Origin: Apteryx mantelli
Lineage: Eukaryota > Chordata > Aves > Apterygiformes > Apterygidae
Length of the DNA: 64,000 nucleotides
NCBI RefSeq assembly: GCF_036417845.1
Contig: NC_090014.1
Coordinates: 372,001 to 436,000, forward strand
Reading direction: 5' to 3'
Shown: positions 1 through 64,000 of the stretch, in pieces
Numbering within the stretch: position 1 is the first letter of the stretch
Layout of the letters: every line of letters starts with the position of its first letter
Position numbers and translations under genes: made by a program
The notes under the pieces: model-generated
Seen by the model: only the letters and a program-made list of their open reading frames with translations
The model's database searches: none
What the model was told of the DNA's origin: nothing

Positions 1-1800
1 CGTTAGGGGCACGAGTGACATTCGGGTCATTTTGCTTCGCCCACGGCGCTGTTGGGACATTCCCCCTGTTAGCAAGCTCTCGTTCCCTGTTAACGAGCTT
101 TCTCCTCGCCCGCTCAGGGCCTGCGGGCATCCAAAAGCGACTCCGCTTCCGGGAGAGAGACAGGGAGCGTTCGGGAAACGCGCTGGGAAAAAACCTCACA
201 TTTGCAGGTTTTGCCCCGCACAGAGGCGCGAAACGTCGATATTCAGTATCCGCCGCCGCAGCGGCGGCTCCGAGCGGGGAAGGGGCGCGCGAGGGGCTTC
301 GTTTTGTGGGCGGAAAGGGAAAAATTTGTGGAGCTTGCGGCTCCCTGGCTCCGGTTGGGAGAGGGGGAAGCCGGTTTTTCCGGGGTGCGGGCAGGTGCAG
401 TGGAACGGGCACCTTGGTGCTGAGTTTTCCCCCCTCCTTCGGGCCTAGCGCAGGCAAGGAAAAATAATAATAATATTAATGCATGTGCCAAGAAAAGAGA
501 GAAAGACGTAGGATTTTGAGCAGAAACAGCCTCATTTGGGGGCTTTTAGTTCCTTGTATGGTTACAAGCAGGGGTAGCACAGCCCCAAGTCCGTAGCGGG
601 GCAGCGGGGGGGATTCCCGACCTTTCCTCAGCCGCGGGAACGGGGGGAAAAATGGGGGAAGAAAAGGGGGTTTTGGTCCCCCCTCCGCCACGAAGGGGAC
701 GGGGAGCCGCGTAAGCACTTCCCGGGCAAAACCGGCACCAAGGTGGCAAGAGGGGGAAGTGGCGCCCCGCTCCGTCACCTCCCGAACGGCATCGCTCCCC
801 GCTCTCCCCCCTGCGCCGAGCACCGCTCTTCCGCCCGGATCCGGGAGCGGAACGGCGGAGGGGGGGACGGACGTACCTCTCCGGGGTCGGGGTCCGAAAC
901 TCGCCGCCTTTGGGCAAAAAAAAAAGTCTTTCCTTGAGCAGGAAGGCGAGGCCGGAGCGTAACCCCCCTCCCCGCGCCCGCAGACTCCTCCCTGCGCGAC
1001 TCCTCCCTCGGAGCTGGCGGGAGGGGAAAAAGTTCCGATAAAAACGCCCGGAGGAAGCGTTCGGGGGGCCCTGGGCGGGAGACGGGAGCCCCCGGAGCGC
1101 CGCTCGGCTTCGCCGCCGTCGGGGTGGCTCCTCCCGCGCTCCCGTCTCCTCCTCCTCCGGCAGCTGCGGGTTTTTCTCCGCATTGCAACAGCCTTCCCAG
1201 TTTTCCCCCTCCCTTCCTCCCTCCGCAGGGCGGATTCGCACACGAGAGGGGGATTTAGAGGCCGCTTGCCTCCTTCCCGCGTGCGAGGGGGCTCGGCGAG
1301 GCCGCTCCCTACCTGGGCGCGGGCTCCGGGTTTGTCCCACCGCTCGCGGCCGCTCTGGAGGGAGAGGGGGGAGGAAAAAAAAGGAAAACCACTGGGGGTT
1401 ATGGAGGGGGCACGAGGGGCAGCCGGCACCACCGGAGGCCCCTGGAGCACTGCCGGCTCCCCGCGGGCACTGCCAAGGGACATGGCCTCCTCCTTCCCCA
1501 TTTCGGAGGGACACGGGAAACCGGGCAGCGGCTGCGGAGTGAAAAAAGCGCAGTTACGCCACAAATCTGAAATTCAAAGATTCACAAATCCGAAGTTTTC
1601 CCTCTTCCCCCACTGAGCTTTTTTCGGGAGGGGGGGAACTGCTAACCCCCCCCCCCCCTCAGTTTGGCTAAAGCATCGTGCCAGATCCCTTCCCACCCTC
1701 AAGGAATCCCTGCTCCTGGCGCAAAACGCCTCCGGCACTCACCCTGGATTTAAGCGCAGGAATTGGGGCGGAAGCCGAGCCGGTAGCTTTTCCCGGACGC
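1..1800. other. GC-rich, CpG-rich region without a proven gene
   Basis: Several overlapping open frames lie here on both strands, but all are proline/arginine/glycine-rich and none resembles a known protein, so I read them as GC-composition artefacts. In mammals CAPN1 lies beyond SPDYC, pointing away from SYVN1, so this CpG-dense stretch could be the promoter side of a leftward CAPN1 whose body is outside the window. That is inference from synteny only; no calpain sequence is visible. Confidence 0.3.
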
Positions 1801-1801
1801 T

Positions 1802-1849
1802 TTTATTAGTGTTTCCCAGCGATTTCCACACAAATACACCGTCTTTATT
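1802..1849 (-). terminator. SPDYC: Candidate SPDYC poly(A) signals
   Basis: Read on the minus strand, AATAAA occurs at 1844-1849 and again at 1802-1807, downstream of the last recognisable SPDYC exon. Either could end its transcript. The 3' end of the gene between 2557 and here is not resolved. Confidence 0.45.
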
Positions 1850-2548
1850 TCTTTTCCCCCCTTTTCCGCACACACACACACACAAGGCACATCCGCATCA
1901 CCGCATCAGCGGGAATAATTACGCTTAAATACTTCGTATCTCCCGTTTGTCCCGTTCGCGCAGCCGGAGCAAGTCCGTAAAGTGCTTGAGAGAGAAAAAC
2001 AACCACGAACGCAGAAGTTCTGCGAACAGAACGAGGAGGTTCGGCGCCGAGCGCAGCTCCGTCGGATCCGGCCAGGCCGGCGGCGTCATCCCACGGAGGG
2101 CCAGGGGAGGACGGTGCCCTGGCGCTCGGCATCGGGCTCCCGCAGGACTGCGGAGGAGAGAGGCGGCACGTCAGCGGGCACCGGCACGTCCCAGCTCCGG
2201 GACGAGGCACCGGCTTTCCTGGGGTTTGACCCGCCGCGGGCGGAAACTGAGCCATTTAGGGCAACTTTTACCAACAAAAATAGAGGGAAAATGTCTGTGG
2301 GGAGGGAAAAATGGACAAAGAGGCCCCTAAACACATAGTTAAAACCCTCCGGAAGAGCGATTCAGCCCCATTTGCTGAGCAGAGGCGATTTTTGAGTTGA
2401 AAAAAGACTAAATATTGACCGCGCTGCAAGCGACCGGCAGGGAAAACCGGCGCGGGATAGCGCCCGGACCCCGTTCAGGCCCGTCGCGCGGCTCGGGCCT
2501 CGTTAATCAGCCCGGGAGCCTCGGCCTAACGAGGGGGGCGGCGCGGCC

Positions 2549-4531
2549 CTACTCACTCTGCAGGCGGTAGGCGGCCACGGGGCGCAGCGTCACTTTGGGC
2601 GGGAGGATCAGCAAGTCGCGAGGCCAGGCGGCAGGCGGCGGGGGGGCGGCCGGCGCGGCGCCATCTTCCTCCTCCTCCTCCTCCTCCTCTTCCTCGTCGG
2701 CGGAGGAGGGCAGCTCGCAGGCGCAGAGGGGGCAGCTCGGAGGGGTGACGCCGGGGCCGCGGGGGAAAAAGTCCTTCTCGTCCTTCGTGTAGCTCCTCGT
2801 GGCCCCGCTGTGGTGGAAAGGCCGCTCCCGCAGCCAGGCCCAGTGCGACGGCTCCTTCGCCATGATCTGCGAGTGCCGGAGAGCCGCAGTCAGGACAAAA
2901 AAATAAATAAATCCGCGGATTTTTGTGACCGGAACGGCGTTAAAAGCTCCCATGGGAAGCACATCTAGCCGCTCCGGAAGGTCTCCAACCACAGCGGAGG
3001 CTTCCTGCGGCTGAGAAAGCCGGAGGTGCCGGGACCACCCCTCGTTTCACGGCTTTCTCCTGTGGATTTGCCACCAGTGGCCGGATTCGGGGAGTTTGGG
3101 AAAAATCGGTGTTAGAGCTGGAAAGCAGCAAATCTTGAAGAGCAGGTACCAATTCTGAGTTGAGAAAACGAGAATCCGCCACCGGCCGCAAGCCAAAACC
3201 CGAAATCCAACCTCGCAGTCGGAGCTGAATCTCCTTCTCTCAACTATCATCTTATTTTAGGGTCTTAACCGAGTTCCCCAACACCGAAGTTTTTTCCCCT
3301 CAGATTTCCGCGCCGGATATCCGCCCCCCCAACCCCGACCCCCTCCCCGTGCCGAGGGCCGGGCCCGACCTCGTCGCAGCAGTGCCGGCTGACGACAGCC
3401 CTGTAGTTCATTTTGGCCCAGAAGTCGTCGCGCAGCTTGAGGAACTGGGGGAAGAGCTGCCGCCAGTTGGCGCCGAGGGCCCAGGGGAAGATCTCGTACT
3501 TGTACTCCTCCTCGTCTTCCTCCATGTCGTTAGCAAGGTACCTGCGGCGGGCAAGGGGGTGGGGTGGGGGGGGGGGGGCGAAGGTTTCGGGAGGAAAGAC
3601 GGGGGGTGAAGGCGATTGAGAGCAGGGCGAAGGCATCGTCAGGCTCCCGCCGGGTTAACGCGGGATTTTGAAGCGCCGGGGGTTGAATCCGCCGGAGTTG
3701 GGGTTGCCGCGGGCGCGCGGGGGGCGGGCGAGGACTCACAGCGCAGCGAAGAGGTTCATCCTGGTGTACTCGCTGGTGGGCAGGCCAGCGCGCTTGAAGT
3801 ACGTCAGCACCATCGCTAGAAGATACTAGGGAAGAAGGAAGCAGCGGCTTTAGCGCAAAGGGGGTCTGATTTGGGGAGAAAAGCAGCAAAAATACATATA
3901 TATATAAATAAAAAAGCCAGCGCGAGGGACAGAGGAACTTCACTGCAGGAACACGCAGGAGGTGACACTGGTCGCGCTCCCCCATAATTCAGAGTTTATG
4001 GGAATGGAGCAAACGGGACCACAGGCTTTTTTTCCCCCCAAAACGAGCTAACGCTGGGGTTGGCAGCACCCCGCTTACGGAACCTGCCGTGGGGACCGAC
4101 CTTATCCGAAATCCGGTAGCACACGTCCATCGACAGGAACTCCTGAATCACGTCGTCTTCTGCAAGAGACGGAAAAGGCAAAGGGCTCGGGTGCGCTGCC
4201 TCCTTGCGCAGGAAAAAAAACACGGGAATAATTCCGCTTTTTTTTTTTTAAACCATTACAGGGCAATTTTTTTCCCGGCACGAAGCCCGGAGCGCCGGCT
4301 CTTACCCAGGAGGTTGAAGAAGGCTTCGCGCTCTTCCCGGAGGAGGTGGAAGGGTGGCCGGGGCGCGCCGCGCGGCGCCGCCAGGGAAGGCTCTCTCTCA
4401 GGGATTGGTGTCCGGCCGCCCGCTCCGGCCCCCTTGGCACTGCCGCCGCCGTGGTGGGGCCTCCCGCTGCCCGGCTTCACCCCGGGGGTGACCGCAGAGG
4501 GGAGGGGGGAGACGCTCTGGGTGTGCTTCAT
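2549..4531 (-). CDS. SPDYC: Speedy/RINGO cell-cycle regulator, SPDYC by synteny
   Basis: Speedy/RINGO proteins bind and activate CDK1/CDK2 without cyclin. Five coding exons are visible: 4531-4306, 4159-4101, 3825-3740, 3541-3370 and 2866-2557, with GT/AG edges and consistent phases. The Ringo core is continuous: [31 protein letters not shown], then the hallmark [17 protein letters not shown] region, [12 protein letters not shown] and [14 protein letters not shown]. The start at 4531 is the first ATG; a few residues near it ([10 protein letters not shown]) recall the Speedy A amino end. The last exon encodes a glutamate run (about ten E) and a proline-rich tail. It either stops in frame at 2549-2551 or is spliced at a GTGAGT at 2556-2551 to a further exon I could not identify. 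The donor of the fourth exon (GTCGGG) is weak. The gene is head to head with SYVN1, as in human, which favours SPDYC over SPDYA. Confidence 0.85.
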
Positions 4532-4539
4532 CTCCACGA

Positions 4540-7500
4540 CGGATGGAGGAGGAGGAGGAGGAGGCAGCTCGGTGCTGTCCTGCGAGGGACGAGAGAGGAC
4601 GACGGGATGGCGAGCGGCTCGCCGGGGCGCGCAGCCAGGGGAACGCCTTCGCCCCAGCCCGGAGACGTGGTGATACCCCCTTTGCCCCGGCAGCCTCCGG
4701 AAGGGGAAACATCTCTTCTCCCCTCAAAAGCTCCAACTTCCCCCCAAAAAACAGGTTGACCATCAAATCCAAACGAGCTGAAAGAGGAAAATGTGAAACT
4801 TGGAGGGGTATTTTAGATCCAAGCACAAAATTGAGGGTTTTTAAGCGCTCGTTTTACCAGAAAGCTTCTACTTTCAGAAGCTTTCGGAGGACCGGGCCGG
4901 TAACAGCATCCTGGCAGCCTCCAGGGAGAGAGAAGCTGCTTTTAATCACACCAAGAAACCAAGTTATTCGGAATCGGCTCGAGGAGACGGTCAGGGCAGT
5001 TCAGTGAGCCCTGACGAAGCGAGAAAATCACAGCCCCTCTGCTGGCCTTTAGAAGCCACTACCGCTCGGCACGTCCCGATCTGCATCCTCGTTATTCCCC
5101 GCCGGGTTTCGGCCCCTGCCGAGCGCTTCGGACCGCGCGAAACCCTCGCTTTTTCCTCGGTTTTTAGTAACCCCGGACAAGCCGGGCAGGTAGGGCAGCT
5201 TCGCCCCGCCTTTCACGGGATAACGAGGGCGACCTTTAGGAGAACTGCAGCAGACTCACTGCAAAGCCGCAGGTAAATCACCGCTGACCTGTTTTTCTCC
5301 CTCCTTTTGAAGCGCTCCGTCGCTATTTAATATTCCCACACAGCTGCTGTTTTAAGTATTTTAGGACAAGGAGTAGGCGCTAAGACTGAAAAAAGCATCC
5401 GTCATTTCAACAAACCTCGATCTTAACCTCATTCCTATTCCCCGCCACAAGAACGCCGCAGAAATACCCTTCCCTAGCCCCAAAACAGATGGGCCGCTTG
5501 AATAAATACAAAACGCTCTCAGGCTTGCCAGGGCCAAGAGAACAGGTTTATTTTGTTTTTTCCTAAACCAAGGCTTTCCGATAGGTTTTACGATGCTTAA
5601 TTTGGTCTTCCCCATCCAAAACGCTCTCTGGGCAACTCTGACAAACGCCGCTTCGCCTCACTGATCTCGGCCGTTCAGGCAACCCTCTCCTTGGTTTAAA
5701 GCCAGTGTCTAAACGCGCTGTTCCGGTGCCTGAACAAAACGACGTTTTTGCTCACCTCTATTTAGCAATTCAGGTGTTTTTCCCCCCCCATTTTTAAGCA
5801 GCTGCATCAGAAGAGGCAACGAGAACACATCTACTTACTAGAACCCGGATCTTGCGGGAGGAAGGGAAACGCACACAGTCAGGTGAAATATCGGAGTCGC
5901 TTCTATGAACCAGCCCTCCCCGCACCGCTGACACGCGCGTTGTTTTCTAAAGAGCGCCTTAAATGACTCAAAAGCCACTCGCCGAGATAATTAGAGCTGC
6001 AATTGTCAAGAGAGACCTTTTTCATCACCGGAGGAGTTCCTCGCTTCGAAATCCGATCTCCTTGCTGTGGGTTGCAGAGCTGCGGCATCTCTCCCATCTC
6101 CCCGCTCCCCGTTTTTAACCTCTGGAGAAGCATCATTCACATCGAGGCAGCCAAGCGATCCCCAAAACGATATTTTCCCTCCCCACGTGGCAGCCGGTTT
6201 ATCCGATCCCTTTATAACCAACACGAGGAAAAACTGAGGGAAACCCAACCCCTGAGGGACTCGCAGGATTTCGGTTTATACCTGCGGTCAGAGCCTGCGA
6301 AGGGTCAAAAAAGAGCAGTTTGGGGTTAGAGCGGCTCCTCCTGTCTCAGCGTAAAAGGGGGAAATCAGGGCAACAGATCAACTCTGAGGAAAAAAGGCTT
6401 GTTTTCAAGAAAAGCCAGAAAATACCTTGTCGCCTTGTAGATGAAAGCCTCCATAGCAACCAGATAAAACACAGAAATAATCCGGGAGAACTACAGGATT
6501 AGTCTCAACTTCCTTGCTCTGTTTTCTTACCTTTCCCAAGCACCCAACTTCGAGCAAACCAGCCCCCTCAGCTCCCATGAGCTTTTAGCGACACTAGGGA
6601 AAAATGTGGGGCAGATCTGTGCCAACATGGGGAATGGTGGATTTTGGTTAAGGAGGAAGTTTAACCCTGAGCTGAAAGGCTGCGTGGGTCTTCGCTGTGT
6701 GCGGAGGGTATTTTTACCTGCCGGGGAGGGCACAGGTGCTGCTGGAGGCAAGTTTCCCTCGCCCGGCTGGTTTGCAGCCTCATCCTGCCTCAGTTTTATA
6801 AACAAGCACCAGTCTTTGGTGCTTTGTGGTGGTTTTCCTGCTTGCTTGAAGAGGTCCTGCCAGCCTCAGAGCTTTGACGCTCCGTGAAAGAGGACGAGTC
6901 GCACCCTCGCGACCCCACACCGATGCTAAGAAAGGGGACAAACAACTTCCCCGCAAGCTATCGGGGGGAAAAAAAAGAGATTTCACGCCATATTTCTCCT
7001 CTGCATCTCAGGGCACTTCGGCACAGTTATTGCAATCCCCCGTGGCTGGGTTTGCCACTGTCTTGGGGCAAAGACATCGTAGCAGAAAGGATTTCCTCAT
7101 GACCCACAAGAAGGGGGTGCTTTTACCTGCATCCTGGGGCTTCCCCCCACCTGATAGGGCTCAGGCTTTCACCGGTGAGGAGAAGGATACGGTCCCCACC
7201 TCTATCCTTCTTCACGAGATATTTTCCAGCCCAACAGGAGGGCTGTGTTTGCCGGGATTAAGAGGCAACAAAACCTCAGCACATGGGGATTTGGGGGGAA
7301 AAGACGTCGACGGAGCCAGACCACCCACACAGCCAGATTCATCTCTCCCCCTCCACCTTAAAACCCACTCAGGCCACTGCTCCCTTCACCACAGGTACAA
7401 ACCACCAGAAATCATCCTGTTGCGCTGCTCCCCCCCACAGCAGGGGGGGGTCACAGGGCTCTTTTTGCCTCGCAGCACCCGGGGCTCGACCCCTTTCCCC

Positions 7501-7717
7501 TCGCCAGGGGGGAAGAGGGTAAGTTTACCTCATGGAGGGCCCCTTTTCCTCTCATGGAGGAAGAGAGAGGGGGGAAGAAAATCACTCAGAAGGCGATGGC
7601 GGGGCCCCCCTCAGCGCGCGCCGGCGCCTCACGGCCCCTAGAGGGCGCGCGCGCCCCCAACGGCTTTTCCCGCCTTTCCTCCCCCACCCCCGTCACGCGC
7701 GCGCCGCCCCCCCTCAC
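4540..7717 (-). other. SPDYC upstream intron, no gene seen
   Basis: This stretch has lower GC than the rest of the window and only short unrelated open frames. It appears to separate the non-coding first exon of SPDYC, ending at 7718, from its first coding exon. I see no RNA gene or coherent repeat array in it. Confidence 0.5.
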
Positions 7718-8060
7718 CTGAGCAGAGCGCGCGGGCGGCGCGGGCGCCGCCGGTCACGAGGGCGTGGAGAAAAGGAGGAGGAGGAGATACTGAGCTGACC
7801 CCGCCCCTCCCGCCGGCCGCGCCTTCTATAGGCTGCGGGCGGGCGGCGCCCGGCCAATCAGAGGAAGGGCCCGCCTCCTCCTCCTCCTCCCTCCCGAGGG
7901 GCGGAAACGCCGCTGTCCGTCACCGCCGGGGAGGCGGGACTTGCGGGCGGCGCCAGCCAACCAGAGGAGGGGGGCGGTGGGGAGGGCGTTGCTGATAGGC
8001 TGGGCGGGGCTGGCGGGGGCGGGTGTTTATTGTAGGGTCGCCCGTAAACAGAGGGTGTGT
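7718..8060 (-). promoter_or_regulatory. SPDYC: SPDYC promoter and non-coding first exon
   Basis: On the minus strand a GC-rich segment ends with CTCAG followed by the donor GTGAGGG (exon edge at 7718), which fits a 5' untranslated exon. Just upstream are GC boxes and CCAAT-type motifs (GCCAATCAGAGG near 7853 and a related GCCAACCAGAGG near 7957), the usual make-up of a TATA-less CpG promoter. The exact transcription start is not visible. Confidence 0.5.
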
Positions 8061-8190
8061 TTTGTGGCACGTAGCGAGTTTAATGTTTTTCTGGGGGGAC
8101 GTTTTGAGGAAACGGGGGTGGACACAGCGCTGCGAAGAGGACGCGTATCCATAGGGTAGGGGTATATAGCCTGCGTAGGGGTATATAGGG

Positions 8191-8733
8191 TGTTATAGGC
8201 AAACACGACCAATTGGTTTGCATAAAATCTACTTTAATGGAATAATTGAACAAGTTACAAGTAAGCAAAACAGCGCTGGGCGGCCGGGGGAATCTCCTGC
8301 TCCACCAACGGCGCGCGCAATCCCCCCCTCACAGTCTCCTTATATGCAATTCCAGCTCCAGGTATATGTGGCACTTCCTGTAACTTCTGCGGTTGCGCCG
8401 GCTGTTGCTAGGGGGTCTTCTTCAGCCCTCTGCATTGTGAGTGGTGACCCTCAGGTCACGCATATATTTTACAACTTTCGAAGTCATGCTATATTTCACA
8501 GTTGTGTGACATCGCCATCACCATATTAGGCTATCTAAACTAACATTGCCGCTTCGCTAGCTCACCTCCCTTATCTCAGGCAGGGTACATGCCCCCACCA
8601 CAGGATGTAGGATGTTCCCACGGATGTTCCCAAGGCTGTTTCTTACTTTGATGTAACCAATTAGCACACATCACAGTCCAGGATGTTTCAAGGCTGTTTC
8701 TCAATTTGATGTAACAAATTAGCACATATCACA
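8191..8733 (-). mobile_element. Solo LTR of an endogenous retrovirus-like element
   Basis: A 543 bp AT-richer block interrupts the GC-rich region between the SPDYC and SYVN1 promoters. It starts TG, ends CA and is flanked by the 5 bp direct repeat TAGGG (8186-8190 and 8734-8738), the mark of LTR-element integration. Read on the minus strand it has LTR layout: a U3 with a duplicated segment of roughly 55 bp near its outer end, a TATA motif (GCATATAAGG near 8346-8337) and an ATTAAA signal near the far end. No internal gag, pol or env region and no second LTR are present, so it is a recombined solo copy and a fossil. The family was not identified. Five-base target repeats are typical of ERVL-type elements but not exclusive to them. 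The intact flanking repeat suggests it is not extremely old. Confidence 0.75.
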
Positions 8734-8759
8734 TAGGGTGCGTAAATGGGTGAAAATAG

Positions 8760-9445
8760 TCCAATTTGGAGGTTTGGGGGCAGAAATCCGCAGCTGCCGC
8801 GGCCGCGGCCACCGACAGCCCCGCCCTCGCCCCTCAGGCGGCCACAAACGAGCTGAAACCGTGAGAACGAACACAACTCATCACCCTCCCGGGGGGGGGG
8901 CCTGCCGCCCCTCCCCTAGCAACAGCTGCCCCGCCCCCTCATTGGCCAGCGCGGCGCCGAGGGTGGCTTTTCTTTTTCTGATTGGAGGAGCGCCGCGCGG
9001 GCTGGCCAATGGGAGGGAGCCACGGGACCCTTGCTGCTCCCGCCCCTCGTCCCGGGAGCGGCACGGCGGCCGAGGCCGCGGGGCGGCTTGGGCCGTACCA
9101 CCTGCGGGGCGGCGGAGGGGGGAGTCCGGCGGGGGGGAGGCGGCGTTTCCGGGGCCACCGCGGCCCGGGAAGGGGGAGCAGACGGCGAAAGGGGGGAGAG
9201 GGCGACCTCCGCCTTGAGGAGAAACCATTAGCGGGAGAGCGGAGGGGGGAAAGCGAGGGAAGTGCCCCCCACTCCCGCTTGGCTCCCCCCCCCCCGCGCA
9301 GAGCCGCCGCCGGCGGGGGGCGCGCGCGGGTGGTACAGCCCGGGCGGAAGTGAGGTGTCGCGCTGTGAGGGATTTCCGGCGAAGGGGGAGGAACGGTCTG
9401 AGGCGGTGGGCGCAGCGGCGGCAGCGGCGGCGGGGCCCGATCCGC
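8760..9445 (+). promoter_or_regulatory. SYVN1: SYVN1 promoter and non-coding first exon
   Basis: This is a CpG-rich promoter with several CCAAT boxes in both orientations (8940-9010) and GC boxes. The sequence TCCGC at 9441-9445 is followed by the donor GTGAGTGCGG, and the matching acceptor is at 12130, so SYVN1 has an untranslated first exon ending at 9445. The precise start of transcription cannot be read. Confidence 0.65.
9006..9024 (+). promoter_or_regulatory. SYVN1: ER stress response element (ERSE)
   Basis: CCAAT at 9006-9010, nine spacer bases, then CCACG at 9020-9024. This matches the CCAAT-N9-CCACG consensus bound by NF-Y with ATF6/XBP1. It sits a few hundred bases upstream of the SYVN1 first-exon donor. 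SYVN1 is a known unfolded-protein-response target in mammals, so the site is functionally plausible. Confidence 0.8.
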
Positions 9446-9454
9446 GTGAGTGCG

Positions 9455-11300
9455 GGGAGGGGGGGAACGGGGGACACCGGGGGGGGGTAAGGGGGGGGAC
9501 AGGGTTGGGGGGGGGCTGAGGCCTGACAGGGACCGAGACTTGGGGTGGGGGGCGGGGACCGAGGACGTGCGGGAGGGAAATGGGTGACGTTTTTGGGGAG
9601 GCGACCGAGGATGTGGGGGGGACCCGGGGCCTGGGGGGCACCTCGGGGGCCGGGGGATGTGCGGAGGGACTGGGGGGGGCACTTAGGGGGACAGGGCCCA
9701 GGAGGAGGGAGCTGGGGGGCACCTGGGGGGGGGTAGAGGGCGTGAGAGGGGACATAGGGGGCACCTGGGGGAGGGCAGGAGACAAGCGGAGACAGCTGGG
9801 GGGGCACCTAGGGGAACAAGGGACATGAAGAGGGAGCTGGGGGGGGGCCTGGGTGATTGGGGGCCTGGGTGATTGGGGACATTAGAGGGGACATAGGGGG
9901 CACCTAGGGGGGACAGGGGAGGTGAGAGGGGACATAGGGGGCACCTAGGGGGGACAGGGGAGGTGAGAGGGGACATAGGGGGCATCTGGGGGGGCAGGGG
10001 AGGTGAGAGGGGACATAGGGGGCACCTAGGGGGGACAGGGGAGGTGAGAGGGGACATAGGGGGCACCTAGGGGGGACAGGGGAGGTGAGGGACATAGGGG
10101 GCACCTAGGGGGGACAGGGGAGGTGAGAGGGGACATAGGGGGCACCTAGGGGGGACAGGGGAGGTGAGAGGGGACATAGGGGGCATCTGGGGGGGCAGGG
10201 GAGGTGAGAGGGGACATAGGGGGCACCTGGGGGATTGGGGACATTAGAGGGGACATAGGGGGCACCTGGGGGGCAGGGGAGGTGAGGGGGGACATAGGGA
10301 GCACCGGGGGGGCAGGGAACACGAGAGGGCACTTGAGGAGGGTACTTGGGGGGGCAGAGGACATCAAGGGGGCGGAGAGGCAGCCGGGGGGGCAGGTGAC
10401 AGGAGGAGGGACATGGGGGGGCACCTAGGGGAGCCGGGGAGGTAGAAGAAGCAGCTGGGGGGGGCGCTTAGGCGGGCGGGGGACGTTAGGGGGGGCATCG
10501 AGGGGAGCAGGAGATGTGAGGAGGGGCGTGGGGGCACCTGGGGGGGCAGGAGACACATGGAGAGAGCTGGGGGGCACCTAGGGGGACAAAGGACACGAAG
10601 AGGGACCTGGGGGGGCCTTGGGGGGGTCGGGGATGTTAGAGGGGACATGGGGGGCACCTAGGGTGGCAGGAGAGATGAGGAGGGACCTGGGGGGCGTAAG
10701 AGATGTCAAGAGGGAGCGGAGAGGCACTGGGGGGGGCAGGTGACGTGAGGAGGGACCGGGGGGGGGGCAGAGGACGTTGAGAAGAAGCTGGGGGGCCTTT
10801 AGGTGGGCAGGGGACATTAGGGACGATGTGGGGGGCACTTGGGGGGGGTAGGAGATGGGAGGAGGGACACGAGGGGCACCTGGGGGGGGCAGGGGACGTT
10901 AGGGGGCTATGGGGCGGCACTTAGGTGGGCAGGGACTTGGGGGGGGCACCTGGGGGGCAGAGGGACGTGAGGACAGACCTGGAGAGGCACCTGGGGCACA
11001 GGGGACATCAAGAAGGACCGGGGGGGCACCTAGAGGGGTAGAAAATGGGAGGAGGGATGTGGGGGGCACTTGGGGGGGTGCAGGAGGTGTGGGAAGGGAT
11101 GTGGGGGGCACCTGGGGGGGGGCAAGAGATATGAGAGAGGATTTGGGGGACAGGGAATGTGAAGGGGGCCCAGGTGGGCCCAGGAGAGGGGACAGAGGAG
11201 ATCGAAGTCGTGGGGGGACATTTGGGGGGGGCAGCGGAAGTGATGGGAGTGACGGAGGGAACGCAGGGAGCGACGGAGGGAACGCAGGGCGGGGGAGGCG
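9455..11300. repeat. G-rich minisatellite in SYVN1 intron 1
   Basis: Tandem units of about 42 bp, clearest from 9870 to 10300, with core GGGGACATAGGGGGCACC and a linker GGACAGGGGAGGTGAGAG. It becomes irregular toward 11300. The G-strand is the plus strand and could form G-quadruplexes. Long minus-strand proline-rich open frames across it are artefacts of the repeat. Confidence 0.9.
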
Positions 11301-12148
11301 GAAGTCGCCTCTAATTTGGGGCTCGAATTCGGCACACGCGGACTCAAAGACGGAATGCGAGGAAAACCGGCGAGGCCTTTGGCACCCCGAAACCGGCAGC
11401 CGCCTCTCGGCCCCTCGCATCCGAGCTTCCTCCAGCTCCGCTCCGCCACCGTATTTAGGGCAGGGACGAGCCGGCGCCGAACGGGATTTGTGGCCGGCCT
11501 CGTTGCTGAAATCCTTTTGGGAGAGGGAGGCTCTGACGGGAGCCGAGCTGCCGGCGAAACACTCCTTTCCTTGTGCTGCACGGCGGCTCGGAGGGGCTCC
11601 GCTTGCCGTCGGGGCTCTTCCCTTCGGGAATCAGCTGCGGATTGAAAAAAGCGGCTGTAGTTGGGTAGCATCAGTGTTTTCTGGGTGTTGTTTTCCCCGT
11701 TCGGCTCTGTCCCGCTCCGGCTTGGCTTGGAAACGAGGCACAGATAAAACCAGTGGGGCCGCGCGAGGATTCGGAGGAGCCTCCCTCGGCCCCTGCTGCT
11801 CCGTAAGCTGTGAAACGCCGGCTCCGAGCGCCGATCCGGCACGGCGCTCCGCTTTTGGGCCCCGAAACCCGGCGGCAGCAAGACGGATCGGGAGATTCGT
11901 GGCTCGGACGAGAGGATTTGCAGGATTAAACCCGGCTGAGCCCGGAATTTAACACCCGCCCTGCCCGCGAAGAGCCGGGCGGATCACAGTGGCCGTTTAA
12001 ACCCCCCCGACCTCGCGCCGCGTCGCTCGCCACTTCGCCAAAAAGCCTTTTCCGCCGCGTCGCGACGGTTTTTTTTTGCCCTTTCCCCTTGCGTTTGCGC
12101 TCAGATCCGCCGCGCTCCTTCCGCCCGCAGGTCGCCGGGGCCGGGGAG

Positions 12149-15100
12149 ATGTTCCGCACGGCGGTCATGATGGCCTCGAGCCTGGCGCTGACGACGGCCG
12201 TCGTGGCTCACGCCTACTACCTGAAGCACCAGTTCTACCCCACCGTGGTTTACCTCACCAAATCCAGCCCCAGCATGGCCGTAAGTACGGGCGGGGGGGG
12301 CCGCAGCGGAGCCGCCGTTCTCCGAAAGCCCAGAGGATTCCTGCCAGGACGAGTGGCGGCGTCTTTTCCGCCCGCTTTCTGCCTCCTCTCCCGCTCGTTC
12401 GCCTCCGCGCGGGGGATATCAAACCGTTTCGTTTCCCCGCCCGTCCCGGAGCCGCGTCTCGGCTTTGGCCCGGAGGAAACTCTCTCTAACGGCCTCGAAT
12501 CTTTTTTGGGGGGCGGCGGGTGATTAGTCCTAACGGCTCTGGCTGCTTTCTGAGGCCGGGGCCTCCGTCGTCCGCGGGGAAACGAACCTCGGAGCCCCCT
12601 CGCCGGGCTGCTTCACGGTGCCAAGATGAGTCACGCCGGGCCCTGAACGGCGCCGGGAGGCTTTCGCTCGCCCTCACTTCTGCTTTCCGTCTCCCCGGAG
12701 GCCGCTGACCGAAACGGATCTTTCCGCTTGGCAGCACTTGCTGAAAACGGTGACCCTCGGGGGTGAACCGCTCGCCCCGCAGCGACGGGCGCCTGCGCCG
12801 AAGCCTCGCGGGGCCGCGCCAATCCGTGTGCCGCGCTCGGAGAGGGTGGGAACGCGGCAGCGCCGCTGCTTCTCGGCCCTTTCGCCCACACTGGAGGCAC
12901 TGGAAACGGGGCTGGGGAAGGGGGGCGAAGGCGCCCGCTCGGCTCTGAGCCGGTTCCCGGCTGCCTCTTCCGAATTAGGCTCCTTCCAGACCCCAAACGT
13001 GGCTTTTCCCAGCGTTTTTTAGCGGCGACCCGGCTGTCTCCGCGCGGCGCAGGTGGAGCAGACCGCGTCCGTGGGTGCTGCGGTGCGAAACGCGCCCCGC
13101 GGGCTGCCTGCCGGTGAGCTCTTCCCCTCCCTTTCCCGCAGGTTCTCTACATCCAGGCTTTCGTGCTGGTTTTCCTGCTGGGCAAATTTATGGGCAAGGT
13201 GTTTTTCGGGCAGCTGCGGGCAGCGGAAATGGAGGTGAGCGCCAGGGAGGAGGCGGCCGGCTCCGACGCTCGAGCCGCTCTCCGCGGAATCGCAGCGGGG
13301 AATCGGTTAATCCTAAAAAATCCACGCCGGGAAGACGCTTGGGGAGGGGGGAGTGGATCCATCGCTGGCCTTAAACGCAGCCGTCCGCCTTCCCGCTCGG
13401 GGAGCGCTTTCCTCGCCGGTTTGCGGATGCCGCGGGGATAAAGGCCGCGGGGAAGAGGCGACGCAGCAGCTCTCGAAGGGGGGGTTTAAGCTTTTTGCCG
13501 AGCCGGAGAAGCCTCGGATTCGATCTCGGGCTCCCGAATCGGAGCCGGGGGCCGCGGGGAAGGGAGGCCGCCCGGCGAGCTCCCCGCTCTGCCCCGCAGC
13601 ACCTGCTCGAGCGGTCGTGGTACGCCGTCACGGAGACCTGCCTGGCCTTCACCGTCTTCAGGGACGACTTCAGCCCCCGCTTCGTGGCCCTCTTCACCCT
13701 CCTCCTCTTCCTCAAGTGCTTCCACTGGCTGGCCGAGGACCGGGTGGATTTCGTAAGTGCTTCGCGGCCCGCGCGGCGGCTCCTCTCCCGCTCGCGGGAG
13801 CCTCGCGGGGGCGAGTGGAGCGGCGCAAAGCCCTTTCGGGGGTCTCAGCTCCGTTTCCGTCCCTCTCCGCAGATGGAGAGGAGCCCGAACATCTCCTGGC
13901 TCTTCCATTTCCGCATCGTCTGTGAGTATCTCCGAGTCTCTCCGCCCCGTCTGTCCCCCCCACCCCACCCCGCGTCGGATCCGCTCCCCGGGCAGAGCCG
14001 AGCGCCGCGGGCGCGGTTCGCCTTTTCGGCTGCTTCGCGACGCAAACAGGGGCGGCAGCTGGTCAGGAAAGATAATTTCGGCAGGGCCATTTGCATAGGG
14101 CCGGGGAAGAGGCGCCGGGGGAAAAGCCTTGTGCAGCCGAGCGTGGGACTGTTGGGGCTCGATAACCTTATCCAAGCGCTGCCGGGGCCTTGCTGCTCCG
14201 GAGAATCCCCCACTCCCGGGTTCAGGGAGGCTTTTGGAGCTGGGCAGCAGCTCCCGGGAGCTGAGCGGGGTTGGATTGCCGGGGATTTAACGAGCTCCGC
14301 TTTGGCTATGCGAAGAAATATGACCCCGGACCCACAGGAGAATAGCCAGACCCACGGAAAAACAGCCGGACCCGCAGCCAAGTGTGTTCCCACCTCCAGA
14401 GCAGGGGGTTTAGAGGGATTGAAAACAGCCGCCGAAGGAATTGGGGGGGATTTAGCCTTAAGGGGAGACGCCGGGGCGGACTTCAGCTGCCCGAAACGTG
14501 GCTCGAAGCCGAAGGGAACAAACCGTCCTTCAGACGGAGACACGGAGATGTTTCGAACGAGCGAGCCGGGACATCGGCCTCGTTACAGGGGTGTCCACCG
14601 CCAGCGAACGTTTAATTCGTCCCTTAATTCATTTACAAACTGGCTCCCACTGATATTCCTCGAGGGTCGGTCTCCCAAACCCTGGTGCTCTGATGGTGGG
14701 AAGCGTTTTGGGATGCGTGGAGCGGTTTGAAGCAGCTTTTTTTTTTTGCTCGGAGGCATCTCTGCCTCCCGTTTCCCCCCAGCTGGGCTTGTTCTCCGCC
14801 TTCGCAGCCGTCTCCTGATCTCACTCCCCTTTTCTTTCCTGTTCCCAGCGCTCATGTTTCTGCTGGGGATTCTGGATTTCCTCTTCGTCAGTCACGCGTA
14901 CCACAGCATCCTCACGCGCGGAGCCTCGGTCCAGCTGGTGTTCGGCTTCGAGGTAGGGCGAGGAGCCGTGCGCCTTGCACACGCGCCCCGAATTGTCGCC
15001 GGGAGAGCGCCGGACCCTCCCGAAAAAGGCCGAGCCGATAAATCCCACCTCGCTGCTCGGCTCCCCGTCCAAGGCGGGATTCTCAGGCGTCTCCGGCGCC

Positions 15101-18100
15101 GCCTCTCGCCCGCAGTACGCCATCCTCATGACCATGGTGCTGACCATCTTCATCAAATACGTGCTGCACTCCATCGACCTGCAGAACGAGAACCCCTGGG
15201 ACAGCAAAGCCGTCTACATGCTCTACACGGAGCTCTTCACGGGTGCGCCGCCCTCCTCTTCCCTCCTCTTCCTCCCCTTTCGGGGCTTTTGGAGAGCTTC
15301 CTGCGGCTCTGGGAGGCTGATAGGGCTTGATAAAGTCGTCTCGCTCGCGGCGCTAACGATCCGCGCCTCTTTTTTTCCCCCTTCCTGAGCCACTCTCCGG
15401 CCTCTTGGGGCTCGATGGGAGGAGGGAACGGCAAACTGAAGCGTCTCTTCCCGCCTTTTCCCCCCAGGCTTCATCAAAGTCCTGCTCTACATGGCCTTCA
15501 TGACCATCATGATCAAAGTCCACACCTTCCCGCTCTTCGCCATCCGCCCCATGTACCTGGCGATGAGGTGAGCTGGGTTTTGGGGCCCCTCTTCGGCGCC
15601 GGCGGCTGTTTCCGCTTAACCCCGCTGGCTTCCCGTCTCCTTCCAGGCAGTTTAAGAAAGCGGTGACAGACGCGATCATGTCCCGCCGGGCCATCCGCAA
15701 CATGAACACGCTGTGAGTAGCGGGGGAAGAGCGTCGCTTTGCCCCCGGCGCCTCTTTCCGGCTGTCCCTTAGCTGCAGCTTTGCCCCCCTCTTCCGTGGG
15801 ATCAGACAGGTTGGAAGGATCCTTTAGGGATCTGAGGAGAAGGGTTTGTGCGTGATTATGCTGGGATCTTCCTGCCAAACGGCTTAATTCTGGCAAAAAG
15901 GCAGACAACAGCGGGGAGAGAAGCGGATAGCTGGATTCAGAGCGGGCAGGGAGAACCCAGGAGTCCTGGCTGCCTTCCCACGTCCTCCTCGGAGGTCGAG
16001 GTCCAGCAGGAAGAGGGGACTCTTGCTCGCTGGAAGGGATTTTCCGGAGGTTCCCGGACCCCGGCAAATCTCCCTTCCACGTAATTCCGCTCTCTAAGCT
16101 CCGCCGTCTCCCCGTCCAGCTACCCCGACGCCACCCCGGAGGAGCTGCAGGCCATGGACAACGTGTGCATCATCTGCCGCGAGGAGATGGTGACGGGCGC
16201 CAAGCGTCTGCCCTGCAACCACATCTTCCACACCAGGTAGGAGAGAGCCGAGGCCATCCGTCACCGCATTTCCAGAGGCGGGGAGCGCTCCCGGGATTCC
16301 CCTCCGGAGCTGGAGGGCGGGTTCGATCGGTGATTCGGGAGCGATGTGTCCCGTCTCCGCCAGGGAGGCGGATGGATCCTCCCTGGCCGCGCGGCAGATA
16401 ATTAACGCAGGGCCGTCGTGTCGCGGCGTGACGCCCCGGAGAGGGGGGGGGGAGATTTTCCCATCCCCGCCGAAATTATCGCGTGGCCCCTCTTAACCGG
16501 GGGGGTGTCGGTGCCCCCGCAGCTGCCTGCGGTCGTGGTTCCAGCGCCAGCAGACGTGTCCCACCTGCCGCATGGACGTGCTGCGCGCTTCCCTGCCCGC
16601 GCAGTCGCAGCCGCCGCCCGAGGCGCCGGAGCAAGCCCAGCAGCCGCCGCAGCCGCCGCAGGTTCCCCAGCCGCCCAACTGTGAGTGGACGCGGGCGGTT
16701 TGGGCTAATGGCGCCGAAACGGGGAGCTCGGGGATGACGGGGGCGGATTTCGGAGCCGACGAGGGCGGATTTCGGAGGGGGATAACGATTTGCGGGTGTC
16801 CCGAGCTGGGCGAGTTGCTCCGTGCGTCGTCTCCAGGCCACCGTTGCCTCGAAGGGTGTCGAATCCGAGAGTCTTGGCCCAAACTCTTCCGTCCTGCTCC
16901 AGAAAGATGTTTTAAGGAAATTCGTAGCTCTAACCCGCTTTTCTTCCTCCGCAGTTCCCCAAGGAATCCTGCCGCCTTTTCCTCCGGGGATGTTCCCCTT
17001 CTGGCCACCGGTGGGTCCCTTCCCTCCGGTCCCCGGCGTGCAGCCGCCCAACAGCGCCGAAAACGCCGGAGCCGCCTCGAGCACGGCTTCGGGTGAGCCG
17101 CCGGCTTTCCCCTCTCCCTGCCCGGATGCCCTTCCTCCGGGAGGGAATGGTGGGGCCGGTATCCAGAGAGAGGAAGGGTTTTCCCCGTCTCCCTCCACGC
17201 TCACGTCCTTCCTCTCCCCGCAGCCAGCGCTGCGAGGCCCGGAGATGCTGCTGCAACGGGATCAGAAGCCACTCCGGCGGGAGCAGTGCCTGGGCTTCCC
17301 TTCCCGCCGCCCTGGATGGGGATGCCGTGGCCGCCGCTGTTCGGTAAGCGGAGAAAGAAGCGCGTTTTGAGGCGCTTTATCCTGGCACAGGGAGGAAAAG
17401 CCGCTGCGTCCTGCCTCCCTGGAGGCCGATCTCCTCCGGAGAACCCCGCGCCGTCCCGTTATCCCTCACCCACCTGTTTTGTTTTGTTTTCCCCCCCCGT
17501 TCCCAGGTTTCCCTCCCATGCCGGTGCCGCCCGCCGGCTTCGCGGGGCTGACGGAGGAAGAGCTGCAGGCCATGGAGGGCCACGACCGGCAGAACCTGGA
17601 AGCCAGGCTGCAGTGTCTGCAGAACATCCACACGCTCCTGGACGCCGCCATGCTGCAGATCAACCAGTACCTGACGGTCCTGGCGACCATCGGGTAACGC
17701 TGCCGCCGGCGGAACCGCGCGCCGGGACGGCTCCGAGCCGTAGCGACGTCCGCGTGGGGACAGGCTCCCCCTCTTCCCCTTCCCGCGGTGGCCTTTGAGG
17801 AATCCGTGGGGTTCCCGCTGCCGGGAGACGGGATGGGAGAGAGAGAGAGATCTGGGCACGGCGGAGTCTCGCGGGCCAGAAGCGGTCGGCAAAGTGTTAG
17901 GAACCGCCTGGTTTGGGCGTTTTTATTTTCCTTTTTATCTTTTTTTTTCATGGCGTTTGCTCGTTTTCACCCAGGTGTCCTCGCCCCGCTCCGCCCCAGC
18001 CCCCTTCCGCCGCCGCTGCCGCTTCCTCGAGCCGGGAGACCCCTGCCGAAGAGTCCGTCCCGCTCCGCTCGCCGGACGGCGCCTCGGCACCCGCCACCGA

Positions 18101-18788
18101 GCCCGACTCGACGGCTTCCCTCGGTGCGTGAGCCCTCTCCGGCCCCGGGTGGCGGTTTGTTCCCGAACGGGCGGTATCCAGCCGTTCCAAAAAGCCGGGA
18201 TTCGAAAGCCTGCTCGCCAAGCATCCGATCCTTCTTTAGGAGCGTTACGGCGATGGGCCGGGTTGAATCGAGGTGCCGTACGGCTCTTTTTTGAGCCGGT
18301 AGGAGAAATTGGGGGGAGAGACACCCCGCGAGGCACGTAAGCGCCGCTGCAGAGGTTTAGGCAGGTAACGGGAGGGAGAATCGGGCTCCTTGAGGCTCTG
18401 ACGGTCCCCAAACGCCGAGACCGGACCCTCTTTTAAGATATCCGAGTCTCTCGGCGGTTATTTAGCCATTTACCGGCAGGCTGCAGGTGCGGTTTTCCCA
18501 GGCAGACGCCTTATCCCGCCACTCGGGTGTTTGTCTCTTCGCGCAGCTGCTTTTCTATAAACTTAAACCAATTTTTCCCAGCTCTCCGAGCCTCAATTCC
18601 TCAAACTCACGCGGTTCCGCTTTGTTCCCTCAGATCCGGCTGGACCGGTGGGCGCCGAGGGCTTCACGCCTCTCGCCGGGCCGGAAGAGGAAGGCGAGGA
18701 ATCGTCTCTGCTGGGGGAACCCGACGCCGCGGAGCTCCGGAGACGCCGGCTCCAGAAACTGGAATCGCCCCCTTCCTCTTCTCACTGA
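12149..18788 (+). CDS. SYVN1: E3 ubiquitin ligase synoviolin / HRD1
   Basis: SYVN1 is the membrane-embedded E3 of ER-associated degradation, ubiquitinating misfolded proteins with SEL1L. Fifteen coding exons: 12149-12280, 13142-13234, 13600-13752, 13873-13921, 14849-14952, 15116-15242, 15468-15567, 15647-15712, 16120-16236, 16523-16680, 16955-17092, 17224-17343, 17507-17693, 17975-18123, 18634-18788. All have GT/AG edges and they sum to 615 codons plus stop (human 617). The amino half carries the hydrophobic segments, starting MFRTAVMMASSLALT. The RING-H2 runs from C291 (CIICREEM) through C307, H309, H312 and C315 to C326 and C329, the human numbering. A proline-rich cytosolic tail follows, then the conserved ELRRRRLQKLESP end. 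The start matches the human start and follows the acceptor at 12130. The frame is intact throughout, and base quality here looks better than in genes further right. Confidence 0.98.
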
Positions 18789-21400
18789 CGTCCTTCCTCC
18801 GCAGCTCGCCTGGGTGACCGATTTTGGGCTCTGTTTTTCCCCCCCAGCTCTTCTCCCTCCCTCTTCCTCATCCCCGCCGCCGAAATTTCACGGAAGACGA
18901 AGGCGTGGGGACGGCAGCGGGGGAGCCGGTCCCATCGTCCCTCTGCGTTTGGGGCCCTCGCGTGCAGAGAAACAGACTCGTCTTGAGGCCGGGGAGCCGG
19001 GTTCGGCCTCTTTTTCTGCCTTTTCTTCCCGGTTCCGACTTAAAACCCCAAGAAAACCACAGCCTGGAAGCAAACCCGTCCCCGGCTGTCCTGTCTGCGA
19101 CTCCAGCCTTGTGCAGCACCCGCCTCCGCTGGCTCCTTTTCCGGAGCCTCCAGCCCCTTGTTGGAGGACGCAGCCATCGTCCGCGGCCGCCTTTTTCTCT
19201 CCGGCGGGCGGCAGCTTCTTTCCACCTGTTTTTTCTCGCTTTGGCCCCGTTTTCTTTCTACCTCTCTGGAGTCCCGGGCTCTGCCTCCGTGATGCCAGCC
19301 GGGAAGCCGTTCCAAAGGAGCAGGGGGAGCTGCCTTTGCGCTGGACGTTGGCAGGATGCGCTAGGCAGCTGGTTTGGAGGCCGAAGGAGTCGATAAAAGC
19401 GTTTCGCTCTCCACCGTCATCTGAGCTGGCGGTCACAGAGCCCGATTTGGGGCGTTTCGGGCTGATCCGGGCGTTGATTTGCGGCAGGAAGCTCCGGCCG
19501 TCTTCGTGCCGTGTTAGGACCTGGTGGCTTTTTCGGTCAAGCGAAGGAGAGGCTTGAAATTGCTTGAAAGCTCTTGGTTTTCACCCAAGTTCTTCTCCGA
19601 GTGCTTTGGGACGGGCTGAGAATGAATCCCTGCGTCTCCGGGAGGAGAAACGCGGCCGAAGTCTCTCTGCCCTCGACCGCAACGTCCCTGTAAGGCGCCG
19701 GCGGCCGTTCTGCTCGGAGCTTATTCCCGTTCGATCTCTTCCCGCTTCATTTTAGCAGCGCTTCGGGAGGGCGGGAGGCAAAAAGCCGCCTCGACTGCGG
19801 CCTGGCGGGGACGGTGGCGAGCTGGGGTGAAACGAGCCACGTCAGCTGCCGTCCCGGAGCTCCGAGGGGTTTCGTTCGCCTCCGCTCCAGCTGCGCTCCG
19901 TGTTGCTTGCTTCAACGCCCTCCCTTTCCGGAAGGGCTCGTTAGAGGCGGACGGTCTCTTGCCGATTGACAGTATTAGCGGATCTCTCCTAGGAACCGCC
20001 TTGGCTGTGGATAGCGGCGATGGGGAGCCTGTCCGGGGCATCGTAACGGAGAGCCTTCGGCGATTTTAATAAACCCTCCGATTCTCCGGCCTGATCCTCT
20101 CCCTTTATCCCTCTGCGCAACTCCCAAGGGAGCAGCCGGGCTCGCGGTGTGTCCATATCGGTGTCGGGGAGCGGTTTGGACATCCGTGCCGGCGGCTAAC
20201 GGCACCAGGAGGTGGCTTTAAGTCTTGCTCCGTTAACTCTCGGCTCCCAGCTGCCTGATTCTTGCCTGGTTTTCCCCCTCCGAGGGGGCTGGAGTCAGCG
20301 CGCCGTGTGGCACAGCGGGAAGGAGCGCTGGGACAGAGCGTCAACACCTGCCATCGCCCAACTCTGGCATCCGCGTGGCCCCCGGGGACCCTCGGAGCTC
20401 TCTCCGCCGTGTGTCTTTTCTGTTCCAGGGATGTTATCACTCTTCAGTGCCTCTCTTTTAACCGAAGCGGCTTCTAATAGTACACATATCTCAGGGAAAA
20501 CAGTCGGAGACGGCGCGGGAAGCTCGGGGACCTCTTCCCTTTCCCGCCATCGGCCCTTCTGAAGAAAAGGTGGAAAGTGGATTTTTGGGCGGCGAGAGGA
20601 TCACGCGGGGCGGTGAGCCCAAAGGGGGATAGTTTTGGCGTGAGGCCAAGCTTTGCGCCCCACGTCCGTAACTGTGTGGGAGGCTCCGGGGGGAGGCGAA
20701 GCGCCTGGCCGGCGGGTGAGGAATTCACGCGGAGGGGATGGAGAGCGTTTTGCCGCAGCACGGGCCAACCTGGAGGTGGCCGGCACCTTCTCGCGATCCT
20801 TTTCCTTCCCTTCTCCGTATCCCGCTGAGGCTCTCCCAGGGCTGCATCCCCTTCTCCGGGTTAATTTGGGAGGGGGAGCTCGTTACCGAAAAATAGTGTA
20901 TTATGAGCAACTCGGCAATAACAAAGCGGTGTTTGGAAACTTGAGTGTTGAGGAGTTGCCTGGGTCTCCTGCTTCCGGGGCTCGGAGTGGAGTCGATCCG
21001 AAAGCCCGCCGTGGAGCGCCCTGGGTTTTTTTGTTTTTTTTTTAAATAACCTTTTTGAGTGGAAAAGCGAGAATATTTTTGGATGGTCCCATTTTATGTT
21101 GGGCTTTTGGAGAAGCTGAGGCCGCGGAAGCGTGCCCCCAGCTTCCTTGGACTTTGCTTCCTTTAGGGGTTGATTTAATCTGGGGAGAGGAAAGTGAAGA
21201 AGTGAGGGCGACCGCAAGGACGAGTCTGGCCCGTCGCTGCCTCCGTTGCTTCCTTTTAACTTCTCTCTCCCCCCCATTTTATTTGTGCGCGGCAGAGTTC
21301 ACGTTGGAGGGTTTGGGTAATTATTTAATTTGTAAATAATGTACAAATTTTTAATAGCTTAATTGTATATACAGCAAAATAAAGATTGCATTAAAGCTTG
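18789..21400 (+). other. SYVN1: SYVN1 3' untranslated region
   Basis: About 2.6 kb follow the stop without a splice signal or coherent protein, ending in an AT-rich tail (TTGTAAATAATGTACAAAT near 21330) with AATAAA at 21378-21383. Open frames here, on both strands, show no recognisable family. Confidence 0.75.
21378..21383 (+). terminator. SYVN1: SYVN1 poly(A) signal
   Basis: Canonical AATAAA in an AT-rich context, followed by a GT-rich stretch (GTTCTGGTTTTGCGCGTGGG from about 21402) as expected for a cleavage site. Confidence 0.85.
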
Positions 21401-21539
21401 GCGTTCTGGTTTTGCGCGTGGGTGTTGGGGGAGGAGTATTAACCCCCTACAGCCCTGCCCTCGGCCTCTGTTGTCCTCCAGGCCTTGATCCTCCAGGCTC
21501 TTCCCTTGGCCCAGGAGTCAGAGGGGGCCAAGGAGTCTG

Positions 21540-21800
21540 ATGGCTCCTCTGGTCTCTCTTCCTCATGTGTCTCTATGGTTTTTAAGGAGCCAGTTGCCTC
21601 CTCTGGTCTCTTCCCACCACACCCTAATGTCTCTATGGTTATTGAGGAGCCACTTGACCACTCTGGTCTCTCTCCGAGTGTCTCTATGGTTGGTAAAGAG
21701 GCTGTGCTGGCAGTGATTCCCCTCCCCGTGTCTCTATAGTTGCCAAGGAGCCTCCTGGCCGCTCTGGTTTCTCTTCCCGAGCCTGTCTCTATGCTCCTGG
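21540..21800. repeat. Minisatellite between SYVN1 and the PRPF39-like gene
   Basis: Five units of about 53 bp, each with GTCTCTATGGTT and a CCTCTGGTCTCTCTTCC-like block. It is moderately diverged and codes for nothing convincing. Confidence 0.85.
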
Positions 21801-21994
21801 CGCCTTTCGACCACAGAGACGCGGCAAGGAAAGCCGGAAGTCTCTTTTTGGCCGGTCCGCCCCGGCGCTCCACGGCTGGTCTCGGCGCTCACGGGGCCTC
21901 TCTAGCCCGCCGGTCCTCCGGCGCTCTCTGGCGGTCCATCCGGGTCCCGGCGGCGAGGCGCATGCGCGGCGACTGCGTGGGGCCGCGCGACAAG
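21800..21994 (+). promoter_or_regulatory. Promoter of the PRPF39-like gene
   Basis: Short CpG-rich segment between the minisatellite and the start codon, with an ETS-type CCGGAAG at 21834-21840 and an AAGATGGCGGC context at the start itself (YY1-like), both common in housekeeping promoters. The transcription start is inferred, not seen. Confidence 0.45.
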
Positions 21995-24900
21995 ATGGCG
22001 GCGGAGGGGCCGGAGGCGCCGGCGAGCCCGGGCCGCGGCGGGGCCGAGGGGACGCTGGGGCCCGGCGAGGACGGCGGCACCGACCCCCCCGGTGAGCCCC
22101 GCGGAGGGGCTGGGGGGCGGTGTGGGGCAGATCGGGCTGAGGGGAGACGTGGGGCGGCTGGTTGTGGGGCAGATGGGGCTGAGGGTGGAGCTGTGGGGCA
22201 GGTTGGGTTGAGGGGGAGCTGTGGGGCAGGTTGTGGGGCAGATCGGGCTGAAGGGAGAGCTGTGGGGCAGGTTGTGGGGCAGGTGGGACTGAGGGGAGAG
22301 CTGTGGGGCAGGTTGTGGGGCAGGTCGGGCTGAGGGGGAGCTGTGGGGCAGGTTGTGGGGCAGGTGGGACTGAGGGGAGAGCTGTGGGGCAGGTTGTGGG
22401 ACAGGTCGGGCTGAGGGGGAGCTGTGGGGCAGGTTGTGGGGCAGGTGGGGTTGAAGGGAGAGCTGTGGGGCAGGTTGTGGGGCAGGTGGGGTTGAAGGGA
22501 GAGCTGTGGGGCAGGTTGTGGGGCAGGTCGGGCTGAAGGGAGAGCTGTGGGGCAGGTTGGGCTGGGGGAGGGTGACCGTGCACCAAGTTGTGGGGCAGAT
22601 ATGGGGCTGGGGGGGGGGTGTTAAGGGGGGCAGGTTGTGGAGCAGAGGAGCCAAATGGGGCAAAAACGGGGAGAAACTGGGATGGGGGGGGCAGCGGTGT
22701 AACAGGGACGTGGGGCCCCCCCAGAGGCATGTGGGGTGGCCGTGGGGATCCAGGGGGCCCCCCGAGAGACGTGTGGGGCAGCCCCAAAGGCTGTGGGGTG
22801 CCCCTGGGGATCCAGGGGGGGCCCCCAGGGATGTGGGGCGCCCCCAAGAGCCCTCCAAGCTGGTCGCCTGGGTCCCCTCGCCTGCTCCGGGCCGCTCGCC
22901 GAGGCCCAGCTCCGTTAACCATCGGGGGGGTGTCATTAGCCGTGACCGGCTTGTCAATCGTACGGGAGCTCGTTAACCGCAGGGAGCTCATTAATCCCCC
23001 CACTTTTTTGCAGCCCCCGTGGCCGAACCGCTGCCCCCGGCGCCCGCCGCGGAGGGGACCGGCGACGCCGACCCCGACCCGCCGCCGCTGCCACCGCCGC
23101 CACCGTCGTCGCCGCCGCTGCCGCCGCCGCAGGGCTGCAACGGGGCGACGAGCCCCGGCCCCGAGGAGCCGCCGGCCGCCCCCGAGGAGCCGCCGGCCCC
23201 CCGGGAGCGCGAGCCTGCCCCGCCGCCGCTGCCCCCCGCCGAGCCCGCCCCCGCCGACCCCCCCGACTTCGAGCGCTTCTGGCGGGCCGCCCGCGACAAC
23301 CCCCACGACTTCACCGCCTGGACCGAGCTCCTGCAGTACGTGGAGCAAGAGGTGGGTGGAAAAAAAAACCCAAAAACGCCCGGGGAGAGGTTAAAAAACG
23401 CCCCCTCGCCCCCCTGCACAAGCCCCGGCTACGAAATGGCTCTGCCACCTGGGGTGCGAGGCGTTTTGGGGCGTTACGTGCCGTTTTCAGTTCTAATTCC
23501 TGACAGAACCGGGTGCTTGAGACCTTTGGGGGAGTTATGTGCTGGTTTTGGCCCTAATTCCTGACTGATCCGGGTGCTCAAGATGTTTTGGGGAGTTACA
23601 TGCTGTTTTCAGGTCTTAATTCCCGGTAGAGCCGGGCGCTCGAGGCGTTTTGGGGCATTACGTGCCGTTTTCGGCCCTGTTTCGTGACGGAGCCAGGTGC
23701 TTGATGTGCTTTGGGGCATTTGACGCTGTTTTGGGCTCCGATTCCTGACAGAGACAGATAGTTGGGGCGTTTTGGGGCGTTCCATGCTGTTTTTGGCTCT
23801 AATTCCTGATGGACTTGGGCGCTCGAGGCGTTTTGGGGAGTTACGCACTGTTTTCGGTTCTTAATTCCTGATGGAGCTGGGTGCTCGAGACGTTTTGGGG
23901 CGTTCCATGCTGTTTTCAGCCCTAATTCCTGATAGAGCCGAGCGCTCGGGGCATTTCAGGACGTTACACACCATTTTCACCCCTGGCTCTTTCTCCCCGC
24001 TCGCGATGGAAACAACCCCCCCGCGTCGAACAACGGCATTAATTAAGCGGTTTATTAAAACTTAACCCGTGGGGGCGGCTGAGACCAAAGTCCCCTTTTC
24101 ACCGCGAAAACGCGGCGGTCGCGGAAACCCGAGGGGTGACGGCGACGGGGACGGGGGGGGCACCGTAACGCGGTGGCGGCTCCGGCCCAGCGCACGCTTT
24201 CGCCCTCGCAGAACCACATCTTCGCCGCCCGCAAGGCTTTCGACGCCTTCTTCGCCCACTACCCCTACTGCTACGGCTACTGGAAGAAGTACGCCGACAT
24301 GGAGCGCCGCTTCGACTTCGGCAAGGAGACCGAGGAGGTGCGGGGCCTTTCCGGGGCGGCGCGCGCCGTTTTTCGGGCCTTGCTCCCTGACGGAGCCGGG
24401 GGCCGGAGGCGTTTCGGGGCGTTACCCCCCCTCCCCCCTCCCCGTTTCTGTCCCTGCTTCGTGACGGAGCTGTACGGCCGAGGCGTTTCGGGGCGTTACA
24501 CCCCGTTTCTGTCCCTGCTTCGTGACAGATCCAGGTGCCCGAGGCATTTCGGGGCGTTACGTGCCGTTTCCGTCCCCGCTCCGTGATGGAGATGGACAGC
24601 TGAGGCGTTTTGGGGCAATATGCGCCATTCCCGTCCTCGCTTTGTGAGGGAGCGAGGTAGCTGAGGCGTTCGGGGGGGTTTCACCTCCCGTCTCCGTCCC
24701 CGCTTTGCGACGGAGCCGAGCGTCTCCGAGGCGTTTTGGGGTTTTACCTCCCATTTCCACCCCCGCCTCGCCACGGAGCCAAGCGTTTTCCGAGGCGTCT
24801 CCGTGACTTTCCGACGCTCTCCGGCCGCAGGTGTTCGAGCGCGGGCTGCAGTCCATCCCCCTCAGCATGGACCTGTGGATCCACTACATCTCCTACCTCC

Positions 24901-27900
24901 AGTCCACCCTGGACATGAACCTCCCCGAATCCATCCAGAAGATCCGCGGGTAGGTGGCCGACGGAGGCGGAAGAGCCTCGACTGCTCCCACCTGGCGCGG
25001 AGCCCGTTAGCGGGCCGCGAACGAAGGCGCCGCCCTTCCCACCTCTCCCTCTCTGTGCCCGCAGCGTCTTCGAGTCGGCCGTGGCGGCGGCCGGCATGGA
25101 TTTCCGCTCCGACAAGCTCTGGGAGCTCTACGTCGAGTGGGAGCGGGAGCAGGGCGACCTCCGGGCCATCACCGGCATCTACGACCGGGTGCTCTCCATG
25201 CCCACCCAGCTCTACAACCACCACTGGGAAAAGTAGGTGTCCGCCGGCAGCTCCGGCGCGTGGAAAATCCCCCCTCTTTCCCTGCACATCCGGACCTTTT
25301 GCGGCGGGCGGAAAAACCCCGACGGGGCGGCAGATCTCCGCCGTTCCCCACAGTGTGCAGAAAATCCACCCGGGGTGGCAAAATCCTTGCTGTTCCCCAT
25401 GGAAAATCCCCCCAGAGTGGCAAACTCCTTGCTGCTTCCTGTGGAAAATCGACCTGGGGTGGCAAACTCCTTGCTGTTCCCCATGGAAAATCAACCTGGG
25501 GCAGCAAACTCCTTGCTGGAAATCTACCCGGGGTGGCGAAATTTTTGCCGTTCCCTGTGGAAAATCCCCCTGGGGTGCCAAAATCCTCGCTGTTCCCTGT
25601 GGAAAATCCCCCTGGGGTGCCAAAACCTCCGCCATTCCCCGTGTCGGGAACTCCCGGGCGCTCCAGGCGCCGCTCCGGGCCTCCTCCGACTCTTCCTACC
25701 GCGCCGCAGGTTCAAGGAACACGTGATGCACAACCCCCCCAAGGACATCCTGTCCCCCGAGGAGCTACTGTGGGTCCAGTCCAAGCTGGCCACCGAAACG
25801 GTGCCGAAGCCAACGGAGCCGGAAGCGACGGAGGCTCCGCCGGGAGAGGACCTGCCTCCCGGCGTGGAGACGAAGCCGGACGCGGCCGACGACGGCCAGG
25901 TGGGTGCCTGGCGCTGCGCCCGGCCGCCACGCACGGAGGGGACGCCGTCTTCCCAATTTCTCGCCATTTCCCAACTTCTCGCCGTCTCCTCCAGGAGGAT
26001 TTAGACCAGGAGAAGATCCGCGAGCTGGTGATCTCCATGCGGCAGCAGATTTACACCCAGAACGAGGCGGAAGTCAGCAAACGCTGGAATTTCGAGGAAG
26101 GGGTAAGCGGCGACGCATCCGCGGCACCCGGGCGCCCTTTCCCCCCCCGCGCCGCCCCGGTTTCACGTCTGTCCGTCTATCCGTCTGTCCCCGCAGATCA
26201 AGAGGCCGTACTTCCACGTGAAGCCTCTGGAGCGAGCCCAGCTGAAGAACTGGCGCGACTACCTGGACTACGAGATGGCCGCCGGCTCCCACGAGCGCAC
26301 CATCGTCCTCTTCGAGCGCTGCGTCATCGCCTGCGCCCTCTACGAGGAGTTCTGGGTCAAGGTGAGGCCTCCCCCGCGGGGGGGGGAGACACGAACCCCC
26401 CCCCCACCACCACCTTTATTCCCTCCTCGTAGCCGAATCCGGCTGATTTCGCCCCGCAGCCGGTCGCGGCGTCGCCAGCTCGCAGAGACGCCCCCGCGGG
26501 CCGGACGCCTGGGCCCCCCCCCGGGGGCGCCGCCAGCAGGGAGCCGGCCCCCCTCTTCCCGCTCTCTCTTTCTCTCTCTCTCGGACATCCGAATCGGGTT
26601 CGTGTGTGGTTGGTTTTTTTTGGTTTTTTTTTTTTTTTGGTTTTGTTTTTTCCCACCCACCCCCGTTTCGATTGATTTCGGGGGTTGGTTTTCGTCTATG
26701 TTGTGGAGCACAATTCTAACACCCTTCTTTTAAATTCCGTTGCTGCTTTTTTATCCGCCCGTGGCACCTCCCTGCCTAAGAGGGTGCAGGAAATTCAGAA
26801 GAGAGGTGTGTTAACCCCCTTTTTAACGTGAGTGCACCCTACCTGACGTAGCGCTTTCGTACGTCCTCGCCCGGCCGGGCGGGGAGGATGTTAACGCGCC
26901 CCCTTCGGCCTCTTCTCTCTCCTCCTCCTCCTCCTCCTCCTCCCGCGGCGGCCGCTGCAGTACACCAGGTACCTGGAGAACCACACCGTGGCGGGGGCTA
27001 GGAGCGTCTTCCAGCGAGCCTGCGGCTACCACCTGCCCCGGAAACCCAATATCCACCTCCTCTGGGCGGCTTTCGAAGAGAAACAAGGTGAGGAAGAGGA
27101 GGAACCCACGGAAGGGGCCGTTTTGGGGCGGCCCGGGCCGCCGCGGCGTTAGGATCGTGCGTTTCTGCTCGGCGCCGGGGCCCAAAGCGCTTCGTTTAGC
27201 CCCGAAATGTGCCCCGCTGCCATCCGGCTGCGGCGTTAACAGAGGGAACGGGGATGACGTCACCGAGGCAGCCCAAAACGGCGCGGTTGTGCAGTTTTGG
27301 TGCCTTAATTGCCCCATTTAGCCCCAAAACATGTCCTTCAGCCCCGTCTTGCCTCGTTAGGGAGAGGGGACACGCATGACACTGTCACCAAGGCAGCTGG
27401 AAACACCACGACTGTACGTTTCCGGACATTTAAGACAACGCTGATCCCCAAATCCCTTTATTTAACCCCAAACTGTGTCCTTCAACCCTGTTTTGCTTCA
27501 TTAGCAAGAGGGGACACACGCGACACTGTCACCAAGGCAGCCAGAAATGCCGGGACTGTGCATTTTCGGTCATTTAAGATGATGCTGATCCCTAAACCCC
27601 TTTATTTAGCCCCAAACCGTGTCCTTCAGCGCCGTCTTGCTTCGTTAGCAAGAGGGGACGTGACACTGTCACCAAGGCAGCTGGAAACACCACGACTGTG
27701 CGTTTCCGGTCATTTAAGATGACGCTGATGCCCAAACCCCTTTATTTAACCCCAAACCGTGTCCTTCAGCCCCGTCTTGCCTTGTTGGTAGGAGGGGACA
27801 CGTGTGACACTGTCACTGCAGCAGCTGGAAATGCCACGACTGTGCGTTTCCCGTCATTTAAGACGATGCTGATGCCCAAACCCCTTTATTTAGCGCCAAA

Positions 27901-30644
27901 ATGCATCCTTCAGCCCCGTCTTGCTTCGTTAGGGAGAGGGGACACACACCACCATCACCACGGCAGCCGGAAACGCTGCGACTGTGCATCTCCGGTCACT
28001 TAGGGCGATGCCGATGCCCAAACCCCTTTATTTAGCCCCAAAACGCATCTTTCAGCCTGTCTTGCTTCATTAGCAAGAGGGGACACGCGGCAGCCGGAAA
28101 CGCCGCGACCGCGCCGCGCTCCGAGCCCGCCGCCGCCGCCCCCCGAACCCCCTTTCACGTGTTTGTTTCCCGCGGCGGCGGCGGCGGCGGCGCGGAGGGG
28201 TCGGTAACGGCGGCGGCGGCGTCTCGGCCCCGCAGGGAACCTGGAGGAGGCGCGCCGCATCCTGCGCTGCTTCGAGGAGGTGGTGCCGGGGCTGGCCATG
28301 GTGCGGCTGCGCCGCGTCAGCCTCGAGCGGCGCCAGGGCAACCTGGAGGAGGCCGAGGCGCTGCTGCAGGAGGCCATGCGCGCCAACGAGGGGCTGCCCC
28401 TCGCCTCCTTCTACGCCATCAAGCTGGCCCGCCAGGTCTTCAAGGTGCAGAAGAACCTCATCAAAGCCCGCAAGGTCCTCGTGGAGGCACTGGAGAAAGA
28501 CCCGGTGAGGCGGCGAGGCTCGTTTCGGGGCAGGGGCTCTGTGAATCCCGCTTGGGGCCTCAAAAACGATGCCGGGGGCTCTGTAAACCCCGCTTTGGGG
28601 CTCTGTAAATCGCACTGGGGGTCCCAAAGATGGTGCTGAGGCTCTATAAACCCCCCTTTGGGCTCCGCAGACCCCCTTTGGGGCTCTGGAAATCCCATTT
28701 GGGGCCCTGAAGACGATGCTGGGGGCTCCCTAAATCCCCCATTGGGCCCCACAAACCCTGTTTGGGGCTCTAAAAACTCCCTTTGGGCCCACAGACCCCA
28801 TTTGGGGCTCTAAAAACCCCATTTGGGGCCCCAAAGATGATGCTGGGAGCTCTCCAAACCCCCCTTTGGGTCCCACAGACCCCGTTTGGGGCTCGATAAA
28901 CCCCATCTGGGGCTCTAAAAATTCTCTTTTTGGCCCCACAAATGCCATTTGGGGCTCCATAAACCCCTCTTTGGGCTCTATAAATCCTGTTTGGGGCCCC
29001 AAAGATGGTGCTGGGGCTCTATAAACCCCCCTCGGGCCCCACAAACCCCATTTGAGGCTATAAAATCCCCATTTTGGGCCTCACAGGCCCCCCTGGGGCT
29101 TTCTAATCATGGCTTGGAGCCCCGCTGCCTGCGTTTGGGGCTATATAAACCCGAATTGCGCACTATTAATCCCCACAAAAACCTTTGCAGAGGTGTTAGA
29201 GCTCCCTAACTGCTGCTCAGGGGCCTCCAGACCCTGCTGGAACACTAAAAAACCCACTTTGGGCCCCACAAATCCCCATTTGGGGCCCCACAGAGCCCAC
29301 TGGGGCTTTGTAATCACCCCTGGGAGCCCCACAGTCCCCCTTGGGGCTCAAGAAATCCTGCTTGAGGGCCCACAAACCCCATTCGGGCTCCGTAAATCCC
29401 ACTTGTGGCCCCATAGACCTCACTCGGGGCCCCGTAAATCCCACTCGAGGCCCCATAGACCTTGCTGAGGGCACTGTGAACCCTATCGGGGGTCTTTAAT
29501 TCTCTTTCAGGGCCCCGCAGATGCTGTTGGGGCTCTAGAGACGCCACTCGGGAGCCCCATAAACCCTTTTGGGGGCTTTATAAACCCCACTCGAGGCCCC
29601 ACAACCCCTTTTTGGAGCCCTATAACCCCTCTTGAGTCCCCACAAGCCCTTTTTGGTGCTCTATAAACCCCACTCGAGGCCCCACAACCCGTTTTGGGAG
29701 CCCTATAAACCTGCTTGAGGCCCCACAAGCTGTTTTGGGGGCTCTATAAACCCTCTTGAGGCCCCACAAGCCCTTTTTGGGGCCCTATAGACCCCACTCA
29801 GGGCCCCCCCCGCCCCCTTTTTGGCTGTCCCCGCTCTCACGGCAGGGGCTTCTCGGGGGGGTGGGGGGCCCCCTTTTTTGCCGGCGGGCGCAGGAGAACG
29901 CCCGGCTCTACGCCAACCTGCTGGAGATGGAGTTCAGCGCCGACGTGCGGCAGAACGAGGGCAACACCATGAGCTGCTTCGAGCGGGCGCTGAGCAGCGG
30001 GCTGCCCGACGAGACCAAGATCGTCTTCTCGCAGCGCCGCGTCGAGTTCCTCGAGGATTTCGGCTCCAGCATTCACAGGTTGGGGCCGGGGCAGGGGAGC
30101 GGAAAAGGAAGGCAGGGAGGGAACGGGAGCCGGATCCCTTCCCGGCCGCCGCCTCACCTCCGCCTTGCTCCTGCAGCCTCCTGACGGCTTACGACGAGCA
30201 CCAGAAATTCCTCAAGCACCATGCCACACGCAAGAGGGCTCCCGAAAACGGGTGAGGGCGGGCGAAACGGGAGCCGGGCGGGCGAAACGGGAGCCGGGCG
30301 CCGCCGCTGACACCCATTTTTGGGGTTTTTTTTTCCCCTTCCCCCTCCGCAGCGCCGACGAGCCCGACGACAAGAGGCTGCGGCCTGACGACGCCGGCGG
30401 CCTCCTGGGCCCCATGAACTTGGCCATGGGGGGCGACATGAGCAACCCGGCGGCGTATAATTACTGGTACCAGGTGAGTGGAAAAAGGGGGGAGGGGGGA
30501 AATAAGGGGGGGGGGAGGGCAGGACGCCTGGGTCCGGGTGTCACCAACACCCCCTGTAACCCCGTTGTGTCCCCGCAGCAAAACTACGGCGCTTACAGCT
30601 ACCAGACGCCGTGGAATTACAGCCAATATTACTCGCAGAGCTGA
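21995..30644 (+). CDS. PRPF39L: PRPF39-like U1 snRNP splicing factor (HAT repeats)
   Basis: PRPF39 is a HAT-repeat scaffold of the U1 snRNP. Fourteen exons: 21995-22091, 23014-23351, 24212-24337, 24831-24949, 25065-25232, 25710-25899, 25995-26102, 26197-26361, 26961-27087, 28236-28504, 29894-30078, 30177-30251, 30353-30473, 30579-30644. All have GT/AG edges and total 717 codons plus stop. The first about 115 residues are low-complexity proline/glutamate. HAT repeats then run from [16 protein letters not shown] through [49 protein letters not shown] and [14 protein letters not shown]. The tail [19 protein letters not shown] resembles the tyrosine-rich PRPF39 end. An in-frame ATG at 21962 would add 11 residues; 21995 has the better context. 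Human PRPF39 maps to chromosome 14, so at this SYVN1-linked position I read a paralog rather than the orthologue; the symbol is provisional. The frame is intact. Confidence 0.93.
22100..22600. repeat. Minisatellite in PRPF39-like intron 1
   Basis: Units of about 41 bp built on GAGCTGTGGGGCAGGTTGTG, with a GGGCTGAGGGG-type segment. It starts close to the exon 1 donor at 22092 but does not visibly contain the exon edge. Confidence 0.9.
23440..23990. repeat. 61 bp minisatellite in PRPF39-like intron 2
   Basis: About nine units of about 61 bp with core GGCGTTTTGGGGCGTTACG and a TTCCTGACAGAGCCGGGTGC-like segment. The same unit reappears in intron 3. Confidence 0.9.
24370..24790. repeat. Same 61 bp minisatellite in PRPF39-like intron 3
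   Basis: Six or more units with the same period and core (GAGGCGTTTCGGGGCGTTAC, CTTCGTGACGGAGCC) as the array in intron 2, on the other side of exon 24212-24337. Confidence 0.9.
25250..25650. repeat. 42 bp minisatellite in PRPF39-like intron 5
   Basis: Eight or nine units of about 42 bp with core TGGAAAATCCCCCTGGGGTG and TTGCTGTTCCC. It fills most of the intron. Confidence 0.9.
26362..26960 (+). other. PRPF39-like intron 8, non-repetitive
   Basis: This intron lacks a minisatellite array. It holds a CT-rich microsatellite (near 26565-26585) and a T-rich stretch with G interruptions around 26610-26650. No gene is seen. Confidence 0.6.
27340..28095. repeat. 143 bp tandem repeat in PRPF39-like intron 9
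   Basis: About six units of about 143 bp, recognisable by AGGGGACAC at intervals from 27364 to 28080 and by CCCCTTTATTTAGCCCCAAA in each unit. This is the longest period in the gene, and each unit contains a TTTATT tract. Confidence 0.9.
28510..29820. repeat. 30 bp minisatellite in PRPF39-like intron 10
   Basis: Some 40 degenerate units of about 30 bp of the form AACCCCATTTGGGGCTCTA, covering nearly the whole intron. TTTGGGGC and AAACCCC alternate, so each unit is partly self-complementary. Confidence 0.9.
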
Positions 30645-30822
30645 GCGCCGCCGGCTTCGACCCCGTCTCGGCCCCGGAGAGGATTATTTTTGTTCCGGTT
30701 TTTTGTTTTTTTCCCCCCCTCCCCTCGCCCTTCTCTTTCTCTGTGGGTTTTTTTGTTTTGGTTTTTTTTGTTTTGGTTTTTTTTGTAAACCGTTTCTGTA
30801 CATTTTTCCGTGGTGTTGTGTA

Positions 30823-30828
30823 AATAAA
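30823..30828 (+). terminator. PRPF39L: PRPF39-like poly(A) signal
   Basis: AATAAA 179 bases after the stop codon and only 46 bases before the MRPL49 stop on the opposite strand. Confidence 0.85.
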
Positions 30829-30873
30829 GCAGGGACGCGGCTGGGAGAAGCCCTGGCGGCGGCTTTTCGTTCC

Positions 30874-32861
30874 TCAAAAGCCTTTCTCCAGCAGCCACGC
30901 TTTCACCTCGCCGTCGAAGTAGCCCTTGATGCGGAGGGTGCCGGTGAGTTCGTTGACTTGCGTCAGGGGCTCGCGCCCTCGCGCGCCGCCCCAGGAAGGC
31001 CTTGAGCTCCCCTCCAGCGCCTGCCGAAGGAGCCGTTGGAAGCCGGGACCTTTTCCGCCCCCCCCTTTTTTTTTTTATTTTTTCCCGGCCCCGAAACGCC
31101 GGCACTTACCCAAATATCCCCCTCGATTTTCCGGATGACCGTCATCTTCCGGTTGCCGTGGGTGAGGTCGCGGTAGACGGGGACGTTGTGCATGCGGGAG
31201 CGGCGCACGAAGTAGGGCAGGGCGGGCGGCGGGTCTGCCAGCGGAAGGGGGGGAAAAAGCTTCGGAAAGGGGGCACGAAGCGGCCGTTTCCCCCCTCCCC
31301 AGCACCGCCGGGGGCAAATAACCCCCCTCCCGGGGCTGCCGGGGGAGATTTGGGGGGGTTTTGCCCTTCTTCTTACCTCGCAGGGGGCTGCAGCCTGAGG
31401 GGGGGGGAGTATTTAGCTGGTTTTACCCCTCTCTTACTTTGCAGGGGACTCCCATCCCCAAAAAATAGGGGTATTTAACCCGTTTTTACCCCTTTCTCTA
31501 CCTCATGGGGAATTCCAGCCCAAGAAATGGGGGTATTTAGCCTGTTTTTACCCCCTTTAACCTCACGGGGGGCTCCAGCCCCCCCAAATGGGTATTAAAC
31601 TGTTTTCCCCCCCCCTTTTACCTTGTGGGGGGTCTCCAGTCCAAAAAAACAGGGTGTTTTGCCCCTTTTCTTTACCCTTTTTTAGCCCACGAGGTGCTCG
31701 AGTCCAAAGAAGTGGGATATTTAACCCATTTTGGGGTATTTTTGCCTTGTGGAGTCTCTAGTCCAAAAAAGGGGGGACATTTAACCCATTTTTACCCCTT
31801 TTTTCTGCCTCATGGAAATTCCAGCTCCCCCAAATTAGAATATTTAGCCTGGTTTTACTCCCCTTTACCTCACGGTGGGGGGGTGGGGGGGTTCAGCCCA
31901 ATAAAATGGGGGTTTTAGCCCCTTTTCCCCCCCCCTTTACCTCGTGGGGGGCTCCAGCCCGAGGGCGTGGGGTACGAGGGGTGTTTCGGGGGGTCGGGGA
32001 CGCGGGTGGGGGGCAGCAGGCGCTCCACGAAGGCGTATTCAGCTGTGGACTCCACCACGCCGGGGTAGCCGGGCTCGGGGGGGGCCCTCGGAGGGGGTCC
32101 TGGGGGGGTCCTCGGGGACGGGGGGGGCCCCTGGGAAGCTCTGGGGGAAGAGGGGCTGCGGTTGCTCCCCCACGCTGCCCCCAACAGCTCCCCCAAGTTC
32201 CTCCTCCCCTCCAGTCCCCTAATTCCCCCCCCCATTCTCCTCAGGAGCTCCCCAAGTTTCCCTCCATTCATTTCCCCACCCCCAATTCCCCCCCCCAGGA
32301 GCCCCCCAATTCTCCCTGAGAGCCCCCCCCCAAGCTTATCACCCCCCCCAGTTCCCCCCAGGAGCCCCCCAAGTCCCTCCTCCATCTCCCCCTGCCCAAG
32401 TCTTCCCCATCTCTAATTACCCCCTGCAGCCCCCCAAGTTTTCCCCACCTCCAATTCCCTCCAGGAGCCCCCCAAGTTTCCCCCCATTCGTCCCCCCACC
32501 CCCAATTCCCCCAACAGCCCCCCCAAGTCCCCTCTCCACCTCCCCCCTGCCCCAACAGCCCCCCAAGTTTCCTCCCACCCCCATTTCCTCCCCAAGAGAC
32601 CCCCAGGGACCTCCCCAAGCCCCTCCTTCATGTCTCCCTGCCCCAACAGCCCCCCCAATCCCTCCAGGGAGCCCCCCCAGTTTGCCCCCCAACCCCAATT
32701 CCCCCGGGGAGCCCCCTTCGCCCCATAGCCCCCCCCTCTCTCTCTGCGAGCCCCCCCCCGCCCCCCGGTACCTGCACCAGCCGTCGCCCCCCCGCCCGGC
32801 CGAGCCCCGCCAGCCGCCGGCCCAGCGCCCCCGACGCCGCCACCACCACCAGCGCCGCCAT
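30874..32861 (-). CDS. MRPL49: Mitochondrial large-subunit ribosomal protein L49
   Basis: MRPL49 is a protein of the mitochondrial 39S ribosomal subunit. Four exons: 32861-32772 ([19 protein letters not shown], targeting-like), about 32140-31941, 31234-31110 and 31020-30874. Conserved blocks are [89 protein letters not shown] and the end KAWLLEKGF. Exon 3 is clean. Exon 4 changes frame between FLGRRA and EPLTQV, and exon 2 needs one extra base in a C-run upstream of PGYPGVVES. These look like sequence error because splice sites and flanking conserved residues are intact. Exon 2's upper edge at 32140 is my choice from a good pyrimidine tract. MRPL49 is head to head with FAU and tail to tail with the PRPF39-like gene. 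No clear AATAAA for this strand is seen before the neighbouring stop. Confidence 0.93.
31370..31960. repeat. 62 bp array copying the MRPL49 exon 2 donor edge
   Basis: Nine extra copies of about 62 bp fill MRPL49 intron 2. Each contains, on the minus strand, a variant of the last about 20 bases of exon 2 plus its donor (GGCTGGAGCCCCC, then ACGAG, then GTAAA). Copies begin near 31377, 31436, 31499, 31560, 31620, 31684, 31744, 31806 and 31868; the real edge is at 31941. Confidence 0.9.
32180..32765. repeat. C-rich repeats in MRPL49 intron 1
   Basis: Irregular units built from CCCCCCAAGTTTCC, CCACCCCCAATTCCCCC and CTGCCCCAACAGCCCCCCAA fill the intron. Several units contain acceptor-like CCCCAACAG strings on the plus strand, which is not the coding strand. 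Period is poorly defined. Confidence 0.8.
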
Positions 32862-33046
32862 CTTGCGCCGCGAGGCACCCCTGGGACGCGCGCCGGCGTG
32901 CCCCGACGCGCCTACGTCACGCTGTGCGTGCGTGCGTGCCCCGCCCACCCCCGGCGGCGGCGGCGGCGGTGTATAAGAGCGCGCGCATGCGCAGTGCCGA
33001 CCTCTCCGCGGCGCTTCGCGGCTCCATCTTGTGTGGTGGCGCTGAG
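32862..33046. promoter_or_regulatory. Shared MRPL49/FAU bidirectional promoter and FAU exon 1
   Basis: Only about 140 bases separate the MRPL49 start from the likely FAU cap site. The segment holds a TACGTCACG CRE-like site near 32911, a GC box, TATAAGAG at 32972-32979 placed for FAU, and a near-perfect NRF1 site GCGCATGCGCA at 32983-32993. A pyrimidine-rich CCTCTCC at 33001 would suit the 5'-TOP start of a ribosomal-protein mRNA. FAU exon 1 ends at 33046 before GTGAGGCGGG. YY1-type CCATCTTG occurs at both ends. Confidence 0.7.
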
Positions 33047-33960
33047 GTGAGGCGGGTCCGGGGGGGCCCTCGAGGGCTTCTGGGGGTGCGTGAGCCTGAG
33101 GGGGCCTTTTGGTGGGCTTATAGGGGCTTTTGGGGGTGCGTGAGGCTTTTGGGGGACCTGGAGGGGCTTCTGGGGCGCGTGAGGCCTGCGGGGGCCTTTT
33201 GGGGGGCCTCGAAGGGCTTTTAGGCGTGTGTGAGGCCTGCGGGGGCCTTTTAGGAGGTCTCGGGGAGCTTTTGAGGGTGTGTGAGGCCTGCGGGGGCCTT
33301 TTGGGGGGCCTGGAGGGGCTTTGGGGGTGTTTGAGGCCTGGGAGGGGTTTTGGAAGGCTGGGGAGACCTTTTGGGAGGCTTCGAGAGACTTTTGGAGGGT
33401 GTGTGAAGCCTGGAGAGGGCTTCTGGGGCATGTGAGACCTAGGAGGGACCTTTGGGAGATTGGCAGGAGCCTTTTGGGGGGGAGGTCTCGAGGGGCATTT
33501 GGGGGTTGTGTGAGGCCTGGGGGGGGCCTTTGGGAGTGGCTGTGAGGGTTTTGGGGGTTGGGAGTGCTTTTCGGGGGGCCTTTGGGGGGTGCTTAGAGGC
33601 CGAGGGGGTGTCTTTGGAGACTGGGAGGGTCTTTGAGGTGGCTGGGGGGGGCCTGTGAGGCATGGGGAGGGGCTGGGACACCTGGGGAGGGCTTTGGGGG
33701 GGGCGAGGGGAGACCTTTTGGGGATGAGGACGCATTCGGGAGGGGGGTCTGTGATGCCTGGAGGAGTGGAGGAGCCTTTGGGGGAGTCTGTGAGGCTCGG
33801 GGGGGCATTGGGGGGAGTCTGAGGAGCCCAAGGATGTCTGTACTAGCTTATGGGGGGCCTATGAGACTGGTGGGGAGCTTGTGGGGGGCTTTGGAGACTT
33901 GGGGGGGGTTAGGAGTGAGCATGGAGGATTTGGGAGTCTTTAAGGCCTGGGGCTGCAGGT
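33047..33960. repeat. About 56 bp array starting at the FAU exon 1 donor
   Basis: Some fifteen G-rich units carry GGGGGTGTGTGAGGCCTG and GGGGCCTTTTGGGGGGCC. The array starts at the exon 1 donor itself (GTGAGGCGGG), and most units keep a GTGAGGC donor-like string, so the true donor heads a ladder of look-alikes. Confidence 0.85.
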
Positions 33961-34594
33961 GAGGGAGATGGGAGGAATCTGGGGGGGATCTGTGAGGCCT
34001 TGGGGGTGCCCAGGGGGACACAAGGGAAAACTGGAAGGTGCCGGAGGATCTTTGGGGACATCTGGGAAGCCGTGGGGTGACCCCCTTGAGCCCTGGAGGG
34101 GGAAATACCTTGGAGGGGCACCCTGGGGTGCCAAAGGGGGAACTTGGGGGTGTCGGAGAGCCAAAAAAATCAGCATCACCGGACGCCAGGGTTCCCCTTC
34201 CCCGGGGTGCTGCCCCTGGCCTCCGCGGTCGGCACCCGGCCAGGGCAAAGTCCCTTTGGGATGGGAGCAGCCGCAGAGATGCCTCTGCGGCACCAAAACA
34301 AGCTCCCGCGGCAGAGCCAGCTTGGCGCCGAGACGTTGGGGCAGCGAAAAAAAAACCCCCCGGGGCTTCCGAAAGCTTGGGGGGGGCACAGAGGAGTTAA
34401 AAACAGGGAGCTGCGCGCAGGGAGGCTGTTTTAAGCCTCGTCAGCGACAAACAGGGATGGGAACGAGGTTGAAAAGCTAAATCGGCTTGGCCGAGTGACC
34501 GCAGCCTCTTCCCCGGCTGCCTTTTCTGCCGGCGGGGGGAACGTCGGGATCGGGACGCAGCTGAATCACCCTCTGCCGCGCAGCGTCGGGCACC

Positions 34595-35309
<715 letters not shown>

Positions 35310-35334
35310 AGGAAGCGCGTTGCCCCACCGCCTC

Positions 35335-35340
35335 AATAAA
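35335..35340 (+). terminator. FAU: FAU poly(A) signal
   Basis: AATAAA 25 bases after the FAU stop codon; a very short 3' UTR is usual for ribosomal protein genes. Confidence 0.9.
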
Positions 35341-35689
35341 CGGCACTGGAAACACCCCGCCGGGGGCTGCGCTCCTTCCTGGGGTACAACATGGGGCGGG
35401 GGGGGGGTTAACACACCCCATTGCCCAAACAGGGTGTATTTTTGCCCAGGTGTGGGGTTTTTGGAGCCTCAAAGTGTTAAAAAATGGGGGCTGGGTGCCA
35501 AAACCAAGGTTAAACTGGCTCTCTCTGCTCTGGGAGTGGGATTAATGGGGTAGGGGGGATTTATGGCTGCCAGTGTCTGTGGGGGGAGAGTATGGGGGTC
35601 CCGAAGGGGCCGGGTGGCTTGTGGGGGCGTTAATTAACGCTAATTAAGGTGGGGGGGCGGCACTGCGGTCTGCACACGTGTGTGGAGGA

Positions 35690-36053
35690 GGCTGCACATG
35701 GGGGAGGGCGGAAAGAGCCGAGCGACGGCGGAAAGAGCCGAGCGACTCCGTGGGGGGGGGGGGGGGGGGGAAAGCGGGAGGTGCCGAAGGTGGCCGAAGG
35801 GCGGGGCGCGGCGGCAGCGGAAAGAGCCGAAGCTGTACGAGCCCTTCCGAGCGGCGGCGGAAGAAGCCGAGCTCGCCCGAGGGCTGACGGAAAGAGCCGA
35901 AACACTCCCGAGAGGGGGGGGCGGAGCGCCGAGAGAAGGGCGGGCCCAGCCGAGCCGCCTCGAGGGGTGACGGAAAGAGCCGAACCTTCCCGAGAGGCGC
36001 CGAAGCGCGACCGGAAGGAGCCGAGCGCTGTGAGGGAGACGGCGGCACCTAAG
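35690..36053 (+). promoter_or_regulatory. ZNHIT2: ZNHIT2 promoter with repeated GGAAAGAGCCGA motif
   Basis: A short motif GGAAAGAGCCGA recurs about eight times between 35706 and 36025 in a purine-rich, CpG-rich stretch ending at the start codon context CTAAGATGGCGGC. The motif embeds CGGAAAG/CGGAAG strings that could be read by ETS factors. Whether the motifs are regulatory or only a tandem repeat in the 5' UTR is not known. Confidence 0.55.
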
Positions 36054-37140
36054 ATGGCGGCGACGGCGGAGGAGCCGTGCGGCCTGTGCGGCGCCGCGGC
36101 GGCTCCTTACACCTGCCCGCGCTGCAACCGCCGCCTCTGCTCCCTGCCCTGCTACCGGGGCCACGGCGGCTGCGCCGAGGCCTTATACCGGCAGCAGGTC
36201 CTGCAGGCCGCTGGAGGCCGAGCGCGGCGACCCCCCTCCGGGCCGGGCCCGCCTGGACGCCGCCCTGAGGCGGCTGCGGCGGCTAGGCGAGGCCGAGGAT
36301 GAGGCGGCGCCGCTAGGCCACGGCCTCTGGGAGCGCCTCAGCCCGCAGGAACGGGCCGCTTTCCAGCGCCTCGTGGACACGGGGGACGTGGCCGCCTTGG
36401 TGCTGCCCTGGAGACCGTGGTGGTGGCGCGGAGCCGCCCGGAGAGGCTGGTGGAGGAGGTGGGGGAGCCTCTGGGAGGAGGAGGAGAAGAGGAGGAGGAG
36501 GAAGAGTGAAGGCCCCGCGCCGCCCGCTGCCGTGCCCCCGCTGCGCTCCCTGTGCCGCCGGCCCCACCTCGCCCCTGCTGCACTTCCAGCTGCCCAACGC
36601 ACTCTGCGGCTACGCCTTCGCCCTGGCCCTGCACAACGGCGACGACCGCTGCTGCCCGAGGTGCCCGCCGCCGCCCTCCGACGTCTCGGGGGCCCTGGGG
36701 GCCCGGCAGGTTTTTCGGCTCCACCGCCGAGGCCCTGCAGGCCGCCCTGGGCGCCGTCGCCGCTTGCGGCTACCCGCAGTGTCCCCTGGGCGATGCCGGG
36801 GCTCGTGCTGGCGGTGGCGCAGCTGCTGCGGGGTGAGCGGCCGGGTGCCACCGCCACGGCTCTGTCCCACCTCGCCCGGCTGCTGGGCAGGGCAGGAAGC
36901 TGGTGCCGAAGGGAGGAGCGGGGCCGGTTTTACGGGGCCAAGAAGAAGTGCGAGTTCCTGCTCGCCTGGAGCTGCGAGAACCGCCAGGCTCTGAGCTCGC
37001 TGGCCGCCGAGGCGCAGGCCGAGTACGAGAGGCACCGGCGGGCCCTGAGCGAGGTGAGCGCCGTCAGCCGTCAGCTGGAGAGGATGTGGGGCGGCAAAAG
37101 GCCGCCGGAAAAGAAGCCGCTCGTCGAGGAATTGGACTGA
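36054..37140 (+). CDS. ZNHIT2: Zinc finger HIT domain protein 2
   Basis: ZNHIT2 is an R2TP/HSP90 adaptor used in assembling U5 snRNP. It is a single-exon gene, as in mammals. The HIT zinc finger is at the amino end (C9, C12, C21, C24, C29, C33, H37, C40 in PCGLCGAAAAPYTCPRCNRR). Later conserved pieces are LWERLSPQERAAFQRL, LPWRPWWWRG, SPLLHFQLPNALCGYAFALA, FGSTAEALQAAL, LSHLARLLGRA, YGAKKKCEFLLAWSCENR and the end KKPLVEELD. The pieces fall in different frames: at least five single-base slips occur, near 36210, 36437, 36500, 36712 (one T too many) and 36797. Both gain and loss directions are seen, which fits consensus error in GC-rich sequence better than decay, because between slips the protein is well conserved. 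A pseudogene cannot be excluded from the sequence alone. Confidence 0.88.
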
Positions 37141-37965
37141 CGAGCCCCGGAAAGCGCTGCTGGGGAAGGAGCTGCTTGTTGAGGAATTGGGCTAACGAGC
37201 CCTGCAAAGCACTGCTGAGGAAGGGGCTGCTCGTTAAGGAATTGGGCTAACGAGCCCTGCAAAGCACTGCCGGGGAAGGGCTGCTTGTTGAGGAATTGGG
37301 CTAATGAGCTCCCAAAAAATGCCACTGGGAAGAAGCCACCCATTAAGGAAATGGGCTAACGAGTCCCCAAAAATGACACTGGGGAAAAAACCCACTCAGA
37401 GAGGAAACTGGGCTAACGAGCCCCAAAAATGACACTGGGGAAGAAGCTGGTCATTGAGGAACTGAGCTAACGAGCCCCCAAAATCACCACTGGGCGAGGA
37501 ACTGCTCATTAATGATCTGGGCTAATGAGCCCCAAAAAGGCTGTTGTGGAAGAAGTCACTTGTTGACCAACTGGATTAACAAGCGTCCAAAAAACACCAC
37601 TGTGGAAGAATCTGCTCATCAAGGAACTGGGCTAACGAGCTCCCCTACCCCCCCCCCCCCCGGGAAAGGAGCTGCTCATTAAGGAATTGGGCTAACGAGC
37701 CCCAAAAAGCAGCAGCGGGGGATAAGCTGATGAACTGGACTAACGAACGTCTGGAAAGCACCGCTGAGGAAGATGCTGCTTATTGGGGAACTGGGCTAAT
37801 GAACGTCCAAAAAACACTATCAGGGAAGAAGCTGCTCATCAATGAACTGGACTAATGAATGTCCAAAAAACACCACTGAGCAAAAGACCCGCTCGTTAAG
37901 GAGCTGGGCTAACGAGTCCCCCCAGAACACCCCTGGGGAAGAACTCCTTGACGAACCGGACTAAC
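37095..37965. repeat. Array built from the ZNHIT2 stop-codon end
   Basis: The last coding bases and stop (AAGCCGCTCGTCGAGGAATT, then GGACTGACGAG) are followed by about fourteen diverged copies of the same about 58 bp block (GCTGCTCGTTAAGGAATTGG, GCTAACGAGCCC). The coding end is therefore the first unit of the array, and the copies continue through the 3' UTR. Confidence 0.9.
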
Positions 37966-38049
37966 GACCGCGACTCCTCACGGGGAGCCTTGGCGCGGGG
38001 CCACGTTCGGGATGGGGCAGGGGGGGTGGGGGGGCTCGTGCCCTGGCTA

Positions 38050-38055
38050 AATAAA
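38050..38055 (+). terminator. ZNHIT2: Likely ZNHIT2 poly(A) signal
   Basis: AATAAA just beyond the terminal repeat array; it would give a 3' UTR of about 0.9 kb consisting mostly of repeat. Confidence 0.6.
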
Positions 38056-38213
38056 CCCCCCCCCGGCGGGTCGGGCCGCTAACGAGCAGCGCTAACGAGC
38101 CCCGGCGGTCGCGGCGCGGCGGATAGGAGGTAGCGGTGGCGCGGAGAGAGAGCTAAGAGGAGGCAGGTACGCGCGGTCGGTCGCCGCTGGGCTCGGGCTC
38201 GGCCCCGGCGGGT

Positions 38214-38219
38214 TTTATT
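38214..38219 (-). terminator. TM7SF2: TM7SF2 poly(A) signal
   Basis: AATAAA on the minus strand, 62 bases past the TM7SF2 stop codon. Confidence 0.85.
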
Positions 38220-38280
38220 TGAAGGGGAGGGAAGCGGCCCGGACGCCGGGGCCCCTCCCGGACGCCAGGGCCCCACGGGC

Positions 38281-41200
38281 TCAGTAGACGTAGGGCACGA
38301 GGCGGTAGGGCACGCGGCGGCAGTACTGCTCCCAGGCGAGGCCGAACTGGCGCCGGCAGCGGCGCTCGTCCCGCGCCGCCCGCAGCCCCAGCAGCGCCGC
38401 CCCGGCCGCCAGCGGCGCGTAGGGCAGCGGGTGGCTCAGGCCTGCGGGGAGCCGCCGTCAGCGCCCAGGGGCCCAGGCGTCCGGGGCCAGGGGGACCCAG
38501 GCATCCGGGACCCGGGTGGCTGGGACTGTGGGGCCAGAGGGACCCAGGCGTCCGGGACCCAGGTGTCTGGTGCCAGGGGGACCCAGGCGTCCGGGACTGT
38601 GGGGCTGGGACCCAGGTGTCCGGGACCCAGGTGTCCAGGACCGTGGGGCCAGAGGGACCCAGGCGTCCGGGACCCAGGTGTCCGGGGCCAGAGGGACCCA
38701 GGCATCCGGGACTGTGGGGCTGGGATCCAGGTGTCCAGGATTTTGGGTGGGGAAGGGACCCAGGTGTCCGGGATTTTGGGGCCAGAGGGACACAGGTGTC
38801 CTGGTGTCTGGGGCCAGGGGGACCCAGGTGTCCGGGACTGTGGGGCCAGAGGGACCCAGGTGGCTGGGACTGGGGGGCCCGAGGGACCCAGGCGTCCGGG
38901 ACTGTGGGGCCAGAGGGACCCAGGTGTCCAGGATTTTGGGTGGGAAAGGGACCCAGGTGTCTGGGATTTTGGGGCCAGAGGGACCCAGGTGTCTGGGACT
39001 GTGGGGTCAGGGGGACCCAGGTGTCCAGGATTTTGGGTGGGAAAGGGACCCAGGTGTCCAGGGCCAGGGGGACCCGGGTGTCTGGGACCCAGGTGTCCCA
39101 GGCCAGAGGGACCCAGGCGTCCGGGACTGTGGGGCCCGAGGGACCCAGGTGTCCAGGATTTTGGGTGGGGAAGGGACCCAGGTGTCCGAGTTCAGGGCCC
39201 CACCAGGGACCCAGGCGTCCGGGCCGGTGCTAGGACGAGGAAGCTGGGGAGGGCCCAGGTGTCCGGGGCTGCGGGGAAGGGACCCGGGTGTCCAAGGAGG
39301 GCTGGTGACGGGGGACCTGGGCGTCGGGGGCCACGGGAAGGGCACCCCGGGACGAGGAAGGGGGGGGGGGCCCAGGCGTCCGGGCACTCACCGCAGGGCA
39401 GGGACCAGGCCAGCGCCATGAGCAGGTCGCCCAGGTCGTCCGGGCGCCGCACGAGGCCCCACCAGCCCCCGGCCAGGAGCAGGCGGCCCGTGGCCGTGGG
39501 CACCGTGGGGAGCCCTGCGGGGGACCCAGGCGTCCGGGAGGGCGGGGTCTGCGCCTCCCCCCGCGTGCCCCCCCCCCCTCCCCGTGTGCCCCCCCAGGGA
39601 GCCCAGGCGTCCGGGGGAGCCCCCTCCGCCCTGCTACCCTTCCCCACAGGGGACCCAGATGTCTGGGTGTCCCCCCCGCCGGGACCCAGGTGTCCCCCCC
39701 CCAGCTCCCTGGGGACCCAGGTGTGTCCCCCCCCCCCCCCCCGGGGGACCCAGGCGTCCGGGCTCACCGGCCACGCGGGGGTCCTGGGGGGTCGCGGCTG
39801 AAGAGGCTCTTCTGGGCCTTGGCGCCGCGGAAGATCGCAAAGCCGAGAGCTGGTGGGGTGGGGGGGAAGGTGAGGGACCCCCCCCGGTACCCCCCGGTAC
39901 TCCACAGTACCCCCCCGGTACTCCACAATACCCCCCATGACCCTCTAGTGCCCCCCAATATCCCAATAGCCTCCCCTTAGGCTCAGCACCCCCCCCATTG
40001 CTGCTGGTACCCCCCGATACCCCCCAGTACTCCCCTGTTATCCCTGTTACTCCCCATGTTACCCCGTTACTCCATACAGTTGAGCAGGAGGAGGGTGGCA
40101 GCAGCCAGCAGTGCTGTGGTGCCCTGTTCCTCCCTGGTACCCCCGTTATTTGCCCCATTACCCTTGTTGCTCCCTGTTACCCACCCTGATATCTCTGCTA
40201 CTTCCATTATTTGCCCGGTTACCCTGTTACTCACCCTGTTACTCACCCCATACCACCATTACTCACCCCGTTACCCCCATTACCGTGTTACCCACCCCGA
40301 TACCCCCGTTACTTGCCCTGTTACCCCCGTTGCTCCCCATTATCCACCCCGATACCCCCCGGTACCCCGTACCATAGAGCAGGACGAGGGCGGCAGCGGC
40401 CGGCGCCGCTCCTGTGCCCCGTTACTCGCGCCGTTACCCACCCCGCTCCGCCTGTTACTCCCCGTTACCCCGTACCGTAGAGCAGGACGAGGGCGGCAGC
40501 GGCCGGCACCGCTCCTGTGCCCCGTTACTCACTCCGTTACCCACCCTGCCCCACCCGTTACTCCCTGTTACTCCCCGTTACCCCGTACCGTAGAGCAGGA
40601 CGAGGGCAGCGGCGGCCGGCGCTGCTCCTGTGCCCCGTTACTCGCTCCGTTACCCACCCGCTACTCCCTGTTACTCCCCATTACCCCGTACCGTAGAGCA
40701 GGACGAGGGCGGCGGCGGCTGGCAGCCCCAGGCGCCGGGGCCGGGCCAGCAGGAACTGGGCCGGGAGGCTGGCGCCGAAGGGGAGCCAGGCCAGCGCCCC
40801 GAAGGCCCCCAGGAAGCCGAAGGCCTCGCGCGGCCCCTCCTCCGCCTGCGGGGCCCAGGCGTCCGGGAGGGTCCCCCACACAGAGCCCTCCCCCCCCCCC
40901 GCCCCCCCTCCAGGGGACCCAGGCGTCCGGGTGCCCCCCACCCACCGTGGGCCCAGGCGTCCGGGTGCCCCCATCCCCCAGGGACCCAGGTGTCCAGGTG
41001 CCCCCCATCCCCCAGGGATCCAGGCGTCTGGGCGCCCCCCCCACCCACCGGGGACCCAGGCGTCCGGGTGCCCCCCCCCCTCCCCCCCGCCCCCGCCGTG
41101 GGCCCCGGCGTCCGGGCACCTCGTGGCGCAGGCGCTGCAGCACGTAGAGGCCCTGCCCGGCCGCCACCAGCGCCAGGGGCAGCGAGGGGCCGCCCCGGAG

Positions 41201-44200
41201 CTGCGTCTCCCGCAGCACCAGCGCCGCGTCCACCACCGCCTGCGCCCCGGCGAGTAACGGCGAGTAACGGCGAGTAACGCGGGGTGATGGGCAGCGAGGG
41301 AGAGCGCCAGGATAGTGGGGAGTACCAGGGAGGAACATGAGGGATCCAGGAACGAGGGAGAGCGTCAGAGTAACAGGGAGTAATGCAGAGTAACGGGGAG
41401 TAACGCGGGGTGATGGGCAGCAAGGGAGAGCGCCAGGGTAGTGGGGAGCACCAGGGAGGAACACGAGGGATCCGGGAACGAGAGAGAGACCGTCCGAGTA
41501 ACAGGGAGTAATGCAGAGTAACGGGGAGTAACGCGGGGTGATGGGCAGCGAGGGAGAGCGCCAGGATAGTGGGGAGTACCAGGGAGGAACACGAGGGATC
41601 CAGGAACGAGGGAGAGCGTCAGAGTAACGGGGAGCAATGCAGAGCAATGGGAGGGTAACGGGGAGTAACACACAGCAATGGGGGTGCAATGCAGAGTAAC
41701 ATGGGCATAACATGGGGTGGGGTGGAGTAACACAGGGTAATAGAGATGGGGCAGCATGGGGTAACAGGGAGAAACAAGTAACATGGGGTAACCGGGAACA
41801 AGGGGGAGCACCCGAGTAACAGGGAGTAACACGGGGTACCAGAGCATAACGTGCAACAGGGATAATGGAGAGCATTAGAGTAAGGGGGAGTAACAAGCAG
41901 TAATGAGAAGCAATATGGGGCAATGGGGAGTAACATGGAGTAATGAGCAGTAATAGGGTAATAGGAGTAACAAAGAGTGACATGTAACGGGGACAAGGGA
42001 GAGCAACAGGGCAATGAGCAGCAATGCGGGGTATTAGAGAGTAACACAAGGTAATAGGGATGTGGGGTAGTGGATAACATGGGGTAGAAGACAGTAATGG
42101 GGAGTAACATGGAGTAACAGAGTGGTAAAAGGGGTAACAGGCCAGGGTGAGGGGGGCCAGGGGTATTGGATGTGGGCAATGGAGAGAAAACACGGGGTAA
42201 TGGGGAGTAACGGGTGAAAGAAAAATAAGTGGGTGCAAGAGAGGAATAACGGGGTAACAGAGGTAACGGGGTGATGGGGGTAACGTGCTCCCCTGCACCC
42301 CTCTTACTCCTTGTTACTCCCCATTACCCCATACCCTTACCCTGTTACCCATGTTACCCCGTTCCCTGCTCTGTTACCCCATTAGCCCCATTCCCTGCTC
42401 CATTACCCCTGTTCCTCCGTTGTTTTACCCCATTACCCCTCATCCCCCACCCCATTACTCCCAATTAATTACCCCTGTCCCCTGCCCCATTACCCCCATG
42501 TTAGCCGTCTCCCCCCCATTACCCCTGCGCCTTTACCTCCTATTACCCTCATCCCCTGCCCTGTTACCCCGTGTTACCCTGTCTCCCACCCCATTACCCT
42601 CCACTACTCCCACCCCCTGCCCAGTTACTCCCCGTTACCCCCATGTTACCCCATCTCCCACCCTGTTACCCCTGTGTTACCCCAACCCGTTACCCCCACC
42701 CCCCACTGTTACCCCATATTACCTCCATCCCGTTACCCCCCATTACCCCTGTCCCCTGCCCCATTACCCCCCATCCCCCCCGTGTCCCCCGCCCCATTCC
42801 TCCCTGTTACACCCGTGTCCCCTGCTCTGTTCCCCCCCATGTCCCCCCGTTACCCCTATCCTCTGCCCTGTTACCCCGTTACCCCTGTCCCCTGCCCTGT
42901 TACCCCCCATTCCCCCTGTGTCCCCCACCCTGTTACCCCCCGTTACCCCATCCTCCACCCTGTTACCCCCCGTTACCCCCGTCCCCTGCCCTGTTCCCCC
43001 CTGTGTCCCCCGCCCCATTACCCCCATTCCCCCCCGTGTCCCCCACCCCGTTACCCCCGTGTCCCCCCGTTACCCCCATCCACCACCCTGTTACCCCCAT
43101 CCCCTGCCCTGTTACCCCCCATTACCCCTGTCCCCTGCCCTGTTACCCCCCGCTACCCCCCATGTCCCCCTCCCCGTTACCCCCCGTGTCCCCCCCCGTG
43201 TCCCCCCCCGTGTCCCCCCCCGTTCCCGTTCCCGCCGCGGCCCTACCCAGGCGCCCAGGCCGGGGCGCAGGCGGCAGAAGCGGCTCAGCTCCAGGGCGCC
43301 CGGGCGGGGACCCGGCTCCCGGCCCACGAAGAACTCGTACACGGCGCCCCCTGCCGCGACCCCCGCCGTGACCCACGGCGACCCCCACGCTGCCCCACGG
43401 CACCCCCACGCTGCCCCACGGCACCCACGGCGCCCCCTGCCGCGACCCCCGCCGTGACCCACGGCGACCCACCGCCACCCCCACGCTGCCCCACGGCACC
43501 CACGGCGCCCCCTGCCGCGACCCCCGCCGTGACCCACGGCCACCCCCACCGCCACCCCCCACGCTGCCCCACCGCCACCCCCACGCTGCCCCACAGCATC
43601 CACGGGGCCCCCTGCCACGACCCCCCACCGTGACCCACGGCCACCCCCACTGCGACCCCCACGGCCACCCCCACGGTACCCCACGGCACCCACGGCGCCC
43701 CCTGCCGCGACCCCCGCCGTGACCCACGGCGACCCCCACGCTGCCCCACGGCGACCCCCACGCTGCCCCACGGCACCCACGGCACCCCCACGCTACCCCA
43801 TGGCACCCACGGGGCCCCCTGCCGCGACCCCCGCCGTGACCCACGGCGACCCACCGCCACCCCCATGCTGCCCCACGGCACCCACGGCGCCCCCTGCCGC
43901 AACCCCCGCCGTGACCCACGGCGACACACCGCCACCCCCCACGCTGCCCCACCGCCACCCCCACGCTGCCCCACGGCACCCCCTGCCACGACCCCCGCCG
44001 TGACCCACAGCACCCACGGCCACCCCCACGCTGCCCCACGGCACCCACGGCGCCCCCTGCCGCGACCCCCCGCCGTGACCCACGGCGACCCACGGCCACC
44101 CCCACGCTGCCCCACAGCACCCACGGCGCCCCCTGCCGCGACCCCCCCGCCGTGACCCACGGCGACCCACGGCCACCCCCACGCTGCCCCACGGCACCCA

Positions 44201-47200
44201 CGGCGCCCCCTGCCGCGACCCCCCGCCGTGACCCACGGCGACCCACGGCCACCCCCACGCTGCCCCACAGCACCCACGGCGCCCCCTGCCGCGACCCCCC
44301 GCCGTGACCCACGGCGACCCACGGCCACCCCCACGCTGCCCCACGGCACCCACGGCGCCCCCTGCCGCGACCCCCGCCGTGACCCACGGCGACCCACCGC
44401 CACCCCCCACGCTGCCCCACGGCACCCCCACGCTGCCCCACGGCACCCCCTGCCACGACCCCCGCCGTGACCCACAGCACCCACGGCCACCCCCACGCTG
44501 CCCCACGGCACCCACGGCGCCCCCTGCCGCGACCCCCCGCCGTGACCCACGGCGACCCCCACGGCCACCCCCACGCTGCCCCACGGCGACCCCCACGCTA
44601 CCCCCACGGCACCCACGGCGCCCCCTGCCGCAACCCCCGCCGTGACCCACGGCACCCACGGCGCCCCCTGCCGCGACCCCCGCCGTGACCCACGGCGACC
44701 CACGGCCACCCCCACGCTGCCCCACGGCACCCACGGCGCCCCCTGCCGCGACCCCCGCCGTGACCCACGGCGACCCACGGCCACCCCCATGCTGCCCCAC
44801 GGCACCCACGGCGCCCCCTGCCGCGACCCCCGCCGTCACCCACGGGTACCTACAGGTACCCCCATGGCGACCCCCACGCTGCCCCACGGCAACCACAGGG
44901 CCCCCTGCTGGCACCCACCACCCCACTGACCCATGGCGACCCACGGTGCCCCCCGCTGCCACCCACAGGTACCCCCTCGGCACCCATGGCAACCCCCACG
45001 CTGCCCCACGGGTACCCCCACAGCACCCACGCTGCCCCATGGCGACCCCCACAGAGACCCCCATGCTGCCCCACAGCACCCCCAGCTGCCCCACGGCACC
45101 CACACATCCCCTGACTGCCCCATAGCATGCCCAGCTGCCCCACAGTGCCCACGTACCCCATGGCTACCCCATAGCACCCAAGGCCGCCCCATAGCACCCA
45201 CATACCCCATGGCCGCCCCATAGCACCCACGTACCCCATGGCCACCCCATAGCACCCAGGGCCGCCCCACAGCACCCACATACCCCATGGCCGCCCCATA
45301 GCACCCAAGGCCACCCCACAGCACCCACATACCCCATGGCCACCCCATAGCACCCAAGGCCACCCCACAGCACCCACATACCCCATGGCCACCCCATAGC
45401 ACCCAAGGCCACCCCACAGCACCCACATACCCCATGGCCACCCCATAGCACCCAAGGCCACCCCACAGCACCCACATACCCCATGGCCGCCCCATAGCAC
45501 CCACATACCCCATGGCCACCCCATAGCACCCAAGGCCACCCCACAGCACCCACATACCCCATGGCCACCCCACAGCACCCATGTACCCCCTGGACGCCCC
45601 GTAGCACCCAGGGCTGCCCCACGGCACCCACGTACCCCATGGCCACCCCATGGCACCCAGGGCCACCCCGTAGCCCCCCCAGGCGCCCCCCCGCTCACCG
45701 GAGCCGCGGCGGGGGGCCCGCAGGTGGAGGAGGAGGGCGAGGCCGAAGGCCAGGGCGGAGGCGGCGGCCGCCAGCTGGGGCAGCAGGGCCGGCAGGGGGG
45801 GCAGCGGCGGCAGCAGCCCCCCGGCCAGGGCCCCCCCCCAGCGCCGCCCCCAGCGCCGCCGCCGCCGCTGCCGCCGGCACAGCGTCGGCCGGGACCCGCG
45901 GACCCGCGCGTCCGTCCGTCCGTCCCCCCCCCCCACACACACACACACACACCGGGGGCCCAGGCGTCCGGGGGCCCCACATGCCCCCCCTTAGGGACCC
46001 AGGCGTCCAGGGGCCCCCCCCACACACACACCAGGGACCCAGGCGTCCGGGGGCCCCACATGCCCCCCCTTAGGGACCCAGGTGTCCAGGGGCCCCCCCC
46101 ACTGGGGACCCAGGTGTCCGGGCCCCCCCCCCCCCCCCCCCACACACACACCGGGGGCCCAGGTGTCCGGGGGCCCCACATGCCCCCCCTTAGGGACCCA
46201 GGCATCCAGGGGCCCCCCCACACACACACACACCAGGGACCCAGGCGTCCGGGGGCCCCACATGCCCCCCCCCTTAGGGACCCAGGTGTCTGGGCCCCCC
46301 CCCCCCCCCACACACACACATCGGGGACCCAGGCGTCCGGGCCCCCCACCCCACCAGGGACCCAGACATCTGGGGGTCCCATGCACCCCCCCCCTTAGGG
46401 ACCCAGGTGTCCGGGGCCGCCCCCCCCCCCCCCCCCCCACATCAGGGACCCAGGCATCTGGCCCCCCCCCCCACACACACACACACCGGGGGCCCAGGCG
46501 TCCGGGGGCCCCACATGCCCCCCCTTAGGGACCCAGGCATCCAGGGGCCCCCCCCACACACACACACCAGGGACCCAGGCGTCCGGGGGCCCCACCCCAC
46601 CAGGGACCCAGACATCTGGGGGTCCCATGCACCCCCCCCCCCCTTAGGGACCCAGGTGTCCGGGGCCCCCCCCCCCCCACATCGGGGACCCAGGCATCTG
46701 GGCCCCCCCCCCCCACACACACACACCAGGGACCCAGGCCGTCCAGGCCCCCCCCCCCCCCACACACACACACACCAGGGACCCAGGTGTCTGGGCCCCC
46801 CCCCACCCTTAGGGACCCAGGTGTCTGGGGGGCCCCCCCCACACACACACACACCAGGGACCCAGGCATTCGGGGTGCTCCCCCCACTAGGGACCCAGGC
46901 GTCCGGGGCCCCCCCCCCCACATCGGGGACCCAGGCGTCCAGGGCCCCCCCCCACCAGGGACCCAGGTGTCCAGGGGGCCCCCCCCCACTGGGGACCCAG
47001 GCGTCCGGGGGCCCCACGCACCCCCCCTTAGGGACCCAGGCGTCCGGGGGCCCCCACACACACACCAGGGACCCAGGCGTCCGGGGGTCCCACGCGCCCC
47101 CCCCTTAGGGACCCAGGCGTCTGGGAACTCATTTGCCCCATGGACCCCCCCCCCCCCCCGCAGGGGCCCAGGCGTCCGGGGACCCATGTGTCTCATAGAA

Positions 47201-48932
47201 CTTCCCCCCCTCCAAGGGGACCCAGGCGTCCGGGTGACACCCCCCCCCCCGGGGACCCAGGCGTCCGGGCCCCACCCACCACTGAGGCCGTGCGGGTTCC
47301 CGTCGCTGCCTCCCGGGTCGGGGCCATCAGTGACCTGGGGGGTGACGCGCATCGCCCCTGTCCCCAACCCCGTCCCCAACGTCCCCCCGGCGTCCCCAAC
47401 CCTGTCCCATCATCCTCAGTGTCCCCAACCCTGTCCCCAACGTGCCCCCAGCGTCCCCAACCCCGTCCCATCACCCCCAGTGTCCCCAACCCCGTCCCCA
47501 GTGTCCCCCCTGGTGTCCCCAACGTCCCCAATGTCCCGATGGTGTCCCCAACCCCATCCCCAACGCCCCCACAGCGCATGGGGACGTCACCATGTCCCTG
47601 TGTCCTCGTCCCCATGTTGTGTCCCCCCCCCCATGTCATCGTGTCCCTTAGCGTCCCCAGTTGCATTTCCCCATCCCTGGTGTCCCCCAATGTCCCGCTG
47701 TCCCCATCCCTGTGTTCCCCCGTGTCCCTGATGTCCCCATCCCTGTGTCCCCATGTTCCCTGGTATCCACAGTCCCATGTCCTCATCCCCGTGTCCTTCT
47801 GCCCCCATCCCTGTGCCCCCATGTCCCTCATGTCCCCGTCCCTGTGTCCTCCATGTCCCCCATCCCCATGTCCCCCCTGTCCCCATGTCCTCCATGTCCC
47901 CCATCCCCATGTCCCCCCTGTACCCATGTCCTCCATGTCCCCATGTCCCCATCCCTGTGTCCTCCATGTCCCCCATCCCCATGTCTTCCCATCCTCATGT
48001 TCTCCCTGTCCTCCCTGTCCCTCATGTCCCCCATCCCCATGTCCCCCCTGTACCCATGTCCTCCATGTCCCCATGTCCCCATCCCTGTGTCTTCCATGTC
48101 CCCCATCCCCATGTCTTCCCATCCTCATGTTCTGCCTGTCCTCCCTGTCCCTCATGTCACCATCCCCATGTCTCCCTGTCCTCCATGTCCCCGTCCCTGT
48201 GTCCTCCATGTCCCCCATCCCCGTGTCTTCCCATCCTCCGTGTCCTCCATGTCCCCGTGTCCCCATCCCCATGTCCCCCCGTCTCCGTGTCCTCCATGTC
48301 CCTGTGTCCCCGTCCCCATGTCCCCGTCTCCGTGTCCTCTGTGTCCCCGTGTGCCCGTCCCCACGTCCCCGTCTCCGTGTCCTCTGTGTCCCCGTGTGCC
48401 CGTCCCCACGTCCCTGTCCCCAGTGCCCCCCCGTCACCCCCGCGTCACCTTGCGCCGGGGCAGCAGGAGGCAGAGCAGCCCGTGCGAGGCCACCCAGGCG
48501 AGGACGAGGCCCACGGCCGGGGGGGACGGCAGGGCCGGGGGGGGCCCCGTCCCCGTCCCTGTCCCTGTCCCCGTCCCGCACGTCCCCACCAGCTGCACCA
48601 GCGCCAGCGGCAGCAGCAGCGTCAGCGCCCCGGCGCCTGCGGGGGGGGGCCCAGGCGTCCGGGAGGGGCCCAGGCGTCCGGGGGGGGGGGGGGAACCACA
48701 TCCCCCCTCCCCCCCTCCAAACCCTGCTACCACCCCACCCAGGGACCCGGTAGGATGACAGGGGCCCAGGCGTCCGGGAGGGACCCCCCCCCCCTCCCTC
48801 AAGGGGGTCCAGGCGTCCGGGCCCTGCCCCTCCCCCCCCCCACCCACTCCCAGGGGGCCCAGGCGTCCGGCCCCCCCCCCCCTTACCCCAGGCCCCCCCG
48901 AAGTCGAGCTCGGCGGCTCCTCGCGGCTCCAT
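38281..48932 (-). CDS. TM7SF2: Delta(14)-sterol reductase TM7SF2
   Basis: TM7SF2 is an ER multi-span enzyme that reduces the C14-15 double bond in cholesterol synthesis. Nine coding exons: 48932-48887, 48636-48449, about 45935-45699, 43350-43247, 41239-41120, 40845-40692, 39849-39768, 39514-39392, 38441-38281. Recognisable pieces are [116 protein letters not shown] and the end [15 protein letters not shown]. The usual YPINGFQ region is very divergent in exon 3 ([20 protein letters not shown]), and a one-base slip in a G-run is needed there; another lies in a C-run before DPRVAG. Mammalian WWGMVRHPNYLGDL reads [14 protein letters not shown], so a histidine/asparagine pair is changed. The introns hold about 9 kb of minisatellite. 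Confidence 0.93.
38455..39395. repeat. CCCAGGCGTCCGG minisatellite in TM7SF2 intron 8
   Basis: About 25 units of about 30-40 bp of the form GGACCCAGGTGTCCGGGAC, separated by TGTGGGGCCAGAG or TTTTGGGTGGGGAAG. The intron is almost wholly this array. Confidence 0.92.
40060..40691. repeat. Array copying the TM7SF2 exon 6 donor edge
   Basis: Four extra copies of the last about 30 bases of exon 6 with its donor (plus-strand GTACCGTAGAGCAGGACGAG) lie near 40587, 40474, 40371 and, more diverged, 40076; the real edge is at 40692. Spacing is 103-113 bp for the nearest three. Linkers are GTTACCCC/GTTACTCC repeats. Three copies keep a full GTAC donor. Confidence 0.92.
41265..42260. repeat. GAGTAAC-type repeats in TM7SF2 intron 4
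   Basis: Three units of about 127 bp (marker GGGTGATGGGCAGC at about 41283, 41411 and 41537), followed by looser GGGGAGTAACA repeats up to 42260. The units do not contain the adjacent exon edge. Confidence 0.88.
42290..43200. repeat. GTTACCCC repeats, TM7SF2 intron 4 continued
   Basis: C-rich units such as TGTTACCCCCATTACCCCTG and CCCCCGTGTCCCCCGCCC in irregular alternation up to exon 4. They resemble the complement of the preceding GGGGAGTAAC array, so the two halves of the intron are roughly inverted relative to each other. Confidence 0.88.
43343..44850. repeat. About 78 bp array copying the TM7SF2 exon 4 acceptor
   Basis: About eighteen copies of a 75-100 bp unit. Each includes, on the minus strand, the acceptor and first bases of exon 4 (GTCGCGGCAG followed by GGGGCGCCGTG). 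Good copies start near 43431, 43507, 43693, 43886, 44047, 44127, 44207, 44278, 44356, 44515, 44610, 44660, 44738 and 44810; the true acceptor edge is at 43350. Linkers read CACGCTGCCCCACGGCACCC on the plus strand. Confidence 0.93.
44850..45690. repeat. About 48 bp array in TM7SF2 intron 3
   Basis: Units such as CCCCATGGCCACCCCATAGC and ACCCAAGGCCACCCCACAGC continue the repeat tract up to exon 3. Long minus-strand glycine/tryptophan open frames here are repeat artefacts. Confidence 0.9.
45945..47290. repeat. CCCAGGCGTCCGG array with CA tracts, TM7SF2 intron 2
   Basis: About 35 copies of GGGACCCAGGCGTCCGGGGG spaced by long C-runs and (CA)n tracts such as CACACACACACACC. It shares its core with arrays in intron 8, TMEM262 and VPS51. 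Confidence 0.92.
47340..48430. repeat. CCATGTCCCC-type repeats, TM7SF2 intron 2
   Basis: Two sub-arrays: GTCCCCAACCCCGTCCCC up to about 47570, then TCCATGTCCCCCATCCCCAT with TGTCCTC variants to 48430. Open frames on both strands across it are low-complexity artefacts. Confidence 0.9.
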
Positions 48933-49330
48933 CGGCCCCGACCTGCGACGGGGCCGCGGGTCAGGGGGGGGCCGCAGCCGGGAGGGACCCAGGCGTCCGG
49001 GCCCCTCCCCCCCTCCCCCCCCCTCGAGGGACCCAGGCGTCCGGGCTCCCCCCCCCTCCCCGGGCCGCCTTCACCTGCCGCTCGGCTCCCCCAAGCCCCT
49101 CCCCTCGGGGGCGTGGTCTGAGCTAGACCCGCCCTCAGCATAGCCACGCCCTTCAGCTGCGCACTCCCCCCCTCTCCCCAGGGCGCGGCCACGTGACCCG
49201 CTGGGCGCCGCCCCATTGGCCGCTCAGCCCGGCGGGCCTGGCTGAGGGATGAGGTCACCTCGGCGCGCGCTGATTGGCTGCGGCGCGCCGCGGGGCCCCG
49301 CCCCTGCTTAAAGGGACAGGAGCCCTGATT
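48933..49330 (-). promoter_or_regulatory. TM7SF2: TM7SF2 promoter
   Basis: Unique GC-rich segment upstream of the start codon with CCAAT/ATTGG boxes (about 49213 and 49271), GC boxes (GGGGCGTGG) and an E-box in GGCCACGTGACCC near 49190. A canonical sterol response element was not recognised by eye. Confidence 0.5.
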
Positions 49331-49339
49331 GGGGGGGGG

Positions 49340-49990
49340 GCAACACGTTTCGGACACGCGTGACCCTGACATGCTTCAGACACATATGTGGCCACAACAT
49401 GCTTCATGCAGGGCTGACACGCTACAGACACGTGTGACCCCAACATGTCTTGCGCAGGGACCTGACACGCTTCGGCCACGTGTGTGACCCCACAAGGCTC
49501 CAGCGATGTGACACCAACACGCCTCGTACAGGGGCCTGACACGCCTTGGACGCGTGTGTGTGACCCCGACACGCTTCAGACATGTGAGTCTGCCCCTACA
49601 CGCCTCACACAGCCCGGACCCGCTTTGGACACGCGTGACCCCCCAACCCCACACACGTGCCAGTGCCACCCTGCACACGTGTGTGAGGCTACACGTCACC
49701 CTGCCAGGCTGCCTTGCCCGCGACCCGTGACCGCCCGCACACGCGTGTGCTGCCCCGACATGCCTCACCCCATCCCATGACCACCCGCACACGCATGTGG
49801 TGCCCCGACACACCTCGCCCCATCCCATGACCGCCCGCACACGCGTGTGGCACCCCGACACACCTCGCCCCATCCCATGACCGCCCGCACACGCGTGTGG
49901 CACCCCGACACGCCTCGCCCCATCCCATGACCGCCCGCACACGCGTGTGGCACCCCAACACGCCTCGCCTGCAGCCATCACACACGCGGC
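49340..49990. repeat. Repeats between TM7SF2 and CDCA5
   Basis: Degenerate units with GACACGCTTCGGACACGTGT-like sequence, then four regular units of about 50 bp (CATCCCATGACCGCCCGCAC, ACGCGTGTGGCACCCCGACA) from 49730 to 49975. It contains many ACGCGTGT steps and no convincing gene. Confidence 0.88.
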
Positions 49991-50006
49991 TGTGGCGAAA
50001 AACACG

Positions 50007-50012
50007 TTTAAT
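50007..50012 (-). terminator. CDCA5: CDCA5 poly(A) signal
   Basis: ATTAAA on the minus strand about 175 bases past the CDCA5 stop; no AATAAA is nearer. Confidence 0.6.
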
Positions 50013-50186
50013 GGCAATAAAAGATCCCGCGAACGGGTGTCGCACGAGGGGCCTCGCACCGGGGGGGGGGGGTCCGTCCTCGTGCAGGGGGGTCCGTCCT
50101 CGTGCAGGGGTGTCTGTCCTCACGGGGGGGTGTCTGTCCTCACGGGGGGGGGGTGTCGTCCTCACGGGGGGGTCGGTCGTGTCCCG

Positions 50187-53100
50187 TCACTCCACCACGA
50201 GGTCGAAGCGCTCGGCCTCCTCGAACTGGGCGTTCATGCGGGCGGCCCAGGCCTCCAGCTCCCCTTGCTGGGGACGCGGGGACACGCGCGGGTCAGGGGG
50301 GCGACAGAGGGGACGCGGGGGGACACAGGGGGCACATGGACGTGGGGGTACGTGGGGGGACAGAGGGGAAGCAGGGACACGGGACATGGGGGGAAACAGA
50401 GGGTGACATAGAGGGACGTGGGGACACAGAGGGGACGTGGGGACGCGGAGGGACATGGGGACACATGGGAGGGACCTGGGGACACAGGAACTGGGGACAC
50501 GGAGGGGGACACAGGAGGGACACGGAGGTGAAGTGAGGACACAGAGGGGGACATGGGGACACAGGGACACGGAGGGGGACACAGAAGGGACATGGGGACA
50601 CAGAGGGGAACATGGGGACTTGGGGGGGACACGGGAATTGGGGGCACAGAGGGGGACGCAGGAGGGACACGGGGACACGGAAGTGAAGTGAGGACACAGA
50701 GGGGGACATGGAGAGACACAGGGACATGGAGGGGACACAGGGACATGGGGACACAGAGGGGAACATGGGGACTTGGGGACATGGGGGAATTGGCACAGAG
50801 GGGGACGCAGGAGGGACATGGGGACATGGAGGTAAACTGGGGACACAGAGGGGAGTCAGGGACACGGAGGGGGACACAGGAGGGACTGGGGGACACAGGG
50901 ACACGGAGGGGACATGGGAACACAGAGGGGAACAGGGGGACACATGGGGGACACGGGAGGGACACGGGGGGAAATTGGGGGCACAGAGGGGGACGCAGGA
51001 GGGACATGGGGACACGGAAGTGAAGTGGGGACACAGAGGGGACATGGGGACACAGAGGGGAGTCGGGGACACGGGATATAGGGGGACACAGAGGGGACAC
51101 AGGGACACGGAGGGGACCCGGCGGGGCCGCGCGTCACTCACGTCGATGGGAGCCACCTTCCTCTTCCTCCTGCGCTCGGGGCCGAGGCCGATGCCGGGCA
51201 GGTCGGTGGCGACGGCGGTGGCAGGGACGGTGGCGGGGACGGGGACGGGGGACAGGGGGGGACAGGGGGGGCCGGGGGGCCGCGGCGAGGCCAGCGCCCG
51301 CCCCAGCGGCGTCGAGGCCTCCAGGCGGCTGTAGGAGCGCCGGACGCGGGGCGCCACCGGCGGGGGGGACGGCGGGGGACGGCGGGGGGACGCGGGCGGG
51401 GACGGCGGGGGACAGCGGGGGGACAGCGGGGGCCGGGGGGCCGCGGGGGGGCGGCGGGGGGACGCGGGGACGGCGGCCGCGGGGACGTTCTCCTTCTGGC
51501 CGCGGAGCTGCGCGGAGGGGGAAGCGTCAGCGCGGGGACGTCCCCGGCCTCGTCCCCAACCCCCGCGGCGACGTCCCCAACCCCGCGGGGACGTCCCTGC
51601 CCATGTCCCCAACCCTATGGAGATGTTCCCAACCCCGTGGAGACGTCCCTGTCCCCATCCCCAACCCTGTTGAGATGTCCCTAACCCCACGGGGATGTCC
51701 CTGCCCCTGTCCCAACCCCGTGGAGATGTCCCCAACCGTGGAGACGTCCCTGTCCCCGTCCCTGACCCCGTGGAGATGTCCCCAACCGTGGAGACGTCCC
51801 TGTCCTCGTCCCCAACCCCGTGGAGATGTCCCCAACCCCGCGGGGACGTCCCTGTCCTTGTCCCCAACCCCATGGGGACGTCCCTGGCCCCGTGGGACAT
51901 CCTCGTCCCTGTCCCCAACTCCATCACGATGTCCCCAACCCTTGTCCCCAGCCCCACGGGGACCTCCCTGCCCCTGTCCCTGTCCCCAACCCCATGGAGA
52001 TGTCCCCAACCCCTGACTCCATGGGAATGTCCCCAACCCTGCCGGGACGCCCCTGTCCCCAGCCCCACGGGGACGTCCCTGTGTCCGCACCCCATCGGGA
52101 CGTCCCCGGCCCCTGATGCCCAACCCCACGGGGACGTCCCTGTCCATGTCCCCAACCCTGTGGAGATGTCCCTAACCCCACGGGGATGTCCCTGTCCTGG
52201 TCCCCAACCCGGAGGAGACGTCCCCAACCCTGTGGAGATGTCCCCAGCCCCGTGGAGACATCCCTGCCCATGTCCCTAACCCTATGGAGATGTCCCCAGC
52301 CCCGCGGGGACGTCCCTGTCCTCGTTCCCAATCCCGTGGAGATATTTCCAACCCTCTGGGGACGTCCCTGCCCCTATCCCAACCCCATAGAGATGTCCCT
52401 GTCCCCAACCCCTATGGAGACGTTCCCAACCCCACGGGGGCATCCCTGTCCCCGTCCCCAACCCCGTGGAGATGTCCCCAACCCCAGGGGGACGTCCCCG
52501 TCCCTGGACTTACCCGGAGGCTGCGCCGCGAGGCCTCGGGTCGGTCACACGCCTGCGGGGGGGGGGGGGGAGGGGGGTTGTCAGCGGGGGAGGGGCCCGG
52601 ACGCCTGGGTCCCCTGGGGGGGGGGGAGGGGACACCTGGGGCGTGTCCCTGCCCCGCGTGCTCCATGTCCCCGCGTGTCGTGGCACGTCCCTGCGTGTTC
52701 CATGTCCCCACGGGTCGTGGCACGTCCTTGCGTGTCGTGGCATGTTCCCATGCACGTCACGTTCCCGTGTCATCGCGTGTTGTGGCGCGTCCCCCCGCGG
52801 CCCCACGTGTCGCACTGTGTCCCCCCCACATGTCCCCGTGTGTCTCTGCTGTGTCCCTGCCATGTCCCTGCGTGTCCCCACGTGTTCCCGTGTCCCTGCC
52901 ATGTTTCCATGTCCCTGCCGTGTCCCCACATGTTCCTGTGTCCCCACATGTTCCTGTGTCCCTGCCGTGTCCTTGCCGTGTTCCCATGTGTTCCCGGGTC
53001 CCTGCCGTGTCCCTGCCGTGTCCCCGCTCACCGGGCTGCTGAGCGCCGTCCTCCGGGCAGGGGCCGAGCCGGAGCTGCGCCGGGCTGGGGGGGCGCCGTG

Positions 53101-54078
53101 AGGGGGGGCTGTGACCCCCAGCTGCCCCCCGGGACCCCCAAATACCCCCCCGGGACCCCCAGCTGCCCCCCGGGACCCCCAAATACTCCCCCCGGACCCC
53201 CGACTGCTCCTCACTGCCCCCCAGACCCCTCCACTGCCCCATAGGGACCCCCCAGAACCCCCAAGCACCCCCCAACTACCCTTATTGCCCCATAGGGCCC
53301 TCTGCCAGCACCCTCAGAGCCCCCCCCACCCCACGGACCCTCCCGGAGCCCCCCAACTGCCCCATAGGGACCCCCAACACCCCCCTGCCCCATTGACACC
53401 CCCCCAGCTCCCCCACAGGGACCTCAACACCCCCCTGCCCCTTAGAGACCCCCCCAGTTCCCCCATAGGGACCCCCAACACCCCCCCGCCCCATTGAGAC
53501 CCCTCCAGTTCCCCCATAGGGACCCCCAACACCCCCCCACCCCATTGAGACCCCCCCCAGTTCCCCCATAGGGACCCCCAACACCTCCCCTCCCCTAGAG
53601 ACCCCCCCAGTTCCCCCATAGGGACCCCAACACCCCCCCGCCCCATTGAGACCCCCCCAGTTCCCCCATAGGGACCCCCAACATCCCCCCGCCCCATTGA
53701 GACCCCTCCAGTTCCCCCATAGGGACCCCCAACACCCCCCCTCCCCTAGAGACCCCTCCAGTTCCCCCATAGGGACCCCCAACACCCCCCCGCCCCATTG
53801 AGACCCCCCCAGTTCCCCCATAGGGACCCCAACACCCCCCCCGCCCCATTGAGACCCCCCCAGTTCCCCCATAGGGACCCCCAACACCCCCCCCCGCCCC
53901 CTAGGGGCGCTCCGGACCGCCCCCCCGATGCCCCGCCCCCCGCCCCTAGTGCTCGCCTCCCGGACCCCCCAACTCCCCCCCGGTTCCCCACCACCACCCC
54001 TGGGTGCCCCCCGGGTCCCCCCTCACCCCCCGGGGCCGCCGTGGCCGCCCGGGGCCGCGCGGCGCCACTCGCCGCCAT
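50187..54078 (-). CDS. CDCA5: Sororin, cohesin-protecting protein
   Basis: Sororin holds sister chromatids together by opposing WAPL on PDS5-bound cohesin. Five exons: 54078-54027, 53084-53032, 52552-52514, 51507-51142, 50267-50187, with GT/AG edges and phases that sum to 196 codons plus stop (human 252). Visible landmarks are a basic serine-rich amino end (ARRSSGSAPARR, RRSLRLRGQ), a KEN degradation box at residues 53-55, a proline-rich middle, the PDS5-binding-type RRSYSRLE, a basic patch ERRRKRKVAP, and the carboxyl-terminal sororin motif LEAWAARMNAQFEEAERFDL then VVE. The FGF motif present in mammalian sororin is not found; the only phenylalanines are in the last exon. The frame is clean, in contrast to neighbouring genes. 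Head to head with ZFPL1. Confidence 0.93.
50290..51120. repeat. GGGGACACAGAGG repeats in CDCA5 intron 4
   Basis: Purine-rich irregular units, GGGGACACAGAGGGGACATG and GGAGGGACACGG, fill the intron between the last two exons. The complementary strand is C-rich. Confidence 0.9.
51540..52495. repeat. About 42 bp array in CDCA5 intron 3
   Basis: Units alternate GTGGAGATGTCCCCAACCCC with GCGGGGACGTCCCTGTCC. About 22 units fill the intron. Confidence 0.92.
52620..53020. repeat. TGTCCCTGCCGTG repeats in CDCA5 intron 2
   Basis: Short irregular units such as CGTGTCCCTGCCATGTCCC and CGTGTCGTGGCACGTCC. One copy of CCCGGACGCCTGGG stands near 52588. Confidence 0.85.
53110..53905. repeat. About 55 bp array in CDCA5 intron 1
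   Basis: About a dozen units of the form CCCCAGTTCCCCCATAGGGA followed by CCCCCAACACCCCCCCGCCC and CATTGAGACC. Nearly identical copies between 53440 and 53890 suggest recent expansion. Confidence 0.93.
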
Positions 54079-54391
54079 CGCCCGGTTCGAATCGCCCGCT
54101 CGGGCGGAAGTGGCGTCACGCGGCGGAAGCGCGGGGCGGGCCGCGCGCCAACGCGCCGGGCGGGAGCGGCGCCATCTTAGGTGTGGCGGAAGGGGTCCGG
54201 GGGAATGAGGAGGGGAGCTTCCGGTAGGGCAGTAGCGGAAGTGACGGTATCTCAGGGCGACGGACCCGGAAGAGCCGTGCCAGCGGGGCAGCGCGTCTCC
54301 ATAGGAACCCGTGAGCGCTCGCGGGACCCCCCCGGACGCCGGGGCCCCCCTCGGGGCCCCCTCGGACGCCTGGGTCCCCGGCGGCGGCGCC
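54079..54391. promoter_or_regulatory. Shared CDCA5/ZFPL1 bidirectional promoter
   Basis: Only 313 bases separate the two start codons. The segment contains an ETS-like GCGGAAGTGGCGTCACG near 54105, a CCATCTTAG YY1-like site near 54173, and TTCGAA at 54086-54091, a variant of the CHR element used by cell-cycle genes, close to CDCA5. Factor use is inferred. Confidence 0.55.
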
Positions 54392-57300
54392 ATGGGGCTC
54401 TGCAAGTGCCCCAAGCGGAAGGTCACCAATCTCTTCTGCTTCGAGCACCGGGTGAACGTCTGCGAGAGCTGCCTCGTCGCCAACCACCACAAGGTGCCGC
54501 GGCGGAGGGGAGGGGAAGAGGGGGGGGGTCTCGGGGTGCCCCCCCGCGGGTCTCGGGGTGCCCCGGACGCCCCCCCCCGACGCCGCCTGTTCTCCCCCCC
54601 CTCCGCTTCCCAGTGCATCGTCCAGTCCTACCTGCAGTGGCTGCAGGACAGCGACTACAACCCCAACTGCCGCCTCTGCGGGACCCTGCTGGCCGCCCGC
54701 GACACCGTGCGCCTCGTCTGCTACGGTGCGCCTCGAGACCGCCGGGCGGGGGGGTGCGGGGGGGGCCTCGAGACCGCCGGGCGGGGGGGTGCGGGGGGGC
54801 CTCGAGACCGCCGGGTGGGGGGGGTGCGGGGGGGCCTCGAGACCGCCGGGCGGGTGGGGTGCGGGGGAGCCTCGAGACCGCCGGGCAGGGGGGCGCGGGG
54901 GGGCCTCGAGACTGCCATAAGAGGGGGCCTTGACACTGCCATCCAGTGGGGTGCGGGGGGGCCTTGACACTGCCGTCTGGGGACACGAGGGGCCCCGAAA
55001 CTGCCCTCCTGGGGTCAGGGGAGCCCTGACACCACCCTCCTGGGGCACAGGGGGCCCCGACACAACTTTTCAGGGCTTGTGGGGGATCCCAAAACTGCCA
55101 TCCTGGGAGTGGGAGCACTGAAACCACTCCCTGGGGTGTGGGGGACCCTTTGGGGGGGGGCAGAGAGCCTTGAAACCGCCTTGTAGGGGAGCAGGGGATC
55201 TTGAAACTGCTCCTCGGGGGAAAAAGGGAAACAAAACCTGCTGTTTGCAGCGAGGGGAGCCCTGAAACTGCCCACCAGGGGGATGGGGGACCCCAAAACT
55301 GCTCTCCGGAGCAACAGGGGGCCCCAAAACTGCCATCTAGGGAGCAGGAAGATCCCAAAACTGCCCTCCAGGAGGACAGGGGATCCCAAAAACAGTCCTG
55401 TGGGGGGTGGGGGACCTTGAAACCAACGGGGTCCCCACAAAAGAGGACTTTTGGGGGGAAGGGGACTTGAAAACCGTCATTTGGGGAGATGGGGGCCCTG
55501 GAACTGCTTGTTGGAGGGAAGGAGACCCCCAAAACCACCTTTTCCGGGATTAAGAGGCCCCGAAAACTCTCTTTACAGGGTGGGGAAGCCTCAAAACTGA
55601 CACTCGGGGGAAAGAGAAGCCCTGAAACCACCTTTTAGGGGAAGGGGGGGCCTTGAAACTGTTCTTTTAGCAGATGGGGGACCCTGAAACTGTTTTTTAA
55701 GGGACAGGGGGAGCTTGAAACTGCCCTTCAGGGGGGTGGGGACCCCCAAAACAGGCTTTTTTGGGGTTTCTGGGGGTCGGGGGGGTTGTGCGTGGTTCGG
55801 GGGGGTTGAGGGGGTCCCCGGGTGCCTGGTGACGCCCCCCTCCCCGTCCCTGTCCCCCCCCCAGACCTGTTCCACTGGTCGTGCCTGGCGGCGCGGGCCC
55901 GGGCGCTGCCCCCCCGCACGGCGCCCGCCGGCTACCGCTGCCCCAGCTGCGGGGGGCCCCTCTTCCCCCCCCCGAACCTGGAGGGCCCCGTGGCCGCCGC
56001 CCTGCGCGCCCGCCTCGCCGCCGCCCCCTGGGCCCGCCCCGGCCTCGGCCTGCCCCTGGTGAGTGACCCCCCCCCCCCGCGACACCCCCTGGTGCCCCCC
56101 AACTGCCCCCCGGTGCCCCCAATCTCCCCCTGCTATTGCCGGTCCTGGAGGGGGGGGGGTCCCCAAGGTCCTGGGTTTGGGCTGCCCCTATTGAGACCCC
56201 TGACCCCCCCCCCATCACCCCTGGGGGCCCCTGACACCCCCCCCCATCAGCTCTGGGGGCCCCAACCCCCCCCCCAGGGCCCCCCAATCACCCCTTGGGT
56301 CCCCTGACCCCCCCCCAGGACCCCCCAGCACCTATGGGTGCCCCTGACCCCCCCTGATCACCCCTGGGGGTCCCAAACCCCCCCCCCCAGGGCCCCTCAA
56401 TCACCTCTGGGGGCCCCCGACCCCCCCCTGACCCCCCCCCCAGATCGAGGAGGCCGAGGCGGCGCCGGAGCTGGAGCCGGAGCCGGAGCCAGAAGCGGGC
56501 TGCCGACACCTGGGGCAGCTTCGGGGGTGAGTGTTGGGGGGGGGGGGCAGGACCCTGGGACCCCCCCACCCCACCCCACCCCCAGGGGGGACCCGCCCGG
56601 ACGCCTGGGCCCTCCCTGACCCCCCCCGGTGTCTCCGCAGCCCCCCCAGCTGCCGCCGAGGCCCCCCCGAGCCCCCCGGGCCGCCCACGCCGTCGTCCAC
56701 GTGGGCACCGAGACCCTCGTGCTGCACGGTGAGCCGGGACCCCCGGAACGGGGCTGGGGACCCCCAAAAGGGGGATAGGGACCCCCGGAATGGGGCTGGG
56801 GACCCCTGAAAGGGGGTGGGGACCCCCGGAATGAGGCTGGGGACCCCAAAAGGGGGATAGGGACCCCGGAACGGGCTGGGGACCCCCAAAAGAGGGATAG
56901 GGACCCCCAAAATGACAATAGGGACCTCCAGAATGGGGCTGGGGACCCCTGAAATGGGGGTGGGGACCCCCAAAAGGGGATAGGGACCCCCAAAATAGGG
57001 ATAGAGACCCCCGAAATGGAGCTGGGGACCTCAGAACAGGGATAGGGACCCCCGGAACAGGGCTGGGGCCCCCTGAAATGGGGGTAGGGACCCCCGGAAG
57101 GGGGCTGGGGACCCCCAAAATGGGCATAGGAACCCCCAGAATGGGGCTGGGGACCCCTGAAACAGGAGTAGGGACCCCGAAATGGGCCTGGGGGACCCCC
57201 CAAAATGGGCCTGGGACCCCCAAAATGACAATAGGGACCCCAGAAGGGGGCTGGGGACCCCCAAAATGGGAATGGGGACCCAAAAAGGGTTAGAAAACCC

Positions 57301-58904
57301 TCGAAGAGTTTGGGGACCCCCAAAATGGGCTGGGGACCTTCAGGAGGGACCTAGGGGGCCCCCCCCCAAAAGGGGCTGGGGACCCCCCAGGGGGAGCTGG
57401 GGGACCCCCAAAATGGGGCTGGAGACCCCCCAAAATGGGCCTTGGGACCCCAAATGGGGCTGGGGACCCCCCATATGGGGCTAGGGCCCCCCAAAGGGGG
57501 TTGAGGGGCCCTGGGGGGGGTTGGACCCTGATTTTGGGGGGGTCGGGGGGCCCTGGGGGGGTTCAGAGCCCCGTTTTGGGGTCTGGGGGGGGTCGGGGAC
57601 CCCCGTTTCGGGAGCCCCCCGCTGACGCCGCCCCCAGGTTCTGCCCCCCGCAAGCCCCTGGGGGGCGCGAGAGCCGCGACCCCCCCGACCGCGACGAGGA
57701 CAAGTACCGGGCGGCGGCGGGTGCTCAGGTGGGGCCGCGAAACGGGGCGAAACGGGTGGAAACGGGCAAAACGGGGGGGTGGGGGGGAAAACGGGGAGCC
57801 CCCCCCAGCGGGCGCTCAGGTGTGGGCCGCGAAACGGGGTGAAACGGGGTGGAAACGGGCAAAACGGGGGGGTGGGGGGGAACGGGGAGCCCCCCCCCAG
57901 CGGGCGCTCAGGTGGGGCCGCGAAACGGGCGAAACGGGGCGGAAACGGGCAAAACGGGGGGGGGGTGGGGGGGGAAACGGGGAGCCCCCCCCCGGCAGGC
58001 ACTCAGGTGGGGCCGCGAAACGGGGTGAAACAGGGCAGAAACAGGCAAAATGGGGGGACGGCGGCACAGGCTCTGGTGGGGACAGTGAAATGGGGTGAAA
58101 ACGGGGCAAAATGGAGCAAAATAAGGGGAAATGGGGTGATAACGGAGAGAAACGGGGGCTTGCAGCGTGCGCTCTGCGTGGGAGCAGGGGAAACGGGGCA
58201 GGACGGGGTGAAACGGGGTGAATTGAGGCAGGATTGGACAAAACGGGGTGAAACCGGGGCGGAATGGGGTGAAACAGGGCAAAATAGGGCAAAACGGGGG
58301 CAGGACGGGGCTGGAACGGGGGGGCAAAAATGGGGCGGGATGAGGCAAAACGAGGCGAAACCAGGGACAAAACGGGCAGAATGGGACAAAATGGGCCAGG
58401 TGGGGGACGGAACGGGGCAAAATGGGGCAGAATGGGGACAAAAAAGGGGTAAAGGGGGGGCAGGAAGGATTCGGGGGGGGTTGGAGGGATTTGGGGTCAG
58501 GGAGGATTGGAGGGTCTGGGGGATCAGGAAGGATTCGGGGGGATCAGGAAGGATTTGGGGGGTCAGGAAGGATTTGGGGGGGTTCAGAAGGATTCGGGGG
58601 TCAGGAAGAATTGGGGGATTTGGAGGGATTTGGGGGGTCAGGAAGGATTTGGGGGGGTCCAGGGGGATTCAGAGGGATTTGGGGGGGGTCCGGGGGCCCC
58701 TGACCCCCCCGTCCCCGCTCCGGCCCGCAGGTGCTGGCCCCGGGGGCGCCCCCCCCGCCCCCCCGCTGCTGGTCCTGGCCCTGGGGGGGGGCCCTGGCCT
58801 TCGTCGCCCTCCTCGTCCTCCTGGCGCGCCTGGGCCGGGCGGCCGCCGCCAACGACCCCGCGCTGGAGCCGCTGCGCAACCCCCACCTGCGCGTGGGGCC
58901 CTGA
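54392..58904 (+). CDS. ZFPL1: Zinc finger protein-like 1 (Golgi membrane protein)
   Basis: ZFPL1 is a cis-Golgi tail-anchored protein that binds GM130. Exons: 54392-54493 ([20 protein letters not shown]), 54614-54725 ([20 protein letters not shown]), 55865-56058 ([39 protein letters not shown]), 56444 to about 56526, 56641-56728 ([15 protein letters not shown]), 57638-57728 ([14 protein letters not shown]) and about 58731-58904. The amino half holds the B-box-like and RING-like cysteine pairs. The last exon encodes the hydrophobic anchor [19 protein letters not shown] and ends NPHLRVGP. Exons 1-3 are clean. Frame slips in G/C runs are needed in exon 4 (before DTWGSFG), in exon 5 (after SPPGRP), in exon 6 (after APRKPL) and in the last exon before the anchor. 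Splice sites are normal, so error is likelier than decay. Confidence 0.92.
54726..55745. repeat. Arrays in ZFPL1 intron 2, starting at the donor
   Basis: About five units of about 43 bp (GGTGCGGGGGGGCCTCGAGA, CCGCCGGGCGGG) begin directly at the exon 2 donor GGTGCGCCTCGAG and repeat its GGTGCG string. They pass into about twelve looser units of about 60 bp with TGAAACTGCCCTCC and GGGGACCCCAAAACTGC. Confidence 0.88.
56070..56440. repeat. C-rich repeats in ZFPL1 intron 3
   Basis: Irregular units of CCCCTGACCCCCCCCCATCA and CCTCTGGGGGCCCC. Period is not well defined. Confidence 0.75.
56735..57500. repeat. About 30 bp array in ZFPL1 intron 5
   Basis: Some 25 units such as GGGGCTGGGGACCCCCAAAA and GGGGATAGGGACCCCCGGAA; both halves are partly complementary (GGGG/CCCC). 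Exon edges are not included. Confidence 0.92.
57715..58450. repeat. 92 bp array copying the ZFPL1 exon 6 donor edge
   Basis: Units of about 92 bp contain the end of exon 6 and its donor (GCTCAG followed by GTGGGGCCGCGAAACGGG). Clear copies lie near 57812, 57905 and 57999 after the true donor at 57729; further decayed copies follow to about 58190. The rest is GAAACGGGGTGAAACGGGG filler. Confidence 0.92.
58460..58690. repeat. GGATTTGGGGG repeats before the last ZFPL1 exon
   Basis: Short units AGGATTTGGGGGGTCAGGA fill the end of intron 6 up to the CCCCCGTCC tract before the acceptor. Confidence 0.85.
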
Positions 58905-59430
58905 CCCCCCCCCGGGGGGCAAATACCCCCCCCCGGGGGCAGATACCACCCCCCCGGGGGCAGATACCCCCCCTGCCAAGGAGCCCCATTGCTACGGGGG
59001 GGCCACAGATGCCCCCCCAGGGGGGTAAACGTGAGCCCAGGGGAGTAAACGTAAGCCCCCGGGGGTAAATATGACCCCTGGGGGGGTAAATACTGCCCTG
59101 AGAAGGGGCAATTTGGGCCCTGGAGGGGGTAAATACCCGCTTTGGGGGAGGGGGAATCCTTCCCTCCCCCGGGGTGCTGGGCTGGAGCTGCCGTGGGAGC
59201 CCTGATGACATGGGGGTGGGTAAATGCCCCCCCCCAGGGGCAATAAATGCCCCCCCATGGGGTAAATGTGACCCTGGGGGGGTAAATTGGGCCCTGGAGG
59301 GGGGAAATACTCAGCTTGGGTGGCAAATCTTTTCCCGGGGGGCAATAACCCACCCCCCAGGGGGCAATTATAACCCTCAGGGGGCAACTACAACCCCCCA
59401 GGGGTAATTACAGCCCCGGGGGGGTAATTA
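58905..59430. repeat. GGGGGTAAAT repeats in the ZFPL1 3' UTR
   Basis: Units such as CCCCCCAGGGGGGTAAACGT and GGGGGCAGATACC begin directly after the ZFPL1 stop codon and continue past the poly(A) signal. They keep no coding sequence. Confidence 0.85.
59242..59247 (+). terminator. ZFPL1: ZFPL1 poly(A) signal
   Basis: AATAAA within the 3' UTR repeats, 338 bases after the stop codon. Confidence 0.65.
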
Positions 59431-59480
59431 ACACAGCTGGGAGAGGGCAAAGGGCCCCGGGGTGCCATTAGGCTGTGGCG

Positions 59481-59486
59481 TTTATT
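59481..59486 (-). terminator. TMEM262: TMEM262-like poly(A) signal
   Basis: AATAAA on the minus strand about 345 bases past the stop at 59832; a second weaker candidate is not evident. It lies about 230 bases from the ZFPL1 signal, so the two transcripts end close together. Confidence 0.6.
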
Positions 59487-59509
59487 AACGAAGGCAGGAG
59501 ATAACGAGC

Positions 59510-59770
59510 GCCCCAAATGGCCCGGACGCCTGGGCCCCTTCCCCGTGATGGAGACAGACCCGGACGCCTGGGCCCCTTCCCCATGATGGAGACGGGCCCG
59601 GACGCCTGGGCCCCCTGCAGGGACCAAGACGGACCCGGACGCCTGGGCCCCTTCCCCGTGACGGAAGCCGCCCCGGACGCCTGGGCCCCGTGTCCCCGCG
59701 GGCGACGTGGGGCCGACGCGGGTGGCGGGAGAAGGGCGGGGGGGGGGGGGGGGACCCGGACGCCTGGGTC
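59510..59770. repeat. CCGGACGCCTGGGCCCC repeats in the TMEM262-like 3' UTR
   Basis: Six copies of CCCGGACGCCTGGGCCCC, the reverse complement of the core used in TM7SF2 and VPS51 introns, spaced about 40 bp with TTCCCCGTGATGGAGAC linkers. Confidence 0.9.
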
Positions 59771-59831
59771 CCTTCCCCCCCCCCCCGCGGGGTGGCCATT
59801 AAAGGCGCAGGTGTGACGAGCGCGTGGGGCC

Positions 59832-60921
59832 TCAGTAGCTCTCGGGCCGGTGCTGCAGGGTGCCGTACTCGAAGGCGACGCGGGCCAGGCACAGCGCGGC
59901 GTTGGCGGCTGCGGGGACGGGGACGGGGGGGTGGCGGGTGGGCGGTGGTGGTGTGTTGTCCCCCCCCTCCCCCGCCGCAGCGAGGGGCCCAGGGCGTCCG
60001 GGCCCCCCTCCCTTACCCAGCGAAGCCAGCGCCAGGCGGCTCGGGAAGGTGCTGCCGGGCCGGAGGCTGCGCAAGGCTCCCAGCAGAGCCCAGGAGAAAC
60101 TCAGCACGTGCGAGAACTGCGGGGGGGGGGGGGGCAGGGGGGGTGGTTAGGGGGCCCAGGCGTCCGGGGAGGGGGCCCAGGGTGTGTGGGGGAGGGGAGA
60201 GGCAGGGAGGGACCCAGGTGTCCGGGGGGGGGGGATTGGGGAGGGGCCCAGGCATCCAGGAGGGAACCCAGGCTTCCGGGGGGGATTGGGGGGGGCCCAG
60301 GTGTCGGGGGGTGGGAAACAGGACTGAGGAGGGACCCAGGCGTCCGGGGGGAGAGGATTGAGGAGGGGGTCCAGGCATCTGGGGGGGGGATGGGGGGGGC
60401 CCAGGTGTCCAGGGGGATGAAGGAAGGGCCTAGGTGTCTGGGGGGGGGGGGTGAAGGAAGGGCCCAGGTGTCCAGGGGGGGGATGGGGGGGGGCCCAGGT
60501 GTCTGGGGGGGGGGGGGAAGGAGGGGCCCAGGCATCGGGGGGTATTGAGGAGGGGCCCCAGGCATCCGGGGGGGGGTATTGAGGAGGGGCCCAGCTGTCC
60601 GGGGGGGGTGAAGGAGGGGCCCAGGCATCCGGGGGGGGTGAAGGAAGGGCCCCAGGTGTCCGGGGGGGGGTGAAGAGGGACCCAGGCATCTGGGGGGGGT
60701 ACGGAGGGGGGGCCCAAGCGTCCCGGGGGGGGTACGGAGGGGGGGCCCAGGCGTCCGGGGGGGGGGGGGGGAATGAAAGGGGGGGGGCCCAGGCGCCCGG
60801 GCCGCACCAGGAGGCCGCGGACGAGGCGCAGCCGGGGCAGCCCGGGCCGCCGGCGCTGGCCGAGGCGCCGCACGTCGACGCCCAGGAGGCCGCCGTGAGC
60901 CGCCAGCAGCAGAGCAGCGAG
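59832..60921 (-). CDS. TMEM262: TMEM262-like small membrane protein (CatSper eta family)
   Basis: In mammals TMEM262 (CATSPER eta) is a small membrane subunit of the sperm CatSper channel. Three exons are seen: about 60921-60808 (LAALLLAAHGGLLGVDVRRL, ending LVRGLL), 60116-60017 (FSHVLSFSWALLGALRSLRP) and 59908-59832 (ANAALCLARVAFEYGTLQHR, ending PESY). Against human TMEM262 as I remember it, the histidine, glycine and aspartate-valine of IHMGVFASDV match LAAHGGLLGVDV, and the distance from that histidine to FSQVISIGWAAMG (here FSHVLSFSWALLG) is identical, 30 residues. The carboxyl end is about 25 residues longer than human. No ATG is visible upstream in the first exon, so the start lies in an unseen exon or behind a frame slip. 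Next to ZFPL1, as in human. Family assignment rests on the motif spacing and synteny. Confidence 0.65.
60130..60790. repeat. CCCAGGCGTCCGG array in the TMEM262-like intron
   Basis: About 20 units of about 30 bp (GGGGCCCAGGTGTCCGGGGG with GATGAAGGAG-type linkers) fill the intron between the first visible exon and the FSHVLS exon. Confidence 0.92.
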
Positions 60922-61089
60922 GCGGCCGCCAGCGCCGCCCCCCCCGGGCGCCGCCCGGCCCCCAGCGCCCTCCGCCACCCCCCCCGCCACCGGCGGCAGC
61001 ACCGGCGACGGGGGCGGTGACAGGGGGGGGCGACGACGGCGACGGGGGGGCGGCTGCGGGGCGGCCACCGAGCTCGGCGACGGGCCCGG

Positions 61090-61530
61090 GGGGGCGGCGG
61101 CTGGGTGACGCTCCGGGGTGGCCCCGAGGCTGTTGATGGGCGCCAGGGTGTCCCGAGGGGTGGCGGGTGACGTCTGGGTGACGTTCCGGGGTGGCCCCGA
61201 GGCTGTTGATGGGCACCAGGGTGTCACCAAGCCTGGGGGGGTGGTGTCTGGGTGACACTTTGGGGTGTCCCCAAGGCTGTTGATGGGCGCCAGGGTGTCC
61301 CCGAGGGTGGCAGTGACGTCTGGGTGACGCTCCAGGGTGGCCCCGAGGGTGGCGTCGTCGTCTGGGTGACGCTCCAGGGTGTCCCCGAGGCTGTTGATGG
61401 GCGCCGGGGTGTCCCCAAGGGTGGCAGTGACGTCTGGGTGACGCTCCAGGGTGGCCCCGAGGCTGTTGATGGGCGCCGGGGTGTCACTGTGCCTGGGGGG
61501 TGGCGTTTGGGTGACACCCTGGGGTGTCCC
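61090..61530. repeat. 72 bp array upstream of the TMEM262-like exons
   Basis: Five or six units of about 72 bp with GAGGCTGTTGATGGGCGCCA, GGGTGTCCCC and CGTCTGGGTGACGCTCCAGG. It may lie in the 5' region or an intron of the minus-strand gene; long open frames on both strands are periodic artefacts. Confidence 0.88.
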
Positions 61531-61699
61531 CGAGCCTGGAGGGACGCCAGGGCTGCGAGGGACGGGGGATCCGGGTGGCCGAGAAGGGCTCACGGCGAGG
61601 GCCCAGGCGTCCGGGAAAGGCTCACGGCGAGGGCCCAGGCGTCCGGGCGGGACCCAGCAGCAAGTCCCCGAGCCCCAGGGGCTTGTGGGAAGAGGGGCC

Positions 61700-61930
61700 C
61701 AGGCGTCCGAGCGCCCGCGGCCGTTGTGACGTCGCGGCCGTTCCGTCGCCGCCGCCGCCGCGGCGCTCGGCGGGCGCCATTTTCGCGCCGCCCGTTGCCA
61801 TGGCGACGCGCGCCGCTTCCCGCCCGAGGCGGCGGGCGGAAGTGACGCGCGGGGAGGCGGTGGGGCCGGAAGCGGCGGGGCGGGGCCGGAAGCAGCTGTT
61901 GCAGCAGCAGCAGCGGCGGCGGGGGCGGCC
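61700..61930. promoter_or_regulatory. Shared TMEM262-like/VPS51 bidirectional promoter
   Basis: CpG-rich segment with a TGACGTCG CRE-like site near 61727, CGCCATTTTCGCGCC (YY1/E2F-like) near 61775, GCGGAAGTGACGCG (ETS plus CRE-like) near 61835, and an X-box at 61794-61807. It lies directly upstream of the VPS51 start. Confidence 0.6.
61794..61807. promoter_or_regulatory. X-box (RFX-type) motif
   Basis: GTTGCCATGGCGAC differs at one base from the symmetrical RFX site GTTGCCATGGCAAC. RFX factors drive ciliary and flagellar genes, which would suit a sperm-flagellum gene on the minus strand; VPS51 could also use it. Confidence 0.6.
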
Positions 61931-64000
61931 ATGGCGGAGGCGGCGGCGGCGGCCGGGGGCAGCCCCGAAGCCGGGGCCGAGGCCGATCCGGGGCCGAGCC
62001 GGGCCGGCGACGGCCCACGGGCTGCTCCAGCGCTACTACGGGCTGCCCGAGGCGGCGGGGGAGGCCCCGGACCCCGCCGACATTAACGGGGCCTCACTTC
62101 GACCCGGAAGTGTTCCTCACCAAGGTGACCTTTGACCCCCGGCGCCCCTAAGGCGACCCCCGCCCCACTCCCCCCCCCGATCCCTATGGGCCCCTATGGA
62201 CCTCCATAGGGGCAGCGTTGGGGGGGGCCCGGGGGGCAGTTGGGGGCCCCGGGGGGGCAACTAGGGCCCCTGGGATGGTCGCTGGGGCATATTTAGGGGC
62301 TCAGGGGGGCGGTTGGAGGCCCGAGGGGGGGCAAATAGGGGTCCCGGGGGGCAGTTTTGGCCCTGTTTTGTCCCCCTAGCTGTGCAGCAGGTGCCCCCTG
62401 GGGCAGTTGGAGGTCCTGGAGGAGGTGTTAGGGGTGCTGGGGGGCAGTTAGGCCCTTTCAGGGGCAGTTGTGACCCCCTTTTTCCTCCCCATCTGCACAG
62501 TGAGTCCCCCCTGGGGCAGTTGGGGGTCCCGGGGGGGCAGTTGTGACCCCTCTTGCCCCCCCAGCTGCGCAGCGAGTGCCCCCTGGGGCAGTTGGGGGGC
62601 CCAGGGGGGGCAGTTGGGGCTTCGGGGGGGGGCAGTTGTGACCCGTTCTGCCCCCCAGCTGCGCAGCGAGTGCCCCCTGGGGCAGCTGCTGGCCCGCGAG
62701 GCCGAGCTGGTGCGGCAGATCCGGGCCCTCGACAGCGACATGCAGACGCTCGTCTACGAGAACTACAACAAGTTCATCTCCGCCACTGGTGCGGGTCCAG
62801 GTGTCCGGGGAGGGGGCCCAGGCGTCCGCGGGGGGGGGGCCCAGGCGTCCGGGGAGGGGGGCCCAGGTGTCCAGGGGGGGACCCAGGTGTCCGGGGAGGG
62901 GCCCAGGTGTCTGGGTGCTGGTTGCAGTACAGTGATGCTGGGGGGGCTCTGGGAGGGGCCCAGGCGTCCGGGGAGGGAGCCCAGGCATGGGGGGGAAGGT
63001 GGGCCCAGGTGTCTAGGGGGTCCGAAGCGTCCAGAGAACCCAGGAGGGGACCCCAGGCGTCCGGCTCAGGGGCCCAGGCATCCGGGAGAGGGACCCAGGT
63101 GTCTGGGGAGGGGGCCCAGGTGTCCGGAGAGGACCCAGGCATCCGGGGGGGACCCCAGGGAGGGACCCAGGCGTCCGGGGAGGACCGGGACACGCAGGTA
63201 GGTGTCGGGGTGGGGGCCCAGGCATCCGGGGGACCCAGGCGTCCGGGCCGCGCCCTTTCTCCCCCCCCCCCCAGACACCCATCCGGAAGATGAAGGCCGA
63301 CTTCCGGCGCATGGAGGCCGAGATGGACGGCCTGGCCGCCAACATGGCCGCCATCACCGCCTCCAGCGCCCGCGTCAGCGCCGCGCTCCAGGACCGGCAC
63401 CACCGCGGCGCCCAGCTCGCCGTGCGCTGGGGGGGGCCGGGGGGGGCAGATCTGAGGGGGTGGGGGGTCCTAGGGGGCAGATATGGGGGGTTGGGACAGA
63501 TCTGAGGGGTTTGGAGGGATCCTGGGGGGGCAGATTTGGGGGGTTGGGGGCATTGGGGATACCTGGGGGGCAGATCTGGGGGGTTTGGGGTAGATCTAGG
63601 GAGTTGGGGGGTCCTGGGGGGGCAGATCTGGGGGTGTTGGGGCAGATCTGGGGGGCTGAGGGGGACCCTGGGGGGCAGATTTGGGGGGTTGGGGGTAGAT
63701 CTAGGGAGTTGGGGGGTCCTGGGGGGGCAGATCTGGGGTGTTGGGGCAGATCTGGGGGGCTGAGGGGGACCCTGGGGGGCAGATTTGGGGAGTTGGGGTA
63801 GATTTGGGGGGGCTGAGGGGGACCCTGGGGGGCAGATTTGGGGGGTTGGGGTAGATCTGGGGGTTGGGGGGACCCTGGGGGGGCAGATTTGGGGGGTTGG
63901 GGTAGATCTGGGGGGTTGGGGGGACCCTGGGGGGCAGATTTGGGGGGTTGGGGCAAATCTGGGGGGATGGGGGGACCCTGGGGGGCAGATCTGGGGGGTT
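61931..64000 (+). CDS. VPS51: VPS51 subunit of GARP/EARP tethering complexes (partial)
   Basis: VPS51 links the GARP and EARP tethers to syntaxins for endosome-to-Golgi transport. The gene runs past the window edge; three exons are seen. Exon 1, 61931-62124, has an alanine/glycine-rich start ([20 protein letters not shown]), then [16 protein letters not shown] and FDPEVFLTK. Exon 2, 62659-62788, is [40 protein letters not shown] and SAT. Exon 3, 63275 to about 63421, is [20 protein letters not shown] then [13 protein letters not shown]. Exon 2 is clean. Exon 1 changes frame before HGLLQR and again before HFDPE (one T too many), and exon 3 has one C too many before IRKMKA. The conserved coiled-coil amino end is otherwise continuous. 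The end of exon 3 is uncertain by a base or two. The promoter is shared with the TMEM262-like gene. Confidence 0.9.
62200..62658. repeat. Array copying the VPS51 exon 2 acceptor edge
   Basis: Three copies of the acceptor and first about 25 bases of exon 2 (CCCCCAGCTGCGCAGCGAGT, then GCCCCCTGGGGCAG) precede the true exon at 62659. The copy near 62565 is almost identical, those near 62378 and 62495 more diverged. Between them are GGGGGGCAGTTGGGGGTCCC fillers. Confidence 0.92.
62795..63270. repeat. CCCAGGCGTCCGG array in VPS51 intron 2
   Basis: About 17 units of about 28 bp, GGGGCCCAGGCGTCCGGGGA, fill the intron from the exon 2 donor to the acceptor tract. Confidence 0.93.
63425..64000. repeat. 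GGGGCAGATCTGGGG array in VPS51 intron 3
   Basis: Regular units of about 60 bp, GGGGGGCAGATCTGGGGGGT and TGGGGTAGATCTAGGGAGTT, run to the window edge. Near-identical neighbours suggest recent expansion. Confidence 0.92.

Follow-up and report, generated by a model that had tools for sequence, protein, structure and literature searches.

The window, by which we mean the whole 64-kb stretch of DNA analyzed here, carries FAU, MRPL49, ZNHIT2, TM7SF2, CDCA5, ZFPL1, and VPS51, and the next 56 kb of the same 777-kb contig carries further parts of VPS51 together with BANF1 and SART1. GC content ranges from 0.63 to 0.78 and repeat cover from 0.42 to 0.92 (4-kb bins, contig positions 408001 to 492000), and this repeat-rich stretch seems to belong to a tiny bird chromosome. 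The 116 modelled junctions of the window were scanned for junction-spanning alignments, with 40 dinucleotide-shuffled introns as the control. The scan revealed such an alignment at 19/116 junctions and none at 97/116. Tandem near-copies strongly spanned five of the 116, in MRPL49, TM7SF2 (two junctions), ZFPL1, and VPS51, with scores of 60–122 and 0/40 shuffles at each; six other junctions, also with 0/40 shuffles, scored 19–48 and were graded weak. The five strong junctions and their arrays are the following:

31373..31962, minus strand: MRPL49 intron 2 array, unit of ~60 bp containing the donor of exon 2 with the ~20 exonic nt before it
31941–32099, minus strand: MRPL49 exon 2, donor at 31940/31941, with a ladder of copies (score 60, 0/40 shuffles)
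40041..40725, minus strand: TM7SF2 intron 7 array, unit of ~103 bp containing 32–34 nt of exon 7 and the donor
40692–40845, minus strand: TM7SF2 exon 7, donor at 40691, with 4 copies beside the real one (score 122; passes the published screen described below)
43337..44845, minus strand: TM7SF2 intron 4 array, unit of ~75 bp containing the acceptor of exon 5 with 11 nt of exon
43247–43350, minus strand: TM7SF2 exon 5, acceptor at 43350, with 18 further copies, all retaining AG (score 102)
57713..58110, plus strand: ZFPL1 intron 6 array, unit of ~92 bp containing 12–14 nt of exon 6 and the donor
57638–57728, plus strand: ZFPL1 exon 6, donor at 57728, with 3–4 copies (score 82)
62354..62690, plus strand: VPS51 intron 1 array, copies 72–113 bp apart carrying the acceptor of exon 2 with ~30 nt of exon
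62659–62788, plus strand: VPS51 exon 2, acceptor at 62658, with 3 copies (score 100; passes the published screen)

The initial annotation had reported arrays whose units include exon sequence and the splice site beside it at these five places, and all five stood against the shuffles; the TM7SF2 exon 7 and exon 5 arrays are presumably those that it numbered differently, as exons 6 and 4. Taken as a whole, its observation was partly confirmed, and three further arrays that it had tied to gene landmarks fared unequally:

37108..37941, plus strand: ZNHIT2 array, unit of ~55 bp taking in the terminal ~30 coding nt, stop codon included, and repeated toward the 3' side
54730..54961, plus strand: ZFPL1 intron 2 array, starting ~5 nt past the exon 2 donor and essentially intronic
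33062..33440, plus strand: FAU intron 1 G-rich array, without anchoring at the exon 1 donor

The ZNHIT2 array does start from the stop-codon end of the gene, its unit including ~30 terminal coding bases and the stop codon. It comprises 11 further copies, involves no splice site, and was called by TRF at 37111–37640 with a period of 55, across the stop codon. When two of its units were searched against the genome, with simple repeats skipped and only the best candidates scored, six matches were listed, all at the ZNHIT2 locus. The ZFPL1 exon 2 array had been said to start exactly at the donor, but its ladder begins ~5 nt into the intron, and exon bases were aligned in only one of the five further copies, at low identity. 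A similar anchor proposed at the FAU exon 1 donor was rejected, since 11/40 shuffles reached its score; the TRF start lies 15 nt into the intron.

Three weaker candidates were found in the window:

39246..39415, minus strand: TM7SF2 exon 9 donor, weak, low-identity gapped similarity with a CCAGGCGTCC-type array (score 48, 18 exonic nt, 0/40 shuffles)
40806..41068, minus strand: TM7SF2 exon 7 acceptor, weak, low-identity gapped similarity (score 43, 40 exonic nt, 0/40 shuffles) beside an array of period 34
53115..54056, minus strand: CDCA5 exon 1 donor, weak, G-rich similarity to a single site at the distal end of intron 1 (30 exonic nt; score 43 vs a shuffle maximum of 36)

Together with the SART1 intron 6 donor, intron 2 donor, and intron 7 acceptor, these make up the six weak edges, defined by at least 10 exonic bases and a score above all shuffles (40 within the window, 20 beyond it). 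Four junctions above all shuffles were left uncounted: the CDCA5 exon 3 donor and the intron 2 donor of an unnamed gene (7 exonic bases each), the EIF1AD intron 1 acceptor (9 exonic bases), and the SYVN1 intron 3 acceptor (score 19, in a repeat-poor part).

Arrays of this kind were thought in the initial annotation to be an undescribed class in birds, but they had already been reported in chicken, as 'sequence/exon stuttering' of dot microchromosome genes, in February 2026 (Hron et al., PMC12954441). The chicken arrays and the present ones share imperfect direct tandem copies, lying in the adjacent intron, of a lateral exon part and its splice site. In both, the exon itself is intact, the DNA is GC-rich and dense in repeats, units measure tens to hundreds of base pairs, the introns are otherwise full of simple repeats, and the exonic part has a mid-range of 36–41 nt. 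The median copied exon length in chicken is 36 (Hron et al.); here, the ten strong cases with at least 20 exonic nt, measured on the longest copy, range between 20 and 70 (median 41). FAU, MRPL49, TM7SF2, ZFPL1, VPS51, BANF1, and SART1 were not found in the main text of Hron et al.

We reran the screen of Hron et al. (a blastn-short match in the adjacent intron, at least 20 nt long and scoring at least 42.1 bits, that exceeds what shuffled introns give). In the window, 2/58 introns were flagged, with 4/4 above-threshold matches in the adjacent intron and a five-shuffle maximum of 26.3 bits. In the next 56 kb, where exons were found ab initio, 6/25 introns were flagged (BANF1, SART1, and VPS51), with 26/26 matches adjacent and a five-shuffle maximum of 40.1 bits. 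All 30 above-threshold matches of the two stretches were thus adjacent, as exon stuttering requires. Below the threshold, the window held two distal matches (32.2 bits, PRPF39-like exon 2) and one adjacent match, and the MRPL49, ZFPL1, and TM7SF2 exon 5 arrays fell below it. The source ranges in the screen, which does not demand border contact, all touched an exon border, except those of TM7SF2 exon 7 (2 nt short) and SART1 exon 7 (3 nt short), so that here too the copied source reaches the border with its donor or acceptor; the 12 strong cases of the junction scan span the junction by construction.

The next 56 kb contains stronger cases than the window, among them the BANF1 donor, where 69 exonic nt are copied at 100% identity, and three acceptors and one donor of SART1. 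The strong edges of both stretches number 12 (5 donors and 7 acceptors), with 1 to 18 copies each, or 18 edges with the six weak ones. Two junctions past the window with a score above 60 and at least 10 exonic bases were left out of the 12: the VPS51 exon 10 acceptor (score 118), rejected as a stuttered edge because its array proves intronic once the real acceptor is used, and the SART1 intron 6 donor, a low-complexity match with 10 exonic bases (score 116). The EIF1AD intron 2 donor (score 76), with 7 exonic bases, was dropped before this count.

That the real splice site is always the innermost member of its ladder, as initially claimed, held at the homology-checked joins, namely those of MRPL49, TM7SF2 exon 7, VPS51 exon 2, BANF1, and SART1 introns 3 and 9. 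The mL49 alignment to solved chains crosses the exon 2/3 join without a break, which shows that use of the innermost donor yields the conserved protein. The delta(14)-sterol reductase alignment continues across the TM7SF2 exon 7 join, BAF and SART1 intron 9 alignments likewise cross their stuttered joins, and Pfam domains run over the VPS51 exon 1/2 join (VPS51_Exo84_N) and the SART1 intron 3 join. The geometry of a duplication that spares the protein also places the real site innermost. In intron gain through tandemly duplicated coding segments, splice signals are likewise copied, but here the introns pre-exist, the copies pile up inside them, and the coding sequence over the checked joins is unchanged.

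In the present gene model, VPS51 exons 5 and 6 do not join in frame, and apparent frame breaks occur in the conserved coding sequences of FAU, ZNHIT2, and MRPL49, FAU being unread at one residue. The breaks outside stuttered joins look like assembly errors, and the copy number in this assembly, the one from which the arrays are known and which has these apparent base-level errors, may be wrong. On this evidence, polishing or collapse errors in GC-rich DNA might have made or distorted the arrays themselves; we consider this very improbable, as substitutions distinguish the copies, most of the 12 edges have rather evenly spaced copies, and PHF8 arrays in chicken were checked with raw nanopore reads (Hron et al.).

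The splice dinucleotide was retained in 56 of 59 copies, counting only copies aligned around the splice site. Such retention would also be expected if the exon-fragment copies were functional alternative exons or splice regulators under selection. However, the identity of the rest of the unit (0.95 overall) already predicts 53.3, so that decoy splice sites are about as well preserved as other positions of the unit, and copy number varies from 1 to 18; a functional role is highly improbable.

The relation of arrays to exon edges was evaluated in the repeat-dense genes (55 introns, 144 arrays), where 74% of intron bases fall within arrays. This is denser than in classical GC-rich intronic minisatellites/VNTRs, with their imperfect tandem GC-rich units of 10–200 bp, from which the present arrays also differ in that some units hold coding sequence. 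A link to the human MSR1 minisatellite found no support among the listings of a literature text search. Depending on assumptions, random placement predicts 8 to 24 edges. In the main test, 12 edges with at least 10 exonic nt were seen vs 16.6–17.3 expected, 10 vs 11.6–12.1 with at least 20 nt, and 9 vs 8.8–9.2 with at least 30 nt. Six variants of the test gave expectations of 8.3–19.0 for the 12 strong edges; when weak edges were included, the 18 fell within the 95% ranges of 5/6 variants and above the lowest (4–13). The window alone, with five edges, fell below the mean of 11.5 expected (P(≤5) 0.009). In the repeat-dense genes of this region there was, therefore, no clear excess of arrays at exon edges over random placement, the comparison that the initial annotation had proposed, and the 12 strong edges do not set apart a class defined by anchoring at exon boundaries. 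A comparison with randomly placed arrays was not found in sections 7, 8 (part 1), 9, and 16 of Hron et al.

With no clear edge excess, seeding targeted to junctions is not needed. Of the two readings offered initially, a duplication mechanism favoring exon–intron junctions (for example through R-loops or G-rich non-template DNA at donors) and edges as fixed landmarks, the placement counts favor the second. The first has some evidence in its favor: the coding strand within 300 nt is G-rich at 9/12 strong edges, overlaps shorter than half a unit are more frequent than some null versions predict (12 vs 5.2–9.5 in the stricter variants; P 0.003, 0.011, 0.083, and 0.217), the 18 edges would top one of the six variants, and in chicken more than 90% of the exon stretches that were copied are no further than 1 base from an exon border (Hron et al.). 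However, an exon-based screen is biased to border sources because tandem copies wholly within coding exons would often break the protein, and total strong edge overlap is no greater than random placement gives. Acceptors are hit no less often than donors (7 and 5), the coding strand is C-rich at 3/12 edges and the introns at 2/12, and the ZNHIT2 array has no splice site. Junction targeting was accordingly rejected on the placement tests and is improbable.

Placement did depart from chance in depth. The exonic part was less than half the unit in 12/12 strong cases (fraction ≤0.46), whereas full-range random placement predicts 10.5–15.9 overlaps with more than half the unit in the exon, of which none was seen among strong edges (P(0) ≤0.0002). 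Given this and the low count in the window alone, a purely random model needs an extra limit on exonic depth. Such a limit might come from selection against long exon fragments, in which seeds fall at random and decoy exons that are spliced in are purged, leaving exonic parts below about half a unit. The pattern was spotted post hoc, however, and omits the weak edges, among which the TM7SF2 exon 7 acceptor (40 exonic nt, period 34) would be deep if real. The depletion of decoy splice dinucleotides that such selection predicts was absent (56/59 kept), and exon copies in chicken reach 187 nt (Hron et al.). We regard this selection as possible, though less likely than not.

The arrays in the window are very likely exon stuttering, that is, local tandem duplication with random seeding in which exon edges act as landmarks. 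Under this explanation, short segments (~60–190 bp) of non-coding DNA in the genes of a GC-rich microchromosome dense in repeats would duplicate in tandem and expand locally, perhaps through replication slippage or repair-templated duplication under GC/G-quadruplex stress, followed by unequal exchange or gene conversion. Seed segments would fall more or less anywhere. Where one lay over an exon edge, the first copy would remain as the functional edge, and further copies, each with an exon fragment and a decoy splice site, would accumulate on the intron side; the edge resembles an anchor because it is the sole fixed, recognizable part of the source. Seeds within coding exons would persist mainly when in frame; TRF rows within coding exons, some of them overlapping, had a period divisible by 3 in 16/19.

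For one 164-kb region, these results answer whether exon edges attract arrays or merely reveal them, and they extend the chicken phenomenon to MRPL49, TM7SF2, ZFPL1, VPS51, BANF1, and SART1, probably in another species. The ladders of largely intact decoys beside real sites are natural test material for splice choice among near-identical sites. It is rather unlikely, though conceivable, that splicing sets a ceiling on stuttering, with random seeds persisting only when the exonic part is below about half a unit; if this were true, the sizes of the exon fragments would record the amount of exon sequence above which the spliceosome begins to use a decoy.

Gene models in the window comprised 10 genes with 68 exons and 58 introns (35,531 intron bases): SYVN1, a PRPF39-like gene, MRPL49, FAU, ZNHIT2, TM7SF2, CDCA5, ZFPL1, an unnamed gene (59.8–60.9 kb), and VPS51; a gene at about 1.9–7.7 kb lay outside this set. 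All models derive from a single assembly, with exons predicted partly ab initio. Pfam matches were obtained for SYVN1, PRP39, mL49/Img2, ribosomal S30, HIT zinc finger, ERG4/ERG24, sororin, and VPS51, and solved-structure sequences matched mL49, eS30, sterol reductase, and PRPF39, the last aligning with 541 residues of the PRPF39-like gene (window 21962–30644; E = 3e-230). The ZFPL1 model gave no Pfam match above the cut-off, and its name follows the initial annotation; VPS51 had no solved relative by sequence. The small unnamed gene (minus strand, window 59833–60900) had no Pfam match, and its first modelled intron contains CCAGGCGTCC-type arrays. The reading frame was broken in the otherwise conserved FAU and ZNHIT2 coding sequences (window 34770–35310 and 36054–37140) and also in MRPL49, which suggests assembly error at the base level.

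TRF analysis returned 349 rows in the window, with minisatellite arrays covering 56% of the intronic and 6.5% of the exonic sequence. When 40 exonic and 40 intronic bases from each of 116 junctions were aligned to the remainder of the intron, junction-spanning alignments were found at 19. Five of these were strong (scores 60–122), each score being reached by none of 40 dinucleotide-shuffled introns; six further junctions also exceeded all 40 shuffles, with lower scores of 19–48. The next 56 kb of the contig was covered by an ab initio exon pass, and its exons presumably represent the remainder of VPS51, ARL2, BANF1, EIF1AD, and SART1. Pfam supported BANF1, ARL2 (Arf family), and three SART1 pieces, with no hit for the EIF1AD and VPS51 pieces, and close matches to solved chains, for BAF and for the SART1 end, extended through the joins at the BANF1 intron and at SART1 intron 9. 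Of the 50 junctions there, seven count as strong, their exonic parts being 33 to 70 bases long. Two other high-scoring junctions were left out of this count: the VPS51 exon 10 acceptor, whose array is intronic, and the SART1 intron 6 donor, a low-complexity match with 10 exonic bases. The 12 strong edges are as follows.

MRPL49 exon 2 donor, window
TM7SF2 exon 5 acceptor, window
TM7SF2 exon 7 donor, window
ZFPL1 exon 6 donor, window
VPS51 exon 2 acceptor, window
VPS51 exon 6 acceptor, beyond the window (exon 5/6 join out of frame in the gene model)
BANF1 donor, beyond the window
BANF1 acceptor, beyond the window
SART1 intron 3 acceptor, beyond the window
SART1 intron 4 acceptor, beyond the window
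SART1 intron 7 donor, beyond the window
SART1 intron 9 acceptor, beyond the window

The initial annotation had described repeat units containing the exon edge in MRPL49, TM7SF2 (two), ZFPL1 exon 6, and VPS51, all of which were recovered, as was its array at the stop-codon end of ZNHIT2 (window 37108–37941), where the last coding bases and stop codon recur in 11 further copies. The true ZNHIT2 stop is TGA, yet all 11 further copies carry TAA; a genome search with two ZNHIT2 units gave six matches among those listed, every one at the ZNHIT2 locus. Two arrays that the initial annotation had placed at donors did not hold as such: the FAU exon 1 score was reached by 11 of 40 shuffles, and the ZFPL1 exon 2 ladder is essentially intronic.

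The initial annotation knew of no described class of avian minisatellite defined by anchoring at exon edges; the same phenomenon has been published in chicken as exon stuttering (Hron et al., Genome Biol Evol, February 2026, PMC12954441). That article counts 236 affected introns across 115 genes, with dot chromosomes carrying 190 of the introns, and gives copied sources no more than 1 base from the exon border in more than 90%, exonic lengths of 20–187 (median 36), and the splice donor or acceptor copied too. It also describes large length variation among chickens and, in some instances, local repeat expansions in other birds, and considers two mechanisms without choosing one: replication stress where DNA is GC-rich or can form quadruplexes, or strand invasion during meiosis. 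A literature search by title and abstract gave no other paper on the class among the records listed. The published screen (blastn-short, at least 20 nt and 42.1 bits) flagged 2 of 58 window introns and 6 of 25 further introns, and all 30 above-threshold hits lay in the adjacent intron. Judged by sequence criteria, the arrays here fit exon stuttering, and the contig is likely a dot chromosome. The initial annotation, the GC-rich and repeat-dense character of the contig, and its gene order point to a bird.

A comparison with randomly placed arrays, absent from the available text of the chicken work (PMC12954441), was made here for the repeat-dense genes from MRPL49 onward (55 introns, 144 arrays, 110 junctions), with exon overlap permitted up to one unit. 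Strong edges numbered 12 against 16.6–17.3 expected at ≥10 exonic bases, 10 against 11.6–12.1 at ≥20, and 9 against 8.8–9.2 at ≥30. This null depends on TRF array limits and periods, TRF catching the MRPL49 and TM7SF2 exon 5 arrays only in part, and other overlap limits or period choices moved the expectation between 8.3 and 19.0. Adding six weak edges (TM7SF2 exon 9 donor and exon 7 acceptor, CDCA5 exon 1 donor, and SART1 intron 2 donor, intron 6 donor, and intron 7 acceptor) raised the count to 18, within five of six 95% ranges and above the lowest (4–13). The window alone showed, if anything, a deficit at ≥10 bases (5 observed, 10.8–15.1 expected; P = 0.009), and the repeat-poor genes (28 introns) had no strong edge against 2.9 expected. 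There is thus no clear sign in this region of the proposed duplication mechanism favouring exon–intron junctions. Overlap depth was the one misfit of random placement: the exonic share of the unit was at most 0.46 in all 12 strong cases (computed range 0.11–0.46, the 0.11 of MRPL49 reflecting a long gap between copies and becoming 0.33 with a 60-bp unit), with no deeper overlaps against 10.5–15.9 expected and 12 shallower ones against 5.2–9.5.

A G-rich strand at donors, suggested as one possible driver, is not supported by the count of seven acceptors versus five donors. Within 300 nt of the edge the coding strand was G-rich at 9 of 12 and C-rich at 3 (BANF1 acceptor and SART1 intron 4 and intron 9 acceptors); among the 55 repeat-dense introns, 36 were G-rich and 16 C-rich. 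The G-rich tendency is region-wide and is no rule at edges. GT or AG was kept in 56 of the 59 junction-spanning copies, compared with 53.3 expected from identity elsewhere in the copy (0.95 overall), and there is therefore no sign of decoy splice-site purging, with the caveat that a copy entered the count only if it aligned around the splice site. In coding exons, the period was divisible by three in 16 of 19 TRF rows, which partly overlap and to which codon-level bias also contributes, in line with duplications that occur throughout and are then filtered by reading frame. A period-24 coding repeat in the EIF1AD-like gene, within its acidic tail (C37:463531–463630 on the contig; 131531–131630 of the joined region) is possibly in-frame stuttering within an exon.

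Several genes share a short recurrent intronic motif, CCAGG[C/T]GTCC (in many cases GGGACCCAGGCGTCCGGG), at the following sites.

Window 38460–39300
Window 45960–47280
Window 60120–63250
C37:472001–476000, beyond the window

As CCAGGNGTCC, it occurs 80 times on the plus strand and 13 times on the minus strand of the window, and one 4-kb stretch beyond the window holds 45 copies of CCAGG[C/T]GTCC on both strands.

The window (C37:372001–436000) lies on a 777-kb contig of a 1.50-Gb assembly of 408 contigs. Repeat cover per 4-kb bin was 0.00–0.41 up to C37:408000 and 0.42–0.92 from there to C37:492000; the transition therefore falls inside the window, at about position 36000, and forms a natural border where ordinary gene neighbourhoods give way to stuttering ones.
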